From positions 1-32,157 of the IMG/VR virus record IMGVR_UViG_3300035698_007401: 32,157 bases of DNA; one strand, given 5' to 3'. The notes beneath the pieces are model-generated. The model saw nothing but the letters and a program-made list of their open reading frames with translations, searched no databases and was not told the origin of the DNA. Shown here piece by piece: positions 1 to 32,157 of the stretch. This DNA comes from a virus. Made by a program: the position numbers and the translations under genes. Within the stretch, counting starts at the first letter, position 1; the number at the start of each line of letters is the position of its first letter.

Positions 1-31
1 AAAAATAATTATGTTTTATAACCGTGCAGTG

Positions 32-41
32 ATAAATAATT
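32..41 (+). promoter_or_regulatory. late-promoter-like motif
   Basis: ATAAATAATT lies just upstream of the SD AAAGGAG of the first gene. It matches the recurrent (C/A)TAARTAnTTA motif of this window, which resembles the T4 late promoter TATAAATA. The role is inferred from recurrence and position. Confidence 0.45.
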
Positions 42-54
42 CAAAGGAGATATT

Positions 55-849
55 ATGAATAGACAAACAAAACGTGAATTGGAAGATGTATACACCGGCA
101 TCCTTACTGAAGGTGCTACCGACAAGAAAATGGTAGTAGGTAACTCTGGAACTAACAAACCTCAAGATTTGGAAGGCCCAACTACTGGAACTCAGAAAGG
201 CACTGGAGCAGAAAACACAGACGCAGACAAAGCCTCAGATGCAGAAGCTTCACTTCAGGGTGACCCTAAAGATGTAGATGATAGCAAAACGGGCGGAACA
301 CCTGTTAAGGAAAGCAAAGGAAGTAAGTTCGAAGACCTTTATAAAAAGGTTGTAGCTGAAAACTTGGACGATTCCTCAATCGAATCCGGTGGATTTGATG
401 ATGAAATGGGCGACTTCCCACCATCTGGTGAAGAAGAAGCTGACGCACAATCGTTGGAAGACGACTTGGAGCCAGAAACTCTTGGATCACTCTTCAAGCA
501 GTTCGCAGAAATCGCAGGTAAAATTGCAGATTCCTACGACGACGAAGAAGGAATTCCTGATGATGGTGAGCTTATTGATGGTGAAATGGGTCTCGAAGGT
601 GACGTTGCAGTGGAAGCTGTTCAGTCTACTCCTGCTCCTGATTCCACAGCGAAGCTTCAGAGCAAAGGTAACATGAACACCAAAGCAGTTAAAGTTGTAA
701 AACAGGCTGTATCATCCGCTTCAAGTGGACAAGAAAATGGCGGAAAACCTACAAATGCTAAAGAAACTACACTTGGCCCAAAGAAATCTATGAAAGTAGA
801 TGGATCAGGCCCGGCGGTAGATGGTAAAGATGCTTCAGCTTTTGAATAA
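55..849 (+). CDS. acidic hypothetical protein, possible head-internal protein
   Basis: This is a 264-residue, very acidic, low-complexity protein rich in D, E, G, S and T, with no family I recognise. The start follows AAAGGAG at good spacing. The N-terminus (MNRQTKRELEDVYTGILTEG) resembles the short N-termini of several other proteins here. It contains LTE before G, compatible with the (L/I)xE cleavage rule of T4-type prohead proteases. It may be a scaffold, core or internal head protein. A terminator follows directly, so it is probably a single-gene unit transcribed from the motif at 32-41. Confidence 0.6.
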   Translation: MNRQTKRELEDVYTGILTEGATDKKMVVGNSGTNKPQDLEGPTTGTQKGTGAENTDADKASDAEASLQGDPKDVDDSKTGGTPVKESKGSKFEDLYKKVVAENLDDSSIESGGFDDEMGDFPPSGEEEADAQSLEDDLEPETLGSLFKQFAEIAGKIADSYDDEEGIPDDGELIDGEMGLEGDVAVEAVQSTPAPDSTAKLQSKGNMNTKAVKVVKQAVSSASSGQENGGKPTNAKETTLGPKKSMKVDGSGPAVDGKDASAFE

Positions 850-867
850 CATTCAAAATGAAATAAA

Positions 868-901
868 TACAAAAAAAGGAAGGTTAAACCTTCCTTTTTT
901 T
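868..901 (+). terminator. rho-independent terminator
   Basis: An A-rich stretch leads into AAGGAAGG, a short TTAAA loop and CCTTCCTT, followed by a run of T. It sits 20-50 bases after the stop of the acidic protein gene and before the next promoter motif, so it separates two transcription units. Confidence 0.8.
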
Positions 902-911
902 GTGTACATCG

Positions 912-922
912 CTAAATAATTA
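912..922 (+). promoter_or_regulatory. late-promoter-like motif
   Basis: CTAAATAATTA precedes the SD GAGAGG of the nucleotidyltransferase-like gene. It is one of about a dozen such motifs placed directly before gene starts in the window. Confidence 0.45.
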
Positions 923-933
923 GAGAGGTAATT

Positions 934-1824
934 ATGACTTTTGATAAAATATACAACAATTGGTTTTTATCGGAATCCGTTCTGGACATTCCAAGAGATG
1001 GGTTAGACCCTAACGTATTTCAGTTTCCAGAAGAAGGTGCTCCGATAATTAATAATAGAATTAAACAGCAAATAATCAGAGGAGTGGAGCAGGTTCATAG
1101 CGTAATTCCAGTTCTCGATTACTTTGTAATAGGTAGCATCCTGACACCTAAGTATAACGACTTCAGTGATATTGATGTAAACTGTGAAGTGGAATCCGTT
1201 CCAAATCCAGTTGCATTAGAAAACATTGTTGGACTGTTAAAGAACATAAATGGAGCATTGGGCACAGGAACACAGCACCCCATCAACTTTTTCGTGGTGC
1301 AGGGTCAATATGATTTGACCAAAACAGAAGCGGCTTACGATATAGCTAATGATAGATGGATCAAAGAACCAGAAACCAACTCATTCAACGTTAAGAAGTT
1401 CATGGGTACCCTTAGAAGTGAGTTTAGTACAATCGATTTGGCTACTGCCGAATTGAGAAGAGACCTGATCGATCTGAAGGAACTTGAAAATTTGAGTGAT
1501 ACCGACATCGGAAACATTGAACACGAGATTAAAATCACATTATCTAATATTGAAGATGACGTGAGTAAGATAATCAAAATGTACGATAATGCCAAAATAT
1601 TAAGGAAAAAGGCTTTTGAGACGGATATGTCACCGAAGGAAATTAGAAAGTTTGGTGCTAAAAATAATCTACCAGAAAATGTTCTATATAAAATGCTTGA
1701 ACGATATTACTATAAGGATTTAGTGGTAAAACTTAAAGAGCTTATGAAAGATGACGAGGAACTTGAGCAAGATGACATACCAGCAATTAAGAAATCATTC
1801 AAGGATTTTCTGGATAAAATTTAG
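934..1824 (+). CDS. nucleotidyltransferase-fold protein
   Basis: A 296-residue protein. Residues 65-82 (VIGSILTPKYNDFSDIDV) fit the pol-beta superfamily nucleotidyltransferase signature hG[GS]...DhDh, with G67-S68 and the carboxylates D79 and D81. The C-terminal half is helical and charged. The substrate cannot be read from sequence. Such folds transfer NMP to nucleic acid, protein or small molecules. The N-terminus MTFDKIYNNWFLSES is of the short, possibly capsid-targeting type seen on other proteins here. The SD GAGAGG supports the start. The next gene begins 8 bases after the stop, suggesting an operon with the following two genes. Confidence 0.6.
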   Translation: MTFDKIYNNWFLSESVLDIPRDGLDPNVFQFPEEGAPIINNRIKQQIIRGVEQVHSVIPVLDYFVIGSILTPKYNDFSDIDVNCEVESVPNPVALENIVGLLKNINGALGTGTQHPINFFVVQGQYDLTKTEAAYDIANDRWIKEPETNSFNVKKFMGTLRSEFSTIDLATAELRRDLIDLKELENLSDTDIGNIEHEIKITLSNIEDDVSKIIKMYDNAKILRKKAFETDMSPKEIRKFGAKNNLPENVLYKMLERYYYKDLVVKLKELMKDDEELEQDDIPAIKKSFKDFLDKI

Positions 1825-1832
1825 GAGATAAC

Positions 1833-2477
1833 ATGTATCAGATACACGGCGAGACTAAATGGGGACGAAGAGATGATCTCGGACTTCTTTCAGAATCCGA
1901 ATATAAAGAGTTTATAAACGACCCTATTTGTGGTTATTCGTTCATCGAGGTTGTAAAGGATAATGGTCAACATTCCAAGTTAATGTTAACAGGCGAAGGT
2001 TATGAAGTTGTCTACCGAGGAGTATATGATGCAACCGAAAGGGCTACGTTTCTCGACTACATCGAAGAAAAACGCAAAAAAACCCCAAAAGACCCCAAGC
2101 TCGCTCAACACGACAAAGCCGATAAAGGTGGAGCCAAAGACCCACATTATCTCAAAGCGGCTCGTGGAACTGATAGAAAGGATCAAAATTATATTCCACT
2201 CTACAAAAGAATAGAACATAGAGGAAACATGCCAACCGCTGAAGCCGTCCTAAAAAACGCCAAACAAGCATCTTCGGGTATCTGGAAACTTAGCAAAAGA
2301 CAGGTGATGGAAATCGGTGGAAAATATAAATTTAACATTCCAAATGCTAAGGAAAAGACAAAACATCTAGGATCGACTGGAATACTTATGTGGAGAAAGG
2401 ATTCAAAAAACTACTATTTAGTTAAATTTAGCAAGCACAGAATGAAAAGAAATAGGATACAGCATGAGTTGTTTTGA
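1833..2477 (+). CDS. hypothetical protein
   Basis: A 214-residue protein, basic in its middle and C-terminal parts, with no recognised family. SD TAGGAG supports the start. Its stop lies inside the start region of the gp14-like gene (14-base overlap), so the two are translationally coupled. By position it may be a structural or head-completion factor, but nothing in the sequence proves that. Confidence 0.6.
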   Translation: MYQIHGETKWGRRDDLGLLSESEYKEFINDPICGYSFIEVVKDNGQHSKLMLTGEGYEVVYRGVYDATERATFLDYIEEKRKKTPKDPKLAQHDKADKGGAKDPHYLKAARGTDRKDQNYIPLYKRIEHRGNMPTAEAVLKNAKQASSGIWKLSKRQVMEIGGKYKFNIPNAKEKTKHLGSTGILMWRKDSKNYYLVKFSKHRMKRNRIQHELF

Positions 2478-3780
2478 TGAAATAGAAAAGTTTAGGGAAG
2501 AACATCGGATTCTAAAAAAGGACACAACCATTGGTGCCCGTGCCATGTACTCTAACTTGTGGAATGAATACATCAACAGATTTGGTGTGATGACCACGTA
2601 TTATGTCCACGGTTATGACGTGCAGACACAGGACGACTTTATCTACGGGGAAGACCCAACCGCACCATTCGAGGGGCCAGTTGAAGTTAACATGATGGTT
2701 GATTACCAACTAGACTCGCTGATGCTTTCGAAGTTTGGACTCGAAAATTTATCAGATTTAACAGCAATTGTCTCTATTGGCGACTACCAAAACCGCTTTG
2801 GGATAGGAGCAGAACCAAAACCCGGAGATGTTTTAGAACTTACCGAGGCTGGATGGCTAGCTTCCGAAATGCCTGTGTATGATGATGCACCTGAACACTT
2901 TAATATCATTGGTGACATTGCTACACTTAACATTAATACCGTAGATGTGTCGGTTAGTGCAACATCGCTGGCTCCTGTTAAAGGTGCAGTGAGTGAATCA
3001 ACTCTATCATACATGACCCCAATGTTTACTACAACAGAAACGATTACTGGTAACACTTATGAAATAGAAAACGACCTTTTAAGTATAACAGAGTCGGCTT
3101 CTACTGGATATTACCTACAAATTCCAAATGTGACAGAGACCTACTTTGTTCCTCTGTACACTTTAATAGAAACAATTTCAACTCCGGGAGTTGATACATT
3201 GTATTTCGATTATGATGTTGTTGATCTAAATGGTGCCAATATTATATCTGGTGGATACTTCCCATTCGAGTATCAGAGCGACCCATTACTCATGCCCGTG
3301 TACACACACGCAACGAGTGGAGAACCATCACCTATCGTAATCAAGGAAGCAGACAATCTTGAATACTTGGAAATGAATACAGCCGATCTTCTTTGTAAGT
3401 ATCGTGATCCAGAATATGTTGCAACTATTAAAGTTGAACTCAGTGGTCTCTACGGTGCCAAATACATCAGATACCCACAGTTGTTCGAGGTTACAGAGGT
3501 AAAGTACCAAGACTTCTCACAACCGGGTGTAAACTTCGCACAAGGGCATTACGTCTGGGTTCTACATGCTAAGAGGTTTGACTACTCCTTCGAGCCTAAT
3601 GCACCCTCTGAGGGGCCAGTGGAGCGTGTTTATGATAATACCTTCTTCGGAACACTATCAACTCAAGGTAATACCCCAACAGAGCCTAAAGTCTACGACG
3701 AGAACGTGGACGATGCGGGTGATGAGGTGTGGGATTATACAGAAAAAGGGACTGATACCAGTCCCTATGGATATTACTAA
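2464..3780 (+). CDS. 14: T4 gp14-like neck protein
   Basis: A 438-residue protein resembling the T4 neck protein gp14 at both ends. Near residues 43-64 it has YYVHGYDVQTQDDFIYGED (T4: a YYVPREY...DLIFGED pattern), followed by SKFGLE and EPKPGDVLEL (T4: SKFGME, DPKEGDL). Near residues 340-375 it has LFEVTEVKY ... QGHYVWVLHAKRFDY, matching the T4 LFEINWVEP ... KFIYSGEE region. gp14 joins the DNA-filled head to the tail. T4 gp14 is about 256 residues; here residues ~125-330 form an extra, mostly beta-like domain. The SD is AGGATA within the preceding gene. I recognised the match from memory and did not align it by computer. Confidence 0.6.
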   Translation: MSCFDEIEKFREEHRILKKDTTIGARAMYSNLWNEYINRFGVMTTYYVHGYDVQTQDDFIYGEDPTAPFEGPVEVNMMVDYQLDSLMLSKFGLENLSDLTAIVSIGDYQNRFGIGAEPKPGDVLELTEAGWLASEMPVYDDAPEHFNIIGDIATLNINTVDVSVSATSLAPVKGAVSESTLSYMTPMFTTTETITGNTYEIENDLLSITESASTGYYLQIPNVTETYFVPLYTLIETISTPGVDTLYFDYDVVDLNGANIISGGYFPFEYQSDPLLMPVYTHATSGEPSPIVIKEADNLEYLEMNTADLLCKYRDPEYVATIKVELSGLYGAKYIRYPQLFEVTEVKYQDFSQPGVNFAQGHYVWVLHAKRFDYSFEPNAPSEGPVERVYDNTFFGTLSTQGNTPTEPKVYDENVDDAGDEVWDYTEKGTDTSPYGYY

Positions 3781-3794
3781 TATTGTAATAACTG

Positions 3795-3986
3795 TTAATA
3801 GATTCGTGTTCGTTCCGTTACCTCATCTATATATCTTATAAGATGATGTCTTCTGAGGGATACACTTACACCTAATTCCTTGGATTTCAATTCGATCATC
3901 GTTAAACCATCGACCAATGCTCCCCAACGTTTTAGTGTATATAAATCCATCTTATCGAGTGCTTCTTTTATTTCGGCCTTTTTCAT
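3795..3986 (-). CDS. small hypothetical protein
   Basis: A 63-residue basic helical protein converging with the gp14-like gene; only 14 bases separate the two stops. The start (MKKAEIKEALDKMDLYTLKRW) is preceded on the minus strand by an AAAGGGT-type SD. It contains an R-H-H-L-I-R-Y segment typical of small DNA-binding or helical phage proteins, but no family is recognised. It is the last gene of the leftward block. Confidence 0.5.
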   Translation of the reverse strand: MKKAEIKEALDKMDLYTLKRWGALVDGLTMIELKSKELGVSVSLRRHHLIRYIDEVTERTRIY

Positions 3987-3987
3987 A

Positions 3988-4473
3988 TTAACCCTTTCTT
4001 ATGTTTTGTTGTACGAATGAATTAAAGACACCATGCAGATGGGCTGTCAGTGACACTCCATCTGGTCGATGACTCAAATGTTTTTCTAAATTTGTATTAA
4101 GCATCTTAATGCTCTGGTCTAGTAACTCGAATGTTTCTGCCAAGTCTTCAATGGTTTTATCGCTCTTTTCACATTCAAGTCTAATTGAGTACTTAAGTGC
4201 TTCTGTGAATGTATCCATGAGAGCCTTATAGGTTGGTCGTCTATCATTAAAGGTTCCGTTCATTACGCCACTATCATAGTCCTTATAATAGATTCCACCT
4301 TCGTGGTGTGACCAGAACGCCTGACTCTTATTATAGAAGCTATCATCTCCAGCCTGTTCTTCTTTAGTTGGAATGTTAATAGATGTCGCCTTGACACTCT
4401 TGAAGTGTTTGTCTAACTTCTTTTGTGTCTCTTCATCTATTTCACGATTATCCTGATTTGGATTGTTCATCAT
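3988..4473 (-). CDS. hypothetical protein
   Basis: A 161-residue helical, charged protein with no recognised motif. The start overlaps the end of the upstream membrane-protein gene by 26 bases and the stop abuts the next gene, so it belongs to the leftward operon. Residues ~85-140 look coiled-coil-like. Confidence 0.55.
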   Translation of the reverse strand: MMNNPNQDNREIDEETQKKLDKHFKSVKATSINIPTKEEQAGDDSFYNKSQAFWSHHEGGIYYKDYDSGVMNGTFNDRRPTYKALMDTFTEALKYSIRLECEKSDKTIEDLAETFELLDQSIKMLNTNLEKHLSHRPDGVSLTAHLHGVFNSFVQQNIRKG

Positions 4474-4918
4474 CTGGTACTTCCTCCAAAGATTCTAGTT
4501 CATCTGTTACGTTTTCTTCTGGTGCTACTTCTAATACGAACGGTGTACTTGTTCTTGTTGTAGCAAAACTGATAATAACATTATTTTCATTATTACAACC
4601 ATTACAATCAAACTTATTTTCCTCATTAAGCTTAATTGGTATAAGATTGATCTCCTTACAATACTCACATTCGAGTGCGACACTTTGATGAGCATTTAAT
4701 TCTGCAAGCTTGGATGCCTCTTTAAATACATCTGCTTCACTTACTAATGCCTTGGCTCTGAGATTCCTATTTAAAGGCTCCCCGATAACCTGTATCAGTG
4801 CAACCGAAATAAAGAATACTCCAATTGCTATGTCTGGATTTATAAAGAATGCACCTAATGCAAATAACCCTGATATAATCGATGTCATGATAATTGACAC
4901 CCATATTAATGACTTCAT
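4448..4918 (-). CDS. membrane protein with zinc-binding cysteines
   Basis: A 156-residue protein with two N-terminal hydrophobic segments (roughly residues 4-24 and 31-48). A soluble domain follows with a CEYC pair and a CNGC pair about 25 residues apart, which fits a zinc ribbon. The N-terminus has no cleavable signal peptide pattern, so it is probably anchored in the inner membrane. The minus-strand SD is GAAGGG. The function is unknown. It overlaps both neighbours, indicating operon organisation. Confidence 0.6.
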   Translation of the reverse strand: MKSLIWVSIIMTSIISGLFALGAFFINPDIAIGVFFISVALIQVIGEPLNRNLRAKALVSEADVFKEASKLAELNAHQSVALECEYCKEINLIPIKLNEENKFDCNGCNNENNVIISFATTRTSTPFVLEVAPEENVTDELESLEEVPDDEQSKSG

Positions 4919-5364
4919 ATTGATAACCCTTCTATTTTTGTTATGACCCCGCCAAAGTCTTTTCGTAAACGGTATAACTCTTCAAGAGCATCGTTTACGA
5001 TTTTCTGTTTTGCGGGTGTTAGTGTTGGCATATCTTTAGCCATTTCCATGGTACATGATACTGATTCCATTTTTAAAAATATATCAACCAATTCACCAAA
5101 TAAACTCTCAAAGGGGTATAGCATCTGTTCTGGAGCCTTAAGCTCTATATCACTTTGACCCATTGTAATATCTGGGTTTCTAAGCCGAAGAGGTGGTGCT
5201 TTCAATACAGTAGCAGGAGTGTATTTATTTTTCGATGCACCCTGCACTGAACCAATTGCATTAGTTCCACCATAATTAGCGTATGATTCATTGATTGATT
5301 CATCAATGGATTCATCTAAATAATCCTTTAGAGATTTATTTTCGCTATTATTCGGTAATTTCAT
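4915..5364 (-). CDS. hypothetical protein
   Basis: A 149-residue protein with a low-complexity N-terminus (DYLDESIDESINESY) and a helical C-terminal half ending in ALEELYRLRKDFG. No family is recognised. Its start overlaps the end of the zinc-ribbon gene by 17 bases and its stop overlaps the next start by 4 bases, so it is tightly coupled in the leftward operon. Confidence 0.55.
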   Translation of the reverse strand: MKLPNNSENKSLKDYLDESIDESINESYANYGGTNAIGSVQGASKNKYTPATVLKAPPLRLRNPDITMGQSDIELKAPEQMLYPFESLFGELVDIFLKMESVSCTMEMAKDMPTLTPAKQKIVNDALEELYRLRKDFGGVITKIEGLSI

Positions 5365-5521
5365 CTAATTCCTCTTCCACACGAACTAGTCTTCCACACT
5401 TTGGACACGTCCAACGACATTCGTACAAAATACCCTCACGGGTTTCCATTTCACTTTCTTTCCCATTTACCTGTGAGTTACAGTGTGGGCATCCAATAGG
5501 TCTATTTTCGATATTTCTCAT
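5348..5521 (-). CDS. small zinc-ribbon protein
   Basis: A 57-residue ORF read from ATG at 5521. Two cysteine pairs, CPHC (residues 11-14) and CPKC (residues 39-42), make a zinc-ribbon fold likely. It fills the gap between two clear genes and overlaps the downstream start by 17 bases. Such proteins are common in phage operons, with roles in transcription or nucleic-acid binding. The target is unknown. Confidence 0.6.
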   Translation of the reverse strand: MRNIENRPIGCPHCNSQVNGKESEMETREGILYECRWTCPKCGRLVRVEEELDEITE

Positions 5522-5529
5522 TATATTCC

Positions 5530-5928
5530 TTAGTCAGTCAATGCTGTACTTTTATTTTCCTTCTTGTCGTCGTCTTCAGAGTCCTCATCGGATTCTTTAT
5601 CAGATTCTTCGTGCTCTTTAGCTTCATCCTCATCGGTTTCGGCTTCTTCGTGCTTATCATGTTCTTCTTCTGTTTCACCATCTTGATGAGGCTCAACGGC
5701 TGGAACTGGCATTTCGGGTTGAATTTCACCTTCAATAGCACCCAACATATCTTTACATACATCTGTTGGAATATGAATTTCAATTCCAGAATCCATGTGC
5801 AATACTATCTTAGTCGAGGTCGGTTGTGCATCAGAGGCATCTATTGCTCCAAAGTTTCCAACTCCATCGTCTGTGTCAGGTGCTACGCCATTCATCAAGC
5901 CCTCAATCAGTTTGTTAAATTTTTTCAT
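5530..5928 (-). CDS. acidic hypothetical protein
   Basis: A 132-residue protein. The N-terminus MKKFNKLIEGLMNG is like the short putative capsid-targeting N-termini in this window (LIE before G). A middle domain carries the GIEIHIPTDVCKDMLG segment. The C-terminal ~45 residues are almost only E, D, K, S and H. The minus-strand SD AGGAG and the late-promoter-like motif at 5942-5952 precede it, so it is probably expressed late on its own. Function unknown. Confidence 0.6.
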   Translation of the reverse strand: MKKFNKLIEGLMNGVAPDTDDGVGNFGAIDASDAQPTSTKIVLHMDSGIEIHIPTDVCKDMLGAIEGEIQPEMPVPAVEPHQDGETEEEHDKHEEAETDEDEAKEHEESDKESDEDSEDDDKKENKSTALTD

Positions 5929-5940
5929 TTTATTCTCCTT

Positions 5941-6801
5941 TTAAGTATTTAGTAGCAAGTCTTCCCATTTCCACTTATAATCTAAAATATAATCAATGTT
6001 ATTTAGACGAGCTAACATCATAAACTTATTAAAATCTCGCTCTGGTTTTTTGTTAATTTGAGATTCATACACAGGAACTTCCTCTGGATATTCCAAATAG
6101 CCAAGCGTTAAATCCATTAATTTGCGGTTTTTGTGTAATAGTTTTCGTTGATTTAGGTTTAACTGATCAAATGGGTGATCACTATCAACAAGTTTTTTGG
6201 ATTTAACTTTACCAAACCCCTTTAATCCTACAATATTATCTGATTTATCACCAAGAACCATCTTATATAGTAGGAATCTATTGGTGGACACACCCATCGT
6301 TTCTTCGAAATTCTGGAGCGTAATCTTTTTCCTTTTACGAAGATCGTAATAATCCACGTTCTCGTTTACTAGTTGTAATAAATCCTGATCAAACGACCCA
6401 ATAACAATCCGATCATTAGCATTATGAGCGATCCACGCAATGACATCATCTGCTTCCATAACGTTGGGGTGAACGTTCCGTATGCCTAATTGCTCGACCA
6501 GTGATTCGATAATATCACACTGTGAATAAAAATTCTCACGCTCAATTGGGTCTGATTTACGGTTTGCCTTGTACGATTCGTTGAGTTTTCTAAAGTTTTT
6601 AAAGTCCCCATTGAGTTTCTTATCCCAACAGATTATAATCTCATCTGGATAGAGAATATCATAAAGCTTGTATAGTTTCTTCATGAAGATATCAATGGGT
6701 TGGACATTCAGGCCATTCCTATTTTCCATTGTTTTGTTATTTGTATTACCTATATGTAGACACATATGGGCGAGATTATTGCCATCTATTACTAAAATCA
6801 T
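5941..6801 (-). CDS. rnh: T4 RNase H-like 5'-3' exonuclease / flap endonuclease
   Basis: A 286-residue enzyme of the FEN/T4 RNase H family, which removes RNA primers and flaps during lagging-strand synthesis. The chosen start is ATG at 6801 (MILVIDGNNLAH), because it follows AAGGA and forms an ATGA overlap with the upstream stop; a GTG 11 codons earlier is less likely. Visible metal-binding acidic motifs are IDGNN, EADDVIAW and GSFDQDLLQL. They are followed by the helix-3-turn-helix region GDKSDNIVGLKGFGKVKSKK. The length is close to T4 RNase H (about 305). Confidence 0.85.
   Translation of the reverse strand: MILVIDGNNLAHMCLHIGNTNNKTMENRNGLNVQPIDIFMKKLYKLYDILYPDEIIICWDKKLNGDFKNFRKLNESYKANRKSDPIERENFYSQCDIIESLVEQLGIRNVHPNVMEADDVIAWIAHNANDRIVIGSFDQDLLQLVNENVDYYDLRKRKKITLQNFEETMGVSTNRFLLYKMVLGDKSDNIVGLKGFGKVKSKKLVDSDHPFDQLNLNQRKLLHKNRKLMDLTLGYLEYPEEVPVYESQINKKPERDFNKFMMLARLNNIDYILDYKWKWEDLLLNT
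5942..5952 (-). promoter_or_regulatory. late-promoter-like motif
   Basis: Read on the minus strand this is CTAAATACTTA followed by AAAAGGAG and the ATG at 5928. It lies inside the last codons of the RNase H gene. It is the minus-strand match to the motif found before many plus-strand genes. Confidence 0.5.
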
Positions 6802-7100
6802 TCTGATTTTTCCTTGGTATGTTGTCCGAGACACACCTTGTATACCGCAGGGGGTAGAGTCTCCACAAACTCAAAATAGCACTTTTCAAATGCCAGTTTG
6901 ACTTCATCATTAGTCATTTCAACTTTGATGCCTTCTGGGTATTGAGATAAAACTTTAATGCTATCATTGGATAGCTCTTGCATGTATAATAGAAAACACC
7001 CCTTATTTTCTCCATTCGCAACAAAGTACATTCCCCTCTTAACGAAGTATCCTTTACTTGTTATACGCTCTTTTTTCTTCCGTTTTCTATTCTTAAACAT
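6798..7100 (-). CDS. small basic hypothetical protein
   Basis: A 100-residue protein with a very basic start (MFKNRKRKKKERITSKG), then a small beta-rich domain. No family is recognised. Its stop overlaps the RNase H start as ATGA, so the two are translationally coupled. A role in the same replication step is possible but unproven. Confidence 0.55.
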   Translation of the reverse strand: MFKNRKRKKKERITSKGYFVKRGMYFVANGENKGCFLLYMQELSNDSIKVLSQYPEGIKVEMTNDEVKLAFEKCYFEFVETLPPAVYKVCLGQHTKEKSE

Positions 7101-7148
7101 AAAAACATCCTAACCTTATTTAGATGAAATGTCAATAACAAAATAATG

Positions 7149-7658
7149 CTAACCCGCCAAAACGTCTCTTACGTCCATAATAGCGAAGCCTAGAAGGTTC
7201 TGACCGTTCCAATTGGTCGGATCGCCGATTTCTGGATTACCCTCATCCATACCGATCCCCCACACTTTATCAAATGCGGATGCCTCAACTAAAATTTTAT
7301 CACCAGTTTTGAGAAGGAGCCTTAATAAATCGGGGTTCTGTCTGAATTTAGCCATATTTCCTCTTACAACGATCTGATACTTAACCTCATCCCACTGTTC
7401 GAAGTCGAAATTCTTTATCTGACGACCAACTGCTTTGTTTTCTCGTGGATCATTTGATTCTAAGATTGATGTTAGAGCAATACCATCATCAAATAGCCTA
7501 GCCTTCTCAGCCATCATGTATTGTTCGCATGTTTGATATGTGATACCACCGAGCACAAATTGAGAATCAGCCCACTGGCTACAAAATCCACCCCAAAAAT
7601 AATGATAATCGAAATTCTCACCATTATCTGACCTCTTTACTAATTCCTTTACATTCAT
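7149..7658 (-). CDS. NADAR-family (YbiA-like) protein
   Basis: A 169-residue, full-length NADAR (DUF1768) protein. Diagnostic blocks are YHYFWGGFCSQWADS, CEQYMMAEKARLFDD, GRQIKNFDFEQW, MAKFRQNPDLLRLLLKTGD and LVEASAFDKVWGIGMDEG. Family members are N-glycosidases; some act on riboflavin intermediates and some remove ADP-ribose from guanine bases modified by DarT2-type toxins. In a phage, a role in undoing host ADP-ribosylation defence is an attractive inference. It is the first gene of the leftward block, and the 180-base gap to 7841 is a divergent promoter region. Confidence 0.85.
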   Translation of the reverse strand: MNVKELVKRSDNGENFDYHYFWGGFCSQWADSQFVLGGITYQTCEQYMMAEKARLFDDGIALTSILESNDPRENKAVGRQIKNFDFEQWDEVKYQIVVRGNMAKFRQNPDLLRLLLKTGDKILVEASAFDKVWGIGMDEGNPEIGDPTNWNGQNLLGFAIMDVRDVLAG

Positions 7659-7734
7659 AGTACATCCTTATAATTAAAATACTCATCTACACATACTAAT
7701 GTAACATGAACTACCCAAATTTACAATGATTTTG

Positions 7735-7763
7735 TTGACTTTATTGCACTTTTGTCTAAATAT
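7735..7763 (+). promoter_or_regulatory. candidate sigma70-type promoter and late-like motif
   Basis: TTGACT (7735-7740) is followed after 16-17 bases by TAAATA/AAATAT. The same place holds CTAAATATTCA, a near match to the late motif. It lies in the divergent gap upstream of the gene at 7841. Confidence 0.4.
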
Positions 7764-7805
7764 TCATGAAGAGGATTAATTATTTGCTTTTTTATGTTTA
7801 CTTTA

Positions 7806-7828
7806 TGGTATAATTCAATAAATAATTA
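7806..7828 (+). promoter_or_regulatory. extended -10 promoter and late-like motif
   Basis: TGG-TATAAT (7806-7814) is a consensus extended -10 box. ATAAATAATTA (7818-7828) right after it matches the late motif and precedes the SD AAAGGAG. The gene at 7841 and its operon could be read early and late. Confidence 0.5.
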
Positions 7829-7840
7829 AAGGAGATACCT

Positions 7841-8086
7841 ATGACAAAAAAATTTGATAAATTATATGAGAGTATTAGACAGAACCATCGGAGTTACAAT
7901 GACGAAATAGAGTGGGAATTATATAAGGTTATAGAAGACTTTGATGAATCGAGACTGATCGAGCTTCGAGGAAATGATGATAAATACGAATATTCCAAGA
8001 AGGCACTTGAGCATAAACCATATGGCACTGGCCGTTATAGTAACGAAACGGAAATGGAAAGTATAGGATCGATGGAGGGTTTCTAA
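7841..8086 (+). CDS. small hypothetical protein
   Basis: An 81-residue charged protein. The start is supported by AAAGGAG. Its N-terminus MTKKFDKLYESIRQN matches the [KR]-[FL]-x-x-[LI]-Y pattern shared with other genes here. It has no recognised domain. It is the first gene of the operon that leads to the tRNA nucleotidyltransferase. Confidence 0.55.
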   Translation: MTKKFDKLYESIRQNHRSYNDEIEWELYKVIEDFDESRLIELRGNDDKYEYSKKALEHKPYGTGRYSNETEMESIGSMEGF

Positions 8087-8087
8087 C

Positions 8088-8588
8088 ATGAAATATAAAT
8101 CACTAGCAGATCAATACGGTAACATGAAGCAGGATGCACATGACCAATATTTTCACCAACAAAGACTAGCAGTTCTTAATTCTTTGGGAGAAACCAAACC
8201 AATCACAGAAGAACATGCAAAGAAATTGATTGCTGAATTTGATGTATATAAGGAACAGAACTCTCCATTCAAATCCACAATAGCTGGGAGCCTAGCCCAA
8301 ATGAAGGCACTAGATAAGCTATCCCATGGAAATAATAAACTAATTAGAATATTGGTTTTCAAGTTCGGTGAGGTGTTTAGAAAGACAATCGAAGAATTTA
8401 AGAAGGAATTTCATAGAATTCCAACCGATGACGAGTTGATATGGATTGCTGGTGTACATAACAAGCAAGACCCAAGACAGATTGTTGCAGATATAGATAG
8501 GGAGATATCAGACCTCGGTGGAGATGACCCCGCATACAAGCAACTATATAAAAAATACAGCGATGGATACGGAGAACAGGTTGCCTAA
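8088..8588 (+). CDS. hypothetical protein
   Basis: A 166-residue helical protein starting 1 base after the preceding stop, with SD GGAGGG. N-terminus MKYKSLADQYGNMKQ. The segment FKKEFHRIPTDDELIWIAGVH looks like a small helical domain. No family is recognised. Its stop overlaps the next start (TAATG). Confidence 0.55.
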   Translation: MKYKSLADQYGNMKQDAHDQYFHQQRLAVLNSLGETKPITEEHAKKLIAEFDVYKEQNSPFKSTIAGSLAQMKALDKLSHGNNKLIRILVFKFGEVFRKTIEEFKKEFHRIPTDDELIWIAGVHNKQDPRQIVADIDREISDLGGDDPAYKQLYKKYSDGYGEQVA

Positions 8589-10786
8589 TGATAAAGCTAG
8601 GAAATATAATAAGTGAACTTTTAGAAGAAAAGACCAAACCAATGGACGAATTGATGAATTATTTCAGCGAACGCCCTTTGGATTTCGATAACAGAGTTGT
8701 CCGATCATCATTAGCACAGTATCTGAGCGATGACAGTGTTCTAGATTCCCCGTCCGATGCCGAAAAAACGTACAACTCACTTGATACACAAAGGCAAGAA
8801 GATTTCTATAACAAGTTTACAGACGCAAAGGGTGACGACATGCTGTTCGATCCAGCTTATAAGATACTAGTTAACCCAACACAGGTAGAGCCTAGCACGT
8901 TATTGGTTAGATTTACAGGGGATGGGCAGTTTGGGGCGGTTCAGAAAAACGGATTCGATAAAGGAACATCCAATCTCGACACACTACACTCCACAAGAAA
9001 CCTCAACACCAAAACAGAAAAGGGTGGATACGTGTTTGGTTATGTTGCAAGATCAAAAGAGGCACTAAATCAGGCAGAAGCAAGTGAATCCACATCTTAC
9101 GGAGCCAACTGTATATTTTTCAGAACACCAGCCATTAAGGTATTTCACAGAGCAGACAATGAATCGCAGGTTATTTTTAATGGTGCTGATGCCGATCCAA
9201 AGGATATGATCTTTGTTATGGGTATAGGCGAGGGTTTATTCGTAAACATGACAGATGGGTATAATTCAGAGCCTATGTCATATCAGGCTGTTGTCGTGAG
9301 CATAGTAAACGGAGATACTATATCTGAGGGAATGAGAGGACGACCAGATAACTGGGACGGTTTGTTAGCTAAAAACGAAATGCTCGAACAGGGCGTTGAA
9401 CTCGTTAAAGAACTGGAAGAAATGGGTGGAGAGGCATATATCGTTGGTGGAGCCGCACGAGATATCATCATCGGAACAGATATTAAAGATGTGGACATAG
9501 CAACGAATGTCGAAATGAACAAAATCAAAACAAAGTTTAAATGGAATCCAATCGGACAATCCCAAGACTTCGGAATAATCATGGTACACTTCGGTGGCTT
9601 CGAATATGAAGTTGCATCCTTTAGAGCCGAATCGGGAAGTTCAGATAGCAGAAGGCCTGATGTTGTGGATATAATCCAGTCCTTTGAAGACGACTCAAAA
9701 CGAAGAGATTTTACCATTAATGCCTTGGGTATTAATAAGGATGGTGAGCTTGTTGATTATCACGAGGGAATTGAAGATATTGAACAGGGAATAATTAAGG
9801 CAGTCGGAGAACCAATTGAACGATTCTCCGAAGATGCACTTAGAATTTTAAGAGGAATTCGTTTTGCAGTAAAGTATGGATTTGAAATAGAAGCCGAAAC
9901 AAAAAAAGCAATGATCGAACTCAACCAGACAATAAGAAAACTTTCAGCAGAACGGATATCCGACGAGCTTTTCAAGATTGCAGGTAGTGGAAAGAAACTA
10001 TCTAAGTATATTGAGAAACTTGATGAGGTTGGACTACTGGACATCATAATTCCAGAACTCTCTGCTCTTAAAGGAAAAGAACAGAACCCAGAACATCACC
10101 CAGAAGGAGATGCATTTAATCACACATTGAGATCATTAGAACAATCAAGGTCTGACGATCCAACAACAAATATTGCAATCGCATTCCACGATTTGGGAAA
10201 GGCAGAAAGTAAGTCTGAACCAGCAAACGGATATCCGACATACCATGGGCATGCACGGGACAGTGTATTGGCGATTGAAAATATAGCCAAAAGACTCAAG
10301 TGGTCTAATAAAATAAAGACCGCTGTTGCCTTCGGTGCCGAGAATCATATGAAGGGTCATTCATTCGACCAGCTTTCCAATAAGAAGCTATTCAATATTG
10401 TATCAGACCCAAACTGGGATGTACTGAAAGAGGTTATCTATGCAGACCAAATGTCCAGAGGAGATGTCACAAACAAAGACACCCTCGCAAATATTCAATA
10501 TGCAGAAGACATAGTTGCATCCATGAACACTGGTGGTAATCTGAACGATAAGATAAAAGAGCGGATCAACGGCAACCTTGTATCACAGATAACTGGACTA
10601 AGACAGGGAAGAGAACTCGGTGATGTTTTAAAGGCCGTGGTTGATTGGGCTTATAATATAGATTTAGATACAATCACAGATGAGGATATAGTAAACAAGA
10701 TCAGGGAAGTATACAGCGACCAAGTGGATAATATAAGTGAATCCAGAATAAATATTGGAAAGCTGTTGTTTGGGATTGTAGATTAG
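8588..10786 (+). CDS. CCA-adding-type tRNA nucleotidyltransferase with HD domain and extra N-terminal domain
   Basis: A 732-residue protein. Residues ~280-430 are a class II tRNA nucleotidyltransferase / poly(A) polymerase head and neck: VGGAARD (286-292), catalytic DVD (301-303), RRDFTINA (372-379) and RFSEDALRILRGIRFA. These enzymes add or repair the 3' CCA of tRNA. An HD-domain pair (AFHDLGK, H534-D535) gives a possible metal phosphohydrolase activity, as in E. coli Cca. The first ~260 residues are not part of the family. Residues ~95-240 loosely resemble an ADP-ribosyltransferase fold (LLVRFTG with R108, GYVFGY near 148-152, NESQVIF with E192 and Q194), which is only a suggestion. The N-terminus MIKLGNIISELLEE looks like a short targeting peptide. 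The gene fits the large tRNA array downstream. Confidence 0.85.
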   Translation: MIKLGNIISELLEEKTKPMDELMNYFSERPLDFDNRVVRSSLAQYLSDDSVLDSPSDAEKTYNSLDTQRQEDFYNKFTDAKGDDMLFDPAYKILVNPTQVEPSTLLVRFTGDGQFGAVQKNGFDKGTSNLDTLHSTRNLNTKTEKGGYVFGYVARSKEALNQAEASESTSYGANCIFFRTPAIKVFHRADNESQVIFNGADADPKDMIFVMGIGEGLFVNMTDGYNSEPMSYQAVVVSIVNGDTISEGMRGRPDNWDGLLAKNEMLEQGVELVKELEEMGGEAYIVGGAARDIIIGTDIKDVDIATNVEMNKIKTKFKWNPIGQSQDFGIIMVHFGGFEYEVASFRAESGSSDSRRPDVVDIIQSFEDDSKRRDFTINALGINKDGELVDYHEGIEDIEQGIIKAVGEPIERFSEDALRILRGIRFAVKYGFEIEAETKKAMIELNQTIRKLSAERISDELFKIAGSGKKLSKYIEKLDEVGLLDIIIPELSALKGKEQNPEHHPEGDAFNHTLRSLEQSRSDDPTTNIAIAFHDLGKAESKSEPANGYPTYHGHARDSVLAIENIAKRLKWSNKIKTAVAFGAENHMKGHSFDQLSNKKLFNIVSDPNWDVLKEVIYADQMSRGDVTNKDTLANIQYAEDIVASMNTGGNLNDKIKERINGNLVSQITGLRQGRELGDVLKAVVDWAYNIDLDTITDEDIVNKIREVYSDQVDNISESRINIGKLLFGIVD

Positions 10787-10795
10787 GAGATCATT

Positions 10796-11215
10796 ATGCC
10801 AGTGTTAAAAAACCAAGTAGAAGGAGTTGCAGGGTTTAAAAGCCCACTTATCGGACATTATATAAATTCGAGAGATTATTTATTAACCGATGGATTCCAG
10901 TACTATACAAACGTTGGAGCACCCGAAGGTGAAGTTAATTATATTCACGTTCCAACGCTCACAATAACAAATTTTGCATCTATACCTAGAGTAGTCTGGA
11001 TATGGGTTCCACCGAATGGTCAGTATGGAAAAGCCGCAGTGGTTCATGACTATTTATACGTTAACCATTACTTTACACGAAAAGAGGCTGACAAGATATT
11101 CTTGGAAGCAATGGAGGTTCTTGGAGTCTCCAAATTTAAAAGGAAAACCATGTATCGTGCAGTTAGAATGTTCGGTTGGATTTCTTACAAAAAGGGTCAC
11201 GACCCAGTTGATTAG
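10796..11215 (+). CDS. DUF1353-family protein
   Basis: A 139-residue protein with the DUF1353 pattern: FASIPRVVW near residue 60, then AAVVHDYLYVNHYFTRKEADKIFLEAM and a C-terminal MYRAVRMFGW. The family is common in phages and its biochemical role is not established; the conserved H and D residues suggest a metal site. SD TAGGAG and 9-base spacing place it in the operon with the nucleotidyltransferase. Confidence 0.75.
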   Translation: MPVLKNQVEGVAGFKSPLIGHYINSRDYLLTDGFQYYTNVGAPEGEVNYIHVPTLTITNFASIPRVVWIWVPPNGQYGKAAVVHDYLYVNHYFTRKEADKIFLEAMEVLGVSKFKRKTMYRAVRMFGWISYKKGHDPVD

Positions 11216-11223
11216 GAGAATTT

Positions 11224-11469
11224 ATGAAAACATTAAGCGAACAATACGAACAGATGTATACCGAAACCCAAGAAAACCCAGAGGTACTTTGGGATGCATT
11301 AAATAGAGATATCCAAGAAACATTGATGTCACTAGGTGATCCAGATTATCAGCTTGTGCTGTTGGATGCACTAAGAGGAACATTGATAGAGGTCAGAAAG
11401 ACATACGGTGGATCAGACGAAATCGAAAGCGACACAGACGAATACATGACCGCTAAAGATGGAATGTAA
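11224..11469 (+). CDS. small hypothetical protein
   Basis: An 81-residue acidic protein, SD TAGGAG, 8 bases after the DUF1353 stop. Its N-terminus MKTLSEQYEQMYTET is the closest in this window to the T4 capsid-targeting pattern (MKTxxEF..E). No domain is recognised. Confidence 0.55.
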   Translation: MKTLSEQYEQMYTETQENPEVLWDALNRDIQETLMSLGDPDYQLVLLDALRGTLIEVRKTYGGSDEIESDTDEYMTAKDGM

Positions 11470-11470
11470 A

Positions 11471-11671
11471 ATGAACCCCACTCAAGACAGAGTTCTCGGT
11501 ATTATCAAGGGCACTGAACGCTGGCTCCGAAAACACGAACCAGAAATGTATCTAGATTGTCAAGATATCATAAAGGGTATAGTGGATGGGATTAAATACG
11601 AAGATCGCGACCCAGACATGTGCCTAGAACAGTTTGAAGATTGGATCGAAGACCTACTTAGAATGGGTTAA
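11471..11671 (+). CDS. small hypothetical protein
   Basis: A 66-residue acidic helical protein. I choose ATG at 11471 (MNPTQDRVLG), just after the preceding TAA, because the ATG at 11459 lies inside the previous gene and the GGA at 11461 is well spaced for 11471. Last gene of the operon; function unknown. Confidence 0.5.
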   Translation: MNPTQDRVLGIIKGTERWLRKHEPEMYLDCQDIIKGIVDGIKYEDRDPDMCLEQFEDWIEDLLRMG

Positions 11672-11682
11672 TCATTAAACAG

Positions 11683-11711
11683 TTGACTAACGATATTAAA
11701 TCTGGTAATAT
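11683..11711 (+). promoter_or_regulatory. sigma70-type promoter for the AAA ATPase gene
   Basis: TTGACT (11683-11688), a 17-base spacer and TAATAT (11706-11711). The ATPase start codon follows 30 bases downstream. This is a host-like, probably early promoter. Confidence 0.65.
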
Positions 11712-11740
11712 ACTCCACTAAATCAAACAGTGGAGTTTTT

Positions 11741-13015
11741 ATGGCAATGGGAGCAGTATTAGGTGGGACAGCAATTATCGGAGTGTTAACGGGATTCTGG
11801 AAACACATCATGATCCTGTGGAGTAAGATATCTGGGCTGATAATCATCAAAATTCAATTACAAGACATGGCGGCGAGTGCCATGAACAGAAATTTAATAG
11901 AAGAGTGGTTTCCCCTAGATAGTGGTGTTAAGAAAATAGGAGGAGAAACCTACTACGTCAGGCCACAACGAAGGAGTTTAGTAGTTGGACTTAGACATGC
12001 ACCAGAATCATGTCTATGGTATCGGAATAGGAAAATAATATTCTCATCTGGTGATCCATACTCTCGAACCATCTATTATATCAGGGGAATGTTCAAGTAT
12101 AAGGAGCTTGTACAAGACGTAATAGACCTCCACAACACCGAGTATAAGACCAAAAGAGACAGATATGATGTTATAAACTATTATGGCGATTCATATGATA
12201 AGGGTGAGCAGGCCGCGACTGTCGAATCGGATGCTCCTTGTGGCCCTGTTGATAAATTTAATAGTTATCCGCTCCGGTGGGATCGAGATGATTTGGGTTA
12301 TAAAACAAATTCCGATGATCCATTCGATACGCTATATTATAGTGTAGATGTTAATGCCCTCATAAGCGAAATCGAGTTATGGCTTAATAATGGAGAGTGG
12401 TTTAAAGATCGGATGATCCCATGGAAGCGTGGATACATGTTGTATGGCAAACCCGGAACTGGTAAAACCGTTTTCGTGAGATCAATAGCCCAAAAACTAA
12501 AAATACCAATCTGCACCATTGATCTATCAACGATGACAAACGATGAGTTAATCAGAAAATGGAACAGCATAACCTCCAAAGCACCCTGTGTTGTTCTATT
12601 TGAAGATTTAGATGCAGTATTCCATGGAAGAAAGAACGTAGCATGTGAAGGCAACATGGAACGAGGATTGACCTTCGATTGCCTATTAAATGTTATAGAT
12701 GGTGTTAAGGCATCCGATGGAATCCTCACATTTATCACCACAAATGATATAAGCAAGCTAGACCCTGCACTAGGAAATCCAAATAATGGCGATTGTATGT
12801 CTACAAGGCCGGGTCGAATCGATAAAGTGATAGAACTTGGAAATTTATCCAAGGAACATAAGGTGTTAATGTCAAATAATATACTTGGATGCTTCGAAAG
12901 ATCACTCTGGGAGAATAATTTACCACTAGATAAGGATGATTCCCCTGCACAATTTCAGGAACGATGCTCAAGAATAGCAATAAAATTGTGGGAAAATGAA
13001 AATAAACGAAAATAA
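11741..13015 (+). CDS. BCS1-like AAA+ ATPase, membrane-anchored
   Basis: A 424-residue protein. A hydrophobic N-terminal segment (residues ~2-37) probably spans the membrane. A BCS1-N-like region follows, then an AAA+ module: Walker A YGKPGTGKT (about 235-243), Walker B VVLFEDLDAVF (about 283-293), LLNVIDGV and a sensor/arginine region STRPGRIDKVIELG. This is the order and spacing of BCS1-type ATPases, which move folded proteins across membranes in mitochondria; the roles of bacterial and phage members are not settled. SD GGAG with 5-base spacing. It has its own sigma70-type promoter, so it is probably expressed early and independently of the upstream operon. Confidence 0.75.
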   Translation: MAMGAVLGGTAIIGVLTGFWKHIMILWSKISGLIIIKIQLQDMAASAMNRNLIEEWFPLDSGVKKIGGETYYVRPQRRSLVVGLRHAPESCLWYRNRKIIFSSGDPYSRTIYYIRGMFKYKELVQDVIDLHNTEYKTKRDRYDVINYYGDSYDKGEQAATVESDAPCGPVDKFNSYPLRWDRDDLGYKTNSDDPFDTLYYSVDVNALISEIELWLNNGEWFKDRMIPWKRGYMLYGKPGTGKTVFVRSIAQKLKIPICTIDLSTMTNDELIRKWNSITSKAPCVVLFEDLDAVFHGRKNVACEGNMERGLTFDCLLNVIDGVKASDGILTFITTNDISKLDPALGNPNNGDCMSTRPGRIDKVIELGNLSKEHKVLMSNNILGCFERSLWENNLPLDKDDSPAQFQERCSRIAIKLWENENKRK

Positions 13016-13047
13016 ATGCAAAAAAAGCTTGATTTGTGTATTGCAAT

Positions 13048-13063
13048 CTGTAAGTATTTACAG
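13048..13063 (+). promoter_or_regulatory. palindromic late-like motif
   Basis: CTGTAAGTATTTACAG is a perfect 6-bp inverted repeat around GTAT that also matches the late-motif core TAAGTATTTA. It precedes the SD GAGG of a short ORF. It may be a promoter, a hairpin or both. Confidence 0.35.
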
Positions 13064-13081
13064 AACGAAAGAGGAAGAACA

Positions 13082-13171
13082 ATGAGAAACTTTAGATTAC
13101 AACTTAAACATGCGGATATACGCTCCAATTCATATTGGACAAGTATTGTTCCTGTGGAGGGGTGTATCTAG
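13082..13171 (+). CDS. short ORF before the terminator
   Basis: A 29-codon ORF (MRNFRLQLKHADIRS...) with a good SD (AGAGGAAG) and a late-like motif upstream. A strong terminator follows. It could be a leader peptide or a small phage protein. No homology is recognised. Confidence 0.4.
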   Translation: MRNFRLQLKHADIRSNSYWTSIVPVEGCI

Positions 13172-13199
13172 GTCGTTTTCTCACCCCATAGAAGGCAGA

Positions 13200-13231
13200 A
13201 AGGCGACCTAATAAGAAAGGTCGCCTTTTTT
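13200..13231 (+). terminator. rho-independent terminator before the tRNA array
   Basis: AAGGCGACCT, an 8-base loop and AGGTCGCCTT form a perfect 10-bp stem followed by a run of T. It ends the ATPase/short ORF unit immediately before the array promoter. Confidence 0.9.
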
Positions 13232-13232
13232 A

Positions 13233-13260
13233 TTGACTTAGTGGTAGAATGTAGTATAAC
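13233..13260 (+). promoter_or_regulatory. sigma70-type promoter of the tRNA/RNA array
   Basis: TTGACT (13233-13238), a 16-base spacer and TATAAC (13255-13260). It sits directly after the terminator and before ~19 kb of same-strand tRNA and RNA genes, so it is the natural start of the array transcript. A second possible promoter, TTGACG-N17-TACATT, starts at 13370. Confidence 0.65.
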
Positions 13261-13269
13261 TGATTTCGA

Positions 13270-13700
13270 TTGAGGATGAAAATTTATCGAGTAACCCGAA
13301 AATCAAAAAGGTTGCGAGTTACCCTTGAAACTCGACATGATGATTCATGTAAAAAAATCAAAATAAATGTTGACGAACGGTCAAACGTTTGATACATTTG
13401 AAACCGAGTAAGAGGGCGACCTCAACTCGAAACCGGATCAGAAGATAGCCGAACATCGAAGGCGAACTTTCCGAGTGACCGACCTTGCAGTATGTCACTA
13501 TACACGAACTAAGAAGGCGTATCCTTCTGCTTATGAAGCAGTTAGCCAATTACTGATTGGGGTGGACGAAGACTCGGAAGAGTCGTTTGCGTAACGTAAC
13601 ATTTTTCGCCTCGTGCGTTGGGGGGACTTGATCCCTTAATACTCGTATCCCAACACTTATGATCTACACAGCAATGTGGCTTATGCGGTCATCACGGGTT
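13270..13700 (+). ncRNA. structured leader RNA of the array (putative)
   Basis: There is no convincing ORF in this stretch, but it has many local helices: CGAGTT/AACTCG (13316-13335), GAGG-GCGA-CCTC, GAAGG/CCTTC, CTGCTT-ATG-AAGCAG, CCAAT/ATTGG, GACTC-GGAA-GAGTC and CACA-GCAA-TGTG. Several have GNRA loops. It lies between the array promoter and the first tRNA. I do not recognise it as RNase P RNA, tmRNA or 6S RNA. Confidence 0.45.
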
Positions 13701-13708
13701 TATTTTTT

Positions 13709-13784
13709 GGATGTCTAGCTGATGTGGTCATAGCTCTGGTGTGAAGTACCAGCGAAGTTGGTTCGATCCCAACGGCATCCACCA
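13709..13784 (+). tRNA. tRNA-Phe(GAA)
   Basis: Complete cloverleaf: acceptor GGATGTC/GGCATCC, anticodon stem CTGGT/ACCAG with loop GTGAAGT (GAA at 13743-13745), T-arm GTTGG-TTCGATC-CCAAC. CCA is encoded. First tRNA of the array. Confidence 0.9.
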
Positions 13785-13791
13785 TTTTATG

Positions 13792-13870
13792 AACCCCTAC
13801 GCCTCTCCTTTAAGGTCTGGCACTAACCCGTCTGACGAATAGTGCGACAGTGATGCGTAATTTAGGGGTT
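13792..13870 (+). ncRNA. three-way-junction RNA, copy 1
   Basis: Closing helix AACCCCTA/TAGGGGTT with inner ACGC/GCGT, a CCTTTAAGG hairpin region, and stem GCACTA/TAGTGC (13820-13825 with 13840-13845) capped by a loop containing GTCTGACGAA. The second copy (14014-14087) keeps the loop and junction sequences and changes the helices on both sides. No CCA end and no match to a known family. Confidence 0.65.
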
Positions 13871-13883
13871 GTTATTTTAATAA

Positions 13884-14007
13884 AAGAATGAGTTTTAATC
13901 TAGGAAAGAGCATTCTCTTATATAGAATGTATATCGGGTTCGAGTCCCTTTACTCCGTGGTCGGAGTTCTTTGAGAGTTTCATCAACTTCAAAAAACGAA
14001 ACTACCA
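13884..14007 (+). ncRNA. GAGARUGA pseudoknot RNA A, with tRNA-like insert
   Basis: S1 is AAG-AA-TGA (13884-13891) with TCA-A-CTT (13983-13989). S2 is AGTTTC (13976-13981) with GAAACT (13998-14003) after the linker CAAAAAAC. A and CCA follow, then ATTT. The loop holds a degenerate tRNA-Ile(TAT)-like fold (anticodon arm ATTCT-CTTATAT-AGAAT and a GGGTTCGAGTCCC T-arm). Confidence 0.65.
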
Positions 14008-14013
14008 ATTTAT

Positions 14014-14087
14014 AAACCATACACCTCTCCTTTAAGGTCTGGTACTGACCAGTCTGACGAACAGTACGACAGTGATGTGTGTGGTTT
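14014..14087 (+). ncRNA. three-way-junction RNA, copy 2
   Basis: Same architecture as copy 1: AAACCA/TGGTTT and ACAC/GTGT close the RNA, and GTACTG/CAGTAC replaces GCACTA/TAGTGC. The junction CTCTCCTTTAAGGTCTGG and the loop GTCTGACGAA are unchanged. The paired changes support the fold. Confidence 0.65.
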
Positions 14088-14093
14088 ACAGTA

Positions 14094-14210
14094 GAGAGTG
14101 ATATTAATATCCACCGTAAAGAGCAGGTTAAACTCCTGCGTATGCCGAACGCATACTAGTAAAACGATATTACGTACGGTAGCTTCATCAACTCTATAAA
14201 AAAGAAGCTA
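14094..14210 (+). ncRNA. GAGARUGA pseudoknot RNA B
   Basis: S1 GAG-AG-TGA (14094-14101) with TCA-A-CTC (14188-14194). S2 TAGCTTC (14180-14186) with GAAGCTA (14204-14210), 7 perfect pairs. The long loop has hairpins GCAGG-TTAAACT-CCTGC (T-arm-like) and GTATGC/GCATAC. Confidence 0.7.
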
Positions 14211-14232
14211 GAATTTTATTAACAAAAGAAAT

Positions 14233-14332
14233 GAGAGTGATTTTTAGTTATGCGGGGTTCAATTCCCCAAGGGACTATAATACGTCCACTGGATGTTAGC
14301 TGTTTCGTCAACTCGTTAAAAAAAAGAAACTA
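14233..14332 (+). ncRNA. GAGARUGA pseudoknot RNA C
   Basis: S1 GAG-AG-TGA (14233-14240) with TCAACTC (14308-14314). S2 GTTTC (14302-14306) with GAAAC (14326-14330) after an A-rich linker. The loop carries a T-arm-like GGGG-TTCAATT-CCCC and a GGAC/GTCC hairpin. Confidence 0.65.
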
Positions 14333-14339
14333 CAATTTT

Positions 14340-14415
14340 GAGAATGATCTTTGGCTTACGTTGGTTTTTACCCAATACACAGTCGTTCCTATCAACTCGT
14401 TAACAAAAATGGAAC
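14340..14415 (+). ncRNA. GAGARUGA pseudoknot RNA D
   Basis: S1 GAG-AA-TGA (14340-14347) with TCAACTC (14392-14398). S2 GTTCC (14385-14389) with GGAAC (14411-14415), linker GTTAACAAAAAT. A separate hairpin AGAGTC/GACTCT follows at 14419-14438. Confidence 0.7.
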
Positions 14416-14448
14416 TGTAGAGTCTGTGCACGGACTCTTCGCTTTAAT

Positions 14449-14530
14449 ATACGGATAGATTAAACTGCTATGGCTGTGGGCTTGCCTCCAAAACAAGTTT
14501 CAAGGGGTTCGATTCCTCATTCGTATGCCA
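14449..14530 (+). tRNA. tRNA-Trp(CCA)
   Basis: Acceptor ATACGGA/TTCGTAT, anticodon loop CTCCAAA (CCA at 14488-14490), T-arm with TTCG loop, encoded CCA. The D-arm is atypical, so the exact 5' fold is uncertain. Confidence 0.75.
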
Positions 14531-14539
14531 ATTTTTATT

Positions 14540-14617
14540 GCACGTTTAGTCAAGCGATCTAAGACACCTCTTTTACACGGAGGCATTTCACAGGTTTGAA
14601 TCCTGTAACGTGTACCA
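14540..14617 (+). tRNA. tRNA-Val(TAC)
   Basis: Acceptor GCACGTT/AACGTGT, anticodon arm CCTCT-TTTACAC-GGAGG, T-arm ACAGG-TTTGAAT-CCTGT, encoded CCA. The D-loop is short of the usual GG. Confidence 0.85.
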
Positions 14618-14626
14618 TTTCATATT

Positions 14627-14703
14627 GCCTTCGTAGCTTAGTGGCTCAAAGCGTCTGACTCATATTCAGAAGACCGTTGGTTCGAATCCAACCGTTGGTA
14701 CCA
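14627..14703 (+). tRNA. tRNA-Met/Ile2(CAT), first CAT copy
   Basis: Anticodon arm TCTGA-CTCATAT-TCAGA, T-arm GTTGG-TTCGAAT-CCAAC, encoded CCA. Acceptor GCCTTCG/CGTTGGT has two T-T mismatches. Whether it is elongator Met or a lysidine-modified Ile tRNA cannot be read here. Confidence 0.85.
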
Positions 14704-14710
14704 ATTTTAT

Positions 14711-14772
14711 GAGAGTGACTATTGCTCCCTAGGCGGTTTGTCAACTCGTTAACAAAAATATGGGGGGCACCA
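14711..14772 (+). ncRNA. GAGARUGA pseudoknot RNA E, CCA end
   Basis: S1 GAG-AG-TGA (14711-14718) with TCAACTC (14741-14747). S2 TGCTCCC (14723-14729) with GGGGGCA (14763-14769). CCA (14770-14772) follows directly, then ATTT as after tRNAs. Confidence 0.7.
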
Positions 14773-14791
14773 ATTTAAAAAAAGGATTAGT

Positions 14792-14977
14792 ATGAAATGG
14801 AAATCAACTAGAAGAAATTATCACAGCGATGAAGCCCCTCACAACGTTCGATGGATCATTCATGAAGAAGATTCAATAAAAGGTATATGCGAATGCTATG
14901 ATGAGGAGTCTGCTGAGAAAATTAAAGATGCTTTGAATAATTTAGAGAGTGATTATGACGGTTTATCAACTCTATAA
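14792..14977 (+). CDS. small hypothetical protein
   Basis: A 61-residue protein (MKWKSTRRNYHSDEAPH...) with SD AAGGA. A W-I-I-H-E-E strand and an E-E-S-A-E-K-I-K-D-A-L helix suggest a small folded domain of unknown function. Its last ten codons and stop overlap pseudoknot RNA F, so the RNA element also serves as coding sequence. Confidence 0.55.
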   Translation: MKWKSTRRNYHSDEAPHNVRWIIHEEDSIKGICECYDEESAEKIKDALNNLESDYDGLSTL

Positions 14978-14993
14978 CAAAAATCCGTCACCA
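14945..14993 (+). ncRNA. GAGARUGA pseudoknot RNA F, minimal 49-nt copy with CCA end
   Basis: The shortest and clearest copy. S1 GAG-AG-TGA (14945-14952) with TCA-A-CTC (14966-14972). S2 TGACGG (14956-14961) with CCGTCA (14985-14990), linker TATAACAAAAAT. CCA at 14991-14993 abuts S2, then ATTTATG. It overlaps the end of the 61-residue ORF. Confidence 0.8.
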
Positions 14994-14999
14994 ATTTAT

Positions 15000-15089
15000 G
15001 GAAGTGTACTCAAATGGTAAAGAGGAGAGTTTGCTAAACTTTTAGACCTGTCAAAGGGCACATGGGTTCGAACCCCATTACTTCCGCCA
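15000..15089 (+). tRNA. tRNA-Ser(GCT)
   Basis: Acceptor GGAAGTG/TACTTCC, anticodon arm AGAGT-TTGCTAA-ACTTT, long variable arm, T-arm ATGGG-TTCGAAC-CCCAT, discriminator G and encoded CCA. Confidence 0.9.
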
Positions 15090-15096
15090 TTTTAAA

Positions 15097-15202
15097 GATG
15101 AATAAGGTATTACAAAGGGTTAATAGTTATTGGCATTACAACCCATGGTCAGGTGATCTTGGGGACAAAAACTAAAAATAAACAAAATCCTTATTCATCC
15201 CA
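15097..15202 (+). ncRNA. tRNA-like RNA with 11-bp acceptor-like stem and CCA
   Basis: GATGAATAAGG (15097-15107) pairs perfectly with CCTTATTCATC (15189-15199), followed by CCA and a T run. Inside, GGGTT/AACCC and GGTC/GATC helices are possible, but there is no cloverleaf. It lies between tRNA-Ser and the next tRNA-like RNA. Confidence 0.55.
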
Positions 15203-15206
15203 ATTT

Positions 15207-15328
15207 TTGAAGCGATCCATATAGAGGTCTTGGAGCTTGGCTGACTATTCATTCTAGGGAGTTCGAAACCCCTTTTATTGAATATGGCGTGAAGGGGTGC
15301 AAACTCATAAGTCAGATAGACGTTTCAA
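15207..15328 (+). ncRNA. structured RNA with tRNA T-arm-like segment
   Basis: TTGAAGCG (15207-15214) pairs with CGTTTCAA (15321-15328). Inside are CCATAT/ATATGG, CTGACT/AGTCAG and a T-arm-like GTTCGAAAC flanked by GGG/CCC. A T run follows, so it may also terminate or pause transcription. It is not a recognisable tRNA. Confidence 0.45.
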
Positions 15329-15336
15329 TTTTTTAT

Positions 15337-15411
15337 CAGTGTGTAGTTCAGAGGCAGAACGCTAGTTTTGGGAACTAGAGGCCGGGATTTCGACATTCCC
15401 CACACTGACCA
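15337..15411 (+). tRNA. tRNA-Pro(TGG)
   Basis: Acceptor CAGTGTG/CACACTG, D-stem GTTC/GAAC, anticodon arm CTAGT-TTTGGGA-ACTAG, discriminator A, encoded CCA. Confidence 0.9.
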
Positions 15412-15429
15412 TTTAAAGAAAGGAATAAT

Positions 15430-15834
15430 ATGAAAGATACATGGACTGATAATAGTAAAGTTGTAAGCAGACTTCTGGATGTATACGAAAAACATGGTAA
15501 CATTATTGTTGCTACTGACTTCGATGACACCGTATTTGGATATACCGAAGCTGACAGCGTACATGATAAAGCGATTGAACTCTTGCAGAGATGCAGTAAA
15601 TTGGGACTTCCCATCACTGTGCAGACTTGCAGTCGTACTGATCGATTCGATTATATCACAGAGTTTTTGGCAGACCGTAATATTGAAATATTAGGGATCA
15701 ACACTCAACCTGAAGGAATTCCATATGGTGGAACTGGTAAATCGTACTACAACATCATTCTAGATGATCGAGCAGGATTGGGACAAGCGATTGACATCCT
15801 TGAAGAGTTTCTTGACTTTATAGAAAATAAATAA
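15430..15834 (+). CDS. HAD-superfamily hydrolase
   Basis: A 134-residue protein. Motif I is ATDFDDTVF with nucleophile D30 and acid/base D32. A C-S-R-T-D segment fits motif II and ILDDRAG (D112, D113) fits motif IV, so it is a compact HAD phosphatase-like enzyme without a large cap. The substrate is unknown. In a tRNA array an RNA-end or nucleotide phosphatase is conceivable, but this is inference. SD AAAGGA. It stands alone between tRNA-Pro and an HNH gene. Confidence 0.7.
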   Translation: MKDTWTDNSKVVSRLLDVYEKHGNIIVATDFDDTVFGYTEADSVHDKAIELLQRCSKLGLPITVQTCSRTDRFDYITEFLADRNIEILGINTQPEGIPYGGTGKSYYNIILDDRAGLGQAIDILEEFLDFIENK

Positions 15835-15850
15835 TTTAAGAAAAAGTAAA

Positions 15851-15906
15851 ATATTCGAACCATTTAGACTGTGATTATTGTAAATAGTTATAGGAGGTTC
15901 GAATAT
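15851..15906 (+). promoter_or_regulatory. hairpin enclosing late-like promoter before HNH gene
   Basis: ATATTCGAACC (15851-15861) and GGTTCGAATAT (15896-15906) are a perfect 11-bp inverted repeat that covers part of the SD AGGAGG and the start codon. The motif TAAATAGTTATAGGAG (15881-15896) is in the loop. Read-through RNA would hide the start; RNA begun at the motif would lack the left arm. Confidence 0.6.
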
Positions 15907-16522
15907 GAGCAAATGTGAGAAGTGTGGAACAGAAAATGATGGATCGTATGGTTCTGGTAGATTTTGTGGTAGAGCTTGTGCAAATTCTAGAAGTTTAGAT
16001 CATAAAAAAATATACAGTGAAACCAAAACCATTAAATGTAGCAAGTGTAAGATTAAGTTTGAGGGGCATAAAGCATTACATGTCGGTGCGATGTGTGAAT
16101 CTTGTAAGGACGAACAACATTCATATAAGTGTGCCAAGTGTGGCGTTGACTTCAACACTCGTTACGTGTTTAGAGAGGGTAGGCTCATTCGTTGTGATTC
16201 CTGCAAACGAGTGGTAATACACCACAGTGACTATATGAGTCTAGAGTCACTATTACAGTTATCTAAAAGAACAATTACTAAGATACTAAATCGTGCGAAT
16301 GTTGGATGTTCTATATGTGGGTGGAGTAAATCAACATGCGATATCCATCACATTATTCCCAGAAAGGATAATGGGAGTAATGATCATGATAATTTAATTG
16401 TGGTATGTCCGAACTGCCACAGGGAAATTCACTCCAATAAAGAATATGATTATGAATTTTTAAAGGAACGCAGTTTATTAAAAACGCTCAGTAATTGGCG
16501 TGATTTTTATAATGTAAAATAA
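15905..16522 (+). CDS. HNH homing endonuclease
   Basis: A 205-residue protein. Several CxxC knuckles (CEKC, CSKC, CESC, CAKC, CDSC) precede the nuclease domain CSICGWSKSTCDIHHIIPRKDNGSNDHDNLIVVCPNC, split here as CSIC (about 135), the IHH catalytic centre (about 147-149) and CPNC-H. This is the HNH motif with structural zinc. It is probably a free-standing homing endonuclease inserted between tRNA genes. Its start is inside the 15851-15906 hairpin. Confidence 0.85.
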   Translation: MSKCEKCGTENDGSYGSGRFCGRACANSRSLDHKKIYSETKTIKCSKCKIKFEGHKALHVGAMCESCKDEQHSYKCAKCGVDFNTRYVFREGRLIRCDSCKRVVIHHSDYMSLESLLQLSKRTITKILNRANVGCSICGWSKSTCDIHHIIPRKDNGSNDHDNLIVVCPNCHREIHSNKEYDYEFLKERSLLKTLSNWRDFYNVK

Positions 16523-16529
16523 TTTAAAT

Positions 16530-16619
16530 GGCAGTTGCCCCGTCCATCTGACTGTAAATCAGACCCTATTTGAAAGGACGGTAGTTAGGTTCGTGGAGCG
16601 TTACCATCAACTGTCACCA
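16530..16619 (+). tRNA. tRNA-Tyr(GTA), D-arm-less and remodelled
   Basis: Acceptor GGCAGTT/AACTGTC, anticodon arm TCTGA-CTGTAAA-TCAGA, discriminator A, encoded CCA. There is no D-arm. Instead CCGTCC (16541-16546) pairs with GGACGG enclosing the anticodon arm, and the T-arm is replaced by GGTA/TACC around a large loop. It is either a remodelled tRNA or a tRNA mimic. Confidence 0.6.
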
Positions 16620-16622
16620 TTT

Positions 16623-16713
16623 TTAAACATATCGAAAAAGGGATTCCAGTAGCGTATATAATCCAGTATCCCCGAAATACCCTTAAGATCGCTGTTAGAT
16701 ATACGATGTTTAA
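16623..16713 (+). ncRNA. structured RNA between tRNA-Tyr and a CDS
   Basis: TTAAACAT-(AT)-CG pairs with CGATGTTTAA as a 10-bp helix with a 2-nt bulge. An inner GGGAT/ATCCC (16640-16644, 16668-16672) closes a hairpin. There is no ORF and no cloverleaf. Confidence 0.4.
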
Positions 16714-16733
16714 TTAATAAAGAAAGGATCATC

Positions 16734-16961
16734 ATGGATAAATGGTACGATTATAAGTTGACAGTTGCCACCAAGAATGATACAACGCATTCACAAATAT
16801 ACACAGCCATAAATAATGATGATGCAATTGACAGAGCGTCTATAAAGCGTTTAAAGATGGAATATAAATATGGCGAGATAGTCGCCTATCAAATAGAGTT
16901 AATTAAGACTAAAGAGATAATAACTTCTCAGGTCTATTTGACAATAATGGATTTAGTTTAA
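16734..16961 (+). CDS. small hypothetical protein
   Basis: A 75-residue protein with SD AAAGGAT. It has an alternating beta pattern (WYDYKLTVATKND, AYQIELIKTKEI) around one helix, so it is a small alpha/beta fold. No family is recognised. Confidence 0.5.
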   Translation: MDKWYDYKLTVATKNDTTHSQIYTAINNDDAIDRASIKRLKMEYKYGEIVAYQIELIKTKEIITSQVYLTIMDLV

Positions 16962-17009
16962 CGAAAGATTATATGTGTCACTTTGACATATAACAAAAGA
17001 GGGTATATT

Positions 17010-17273
17010 ATGGAGAACGAAGATAAGGCATATGCGATTGATGAAATAGCCAAACTGGTTGATAAGTCAATTCATTTAACAAGTACACAGAAATCAATTA
17101 TCAATACATTTATCAATGCATCTTTTCAAGCAATATATAATGCATCTATGAATGAAAATGGCCCAAAGGAATTCATTACAGATCGAAAATGTGAATGCGA
17201 TATTTGGGAATTCTTCTATAATCAAACGATCCAATCAATCAATATTGCAAACTTTATAGACGATACCATTTAA
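17010..17273 (+). CDS. small hypothetical protein
   Basis: An 87-residue, mostly helical acidic protein. ATG at 17010 (MENEDKAYAIDEI) follows AGAGGG at suitable distance; an upstream TTG would add nine residues and has no SD. Function unknown. Confidence 0.5.
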   Translation: MENEDKAYAIDEIAKLVDKSIHLTSTQKSIINTFINASFQAIYNASMNENGPKEFITDRKCECDIWEFFYNQTIQSINIANFIDDTI

Positions 17274-17290
17274 ATTAAGAATTTGAGTAA

Positions 17291-17399
17291 ATCAGAGAGT
17301 TAGATGACGGGCTTTAAGCTTCGAAAACTTGAGGACATAAGGGGTGGGTTCGATTCCCGCCAATGGATTAGGACGATCCGACACACCGCTAACCTGATA
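17291..17399 (+). ncRNA. tRNA-Ser-like RNA in a closed helix, no CCA
   Basis: ATCAG...TTAG at the 5' side pairs with CTAA...CTGAT at the 3' side. Inside is a good T-arm (GTGGG-TTCGATT-CCCGC) and an anticodon-like arm TTAAGC-TTCGAAA-ACTTGA (CGA). The normal acceptor and CCA are missing, so it is a tRNA-derived domain or pseudo-tRNA. Confidence 0.45.
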
Positions 17400-17415
17400 T
17401 ATCTCAATAACTTAC

Positions 17416-17477
17416 AAGAGTGATCATACCGAGCTTAACTTTGCGAGGGTTCCCGATCAACTTTAAAAACAAGGGAA
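17416..17477 (+). ncRNA. GAGARUGA pseudoknot RNA G
   Basis: S1 AAG-AG-TGA (17416-17423) with TCA-A-CTT (17457-17463), a compensated variant of GAG/CTC. S2 TTCCC (17450-17454) with GGGAA (17473-17477). Confidence 0.65.
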
Positions 17478-17520
17478 AATTGTAAATATAGATGGGTTTG
17501 ATGAACCAATTAGATCGTGA

Positions 17521-17583
17521 TTGGTAGGAAGCTATTAAAATAATGTCGGTTATACTCGAATGGCTCTGTCAGCCTCCTACCAA
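17521..17583 (+). ncRNA. 63-nt RNA with perfect 9-bp closing helix
   Basis: TTGGTAGGA (17521-17529) pairs with TCCTACCAA (17575-17583). A GGCT/AGCC hairpin lies near the 3' side. There is no ORF and no tRNA features. A further hairpin ACTGACG/CGTCAGT follows near 17619-17641. Confidence 0.4.
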
Positions 17584-17675
17584 GGGCTTGGCTTTGGGAA
17601 TGATATAATAAATGATTTACTGACGAGTTCATATGCGTCAGTACTAAAAAAAATAAAGACGTGTTAATTTATGAA

Positions 17676-17717
17676 AGGTATATTAATTGTTTTGCATCAA
17701 CTTCAAAAACAGCAAAA
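17676..17717 (+). ncRNA. GAGARUGA pseudoknot RNA H (degenerate)
   Basis: TCAACTT (17697-17703), an A-rich linker and S2 TTTTGC (17690-17695) with GCAAAA (17712-17717) are present. The S1 5' strand is only GAAAG-like near 17673-17678, so this copy is weak. Confidence 0.4.
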
Positions 17718-17725
17718 AATAATTT

Positions 17726-17792
17726 GAGAATGACTTTAATAACCGAATATGATTGCGGCTGGTTTCGTCAACTCGTTAAAAAAAAGAAACAG
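17726..17792 (+). ncRNA. GAGARUGA pseudoknot RNA I
   Basis: S1 GAG-AA-TGA (17726-17733) with TCAACTC (17768-17774). S2 GTTTC (17762-17766) with GAAAC (17786-17790), extended by CTG/CAG across a bulge. Confidence 0.7.
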
Positions 17793-17799
17793 TTAATTT

Positions 17800-17867
17800 G
17801 AGAGTGATCTGGTTGCACAAACCGTGAATCTAATCCATCTACATCAACTCGCTAAAAAACAGTAGAT
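17800..17867 (+). ncRNA. GAGARUGA pseudoknot RNA J
   Basis: S1 GAG-AG-TGA (17800-17807) with TCAACTC (17844-17850). S2 ATCTAC (17837-17842) with GTAGAT (17862-17867), linker GCTAAAAAACA. Confidence 0.75.
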
Positions 17868-17876
17868 AATAGGTCG

Positions 17877-17937
17877 GAGAGTGATCGTTCTCGGTTATCG
17901 AGACTTGTGATCAACTCTAGAAACGAAAAAACACTAA
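17877..17937 (+). ncRNA. GAGARUGA pseudoknot RNA K
   Basis: S1 GAG-AG-TGA (17877-17884) with TCAACTC (17911-17917). S2 is weaker: TTGTG (17905-17909) with CACTAA (17932-17937), one bulged base. The loop has a CTCG/CGAG hairpin. Confidence 0.55.
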
Positions 17938-17943
17938 ATAAAC

Positions 17944-18016
17944 AAGAGTGACTTTTGTTCTTAGGTTGCAGTATATGTACACTTCGGATCTTTTCGTCAA
18001 CTGTAAAAACAGAAAA
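17944..18016 (+). ncRNA. GAGARUGA pseudoknot RNA L
   Basis: S1 AAG-AG-TGA (17944-17951) with TCA-A-CTGT (17997-18004), one bulge. S2 TTTTC (17991-17995) with GAAAA (18012-18016). It ends ACAATTT, like the tRNA junctions. Confidence 0.55.
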
Positions 18017-18027
18017 AACAATTTAAT

Positions 18028-18124
18028 CGAGGGATGGTGTAAAAGGCAAGGCTATAGCTACTTGTTGAAATGCACACTGGGGTTCCAACTCCAGAGATAG
18101 GGTGAGATGCCCCGAACTCGGCCA
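18028..18124 (+). tRNA. tRNA-like RNA with extra hairpin before the acceptor 3' strand
   Basis: CGAG/CTCG acceptor remnant, anticodon-like stem GCAAG/CTTGT with a 10-nt loop, T-arm-like CTGG-GGTTCCAACT-CCAG. An additional GGG-TGAGATG-CCC hairpin precedes CGAACTCG-G-CCA. The anticodon is not assignable. Probably a remodelled or decayed tRNA. Confidence 0.45.
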
Positions 18125-18132
18125 GTTTAATT

Positions 18133-18218
18133 GCACTTATGGTGGAATGGTAGACACGCAACGTTGAGGTCGTTGTGCCAATTACGGTGTGCAGGTTCGA
18201 TTCCTGTTAGGTGCACCA
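18133..18218 (+). tRNA. tRNA-Leu(GAG)
   Basis: Acceptor GCACTTA/TAGGTGC, anticodon arm CAACG-TTGAGGT-CGTTG, long variable arm, T-arm GCAGG-TTCGATT-CCTGT, encoded CCA. Confidence 0.9.
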
Positions 18219-18235
18219 ACTTAAAGGAGAATATT

Positions 18236-18415
18236 ATGGCATCCCCAACAGTAGAAGAATTTTGTAAACAGCATGGAGGAAAGCCTCTATTCAAGACCCA
18301 AGAAGAATATGAAAAGTTCTGCACGGATTTTGGAAAAAGGATTGCCCCAGAGCTTGAGAAGAATAGGATTGCAAGAATTAAAAGCATCGAATATTCTATG
18401 ACCAGATTTATATAA
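18236..18415 (+). CDS. small hypothetical protein
   Basis: A 59-residue protein (MASPTVEEFCKQHGGK...). ATG at 18236 follows AAAGGAG; a longer frame would run through the preceding tRNA. Its stop lies 1 base before tRNA-Leu(TAG). Helical; function unknown. Confidence 0.5.
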   Translation: MASPTVEEFCKQHGGKPLFKTQEEYEKFCTDFGKRIAPELEKNRIARIKSIEYSMTRFI

Positions 18416-18416
18416 T

Positions 18417-18495
18417 GCCCGTGTAGCAGAATTGGTATATGCTCTAGACTTAGACTCTAGGAATTTTGCAGGTTCGACTCCTGTCATGGGTACCA
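18417..18495 (+). tRNA. tRNA-Leu(TAG)
   Basis: Acceptor GCCCGTG/CATGGGT, anticodon arm CTAGA-CTTAGAC-TCTAG, T-arm GCAGG-TTCGACT-CCTGT, encoded CCA. The variable region is short for a leucine tRNA. Confidence 0.85.
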
Positions 18496-18513
18496 ATTTA
18501 ATAAGGATAAAAT

Positions 18514-18765
18514 ATGCCATATATTAACCCAAGTAGAAGACAAATACTCGATCCACTGATCGAGGAAATGATATTAGAATATGATATTAAGGCAGACGGT
18601 GATCTGAATTATATTTTATATAAACTTTGTTTGAAATCAATAGAACCAAGTTACAATAATTATAAGAATTTCTGTGGAGAATTACGCCAATGTGCAACTG
18701 AAATTGAACGAAGGCTTCTTGCGGAATATGAAGATCAAAAGATCGAAGAAAATGGCGATGTATAA
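18514..18765 (+). CDS. DUF6899-like small protein
   Basis: An 83-residue protein. The start MPYINPSRRQILDPLIEEM, LNYILYKLCL in the middle and the C-terminal RRLLAEYEDQKIEENGDV match a small conserved phage/bacterial family that I recall as DUF6899. Its function is unknown. SD AAGGAT. Followed after 8 bases by the Gly-rich gene. Confidence 0.6.
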   Translation: MPYINPSRRQILDPLIEEMILEYDIKADGDLNYILYKLCLKSIEPSYNNYKNFCGELRQCATEIERRLLAEYEDQKIEENGDV

Positions 18766-18773
18766 GGAGAAAT

Positions 18774-18959
18774 ATGAGAAATAAAAATGGTAATGGTAAT
18801 GGTAATGGTAATGGTAACGGGAACGGCAAAGGTAAAGGTAAGGGTAGAGGATGTGGCTGTGGTAATGGTCAATCTGGTACATGTGGAGGAACCCGAAAAC
18901 TTGATGGAAGTGGTCGTGGTGCTGGAAACGTCGGAACAAAAAGACAACCCAAAAAATAA
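18774..18959 (+). CDS. Gly/Asn/Lys-rich repeat protein
   Basis: A 61-residue protein with SD AAGGAG. Residues 5-30 are NG and KG dipeptides encoded by a tandem GGTAAT hexanucleotide repeat (near 18787-18817). A small GCGCGNG and CGG region and a basic tail follow. Low complexity; probably a flexible nucleic-acid-binding or structural peptide. The repeat makes length change by slippage likely. Confidence 0.5.
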   Translation: MRNKNGNGNGNGNGNGNGKGKGKGRGCGCGNGQSGTCGGTRKLDGSGRGAGNVGTKRQPKK

Positions 18960-18987
18960 TCTCAGCGCGACAACAAGTTAGTGCTCC

Positions 18988-19014
18988 GGAGGTTCGATTC
19001 CTGTCATGGGTGCC
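18988..19014 (+). tRNA. orphan tRNA 3' half
   Basis: GGAGG-TTCGATT-CCTGT-CATGGGT-G-CCA is a T-arm plus acceptor 3' strand almost identical to the end of tRNA-Leu(TAG) at 18417. No matching 5' half is upstream. It probably arose by recombination or partial duplication. Confidence 0.6.
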
Positions 19015-19020
19015 AATTTA

Positions 19021-19112
19021 AATACGGGCTATGGCTTCTGTGCCTTGCTAGTCGGACGACGAAGTGTACCGATGATAGAAGAGGTTCGCAACCTTAAAAA
19101 GATCTTCACCAA
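19021..19112 (+). ncRNA. tRNA-like structured RNA with CCA end
   Basis: No cloverleaf, but hairpins GAAGA/TCTTC and AGGTT-CGC-AACCT sit near the 3' end, which reads TCTTCACCA-ATTT like the tRNAs. The anticodon is not assignable. Confidence 0.4.
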
Positions 19113-19118
19113 TTTAAT

Positions 19119-19192
19119 ACTCCCTTGGGCAAATGGTAAGTCGAGGCTCTGCAAAAGCTTGGATGTCGGTTCGATTCCGTCAGGGAGTTCCA
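19119..19192 (+). tRNA. tRNA-Cys(GCA)
   Basis: Acceptor ACTCCCT/AGGGAGT, anticodon arm AGGCT-CTGCAAA-AGCTT, T-arm with TTCGATT, discriminator T, encoded CCA. Confidence 0.9.
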
Positions 19193-19234
19193 TTTAACGA
19201 AGTAAATTAACAAAGTAAATTAACAAGGAAAATT

Positions 19235-19497
19235 ATGAGAACAACATTCAAAAATTTAAAAACAAAAACAAAAATTGGCTTCGAAGAATACGAAGACAGA
19301 TATATATATATCTGCCATATGATAAGGTGGAATATTTCACATTTTATTCAGATAAAGAAACCATTGTAGGACTTAAGTCAGGAAATAAAATTAAAATCCT
19401 TAGACGCTTCGATCAAGTGCAAGCCGAATACGATGCTTATATTAAAGCATATCGTGAATCACTTAAGATTGATTTTGGGATTTCAACGGCAACATAA
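19235..19497 (+). pseudogene. small gene interrupted by a frameshift in a TA repeat
   Basis: ATG at 19235 follows AAGGA and reads MRTTFKNLKTKTKIGF... to about 19311, then runs out of frame and stops at 19367. Removing one TA from the TATATATATAT stretch (19301-19311) joins it to RYIYLPYDKVEYFTFYSDK..., giving an ~86-residue basic protein ending at 19497. This is a slippage mutation, a sequencing error or, less likely, programmed shifting. Function unknown. Confidence 0.55.
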
Positions 19498-19506
19498 TAA
19501 TTTAAT

Positions 19507-19582
19507 GGATGCGTAACTCAGCGGTCAGAGTGCTTCCCTGATAAGGAAGAAGTCGGTGGTTCAATCCCACCCGTGTCCACCA
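19507..19582 (+). tRNA. tRNA-Ile(GAT)
   Basis: Acceptor GGATGCG/CGTGTCC, anticodon arm CTTCC-CTGATAA-GGAAG, T-arm GGTGG-TTCAATC-CCACC, encoded CCA. Confidence 0.9.
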
Positions 19583-19590
19583 ATTTCATT

Positions 19591-19629
19591 TCCAGAGTAG
19601 CTCAATGGTAGAGTTCTGCTTCGGGAGCC
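19591..19629 (+). tRNA. orphan tRNA 5' half
   Basis: TCCAGAG-TA-GCTC-AATGGTA-GAGT is a normal acceptor 5' strand and D-arm, followed by a partial anticodon arm with TTCGGGA (CGG would be Pro). It stops at GCCA, and no T-arm or acceptor 3' strand (CTCTGGA) follows. Truncated tRNA. Confidence 0.55.
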
Positions 19630-19652
19630 AATTCATTAACAAAGGAGAAAAC

Positions 19653-19790
19653 ATGCCGAAAAAAATGACACGAGAAGAACGAAATGATGCAGTAGCATTG
19701 TTATATCTGAAAGAAAAGAACATTACGGATATTGAACAAGTATCCAAAAAGGATCGAAAAGTGGTTTATTCGATTTTAGATCGAAAATAA
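19653..19790 (+). CDS. small hypothetical protein
   Basis: A 45-residue basic helical protein (MPKKMTREERNDAVALL...) with SD AAAGGAG. It resembles a short helix-turn-helix (ITDIEQVSKKDRKVVYSIL) and may bind nucleic acid. It directly follows the orphan tRNA 5' half. Confidence 0.5.
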   Translation: MPKKMTREERNDAVALLYLKEKNITDIEQVSKKDRKVVYSILDRK

Positions 19791-19797
19791 TTTACAA

Positions 19798-20732
19798 ATA
19801 CAATCTTCGGATTGTTATAGTTTAAGGGATGCTTGAGTTCCTTAGTTCTCCTTCGGGAGTCCTAAAAGATAAAGCCAGCAATGGTTCGAAAGGGATATGG
19901 CTCCTACGCCACCCGCTATCGTAAGGTAGTCACTTAAGCAAGCACAGTTGTCTAGTTTTCAGGGGTTGAACCTTGGAGATAAAACGACCTTTCACATCAA
20001 ATGAATACCGAGGGTAACTCTGTAGGGATTCTACTAACACGTAGCGGTGAGTTCGGGTGAGCAAATGAGAGTAGTTATGATCAACGAAGTGTAGATATCT
20101 TGTCCGACCCGCAAAGGAGGGCTTCTTATCAGATTAAAATAGGTTCTGGACAATGCTTAACCAAAGTACGGAATCGTGAAAGTCGGCAAAGTAGCTCGCA
20201 AGGTGAATGCATTTAGCTGTCTGGTATTTCGTAGCCCGAGAGGGGTACGAAGCAAGTAATGACCGCACAGCTTGGTAGGTTCTAATAATTAGCTCAATTG
20301 GTAGAGCATCTGTATTTGAACAGGTTGTTAGAGGTTCAATTCCTCTATTATACACAAAACGCAAAGACGGTCATCACTAGACACGGAAAGTGGCTTAATA
20401 CCCCTCTTAATGAAGGGGGTGGAAGAGACTCGCAAGGTCGATTCCTATTTGGTTCAGCGTGTTCATTGAGTTTAGCGACTCTTCACTACTCGCAAGGTAG
20501 ATGACGCACAAAGGAACAGAGTATGTGTTTAGGATAGCGGTGTTGCTTCCGCTTTATAAAAGAGCAGTCATGATTCTGACAGAACCGCCTAGTTTAATTA
20601 CGGAATGGGGTTGTGTGGAAGTAGGGAGAACCATCGGGGTCGCACCTGATTGGATAATGCCCAGAAGAAGAATCAAGTGAAGGCGTACTTCTCAGCCTGA
20701 ATAACTTACCCTCCTTCGTGGGGGTACCAATT
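19798..20732 (+). ncRNA. ~930-nt ornate structured RNA with embedded tRNA (GOLLD/ROOL-class candidate)
   Basis: There is no convincing ORF over 930 bases, but helices are dense: ACAATC-TTCG-GATTGT at the 5' end, CTCC-TTCG-GGAG, CTATC-GTAA-GGTAG, TTCGTA...CCC-GAGA-GGGG...TACGAA, CCCCTC/AAGGGG, and several CTCGCAAGG segments giving GCAA loops. The 3' end is TACCC...GGGTA-CCA. A tRNA-like domain is embedded at 20287-20353. Size, tetraloops, tRNA neighbourhood and embedded tRNA recall the GOLLD and ROOL RNAs of phages. I cannot verify family membership. Confidence 0.6.
20287..20353 (+). tRNA. tRNA-like domain inside the large RNA
   Basis: D-arm GCTC-AATTGGTA-GAGC, anticodon-like stem TCTGT/ACAGG with an abnormal loop, T-arm AGAGG-TTCAATT-CCTCT and a weak acceptor AATAAT/ATTAT. 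There is no CCA. It is probably a structural part of the large RNA and not a working tRNA. Confidence 0.6.
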
Positions 20733-20734
20733 TC

Positions 20735-20806
20735 GAGAGTGACCTTGTTTATGGGGATTTATGTTTGGTCAACTCATTACAAAAACAGAAACTAAAATCC
20801 CCTCCA
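20735..20806 (+). ncRNA. GAGARUGA pseudoknot RNA M, CCA end
   Basis: S1 GAG-AG-TGA (20735-20742) with TCAACTC (20769-20775). S2 GGGGATTT (20753-20760) with AAATCCCC (20795-20802), 8 perfect pairs. T and CCA follow, then ATTTA: a discriminator-plus-CCA layout like a tRNA. Confidence 0.8.
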
Positions 20807-20809
20807 ATT

Positions 20810-20884
20810 TACGAGGTGTAGCAGTGGTAGCTTACAAGGCTCATAACCTTGTGGTCGTTGGTTCGATTCCAACCCTCGTTACCA
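20810..20884 (+). tRNA. tRNA-Met/Ile2(CAT), second CAT copy
   Basis: Acceptor TACGAGG/CCTCGTT (outermost T-T mismatch), anticodon arm CAAGG-CTCATAA-CCTTG, T-arm GTTGG-TTCGATT-CCAAC, encoded CCA. The first-pair mismatch is compatible with an initiator, but identity is not certain. Confidence 0.85.
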
Positions 20885-20887
20885 TTT

Positions 20888-20945
20888 GAGAATGACGGGA
20901 ACCCCCAAGATCAGTCAACTCATAAAAAAACTAGATGGGGTTCCA
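20888..20945 (+). ncRNA. GAGARUGA pseudoknot RNA N, CCA end
   Basis: S1 GAG-AA-TGA (20888-20895) with TCAACTC (20915-20921). S2 GGAACCCC (20898-20905) with GGGGTTCC (20937-20944). CCA occupies 20943-20945, so the last two pairs compete with a free CCA end. Confidence 0.75.
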
Positions 20946-20959
20946 CACTTTTAATAATT

Positions 20960-21034
20960 TACGGGGAGGTTGTTGGCTACCTGTAGTGTCTCATAAGCAC
21001 TGCTACGTCCGTTCGATTCGGATCTCCGTTACCA
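20960..21034 (+). tRNA. tRNA-Met/Ile2(CAT), third CAT copy
   Basis: Acceptor TACGGGG/CTCCGTT with terminal mismatch, anticodon arm AGTGT-CTCATAA-GCACT, T-arm GTCCG-TTCGATT-CGGAT, encoded CCA. Confidence 0.85.
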
Positions 21035-21041
21035 ATTTAAT

Positions 21042-21116
21042 ACCCCGTTCGACTATCGGATAAGTCGTCGCCCTTTCAAGGCGAAGAGAGGAGTTCAATT
21101 CTCCTACGGGGTACCA
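21042..21116 (+). tRNA. tRNA-Glu(TTC), copy 1
   Basis: Acceptor ACCCCGT/ACGGGGT, anticodon arm TCGCC-CTTTCAA-GGCGA, T-loop TTCAATT, encoded CCA. Confidence 0.9.
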
Positions 21117-21120
21117 ATTT

Positions 21121-21229
21121 TCGGTGACACCTACCGAGGCTAGTGATGTGTTGAGTATAGGGGATATGAACCTCTTCACGCCAACATTAAAGCTAAAGTG
21201 GTGTGACTCCAGTGAGAGCAGGCTGGCCT
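21121..21229 (+). ncRNA. structured RNA upstream of pseudoknot O
   Basis: Starts with a TCGGT/ACCGA hairpin. AGGCTAG (21137-21143) then pairs with CTGGCCT (21223-21229), enclosing AGGGG/CCTCT and CACGCC/GGTGTG hairpins. No ORF and no tRNA cloverleaf. Confidence 0.45.
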
Positions 21230-21235
21230 ATTTTA

Positions 21236-21305
21236 GAGAATGACGAAAACTACTAAAACATAGCCTCAACAGGTCAACTCATTAACAAAAACTGCAAGAG
21301 GACAC
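21236..21305 (+). ncRNA. GAGARUGA pseudoknot RNA O
   Basis: S1 GAG-AA-TGA (21236-21243) with TCAACTC (21274-21280). S2 CCTC...CAG with CTG...GAGG (21292-21301), interrupted by an internal loop. Ends ACACAATTT. Confidence 0.6.
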
Positions 21306-21380
21306 AATTTAAACAGGCAATTACGCCACAACAAAATGAAAGAATCCTGATATTTTCTATTGAATCTTCACGTTTTCCAA

Positions 21381-21391
21381 CTAAATAGTTA
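21381..21391 (+). promoter_or_regulatory. late-promoter-like motif
   Basis: CTAAATAGTTA followed by AAAAGGA, directly upstream of the gene at 21404. Confidence 0.5.
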
Positions 21392-21403
21392 AAAGGAAAC
21401 ATT

Positions 21404-22240
21404 ATGAAGAAATTTAAGTCATTAGGCGATGTGTATACAGAGGCTCGTTCATACGAATATAAGGATAGTACCTCCGTTCAAAGGGAAGTGGATAAAATTT
21501 CAAAGGCATATAAACAGGCAAAGGTTGATTTATTAGCTAAAGAAAATGAAGTTGATGCCAATATGAGGTCGAATAGAGACATTGAACCTCAAGATTGGGA
21601 TAGACTGTTCAGGCAACAGACCTCCGAGGAGCGTAAAGCAACAAAACGACTTGAAAAACAGCTAGACGATGCCATAGCAAAGTATAGAACAGCCAGAAAT
21701 TTAGAAAACCCGACCAATAGCCCGACATTATCAGACGAATATGAAAGTATGAAGCAAGGAAAGCATCGACTAAAGGGCAATTATGGTGCTATTAACTCAC
21801 TAAGCCATAATTATGCTACTTATAATGAACTGTCAAAGGATGGTAAACGTCTTTATGAAGGCTTGAGAGAATATGGAAATAGGGGAGAGACTAAGGAATT
21901 TGGAACCAAAGCCGATATAGATGAAATAGAATCCCTAGGTGCTAAAGAACTGGGAACAGTTATGATGCTTGCATTAGATATGGGATATGAACTGGATATG
22001 GGTCTATATTATCGCCTTGAAGAATTGAGTCCATCAATGTCTAAAAAGGTAAATAGCTATGATGGATACAAGATGAGCCATACTAATAATATGAGAGCAT
22101 CTCACGCACACTATACTAAAATCCGCAATCAGTATTTGAATAAATATGATGGCGATGAGGTAAAAGCTGATCGAATGACTAAGCTATACAGAAAGCGTAA
22201 GCAAGCTGAAAGCAAGTTCGAACAGAAATATAAGAATTAA
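21404..22240 (+). CDS. coiled-coil hypothetical protein, possible head-internal protein
   Basis: A 278-residue, highly charged helical protein. The N-terminus MKKFKSLGDVYTEARS matches the putative targeting pattern of this phage, with YTE before A. Residues ~25-100 are predicted coiled coil by inspection. No enzyme motif is seen. A late-like motif and the SD AAAGGA precede it, so it is probably a late virion or internal protein. It is the largest non-nuclease gene inside the array. Confidence 0.6.
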   Translation: MKKFKSLGDVYTEARSYEYKDSTSVQREVDKISKAYKQAKVDLLAKENEVDANMRSNRDIEPQDWDRLFRQQTSEERKATKRLEKQLDDAIAKYRTARNLENPTNSPTLSDEYESMKQGKHRLKGNYGAINSLSHNYATYNELSKDGKRLYEGLREYGNRGETKEFGTKADIDEIESLGAKELGTVMMLALDMGYELDMGLYYRLEELSPSMSKKVNSYDGYKMSHTNNMRASHAHYTKIRNQYLNKYDGDEVKADRMTKLYRKRKQAESKFEQKYKN

Positions 22241-22264
22241 ATTAATGAATTATTATCTTGAAAT

Positions 22265-22304
22265 TCGAACCCGTTTCGCTAAGTAGTTATAGGAGCAGGT
22301 TCGA
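22265..22304 (+). promoter_or_regulatory. hairpin enclosing late-like promoter before HNH gene
   Basis: TCGAACC (22265-22271) pairs with GGTTCGA (22298-22304), which includes the first base of the start codon. The loop carries CTAAGTAGTTATAGGAG (22279-22295). Same design as at 15851-15906. Confidence 0.55.
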
Positions 22305-22996
22305 TGGGAAATAAACAAAGTTATATATGGACAATTGATAAAGACGAATTACAATCAATATTGGATAATTCAAATTCCTTAGTTGAAGTTTTAAAGAAAT
22401 TATCATTTGATGGTTACAATGGAAATCATAGGACATTAAATTCTAGAATTAAGGAAGATGGGTTGTCGCTCGATGTATTAAATTCTAATAGGAAAACTTT
22501 TAGGATGAATCATATTAAGCGTATAAAGCAACCACCATTGAAGGATGATGATGTTTTTGTTATAAATTCCACATACAACACTAATAGACATTTGAAAACT
22601 CGATTGCTTGATGGTGAGTATTTGGATTATGAATGTTCATGGTGTGGTAATAGTGGCACACATAATGGTAATATCTTAGTATTACAATTAGATCATATAA
22701 ATGGGGTCAATACTGATAATAGACTTGAAAATTTAAGATTTTTATGCCCGAATTGCCATAGCCAAACCAAAACGTATTCTGGTAAGAATGCAACTGTTGA
22801 TAAAAAACGTTGCAGTTGTGGGAATGTGATATATAAGACTAGTAGCCAGTGTGTTGCCTGTATGGGAATCAGCAGTCGAAAAGTTGATAGACCTTCTATT
22901 ACAGAGATACAAAGTGAAGTTGATAATAACGGGTATTCCGCAACTGGTAGGAAATATGGAGTATCAGACAACGCCATTAGAAAATGGCTTAAATAA
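22304..22996 (+). CDS. HNH homing endonuclease
   Basis: A 230-residue protein. The N-terminal ~60 residues look like a winged-helix DNA-binding region (NSLVEVLKKLSFDGYNGN...LNSRI). The HNH core has CSWCG (about 111), LQLDHINGVNTDNRLENLRF and CPNCH. A second zinc knuckle (CSCG, CVAC) and a C-terminal helix-turn-helix (YSATGRKYGVSDNAIRKWL) follow. A free-standing homing endonuclease between array tRNAs. Confidence 0.85.
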   Translation: MGNKQSYIWTIDKDELQSILDNSNSLVEVLKKLSFDGYNGNHRTLNSRIKEDGLSLDVLNSNRKTFRMNHIKRIKQPPLKDDDVFVINSTYNTNRHLKTRLLDGEYLDYECSWCGNSGTHNGNILVLQLDHINGVNTDNRLENLRFLCPNCHSQTKTYSGKNATVDKKRCSCGNVIYKTSSQCVACMGISSRKVDRPSITEIQSEVDNNGYSATGRKYGVSDNAIRKWLK

Positions 22997-23002
22997 TTTA
23001 AT

Positions 23003-23076
23003 GCACTATTAGTGAAAAGGAATCACGCAAGGCTTCCACCCTTGAGTTGGGATATCGTAATTCCCATGGTGCACCA
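23003..23076 (+). tRNA. tRNA-Gly(TCC)
   Basis: Acceptor GCACTAT/ATGGTGC, anticodon arm CAAGG-CTTCCAC-CCTTG, encoded CCA. The T-loop (TATCGTAA) departs from TTCRANT. Confidence 0.8.
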
Positions 23077-23083
23077 ACTTATT

Positions 23084-23160
23084 GCGGGTGAAGTGTTAAT
23101 GGTATAAACCGATAGCTTATATCTATCAGATAGCAGGTTCAATCCCTGCCACCCGTACCA
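23084..23160 (+). tRNA. tRNA-Ile(TAT)
   Basis: Acceptor GCGGGTG/CACCCGT, anticodon arm GATAG-CTTATAT-CTATC, T-arm GCAGG-TTCAATC-CCTGC, encoded CCA. A TAT anticodon for AUA codons is unusual in bacteria, which normally use a modified CAT tRNA. Confidence 0.85.
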
Positions 23161-23167
23161 CAATTTA

Positions 23168-23218
23168 AGGATGATTCCAGCAACAAAAATACACTTCTAA
23201 TGTAAAAACGTTCATCCT
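23168..23218 (+). ncRNA. hairpin RNA with 7-bp closing stem
   Basis: AGGATGA (23168-23174) pairs with TCATCCT (23212-23218), followed by GTTATTTTT. The loop of 37 bases is A-rich. It could be a small RNA or a weak terminator inside the array. Confidence 0.35.
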
Positions 23219-23232
23219 GTTATTTTTAGACT

Positions 23233-23309
23233 GCTCGTGTAGCCCAACCGGTAGAGGCAACAGGTTTAAGCCCTGTACAGTATGGGTTCGAATCCCTTGA
23301 CGAGTACCA
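23233..23309 (+). tRNA. tRNA-Leu(TAA)
   Basis: Acceptor GCTCGTG/GACGAGT (one mismatch), anticodon arm ACAGG-TTTAAGC-CCTGT, T-loop TTCGAAT, encoded CCA. As in tRNA-Leu(TAG), the variable arm is short. Confidence 0.85.
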
Positions 23310-23330
23310 TTTTAACAAGAAAGACCGATT

Positions 23331-23611
23331 ATGATTATTACAGAAAATATAACTCTCAGTCTTGAGATGCTTCAAAATTTTGACCTTTTAGGTGAGGTGC
23401 CACAAAACGACTATGAAATTATGGCTGAAAGATAGTGGAAAGACTATTCGATTTCAAGATTTTAGAGGTCTCTGAGTTTATGCGAACCATAAGCCCTAAT
23501 ACGTTTGAGCCAATGATAAGAACTCAAGTCACGTTTGATGATGATATCAAAGAAGATCGTGCAACAAATGTACAGTTTGTTATCAATCAAATTATAATGA
23601 ATTCGGTGTAA
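23331..23611 (+). pseudogene. frameshifted paralogue of the 25368 gene
   Basis: Starts MIITENITLSLE and ends QVTFDDD...FVINQIIMNSV, matching MIITETMRLP... and VTITFDDSI...IIDQIIMNSF of the gene at 25368. Near 23431 the frame runs into TAG (23433-23435). Adding one base there restores a frame through KILEVSEF to the TAA at 23609-23611. A single-base deletion or an assembly error. Confidence 0.65.
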
Positions 23612-23624
23612 TTATGACAACAGC

Positions 23625-23702
23625 AAAAGTATTATGGGAGCCAAATGGTAGTGCAGGATGCTATTAACATCAAGGTTATACGTTCAAATCGTATCTAATA
23701 AT
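23625..23702 (+). tRNA. degenerate tRNA-like sequence without CCA
   Basis: T-arm ATACG-TTCAAAT-CGTAT and an anticodon-like GATG-CTATTAA-CATC (ATT) are visible. The acceptor pairs only five bases and no CCA follows. Probably a pseudo-tRNA. It overlaps a 17-codon ORF of doubtful meaning. Confidence 0.4.
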
Positions 23703-23707
23703 TTAAT

Positions 23708-23781
23708 TGATAGGAATCGCACTTGGTGAGTCGAGTCGGACTGTTAATCCGAAAAGGTGGGTTCGAATCCCACCCTATCAG
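23708..23781 (+). tRNA. tRNA-Asn(GTT), CCA not encoded
   Basis: Acceptor TGATAGG/CCTATCA, anticodon arm TCGGA-CTGTTAA-TCCGA, T-arm GTGGG-TTCGAAT-CCCAC, discriminator G. The next bases are CCT, so the final A of CCA must be added by a CCA enzyme, such as the phage protein at 8588. Confidence 0.9.
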
Positions 23782-23796
23782 CCTTTAGTAGAAACA

Positions 23797-23821
23797 TTGA
23801 ACTTTTACTCGAAAAGTTCAA
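23797..23821 (+). other. perfect 10-bp hairpin
   Basis: TTGAACTTTT, loop ACTCG, AAAAGTTCAA. No T run follows, so a terminator is unlikely. It may be an RNase III-type processing site or insulator just upstream of the GIY-YIG gene. Confidence 0.5.
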
Positions 23822-23825
23822 GATT

Positions 23826-23870
23826 AATTCGAACTTTCTCCTAAGTAATTATAGGAGATAGTTATGAATT
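23826..23870 (+). promoter_or_regulatory. hairpin enclosing late-like promoter before GIY-YIG gene
   Basis: AATTC, AACT and TCTCC on the left pair with GGAGA, AGTT and GAATT on the right, sequestering the SD GGAG and the start codon. The loop is formed by the motif CTAAGTAATTATA (23841-23853). Confidence 0.55.
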
Positions 23871-24523
23871 ATATAATATACAAAATTACCAATAATATAA
23901 ACGGGAAGATATACATAGGGAAACATAAAACCCCTGATACGAATGACGGTTATATGGGTTCTGGTAAGATATTAAATTATGCCATCGAGAAATATGGAGA
24001 AACTTCATTCACAAAGGAAATACTATTTGATCTTGATGATGAAGAATCCATGAACAATATGGAGCGAGATTTAGTAGATGAGGAGTTTGTTGCTAGATTA
24101 GACACCTACAATATAATGATTGGTGGTTCTGGGGGATTTTCTTATGTAAATGAAAATAGACTAAATGTAGATCATCCTAATCGTGAGAACTCCATTGAGA
24201 ATTTGAATAATCATGAAAAGTCCAGAGAAACTCTGAATAAACTATTAGAAGATCCTGAATATGCTCGTGAGTTTAAGCAAAAAATATCTAATGCCAATAG
24301 GTTATATTATAGTGACCATGAGCACCCTTGGGTTGGACGGAAACACTTAGATGAAACTAAACGTAAAATTGGCGAGGCCAACTCCAAGCATCAAAAGGGG
24401 GAAGGTAACTCCCAATATGGAACAATGTGGGTTTACAATCTCGAATTGAAACAATCAAAACGAATTTCCAATGACGACCCCATACCAAAGGGTTGGATAA
24501 TCGGTCGCAAAATTAAATTTTAA
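23864..24523 (+). CDS. GIY-YIG homing endonuclease (Seg-like)
   Basis: A 219-residue protein. The N-terminal catalytic module starts YIIYKITNNINGKIYIGKH and continues with GYMGSGKILNYAIEKYG and a conserved E in the MERDLV region. The C-terminal half has NUMOD-type repeats (WVGRKHLDETKRKIGEAN, NSQYGTMWVY) used for DNA binding. It is followed 14 bases later by the endonuclease VII-like gene. Its start region is sequestered by the 23826-23870 hairpin. Confidence 0.9.
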   Translation: MNYIIYKITNNINGKIYIGKHKTPDTNDGYMGSGKILNYAIEKYGETSFTKEILFDLDDEESMNNMERDLVDEEFVARLDTYNIMIGGSGGFSYVNENRLNVDHPNRENSIENLNNHEKSRETLNKLLEDPEYAREFKQKISNANRLYYSDHEHPWVGRKHLDETKRKIGEANSKHQKGEGNSQYGTMWVYNLELKQSKRISNDDPIPKGWIIGRKIKF

Positions 24524-24537
24524 GATGGTGGTTAATT

Positions 24538-24960
24538 ATGAGAACAATAAAATGTAGAATATGTGAAAATGAGAAATGTATTAAAGCATTTTATAAACTA
24601 AAAGAGGGTCGAGGAGATATTTGTAGAACCTGTTATAGAGTAATATATGACGAACCCGCCATTAATGGCAAATATCGGAATAAACCTCGAATGACGTATT
24701 TACGTAAATTAGCAAGAAAATATAACATGACGGTTGCAGAACTAGATGATATAAGGTACAGCAAACAAAAGAATTGTTGTAAAATATGTGATGCATCATT
24801 TGACAATATGGATAATAAGAATATTCATATTGACCACGACCACACAACAGATAAGTTTAGAGGGTTTTTATGTTGCAACTGTAATCGATTACTGGGAGAT
24901 GCCAAGGATGACCAAGAAATTCTTGAAAGTGCTACAAGGTATCTTGATGATACTAGATAA
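24538..24960 (+). CDS. endonuclease VII-like nuclease
   Basis: A 140-residue protein of the recombination endonuclease VII family. An N-terminal CRIC...CRTC zinc knuckle and the YNMTVAELDDI region lead to CCKICD, the catalytic IHIDHDHTT, RGFLCCNCNRLLGDAKDD and a C-terminal ATRYLDD helix. T4 gp49 of this family resolves branched DNA during packaging. This short copy in tandem with a GIY-YIG gene may instead act as a homing nuclease. The SD is weak (GGTGG). Confidence 0.85.
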   Translation: MRTIKCRICENEKCIKAFYKLKEGRGDICRTCYRVIYDEPAINGKYRNKPRMTYLRKLARKYNMTVAELDDIRYSKQKNCCKICDASFDNMDNKNIHIDHDHTTDKFRGFLCCNCNRLLGDAKDDQEILESATRYLDDTR

Positions 24961-24968
24961 TTTCGACG

Positions 24969-25046
24969 GTGTTTGTAGCTCAATTTGGTTAGAGCGTCTG
25001 CTTGTGGTGCAGAATGTTGCGGGTTCGAGTCCCGTCTTACACCCCA
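24969..25046 (+). tRNA. tRNA-His(GTG)
   Basis: Anticodon arm TCTGC-TTGTGGT-GCAGA, D-arm GCTC/GAGC, T-arm GCGGG-TTCGAGT-CCCGT, discriminator C and encoded CCA. G at 24968 can pair with C73 as the histidine-specific G-1. Confidence 0.9.
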
Positions 25047-25051
25047 AATTT

Positions 25052-25158
25052 AAGCAATGATACGATTGGATTTGCTTGGCGGTTACTTACCCGTGATGTG
25101 TTGGCAGACTGTACACCTGTAACAGCAAGAGAGACACTAAGGAGAGACTTGACCAATT
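25052..25158 (+). ncRNA. unclassified RNA segment ending in CCA
   Basis: The stretch starts with an AAGCAA/TTGCTT hairpin and ends CTTGACCA-ATTT like a tRNA junction. It has no cloverleaf and no ORF. Confidence 0.3.
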
Positions 25159-25162
25159 TAAG

Positions 25163-25266
25163 CGGGTAACGGGCAACCGTAGAGAGTCCTCAAATCATGG
25201 ACTTAATATTGTCCCAAGGTAAGCGGTTGGGAATCCCAGAGACCTTGTAAAAAACATCGTACCAAT
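25163..25266 (+). ncRNA. tRNA-like structured RNA ending in CCA
   Basis: An AGTCC-TCAAATCAT-GGACT arm is followed by CAAGGT...ACCTTG enclosing a TGGG/CCCA hairpin, and the end reads GTACCA-ATTT. The acceptor is not evident. Confidence 0.35.
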
Positions 25267-25273
25267 TTACATT

Positions 25274-25349
25274 GCCCGTATAATTCAACTGGTAGAAAGT
25301 CTGCCTTTTAAGCAGAAAGTTGGGGGTTCGATCCCCTCTACGGGTACCA
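25274..25349 (+). tRNA. tRNA-Lys(TTT)
   Basis: Acceptor GCCCGTA/TACGGGT, anticodon arm TCTGC-CTTTTAA-GCAGA, T-arm GGGGG-TTCGATC-CCCTC, encoded CCA. Confidence 0.9.
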
Positions 25350-25367
25350 ACTTAAGGAAAATTAATT

Positions 25368-25634
25368 ATGATTATTACGGAAACAATGCGCCTGCCCCGC
25401 GCCCCGACTACGGCGGATCATATAAGATACGATTATGATATCATTGCTGAAAGGATCATAACCAAATTAGCCAATCTTAAAATACTAGAAGTTAGCGAGT
25501 TCCACATGTACATAGATGCGGATGATTTCTGGCCGAGGGTGAAGGTGACGATCACATTCGATGATAGTATATACGTCGATGTCAAGACAAATAAACAAAC
25601 TATAATCGATCAGATTATAATGAATTCATTTTAG
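25368..25634 (+). CDS. small hypothetical protein with a broken paralogue
   Basis: An 88-residue acidic alpha/beta protein (MIITETMRLPRAPTTADH...). A paralogue at 23331-23611 carries a frameshift, which supports this being a real coding family. The SD is AAGGAA. Function unknown. Confidence 0.55.
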   Translation: MIITETMRLPRAPTTADHIRYDYDIIAERIITKLANLKILEVSEFHMYIDADDFWPRVKVTITFDDSIYVDVKTNKQTIIDQIIMNSF

Positions 25635-25643
25635 GAGATCCAC

Positions 25644-25672
25644 GTCGGTGATCGTTACCCGATGGGGTACCA
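25644..25672 (+). tRNA. orphan tRNA 3' end
   Basis: TCGG-TGATCGTTA-CCCGA followed by TGGGGTACCA looks like a T-arm and acceptor 3' strand with CCA. There is no 5' half. It resembles the ATCGTTA T-loop of tRNA-Thr at 26456. Confidence 0.45.
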
Positions 25673-25681
25673 TTTTTTTTT
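25656..25681 (+). terminator. possible rho-independent terminator
   Basis: TACCC-GATG-GGGTA, two C, A and nine T. The stem is short but the T run is long. It overlaps the orphan tRNA 3' end and precedes a new late-like motif. Confidence 0.5.
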
Positions 25682-25702
25682 ACATTTTAAAGTTACTTTT
25701 CA

Positions 25703-25716
25703 CTAAGTATTTATAG
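25703..25716 (+). promoter_or_regulatory. late-promoter-like motif before tRNA-Gln
   Basis: CTAAGTATTTATAG ends 4 bases before the first base of tRNA-Gln, after a T-rich terminator-like site. It could restart the array late in infection. Confidence 0.45.
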
Positions 25717-25720
25717 AAAC

Positions 25721-25794
25721 TGCCCTGTAGTGTAACGGCAACACAGGAGGATTTGACCCTCCAACTCTCAGTTCGATTCTGGGCGGGGCATCCA
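25721..25794 (+). tRNA. tRNA-Gln(TTG)
   Basis: Acceptor TGCCCTG/CGGGGCA, anticodon arm GGAGG-ATTTGAC-CCTCC, T-loop TTCGATT, discriminator T, encoded CCA. Confidence 0.9.
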
Positions 25795-25811
25795 TTTAGA
25801 AAGGAATTATT

Positions 25812-25928
25812 ATGAATAAATTATGGCAGTGGTTCAAGAACCAACCAGAAGACTTAAAGGCATTGATGTTTATTGATGCGTTTTGCTGGATAGGTGTCAT
25901 AGTAATGACGATTTTACATTTTATTTAA
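25812..25928 (+). CDS. small membrane protein
   Basis: A 38-residue ORF (MNKLWQWFKNQPEDL...) with SD AAAGGA. The C-terminal ~20 residues (FIDAFCWIGVIVMTILHFI) form one membrane segment. Function unknown. Its stop is two bases before tRNA-Ala. Confidence 0.5.
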   Translation: MNKLWQWFKNQPEDLKALMFIDAFCWIGVIVMTILHFI

Positions 25929-25930
25929 AC

Positions 25931-26007
25931 GGGGATGAAGCTTATTAGGTAAAGCACCGCACTTGCAATGCGGATTTTTGAGGGTTCGAATCCCTTCGTT
26001 TCCACCA
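25931..26007 (+). tRNA. tRNA-Ala(TGC)
   Basis: Acceptor GGGGATG/CGTTTCC, anticodon arm CCGCA-CTTGCAA-TGCGG, T-arm GAGGG-TTCGAAT-CCCTT, encoded CCA. Confidence 0.9.
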
Positions 26008-26014
26008 ATTTAAT

Positions 26015-26167
26015 GCACAGGTAGCGATTTGGTAAAGCATCCATGACGGTATGTTAACTTGTCGAGAGGAAGTATGTTGGCTCATAACTAACGAAAAGCT
26101 CGATTAATAACCGTAAAGCCCGACACATGTGGAATCAAGTAGGTTCGACTCCTACCCTCGTGCACCA
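26015..26167 (+). tRNA. tRNA(CAT) with a greatly extended anticodon arm
   Basis: A 153-nt tRNA-like gene. Acceptor core GCAC/GTGC, D-arm GCG...GC, T-arm GTAGG-TTCGACT-CCTAC, encoded CCA. The anticodon arm GTTGG-CTCATAA-CTAAC (CAT at 26083-26085) is carried on nested helices CATG/CATG (26042-26045, 26126-26129), ACGGT/ACCGT (26046-26050, 26110-26114) and CGAG/CTCG (26063-26066, 26099-26102), separated by internal loops. Confidence 0.6.
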
Positions 26168-26171
26168 ATTT
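26142..26171 (+). repeat. 30-bp direct repeat, copy 1
   Basis: From GGTTCGACTCC to CACCAATTT this is identical to 26342-26371, exactly 200 bp away. It covers the T-loop, acceptor 3' strand and junction of two different tRNA genes. Confidence 0.9.
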
Positions 26172-26174
26172 AAT

Positions 26175-26281
26175 GCCGTGTAGGGACTAAAGGTAAACCG
26201 CTATACTCCTCTGATGAACCAAGTGATCATTAAGTTCGTTATGTTGTAGAGATACTGGTTCGAGTCCAGTCTGAGGCTCCA
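26175..26281 (+). tRNA. tRNA-like RNA with insertion, chimeric acceptor
   Basis: T-arm ACTGG-TTCGAGT-CCAGT and CTGAGGC-T-CCA are normal and match the 3' end type of tRNA-Thr at 26456. The 5' strand GCCGTGT pairs poorly. The anticodon region is enlarged (GAAC/GTTC inside CTCT/AGAG), with no clear anticodon. Length 107 nt. Confidence 0.5.
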
Positions 26282-26291
26282 AAATTTTAAT

Positions 26292-26367
26292 GCACCTGAA
26301 ACATTTAGGGATGATGCAGACCCTTGTAAAGTCTGGAACTCGGTTCGACTCCTACCCTCGTGCACCA
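26292..26367 (+). tRNA. tRNA-Thr(TGT), chimeric copy
   Basis: Anticodon stem CAGAC/GTCTG, loop centre CTTGTAA. The last 26 bases are identical to the end of the tRNA at 26015, and as a result the T-stem (CTCGG/CCTAC) and half the acceptor no longer pair. It looks like a gene-conversion product and may not be functional. Confidence 0.6.
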
Positions 26368-26371
26368 ATTT
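26342..26371 (+). repeat. 30-bp direct repeat, copy 2
   Basis: Identical to 26142-26171. It forms the mismatching 3' end of the chimeric tRNA-Thr. Confidence 0.9.
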
Positions 26372-26384
26372 TATGATTAGTTAT

Positions 26385-26445
26385 TTGTATCTCTTGCCAT
26401 TCAGTGATGCATTCAATGCTAACATATCGTACAAGGGTGGCACCA
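26385..26445 (+). ncRNA. second type of pseudoknot RNA with CCA end
   Basis: TTGTA (26385-26389), TGCCA (26395-26399), TACAA (26430-26434) and TGGCA (26438-26442) are arranged A-B-A'-B', an H-type pseudoknot, and are followed by CCA-ATTT. The GAGARUGA consensus is absent. A GCATT-CA-AATGC hairpin lies inside. Confidence 0.45.
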
Positions 26446-26455
26446 ATTTAATAAC

Positions 26456-26531
26456 GCCTCTGAAGCATTATATGGATGATGTCGGCTTTTGTAAAGCTGG
26501 GAATTCGGATCGTTACCGAACTGAGGCTCCA
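26456..26531 (+). tRNA. tRNA-Thr(TGT), intact copy
   Basis: Acceptor GCCTCTG/CTGAGGC (one mismatch), anticodon stem TCGGC/GCTGG around CTTTTGTAAA, T-arm TTCGG-ATCGTTA-CCGAA, discriminator T, encoded CCA. Confidence 0.85.
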
Positions 26532-26535
26532 TTTT

Positions 26536-26600
26536 GACAGTGATCAAGTTGCATACTCCCCTGTATACGGAAGTCCGATCAAGTCATTAAAAAACTGGGA
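26536..26600 (+). ncRNA. GAGARUGA pseudoknot RNA P
   Basis: S1 GAC-AG-TGA (26536-26543) with TCA-A-GTC (26579-26585): both sides changed relative to GAG/CTC, which supports pairing. S2 TCCC (26557-26560) with GGGA (26597-26600), weak. The following ~100 bases up to the GIY-YIG gene have only short hairpins (CAGG/CCTG, CTCTGA/TCAGAG). Confidence 0.6.
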
Positions 26601-26705
26601 TGGGTAGGAGATAGCTAGGGAGGGAAGGCAGGCTGATACCCTGTCAATCGCTCTGAAGCCCGAAGATAAGTAGATCAGAGACACTAATTTAATTAAGGAT
26701 TAACG

Positions 26706-27215
26706 ATGGATACGCATTACATTATATATAAAATAACCAATACCGTTAATAATATGATTTATGTTGGAAAACATAAGACCAAAAATCTTAATGATGGTTA
26801 TATGGGATCGGGTAAAGATATTAAAAAGGCGATACAAACATTTGGAGTTGATAAATTCGAAAAGGAAGTTCTATATGATTTCGATCATGATGCAACGATG
26901 TGTGACATGGAACGCTCAATAGTCACCGAAACGTTCATTAAGAGATTAGACACATATAATGTGAAAAAGGGCGAACGGGTGTTTAATGATGATACTGTTT
27001 TAGAATTTAACGAACGAGTTAAAATGGGTCTACAACACCGCAAGCACGTTAAACGCCTACCATTAGGCCGAAAGGTGGGAGCGAGGTTAGAGGGCACGAC
27101 TGATAAGATTACACAAGCTAAGAGGCTTAGAAAATCGGGCTTATCATTTGGTAAGATTGGTGAGGTTATGGGCATCTGTCGGCAAAGAGCACATCAACTT
27201 GTTAATATGAAATAA
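26706..27215 (+). CDS. GIY-YIG homing endonuclease with C-terminal helix-turn-helix
   Basis: A 169-residue protein. The catalytic start HYIIYKITNTVNNMIYVGKH and GYMGSGKDIKKAIQTFG parallel the GIY-YIG protein at 23864, including the MERSIV segment. The C-terminus differs: a resolvase-like helix-turn-helix (ITQAKRLRKSGLSFGKIGEVMGICRQRAHQ, cited in part) supplies DNA binding. SD AAGGAT. It lacks the upstream hairpin seen at the other copy. A separate homing event in the array. Confidence 0.85.
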   Translation: MDTHYIIYKITNTVNNMIYVGKHKTKNLNDGYMGSGKDIKKAIQTFGVDKFEKEVLYDFDHDATMCDMERSIVTETFIKRLDTYNVKKGERVFNDDTVLEFNERVKMGLQHRKHVKRLPLGRKVGARLEGTTDKITQAKRLRKSGLSFGKIGEVMGICRQRAHQLVNMK

Positions 27216-27221
27216 TTTTAC

Positions 27222-27295
27222 GCACTTATAATACAATGGTAGTATCCGTGGTTGCCAATCATGAAATGCCGGTTCGATCCCGACTAGGTGCACCA
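27222..27295 (+). tRNA. tRNA-Gly(GCC)
   Basis: Acceptor GCACTTA/TAGGTGC, anticodon arm CGTGG-TTGCCAA-TCATG, T-loop TTCGATC, encoded CCA. Confidence 0.85.
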
Positions 27296-27313
27296 AATCT
27301 TGCATGTCAAACA

Positions 27314-27370
27314 GAGAGTGTTAGCAGGGGATGCGTCCGAACAACTCTATAAAAACAGGAGATTCCCCCA
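27314..27370 (+). ncRNA. GAGARUGA pseudoknot RNA T, CCA end, compensated inner S1
   Basis: S1 GAG-AG-TGT (27314-27321) with ACA-A-CTC (27341-27347): the inner UGA/UCA becomes UGU/ACA. S2 GGGGA (27327-27331) with TCCCC (27364-27368), linker TATAAAAAC. CCA at 27368-27370. Confidence 0.7.
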
Positions 27371-27377
27371 TTTTATT

Positions 27378-27454
27378 GCACACGTAGCTCAGTTGGACAG
27401 AGTCATAGATTTCTACTCTATTGGTCGGGGGTTCGAATCCCTCCGTGTGTACCA
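27378..27454 (+). tRNA. tRNA-Arg(TCT)
   Basis: Acceptor GCACACG/CGTGTGT, anticodon arm ATAGA-TTTCTAC-TCTAT, T-arm GGGGG-TTCGAAT-CCCTC, encoded CCA. Confidence 0.9.
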
Positions 27455-27509
27455 ACTAGGAGAACCAATGAAACTAATACAGCTAGAAAGTGGATTAAAA
27501 TAATTTAAT

Positions 27510-27584
27510 AGGGTCGTCGAATAACGGTTAATTCGGAAGATTGTCAATCTTTCAACGTGGGTTCAACTCCCATCGATCCTGCCA
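27510..27584 (+). tRNA. tRNA-Asp(GTC)
   Basis: Acceptor AGGGTCG/CGATCCT, anticodon arm GAAGA-TTGTCAA-TCTTT, T-arm GTGGG-TTCAACT-CCCAT, discriminator G, encoded CCA. Confidence 0.9.
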
Positions 27585-27602
27585 TTTTAACAAGGAGAAG
27601 TT

Positions 27603-27785
27603 ATGAGAAACAAAGACCCAAAGAAGAAGTGTTCACTATGTGGAAGAACAAACACAGAATTCAGAGTAATCGATGTTACCCCTTCGGGTTGGTGGCGTAG
27701 ATTCTTCACTTGCGGAAAGATTAGAATTATGATCTGCCAAAGTTGTATATCTAAAATGATGCGTAAACTTGTGGGGATGGACTAA
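27603..27785 (+). CDS. small zinc-binding protein
   Basis: A 60-residue basic protein with CSLCG near residue 10 and CQSC near residue 47, a likely zinc site. It has SD AAGGAG. Its stop overlaps the next start (TAATG), so the pair is translationally coupled. Function unknown. Confidence 0.6.
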   Translation: MRNKDPKKKCSLCGRTNTEFRVIDVTPSGWWRRFFTCGKIRIMICQSCISKMMRKLVGMD

Positions 27786-28261
27786 TGAACGCAACAGACC
27801 CTTATGCCACAATAATGGGCATTAATGAATCAGAATTGAATTTGGCGGAAAAATGGCGGATCGTTATCCATAGTGTAGATCATGGTGCCCATAGATATTT
27901 TTCACCTAAAAGAGATGGAATTGCCACGTTATGTGAAAATATACACCGTCATGTTAAATATGGTCAATGTCCAAGACATGACACGATTACTATTGATCTC
28001 GCTACGCCCGAAGAGTATATGATCAACTCATTAAATGTATTAATGAATGCTTGGGATATGTTGGAGTCTAGGGGTATTGAAGTCCGAACCTGCTCTAATC
28101 CAGTTGGTGTCCACGAACTCGAAGATGGTACCAAATCAACATTCGAGGTTACATATTGCGATCTAGACAAGTTTAACCTTGGATTATTTCACGGAGATCA
28201 AGTAGCTTATCTCTATAATCTTGATTATGATCAGAAGAAGATAGGCTATGGTAAAATTTAA
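27785..28261 (+). CDS. hypothetical protein
   Basis: A 158-residue alpha/beta protein. It has H and C residues (VDHGAHRYF, GQCPRHD) and an acidic C-terminal part, but I recognise no family. It is coupled to the small zinc protein and ends 3 bases before tRNA-Glu, so stop and tRNA processing are adjacent. Confidence 0.6.
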   Translation: MNATDPYATIMGINESELNLAEKWRIVIHSVDHGAHRYFSPKRDGIATLCENIHRHVKYGQCPRHDTITIDLATPEEYMINSLNVLMNAWDMLESRGIEVRTCSNPVGVHELEDGTKSTFEVTYCDLDKFNLGLFHGDQVAYLYNLDYDQKKIGYGKI

Positions 28262-28264
28262 ATT

Positions 28265-28340
28265 GCCCCGTTAGGCTAATCGGCTAAACCCCTAGCTTTT
28301 CATGCTAGTATTGCCCGTTCGAATCGGGTACGGGGTACCA
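28265..28340 (+). tRNA. tRNA-Glu(TTC), copy 2
   Basis: Acceptor GCCCCGT/ACGGGGT, anticodon arm CTAGC-TTTTCAT-GCTAG, T-arm GCCCG-TTCGAAT-CGGGT, encoded CCA. Differs widely from the copy at 21042. Confidence 0.9.
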
Positions 28341-28343
28341 TTT

Positions 28344-28412
28344 GAGAGTGATTTTATTGGGGAGTGATGATACTAGAACCTTTGCTAATCAACTCGTTAA
28401 CAAACAAAGCAA
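28344..28412 (+). ncRNA. GAGARUGA pseudoknot RNA Q
   Basis: S1 GAG-AG-TGA (28344-28351) with TCAACTC (28389-28395). S2 TTGCT (28382-28386) with AGCAA (28408-28412), linker GTTAACAAACA. Confidence 0.7.
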
Positions 28413-28433
28413 GAAGACGAATAGAGATCAAAT

Positions 28434-28485
28434 GAGAATGACCGTTCTGTCAGTGTTTCAGTCAACTCACCAAAAAATGAAATAC
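28434..28485 (+). ncRNA. GAGARUGA pseudoknot RNA R
   Basis: S1 GAG-AA-TGA (28434-28441) with TCAACTC (28462-28468). S2 TTTCA (28456-28460) with TGAAA (28478-28482), extended by TGT/ACA. Confidence 0.7.
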
Positions 28486-28494
28486 AAGAATTTC

Positions 28495-28564
28495 GAGAGT
28501 GATATTGGGGGGCTGAGAAAGTCTATCAACTCGTTAACAAAAAATATTTAAATGCCCTCCACCA
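28495..28564 (+). ncRNA. GAGARUGA pseudoknot RNA S, CCA end
   Basis: S1 GAG-AG-TGA (28495-28502) with TCAACTC (28526-28532). S2 GGGGGGC (28507-28513) with GCCCTCC (28554-28560), 7 pairs with one G-U. A and CCA follow (28561-28564), then ATTTT. Confidence 0.75.
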
Positions 28565-28572
28565 ATTTTATT

Positions 28573-28647
28573 GCCCCCTTAGTGTAATGGATAACACGAA
28601 ACGCTACGAACGTTTTAATGCTGATTCGATTTCGGCAGGGGGTACCA
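28573..28647 (+). tRNA. tRNA-Arg(ACG)
   Basis: Acceptor GCCCCCT/AGGGGGT, anticodon arm AAACG-CTACGAA-CGTTT, T-arm GCTGA-TTCGATT-TCGGC, encoded CCA. A34 would need host TadA to become inosine. Confidence 0.9.
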
Positions 28648-28656
28648 ATTTACATT

Positions 28657-28734
28657 GCCTCCAAAGCTTATTAGGTAAAGCATCGGTCTCTTAAACCGAG
28701 GTCTTGATCGGTTCGAATCCGACTGGGGGTACCA
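28657..28734 (+). tRNA. tRNA-Lys(CTT)
   Basis: Acceptor GCCTCCA/TGGGGGT, anticodon arm TCGGT-CTCTTAA-ACCGA, T-loop TTCGAAT, encoded CCA. Confidence 0.9.
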
Positions 28735-28741
28735 ATTTAAT

Positions 28742-28832
28742 GGATGGGAATTTCGCTCGGCAGTGGATTTAGTTTTGAAAACTAAGGGAAGTCAGGAATG
28801 GCTTTGGGGATCGACACCTCTCGCATCCGCCA
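28742..28832 (+). tRNA. tRNA-Ser(TGA)
   Basis: Acceptor GGATGGG/CGCATCC (one mismatch), anticodon arm TTAGT-TTTGAAA-ACTAA, long variable arm, T-arm TGGGG-ATCGACA-CCTCT, discriminator G, encoded CCA. Confidence 0.9.
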
Positions 28833-28898
28833 TTTTAATGTTGACTATTCCGACATAAGGGGATATAGTATAGCAAGTTTAAATAAAAGGATTATATT

Positions 28899-29282
28899 AT
28901 GACGATAACTAAATTAAATTATGCGATATACCTAACATTAATTGGTATATTTTTATATGTGGGACTTATAATCAAGGAATACAAGGATGAGCATCCAGAC
29001 ATTCCAGTACCTGTATTAACCCCATTGGAACCAGAAGCCAACCTTCCACCATTACCACAAGAAGATCATCTTTTGCATCTTGGTGATGTCACGATTTGCA
29101 CCGAATGTGGACATACGCATAATTGTCAAGAATGGAAAGAGTGGGTTCAAGACATGCATTATATAATGTACGATTGCCAAGACCCAGATTGTCATATCAA
29201 TCACGATTTAGTGAATGATAATACTAACAATATCCCATTACCAGATAAGAGTTTAACGATTCCACCACCAGATACCTTTTAG
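28899..29282 (+). CDS. membrane-anchored protein with cysteine pairs
   Basis: A 127-residue protein. Residues ~8-25 (YAIYLTLIGIFLYVGLII) form an N-terminal membrane anchor. A proline-rich linker and a soluble domain with CTECGH and CQDPDCH, a possible zinc site, follow. SD AAAGGAT. It overlaps nothing and is followed 9 bases later by another small membrane gene, suggesting a membrane-protein pair. Confidence 0.6.
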   Translation: MTITKLNYAIYLTLIGIFLYVGLIIKEYKDEHPDIPVPVLTPLEPEANLPPLPQEDHLLHLGDVTICTECGHTHNCQEWKEWVQDMHYIMYDCQDPDCHINHDLVNDNTNNIPLPDKSLTIPPPDTF

Positions 29283-29291
29283 GAGAACCCC

Positions 29292-29441
29292 ATGTACTGG
29301 ACGATTCACAATATTATAAGTACCATATTTGAATGGATAGGACATGGGATTAGGATGTTCTTTGGATCACTTTGGGCATTTATTGTATTTATAATGAAGA
29401 CCACTTGTGTAATTATAAACACGATAACCTGTAGACATTAA
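29292..29441 (+). CDS. small membrane protein
   Basis: A 49-residue ORF with SD TAGGAG. Most of it is hydrophobic (IISTIFEWIG, MFFGSLWAFIVFIM), one or two membrane segments. Coupled to the preceding anchored protein. Its stop is one base before tRNA-Ser(GGA). Confidence 0.5.
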   Translation: MYWTIHNIISTIFEWIGHGIRMFFGSLWAFIVFIMKTTCVIINTITCRH

Positions 29442-29442
29442 T

Positions 29443-29530
29443 GGATAGTACAGTGTAGTGGTCTGCCGACTATGTTGGAAGCATAGTGACTCCTAATGGG
29501 AGTGGGGTTCGACTCCTCTGCTATCCGCCA
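29443..29530 (+). tRNA. tRNA-Ser(GGA)
   Basis: Acceptor GGATAGT/GCTATCC, anticodon arm CTATG-TTGGAAG-CATAG, long variable arm, T-loop TTCGACT, discriminator G, encoded CCA. Confidence 0.9.
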
Positions 29531-29547
29531 AAAAAGGAAAGATGATT

Positions 29548-29865
29548 ATGAAAAAATTAAACGAGACTATTAGGGGACATATATATGTAATAATCGGACT
29601 TGTAGTGGTTATAGGGTTGGTGACTTTACGACACTCATGTGACAGGGCTGAACCTGTAGAAGAATCTATCATTCAAGAGAAAGTGATTGAAGAGATCATA
29701 GACAACCCTTCCGTTAAACCCATTCCTAACCCTCCAAGTGTAGAAGATTTGAATGCCATTAAGGAGGCAGTTGCTGTATATAATGCAACACATACACCTT
29801 CACCATTTAGTAGTGAAGATTATCCAGAAGTAATAATTGTGGATGCCAACGGCAACGTAAGGTAA
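29548..29865 (+). CDS. small membrane-anchored protein
   Basis: A 105-residue protein starting MKKLNETIRGH. I prefer ATG at 29548 over 29542 because the SD AAGGA is ten bases from the former and only four from the latter. Residues ~12-29 (IYVIIGLVVVIGLVTL) are a membrane segment with an N-in anchor pattern. The rest is acidic and soluble. Function unknown. Confidence 0.55.
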   Translation: MKKLNETIRGHIYVIIGLVVVIGLVTLRHSCDRAEPVEESIIQEKVIEEIIDNPSVKPIPNPPSVEDLNAIKEAVAVYNATHTPSPFSSEDYPEVIIVDANGNVR

Positions 29866-29870
29866 ATATT

Positions 29871-30308
29871 ATGGACAATGAATCTGAAGAAATCGAAGAA
29901 GAAATCGAAGAAGAAGAAGAAGAACTCGAAGAAGGCCAAGAAGAGGACTTAGGTTGGCCTGATAATTACACCACCCGAACAATGGGACATGAAATAAGGA
30001 CTAAGGGTGGAAAGTGGTATTACGAAGACGGAGAACCACATGAAGTTTTTAAACACAGACCTTGTGCGTTTTGCGGGGCTACTAAATCGGATGGATACCT
30101 CCCCGACCGTTGCCTTGGAGAGATTCCAAATATAATTGGGGCGTGTTGTGGGCATGGGCGTGTTGAAGATTCATATTTAATCTTAGAAGACGAAACATCT
30201 ATTGAGGGTGAAGCAGTCTGGGAATACCTTGATAAACACTTTCCCGAGAAATATAAAAAACGAATCAATTTTTATTTACATAAAAAAAATAGTTTAAAGA
30301 AGGAGTAG
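29871..30308 (+). CDS. acidic protein with CCGHG cysteine cluster
   Basis: A 145-residue protein. The first ~27 residues are nearly all glutamate (GAAGAA-type codon repeats). The remainder has CAFCGATKSDGYLPDRC and IIGACCGHG, a cysteine/histidine cluster found in many phage hypothetical proteins and probably zinc-binding. There is no clear SD, so translation may be coupled to the preceding gene, which ends 5 bases upstream. Function unknown. Confidence 0.6.
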   Translation: MDNESEEIEEEIEEEEEELEEGQEEDLGWPDNYTTRTMGHEIRTKGGKWYYEDGEPHEVFKHRPCAFCGATKSDGYLPDRCLGEIPNIIGACCGHGRVEDSYLILEDETSIEGEAVWEYLDKHFPEKYKKRINFYLHKKNSLKKE

Positions 30309-30328
30309 TTATGGGATTAAATTTTATT

Positions 30329-30402
30329 GCCTGATTAGTACAATGGTAGTACATCGCTGTGGTATAGCGAAAACAACGGATCGATACCGTTATTAGGCTC
30401 CA
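30329..30402 (+). tRNA. tRNA-Thr(GGT)
   Basis: Acceptor GCCTGAT/ATTAGGC, anticodon arm TCGCT-GTGGTAT-AGCGA, T-arm AACGG-ATCGATA-CCGTT, discriminator T, encoded CCA. Confidence 0.85.
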
Positions 30403-30420
30403 TTTTAAAGGAAAGATATT

Positions 30421-30612
30421 ATGGCTAAAAGCATAAACAGCATAAAAGGTAAGAATCCGGACAATTTTAAATTTTATTCATTTAAAGGGCGATACATGAT
30501 AGATGAATCCCGCAAAGCGACAAAAACCACATCTTGGCTGATGCACTGGGCTGATTTGGCTCTTGATGGTGATGGTATACCGTTCAAAAATAGATATGGC
30601 CCAAGTTATTAA
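30421..30612 (+). CDS. small hypothetical protein
   Basis: A 63-residue basic protein with SD AAAGGAAAG. It is W- and K-rich (TTSWLMHWADLALDGDG). No family is recognised. It precedes a long structured RNA. Confidence 0.5.
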   Translation: MAKSINSIKGKNPDNFKFYSFKGRYMIDESRKATKTTSWLMHWADLALDGDGIPFKNRYGPSY

Positions 30613-30616
30613 ACAA

Positions 30617-30966
30617 TTTGAAGTAGATTAATTCGTATAGTACAGGGAAACGGCTAGCTACCGTTCCATCAAACACACGAAGACCCTCCTTCCGAAATCA
30701 AAGGTTAAACATCGATGAAATTAAACAAAACCGAAGAGAGTAGGATTAGTTAGGGGAACAACGTGAAATCCGTGTGGCTAAAAAGTCGCTTGCCGATATG
30801 GGCATGAGATGATTGTGATTAAAGGATAGACAGAGTAGGTTAGATTTGTAGTGTATTGGATAGCACAGCCTCGCTATGGGGTTAGTGTGGGTTCGATTCC
30901 CACCTTATCGATGATACTGAAAAGGAACATAGTGAAATCCCCTGCGATAACAATTCCTTCAAACCA
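30617..30966 (+). ncRNA. ~350-nt structured RNA with embedded tRNA domain, acceptor-like end and CCA
   Basis: TTTGAAG (30617-30623) pairs with CTTCAAA (30957-30963), immediately followed by CCA and ATTT, so the whole RNA is closed like a tRNA acceptor. Inside are local hairpins and a tRNA-like domain at about 30842-30910: D-arm GTG...GCAC and T-arm GTGGG-TTCGATT-CCCAC, but no proper acceptor or anticodon. No ORF. Confidence 0.6.
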
Positions 30967-30971
30967 ATTTA

Positions 30972-31101
30972 ACAGATGACGCTGTGGAAGTAGACACAGT
31001 ATGACCCCGCATTATATCCTGTCTGCCTTGTGCTGATACGTAATCGACAGGAGGTCTATGGACTTTTTTCCGAGCGGTGGAGTTACGCCCATCTCATCTG
31101 T
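30972..31101 (+). ncRNA. 130-nt structured RNA with 8-bp closing helix
   Basis: ACAGATGA (30972-30979) pairs perfectly with TCATCTGT (31094-31101). Inside, CCTGTC/GACAGG and CTGTG/CACAG helices are possible. It carries no tRNA arms and ends without CCA (ACTTT). Confidence 0.5.
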
Positions 31102-31123
31102 ACTTTAAAATAAGGAAAGAGAA

Positions 31124-31198
31124 ATGACCATTAAAGAAAAGAGAATAGATTTTAAAAACACGCTAAAAGGTTCGAGCCGAAATAGCATCATGGCCTAA
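31124..31198 (+). CDS. possible 24-residue peptide
   Basis: MTIKEKRIDFKNTLKG..., SD AAGGAAAGAG just upstream. It is too short to be sure of. Confidence 0.3.
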   Translation: MTIKEKRIDFKNTLKGSSRNSIMA

Positions 31199-31256
31199 AT
31201 GGAAACAGGATGGTCTTCTTGGCTTCGTGAGAATGCCGAACTTATAGGAGAGAGAA

Positions 31257-31409
31257 ATGAAAGAAATACAATGTTTATTAGCAAAAGGAACACGAAGAAG
31301 TGTTTCCTTCATTACAGAAAAAGACGCAAAGGTTGATAAGTCCGTGAAATATCTTGGAGAAGATGGGTGGACGATCCTTGAGGTCTACAGCAACACGACA
31401 ATTAAATAA
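31257..31409 (+). CDS. small hypothetical protein
   Basis: A 50-residue protein (MKEIQCLLAKGTRRSVSF...) with the strong SD TAGGAGAG. The pattern YLGEDGWTILEVYS is typical of a small beta domain. Function unknown. Confidence 0.5.
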   Translation: MKEIQCLLAKGTRRSVSFITEKDAKVDKSVKYLGEDGWTILEVYSNTTIK

Positions 31410-31423
31410 CGAAAAGGATAATT

Positions 31424-31894
31424 ATGGAAGACGAAAAAGTAGAAAAAGTAGAAGTACTCACCTCAGTATTTGATGAGAAAGGGTTAACGTTTGATATTAC
31501 TGAGAAATTCATTAAGGATGTCGCATTCCCTGTCAAGCGAATGACTGGCCCAATTGATTTGATGTATGATTTTACAACTGGAACCACATCTCCAATGGAG
31601 GCAAGTAGTCAACTATTTGATACCTATGACGAAATGGTTAGATCCGTTGGAAGAACTGATGTGATCTACGTAGCATACCTTCACGGTAATGGAAAATATC
31701 GTCTACGATCTGGCTCAATTCAAGGAGTAAAGGTAATTGCAGACCAATCATGCTTCATGTGCTGTGGTAATATCGAAGCTTGGGAAGCCCTTTCTTATGC
31801 TGATGAAATTCGAGCCGCCAGCTCCGAACCAGATTATATAGCAACCGAAATGAGCAAAACCGAAAAGGATCTCGAAAATCTTACTGAAACTTAA
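31424..31894 (+). CDS. hypothetical protein
   Basis: A 156-residue acidic protein with SD AAAGGA. The central part (VIYVAYLHGNGKYRLRSGSIQGVKVI) looks beta-rich and is followed by CFMCCGN. No family is recognised. It ends 4 bases before tRNA-Gln(CTG). Confidence 0.55.
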   Translation: MEDEKVEKVEVLTSVFDEKGLTFDITEKFIKDVAFPVKRMTGPIDLMYDFTTGTTSPMEASSQLFDTYDEMVRSVGRTDVIYVAYLHGNGKYRLRSGSIQGVKVIADQSCFMCCGNIEAWEALSYADEIRAASSEPDYIATEMSKTEKDLENLTET

Positions 31895-31898
31895 AAAC

Positions 31899-31972
31899 TG
31901 CCCCCTAGCATAACGGCAATGCAGGAGACTCTGAATCTCTTGATGAAAGTTCGATTCTTTCGGGGGCATCCA
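31899..31972 (+). tRNA. tRNA-Gln(CTG)
   Basis: Acceptor TGCCCCC/GGGGGCA, anticodon arm GGAGA-CTCTGAA-TCTCT, T-arm GAAAG-TTCGATT-CTTTC, discriminator T, encoded CCA. Confidence 0.9.
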
Positions 31973-31980
31973 ATTTAGTT

Positions 31981-32058
31981 GCTCTTGTAGCCCAAAAGGA
32001 TAAGGCCACACTTTCCTAAAGTGTAGATTTGCTGGTTCGATTCCAGTCAAGAGTACCA
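31981..32058 (+). tRNA. tRNA-Arg(CCT)
   Basis: Acceptor GCTCTTG/CAAGAGT, anticodon arm ACACT-TTCCTAA-AGTGT, T-arm GCTGG-TTCGATT-CCAGT, encoded CCA. Last tRNA in the window. Confidence 0.9.
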
Positions 32059-32096
32059 ATTTATCATATAAATGCTGGAAAAATGAGAAACAATTG

Positions 32097-32109
32097 ATAA
32101 GTACTTATA
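32097..32109 (+). promoter_or_regulatory. late-promoter-like motif
   Basis: ATAAGTACTTATA directly before the SD AAGGA of the gene at the right edge. Confidence 0.4.
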
Positions 32110-32120
32110 AGGAACTTTGC

Positions 32121-32157
32121 ATGCGAATCAATTTACAGAATATTATTACTTCTATTA
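32121..32157 (+). CDS. 5' end of a gene cut by the window edge
   Basis: ATG at 32121 with SD AAGGA and a late-like motif upstream. Only MRINLQNIITSI can be read, so no identity is possible. Confidence 0.45.
   Translation, partial: MRINLQNIITSI

Follow-up and report, generated by a model that had tools for sequence, protein, structure and literature searches.

The window, that is, the whole analysed stretch of 32,157 nucleotides, is a myovirus fragment from IMG/VR (IMGVR_UViG_3300035698_007401) that carries an array of about 32 tRNAs together with 20 copies of a pseudoknot (PK) motif, all on the tRNA strand (Table 1). The count includes the copy at 17596, for which the 5' strand of stem 1 is uncertain, and agrees with the figure of about 20 proposed in the first-pass annotation of this DNA. 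There are 13 and 7 further copies inside the tRNA arrays of two related contigs (V1 and V2), whose proteins shared with the window are mostly 50-72% identical. The total thus comes to about 40 copies interspersed among the tRNA genes of three related uncultured phages, and the family is described from three metagenomic contigs of one lineage. BLAST against GenBank phages gave nothing significant, with no GenBank relatives of the window found, and no relatives were found when IMG/VR was queried with the CCA-enzyme ORF.

The PK units are about 46-120 nt in size, with loops that range from 13 to 93 nt; a few contain a domain of 80-90 nt inside the loop. Copy A has a 91-nt loop with tRNA-like arms, and copy B a multi-arm domain (z = −2.2) within a loop of 86 nt. 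The downstream neighbours of the copies are mostly tRNAs or other PK copies, and consecutive copies with no intervening tRNA form runs of three or four (17726-18016 and 28344-28561). Copy F overlaps the 3' end of a small ORF (14792-14977), and copy M adjoins, directly on the 3' side, the GOLLD RNA, whose match is limited to the interval in Table 1; the PK copies do not match RF02032. Besides GOLLD, a YrlA-like RNA is a further tRNA-linked RNA of these arrays. The window array also contains many homing endonucleases.

Table 1. Positions of the PK copies and of two further features in the window, with the helices and 3' ends of individual copies
Feature	Position	Strand	Helices, ends and remarks
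ORF with tRNA nucleotidyltransferase (CCA-adding enzyme/PolyA_pol) domains	8588..10786	+	upstream of array
PK copy A	13884..14003	+	P1 AAGAATGA/TCAACTT; P2 AGTTTC/GAAACT; 3' ACCA-ATTT
PK copy B	14094..14210	+	P2 TAGCTTC/GAAGCTA
PK copy C	14233..14330	+	P2 GTTTC/GAAAC
PK copy D	14340..14415	+	P2 GTTCC/GGAAC; orthologue V1 L035rc:3041
PK copy E	14711..14769	+	P3 TGCTCCC(T)/(G)GGGGGCA, then CCA-ATTT
PK copy F	14945..14990	+	TGACGG/CCGTCA, then CCA-ATTT
PK copy G	17416..17477	+	P1 AAG/CTT; P2 TTCCC/GGGAA; orthologue V1 10354 (TAG/CTA)
PK copy H	17596..17717	+	P2 TTTTGC/GCAAAA; P1 5' strand uncertain
PK copy I	17726..17792	+	P2 GTTTC/GAAAC
PK copy J	17800..17867	+	P2 ATCTAC/GTAGAT
PK copy K	17877..17934	+	weak S2 (GTG/CAC)
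PK copy L	17944..18016	+	P1 AAGAGTGAC/GTCAACTG, one mismatch; P2 TTTTC/GAAAA
GOLLD RNA (RF02032)	20214-20698		Rfam match
PK copy M	20735..20802	+	P3 GGGGATTT/AAATCCCC; P2 GTTT/AAAC; TCCA-ATTT
PK copy N	20888..20944	+	P3 GGAACCCC/GGGGTTCC
PK copy O	21236..21300	+	short S2 (CAG/CTG, CCTC/GAGG)
PK copy P	26536..26601	+	P1 GAC/GTC; weak S2 GTCC/GGAT
PK copy Q	27314..27368	+	inner pair TGT/ACA; P3 GGGGA/TCCCC
PK copy R	28344..28413	+	P2 TTTGCT/AGCAAG
PK copy S	28434..28485	+	P2 GTGTTTCA/TGAAATAC, 8 bp
PK copy T	28495..28561	+	P3 TGGGGGGC/GCCCTCCA, then CCA-ATTT

Compensatory changes preserve both stems of the pseudoknot

Stem 1 (S1, hereafter P1) has the consensus N3-A-R-UGN-Y / R-NCA-A-N3', and 98% of its alignment cells are paired. 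Double-sided changes are recorded at five of seven pairs, a number that 0-1 of 500 shuffles reach, and the covariation score of P1 is 0.433 as compared to 0.147 ± 0.032 when shuffled and to 0.165 or less when slid. The outer three base pairs were evaluated in 39 matches selected without a pairing requirement; they are paired in 28 of these, as against a shuffle mean of 16.6 and a maximum of 23 in 20,000. A further inner pair (Y-R), which covaries and was not a selection criterion, is formed in 38 of 39. The pairing and covariation of S1 claimed earlier are confirmed, including the AAG/CTT, GAC/GTC and TGT/ACA variants; the Y-R pair is an addition to the earlier model.

The pairing between loop and tail was assessed by comparing own tails with tails swapped between copies. 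For P2, the helix adjoining S1, z is 7.4, and 6.7 once similar copies are dropped; the effect is significant in each phage, with z of 5.1 for the window (0/100,000 swaps), 4.2 for V1 and 3.2 for V2. P3, which terminates at the 3' boundary, gives z = 6.6, and in the window alone the pairing of loops with their own tails is better than with swapped tails (z = −3.9, p = 5e-5). Loop and tail form a helix of 5 bp or more in 17 of the 20 window copies, those at 17877, 21236 and 26536 being weak. The claim of S2 pairing in nearly all copies holds, but as two helices, P2 and P3, in many of them rather than one. The helices quoted for copies F (14956/14985), J (17837/17862), M (20753/20795) and N (20898/20937) are correct in position and sequence.

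Compensatory changes are also evident in the orthologous or homologous pairs W14340/V1 3041, W17416/V1 10354 and W20735/V2 10832 (W, window), the first of them (V1 L035rc:3041) having such changes in both P1 and P2. A lack of significant covariation with more homologues had been named beforehand as one outcome that would refute the proposal; with the two homologous arrays found, S1 and S2 both covary strongly, and each stem of the H-type pseudoknot is supported by covariation. The counts treat copies as independent and shared ancestry inflates the shuffle tests, although the within-phage swapped-tail tests and the orthologue comparisons do not rest on copy independence alone.

The full descriptor has 25 matches in the three arrays, none on their antisense or reversed strands, and five in 2.83 Mb of unrelated strands; the window accounts for 10 on the + strand, with none on the − strand and none in its reversed sequence. 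Chance matching is ruled out by the swapped-tail, antisense, reversed-sequence and unrelated-locus controls. Since pairing is preserved by matched mutations, the approximately 40 copies probably constitute a real RNA gene family, as judged from sequence comparison.

Slots and 3' ends of the copies in relation to those of tRNAs

The PK copies occupy AUUU-bounded slots as the tRNAs do. ATTT lies within 6 nt upstream of 23 of 40 copies and of 63 of 88 tRNAs, as compared to 7% at random. The gap from the last helix to ATTT is 6 nt or less in 24 of 36 and typically 3-4 nt, like the NCCA overhang of tRNAs, and the copies thus share with tRNAs a terminal helix with a 3' overhang of about 4 nt. The family as a whole does not share the 3' NCCA end: CCA precedes ATTT in 8 of 27 bounded copies, as against 59 of 69 tRNAs and 45 of 406 other sites. 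CCA or CA is nevertheless enriched at the bounded ends (p about 0.01). Tail CCA being confined to a minority of bounded ends, tRNA mimicry is weak, and no T-loop or anticodon is common to the family.

By analogy with plant-virus tRNA-like structures, the copies could be strict tRNA-like molecules, in which the P1/P2(P3) stack would mimic the acceptor/T-arm and the 3' end would be a substrate of RNase P, the phage CCA-adding enzyme or EF-Tu. The 3-4 nt overhang, the CCA/CA enrichment, the CCA-adding enzyme ORF of the phage and the permuted tRNA mimics of the same arrays are in keeping with this; but the minority of CCA ends, the missing T-loop, the variable helix lengths and the lack of any match of a PK copy to tRNA-like elements in Rfam render it unlikely. 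The plant-virus structures of the TYMV type, which are RNase P substrates (PMC12710915), resemble the copies in the H-type pseudoknot, the 3' terminal helix and the short overhang, and differ in that the PK copies are multicopy DNA-phage genes without the cloverleaf remainder and with CCA in a minority.

Rather less improbable, though still on the unlikely side, is a cis-acting role in processing or stability, in which the copies would protect RNA ends or direct RNase cleavage while part of the polycistronic tRNA transcript, but would lack any role after release. Slots identical to those of tRNAs, a structure that is kept while sequence is free, the wide range of loop lengths tolerated and the ability of RNase P to cleave H-type pseudoknots bearing a 3' RCCA (PMC12710915) are consistent with such elements. 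However, the copies do not correspond one each to the tRNAs, most array tRNAs being without a PK copy; there are tRNA-free runs of three or four, and most copies are without a CCA end.

A selfish or mobile structured element spreading in tRNA arrays, DNA-hairpin or RNA-mediated, whose structure would serve mobility and not host or phage, appears quite unlikely. Turnover is fast, with few orthologous copies between phages, tandem duplicates exist (14302-14350 vs 17762-17810) and the copy at 14945 replaces an ORF 3' end, as such an element might; yet the near-identical recent copies amount to one tandem pair only, all copies lie on a single strand with no linked integrase or RT, and the turnover is explicable by the homing endonucleases.

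Known RNAs and the putative function of the family

The earlier statement that no described family with this consensus is known is borne out for Rfam. In Rfam 15, the window copies give no non-tRNA match at the gathering threshold or at E ≤ 1, scans focused on five copies give only noise (E > 2), and nothing is above threshold at the V1/V2 copies. Apart from the window and the two related contigs, exact-pattern scans of IMG/VR and of approximately 85,000 bacterial and archaeal genomes yielded only scattered chance matches where checked, often near-identical locus groups that lacked a tRNA array or the predicted structure; as most of P1 or the linker is held constant in the patterns, divergent members could escape. 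No PK copies are detected by the descriptor in T4 (rnaC/rnaD, tRNA region), nor are there any in the tRNA arrays of the tRNA-rich GenBank phages KVP40, Ci1, DLP_6 and Ahp1. What is new is the RNA family, for which neither Rfam nor the other searches gave a relative; the H-type fold itself is common.

GOLLD and ROOL are likewise structured non-coding RNAs of phage tRNA islands (PMC12286853), but they are hundreds of nt long and cage-forming, in contrast to a single pseudoknot core in 20 small units per array. The parallel with the stable RNAs of T4 drawn in the first-pass annotation stands as to location, species 1 and 2 (rnaC, rnaD) being small RNAs, other than tRNAs, encoded next to the T4 tRNA cluster; they are single copies without the P1/A-linker/P2 motif, and the comparison is therefore positional only. 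Type III antitoxin RNAs (ToxI) are also repeated pseudoknot RNAs, phage or bacterial, but ToxI repeats are near-identical tandem units adjoining a toxin gene, whereas the PK copies vary in S2 and loops; no toxin or Abi family is found among the array ORFs in a partial Pfam/PADLOC scan of the incomplete contig. An identity as attC-like recombination sites seems unlikely, the GTTAAC of some linkers misfitting the attC R-box and being missing from most copies.

The PreQ1-I riboswitch likewise folds into a compact pseudoknot of the H type, whose A-rich third loop crosses stem 1, and its match at one PK copy reaches 11.4 bits (E = 8.6), far below the cut-off of 39 bits for RF00522. A riboswitch-type cis regulator is already disfavoured by the position of the copies, which sit between tRNAs or each other and not in 5' UTRs, and with no conserved ligand pocket it is extremely improbable.

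Each PK gene encodes an H-type pseudoknot with P1 stacked on P2, the 5' strand of P2 adjoining P1. P1 is crossed by an A-rich strand of about 7-12 nt, and many copies have in addition P3, which ends about 4 nt before the AUUU boundary. The copies may be excised from a long array transcript at the AUUU sites of the tRNAs. More tentatively, the conserved P1 internal loop and the A-strand might form a recognition element for one protein, merely clamped by P2/P3, for which any sequence could serve; as P2/P3 would only clamp, the 20 copies would act jointly as ligand or decoy (sponge). Our best guess is that discrete RNAs from the array transcript are multicopy protein-binding or tRNA-like decoys. 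That the family comprises multicopy structured RNA genes, cut from the array and acting as protein ligand or decoy, has a little under an even chance in our estimation. The target of the sponge would most plausibly be a tRNA-processing protein or a tRNA-attacking nuclease. The fuller proposal, that each phage releases, in the manner of tRNAs, about 20 versions of a new class of array-borne pseudoknot RNA, which titrate a host protein that processes or attacks tRNAs and so safeguard or complete the phage tRNA set, is speculative and rather unlikely in this complete form.

The usual view of phage tRNA arrays is that they are sets of tRNAs serving translation or anti-defence; here, a non-tRNA RNA family of comparable copy number has the slots, strand and end geometry of the tRNAs. 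If confirmed as discrete RNAs, the copies would represent a novel class of phage RNA and would make it easy to test whether array RNAs are decoys or processing devices.

Protein binding might alternatively involve a phage Ro-like protein, the copies being unusual Y RNAs. A candidate of this kind (DUF2828+vWA) is encoded beside the array in both relatives, just beyond it, and Ro60 partners include tRNA mimics. However, KVP40, Ci1, DLP_6 and Ahp1 have a Ro-like protein alongside tRNA arrays and no pseudoknots, which weakens the idea; the PK copies have no Y RNA motif, the assignment of the protein as Ro60 is tentative (its AlphaFold model with two sequences is poor, pLDDT 49, and Foldseek weakly supports the vWA half only), and a separate GGAT-box family, distinct from the PK family, looks like the Y RNA candidate. 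A role as Ro ligands is hence very unlikely. Bacterial Y RNAs of the YrlA type are tRNA-mimic ncRNAs, and a YrlA-like RNA occurs in a related array; the PK copies differ in having neither the T-arm/D-arm module nor the Y stem, features that fit a separate family of these arrays. The sole YrlA (RF02553) match, at 10258-10368 of contig L035, belongs to a family distinct from the PK copies. The same arrays thus contain, besides the PK copies, another RNA family that covaries and is in part YrlA-like.

Phage lineage and family membership

The window, 32,157 bases of an IMG/VR virus record, shares a syntenic block with two related IMG/VR contigs, V1 (3300035698_006217, 47.1 kb) and V2 (3300025133_000155, 51.4 kb), the proteins being mostly 50-72% identical. 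V2 encodes a tail sheath and a large terminase, which therefore assigns the lineage to the myoviruses. No near match to a 16-kb window query was found among 50,697 GenBank phage records, nor any near match to two conserved window proteins at the protein level. The window carries 32 tRNAs (ARAGORN), all on the + strand, along with homing endonucleases and a tRNA nucleotidyltransferase-like ORF.

Small RNAs built around an H-type pseudoknot form a probable gene family in these arrays, in which structure is conserved and the sequence of S2, the loop-tail pairing, is free. A loose consensus scan of the window recovered on the + strand every copy listed in the first-pass annotation, and none on the − strand; V1 has 13 copies and V2 has 7, again on the tRNA strand, and all statistics of the family cover three incomplete contigs of one lineage with statistically non-independent copies. 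The full descriptor (Watson-Crick outer pairs of stem 1, P1; Y-R pair; A-rich linker; P2, the S2 helix abutting P1) gave 10, 10 and 5 matches in the window, V1 and V2, respectively, none on the antisense or reversed sequence of the three arrays, 5 in 2.83 Mb of unrelated strands, and none in the T4 tRNA region, KVP40, Ci1, DLP_6 or Ahp1. The wider searches used exact patterns, with divergent members outside their reach, and other contigs matched by strict patterns showed, where checked, chance-type matches without surrounding tRNA arrays.

No Rfam match was found at any scanned copy, nor a description of the family in the open-access literature. The nearest known RNAs are GOLLD/ROOL and T4 RNAs C/D by position, and preQ1-I and plant-virus tRNA-like elements by fold; each of these fails a tested defining feature.

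Covariation of the stems

The P1 motif, N3-A-R-UGN-Y ... R-NCA-A-N3', was paired in 98.2% of cells over 16 distinct versions, with double-sided changes in five of seven pairs; its covariation score of 0.433 exceeded both that of shuffles, 0.147 (sd 0.032), and every value obtained by sliding (0.165 at most). Since the initial search itself demanded outer P1 pairing, it was re-run anchored on ARTGA/TCAA and the A-rich linker only, and all three outer pairs were present in 28/39 (shuffle mean 16.6, maximum 23 in 20,000). At the Y-R pair, never a selection criterion, C at the Y site lies opposite G in 10/10.

S2 was assessed by pairing each loop with its own tail and with the tails of other copies. 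Duplex energies favoured own tails (z=-7.2, 39 copies; window -3.9, V1 -4.7, V2 -2.7), as did P2 (z=7.4, 40 copies; 5.1, 4.2 and 3.2, respectively), the latter with z=6.7 once similar copies were dropped. A 5-nt shift of the loop anchor abolished the P2 signal, and an 8-nt shift picked up a second helix (z=4.8). This helix, P3, lies deeper in the loop and pairs with the tail end (z=6.6), commonly ending at (N)(C)CA-ATTT.

Compensatory changes also separate the phages. The orthologous copies at window 14340 and V1 3041 (81% over 113 nt) differ in P1 (GAG/CTC vs AAG/CTT) and in P2 (GTTCC/GGAAC vs ATTCC/GGAAT), window 17416 and V1 10354 have AAG/CTT and TAG/CTA, and P2 and P3 are kept with different letters in window 20735 and V2 10832.

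Gene-like slots and possible function

The tRNAs of these arrays sit between ATTT motifs, with ATTT within 6 nt upstream in 63/88 and, in most, directly after the 3' CCA. For the pseudoknot copies, ATTT lies within 6 nt upstream in 23/40 (random, 7%) and within 6 nt of the last helix in 24/36, the typical gap of 3-4 nt equalling the length of a tRNA NCCA overhang. RNase E typically acts on AUUU-type sites, so it is reasonable to infer that the pseudoknot RNAs would be excised in the same way as the tRNAs. Of the 27 bounded copies only 8 have the CCA itself, and at these ends CCA and CA show modest enrichment (p about 0.01); strict tRNA mimicry, a main rival, is considered improbable. The other main rival, a cis-processing role, is somewhat less unlikely. 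H-type pseudoknots with 3' RCCA are cut by RNase P (PMC12710915), and the rival mechanisms are therefore directly testable. Runs of 3-4 copies without intervening tRNAs argue against simple tRNA spacers.

Letter conservation is highest in the P1 internal loop (A-R vs A), in the UG/CA pairs and in the A-rich strand, as would be the case if these elements formed a recognised surface and S2 served as a clamp. A ligand or decoy role would suit multicopy, sequence-free RNAs better than a guide role. The whole explanation, a pseudoknot RNA gene family with such a function, is advanced tentatively, at slightly under even odds.

GGAT-box RNAs and other candidates

A second covarying family, the GGAT-box (5' GGATNN...CAGCAA / ...N'N'ATCCTGNTATTT), has one member in the window and about a dozen in V1 and V2. 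Its closing stem covaries and its members are AUUU-bounded; in some of them a D-arm comes after a T-arm, the YrlA-like order of a permuted tRNA, and one matched YrlA (RF02553) in a focused scan (E=5.8e-6), its 33.8 bits falling short of the gathering score, 69. Related forms occur in the DLP_6 and Ci1 arrays and, by looser match, in that of KVP40. Just beyond the V1/V2 arrays lies a DUF2828 + DUF7788 (vWA) 'RNA-binding protein' (phrog_850), also found near tRNAs in KVP40, Ci1, DLP_6 and Ahp1, with homologues in 681 GenBank phage records. The GGAT-box RNAs are candidate phage Y RNAs and the protein a candidate Ro60-like protein, whose AlphaFold model was of poor quality and did not confirm Ro identity.

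Coordinates of structured RNA candidates and associated features
Feature	Sequence	Position	Remark
Paralogous structured RNA candidate, two copies	window	13781-13875; 14004-14094	86% over 78 nt
Long non-coding array stretches	window	26016-26160; 26175-26285; 30625-30970; 25050-25270; 13250-13700	
GOLLD RNA	window	20214-20698	RF02032 full length, 129.5 bits, below gathering score 150
GGAT-box	window	23169-23222	
GGAT-box	V1, L035 (reverse complement)	3790; 4003; 5189; 6326; 7494; 9117; 10926; 14932	
GGAT-box	L038	8182; 8424; 10996; 13311	
GGAT-box	L190	29773; 34930; 37562; 39077	
GGAT-box	L189	11667	
GGAT-box	L188	12948; 13573; 14302; 16544	
DUF2828+vWA protein	V1, L036	13964-15343 (-)	
DUF2828+vWA protein	V2, L040	6936-8297 (+)	

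A PTH2-like peptidyl-tRNA hydrolase ORF (Pfam PF01981; V2 L040 13605-13997, with a homologue in V1 L035) adds to the tRNA-related functions encoded in this lineage. The window ORF 7152-7658 (-) matches PDC-M42C, a candidate defence family of PADLOC (E=5e-42), as well as phrog_1017.

The paralogous candidate has the pattern CTCTCCTTTAAGGTCTG...GTCTGACGAA...GACAGTGATG, its outer and inner stems differing compensatorily between the copies; no Rfam match was found, and its core CTCCTTTAAGGTCTG was not found in V1/V2. A tRNA-like domain is embedded in the GOLLD RNA at 20283-20355, and several of the long non-coding stretches resemble tRNAs into which large segments are inserted, or RNAs that enclose a tRNA. 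The hairpin GAGTCTGTGCACGGACTCTTYGC, directly 3' of an orthologous pseudoknot copy (window 14410-14436; V1 L035, reverse complement, 3110-3136), keeps almost all its letters between the window and V1. The non-coding block 3' of the 17416/10354 pair is likewise conserved (window 17490-17660; V1 L035, reverse complement, 10405-10550) and may be a further structured RNA.
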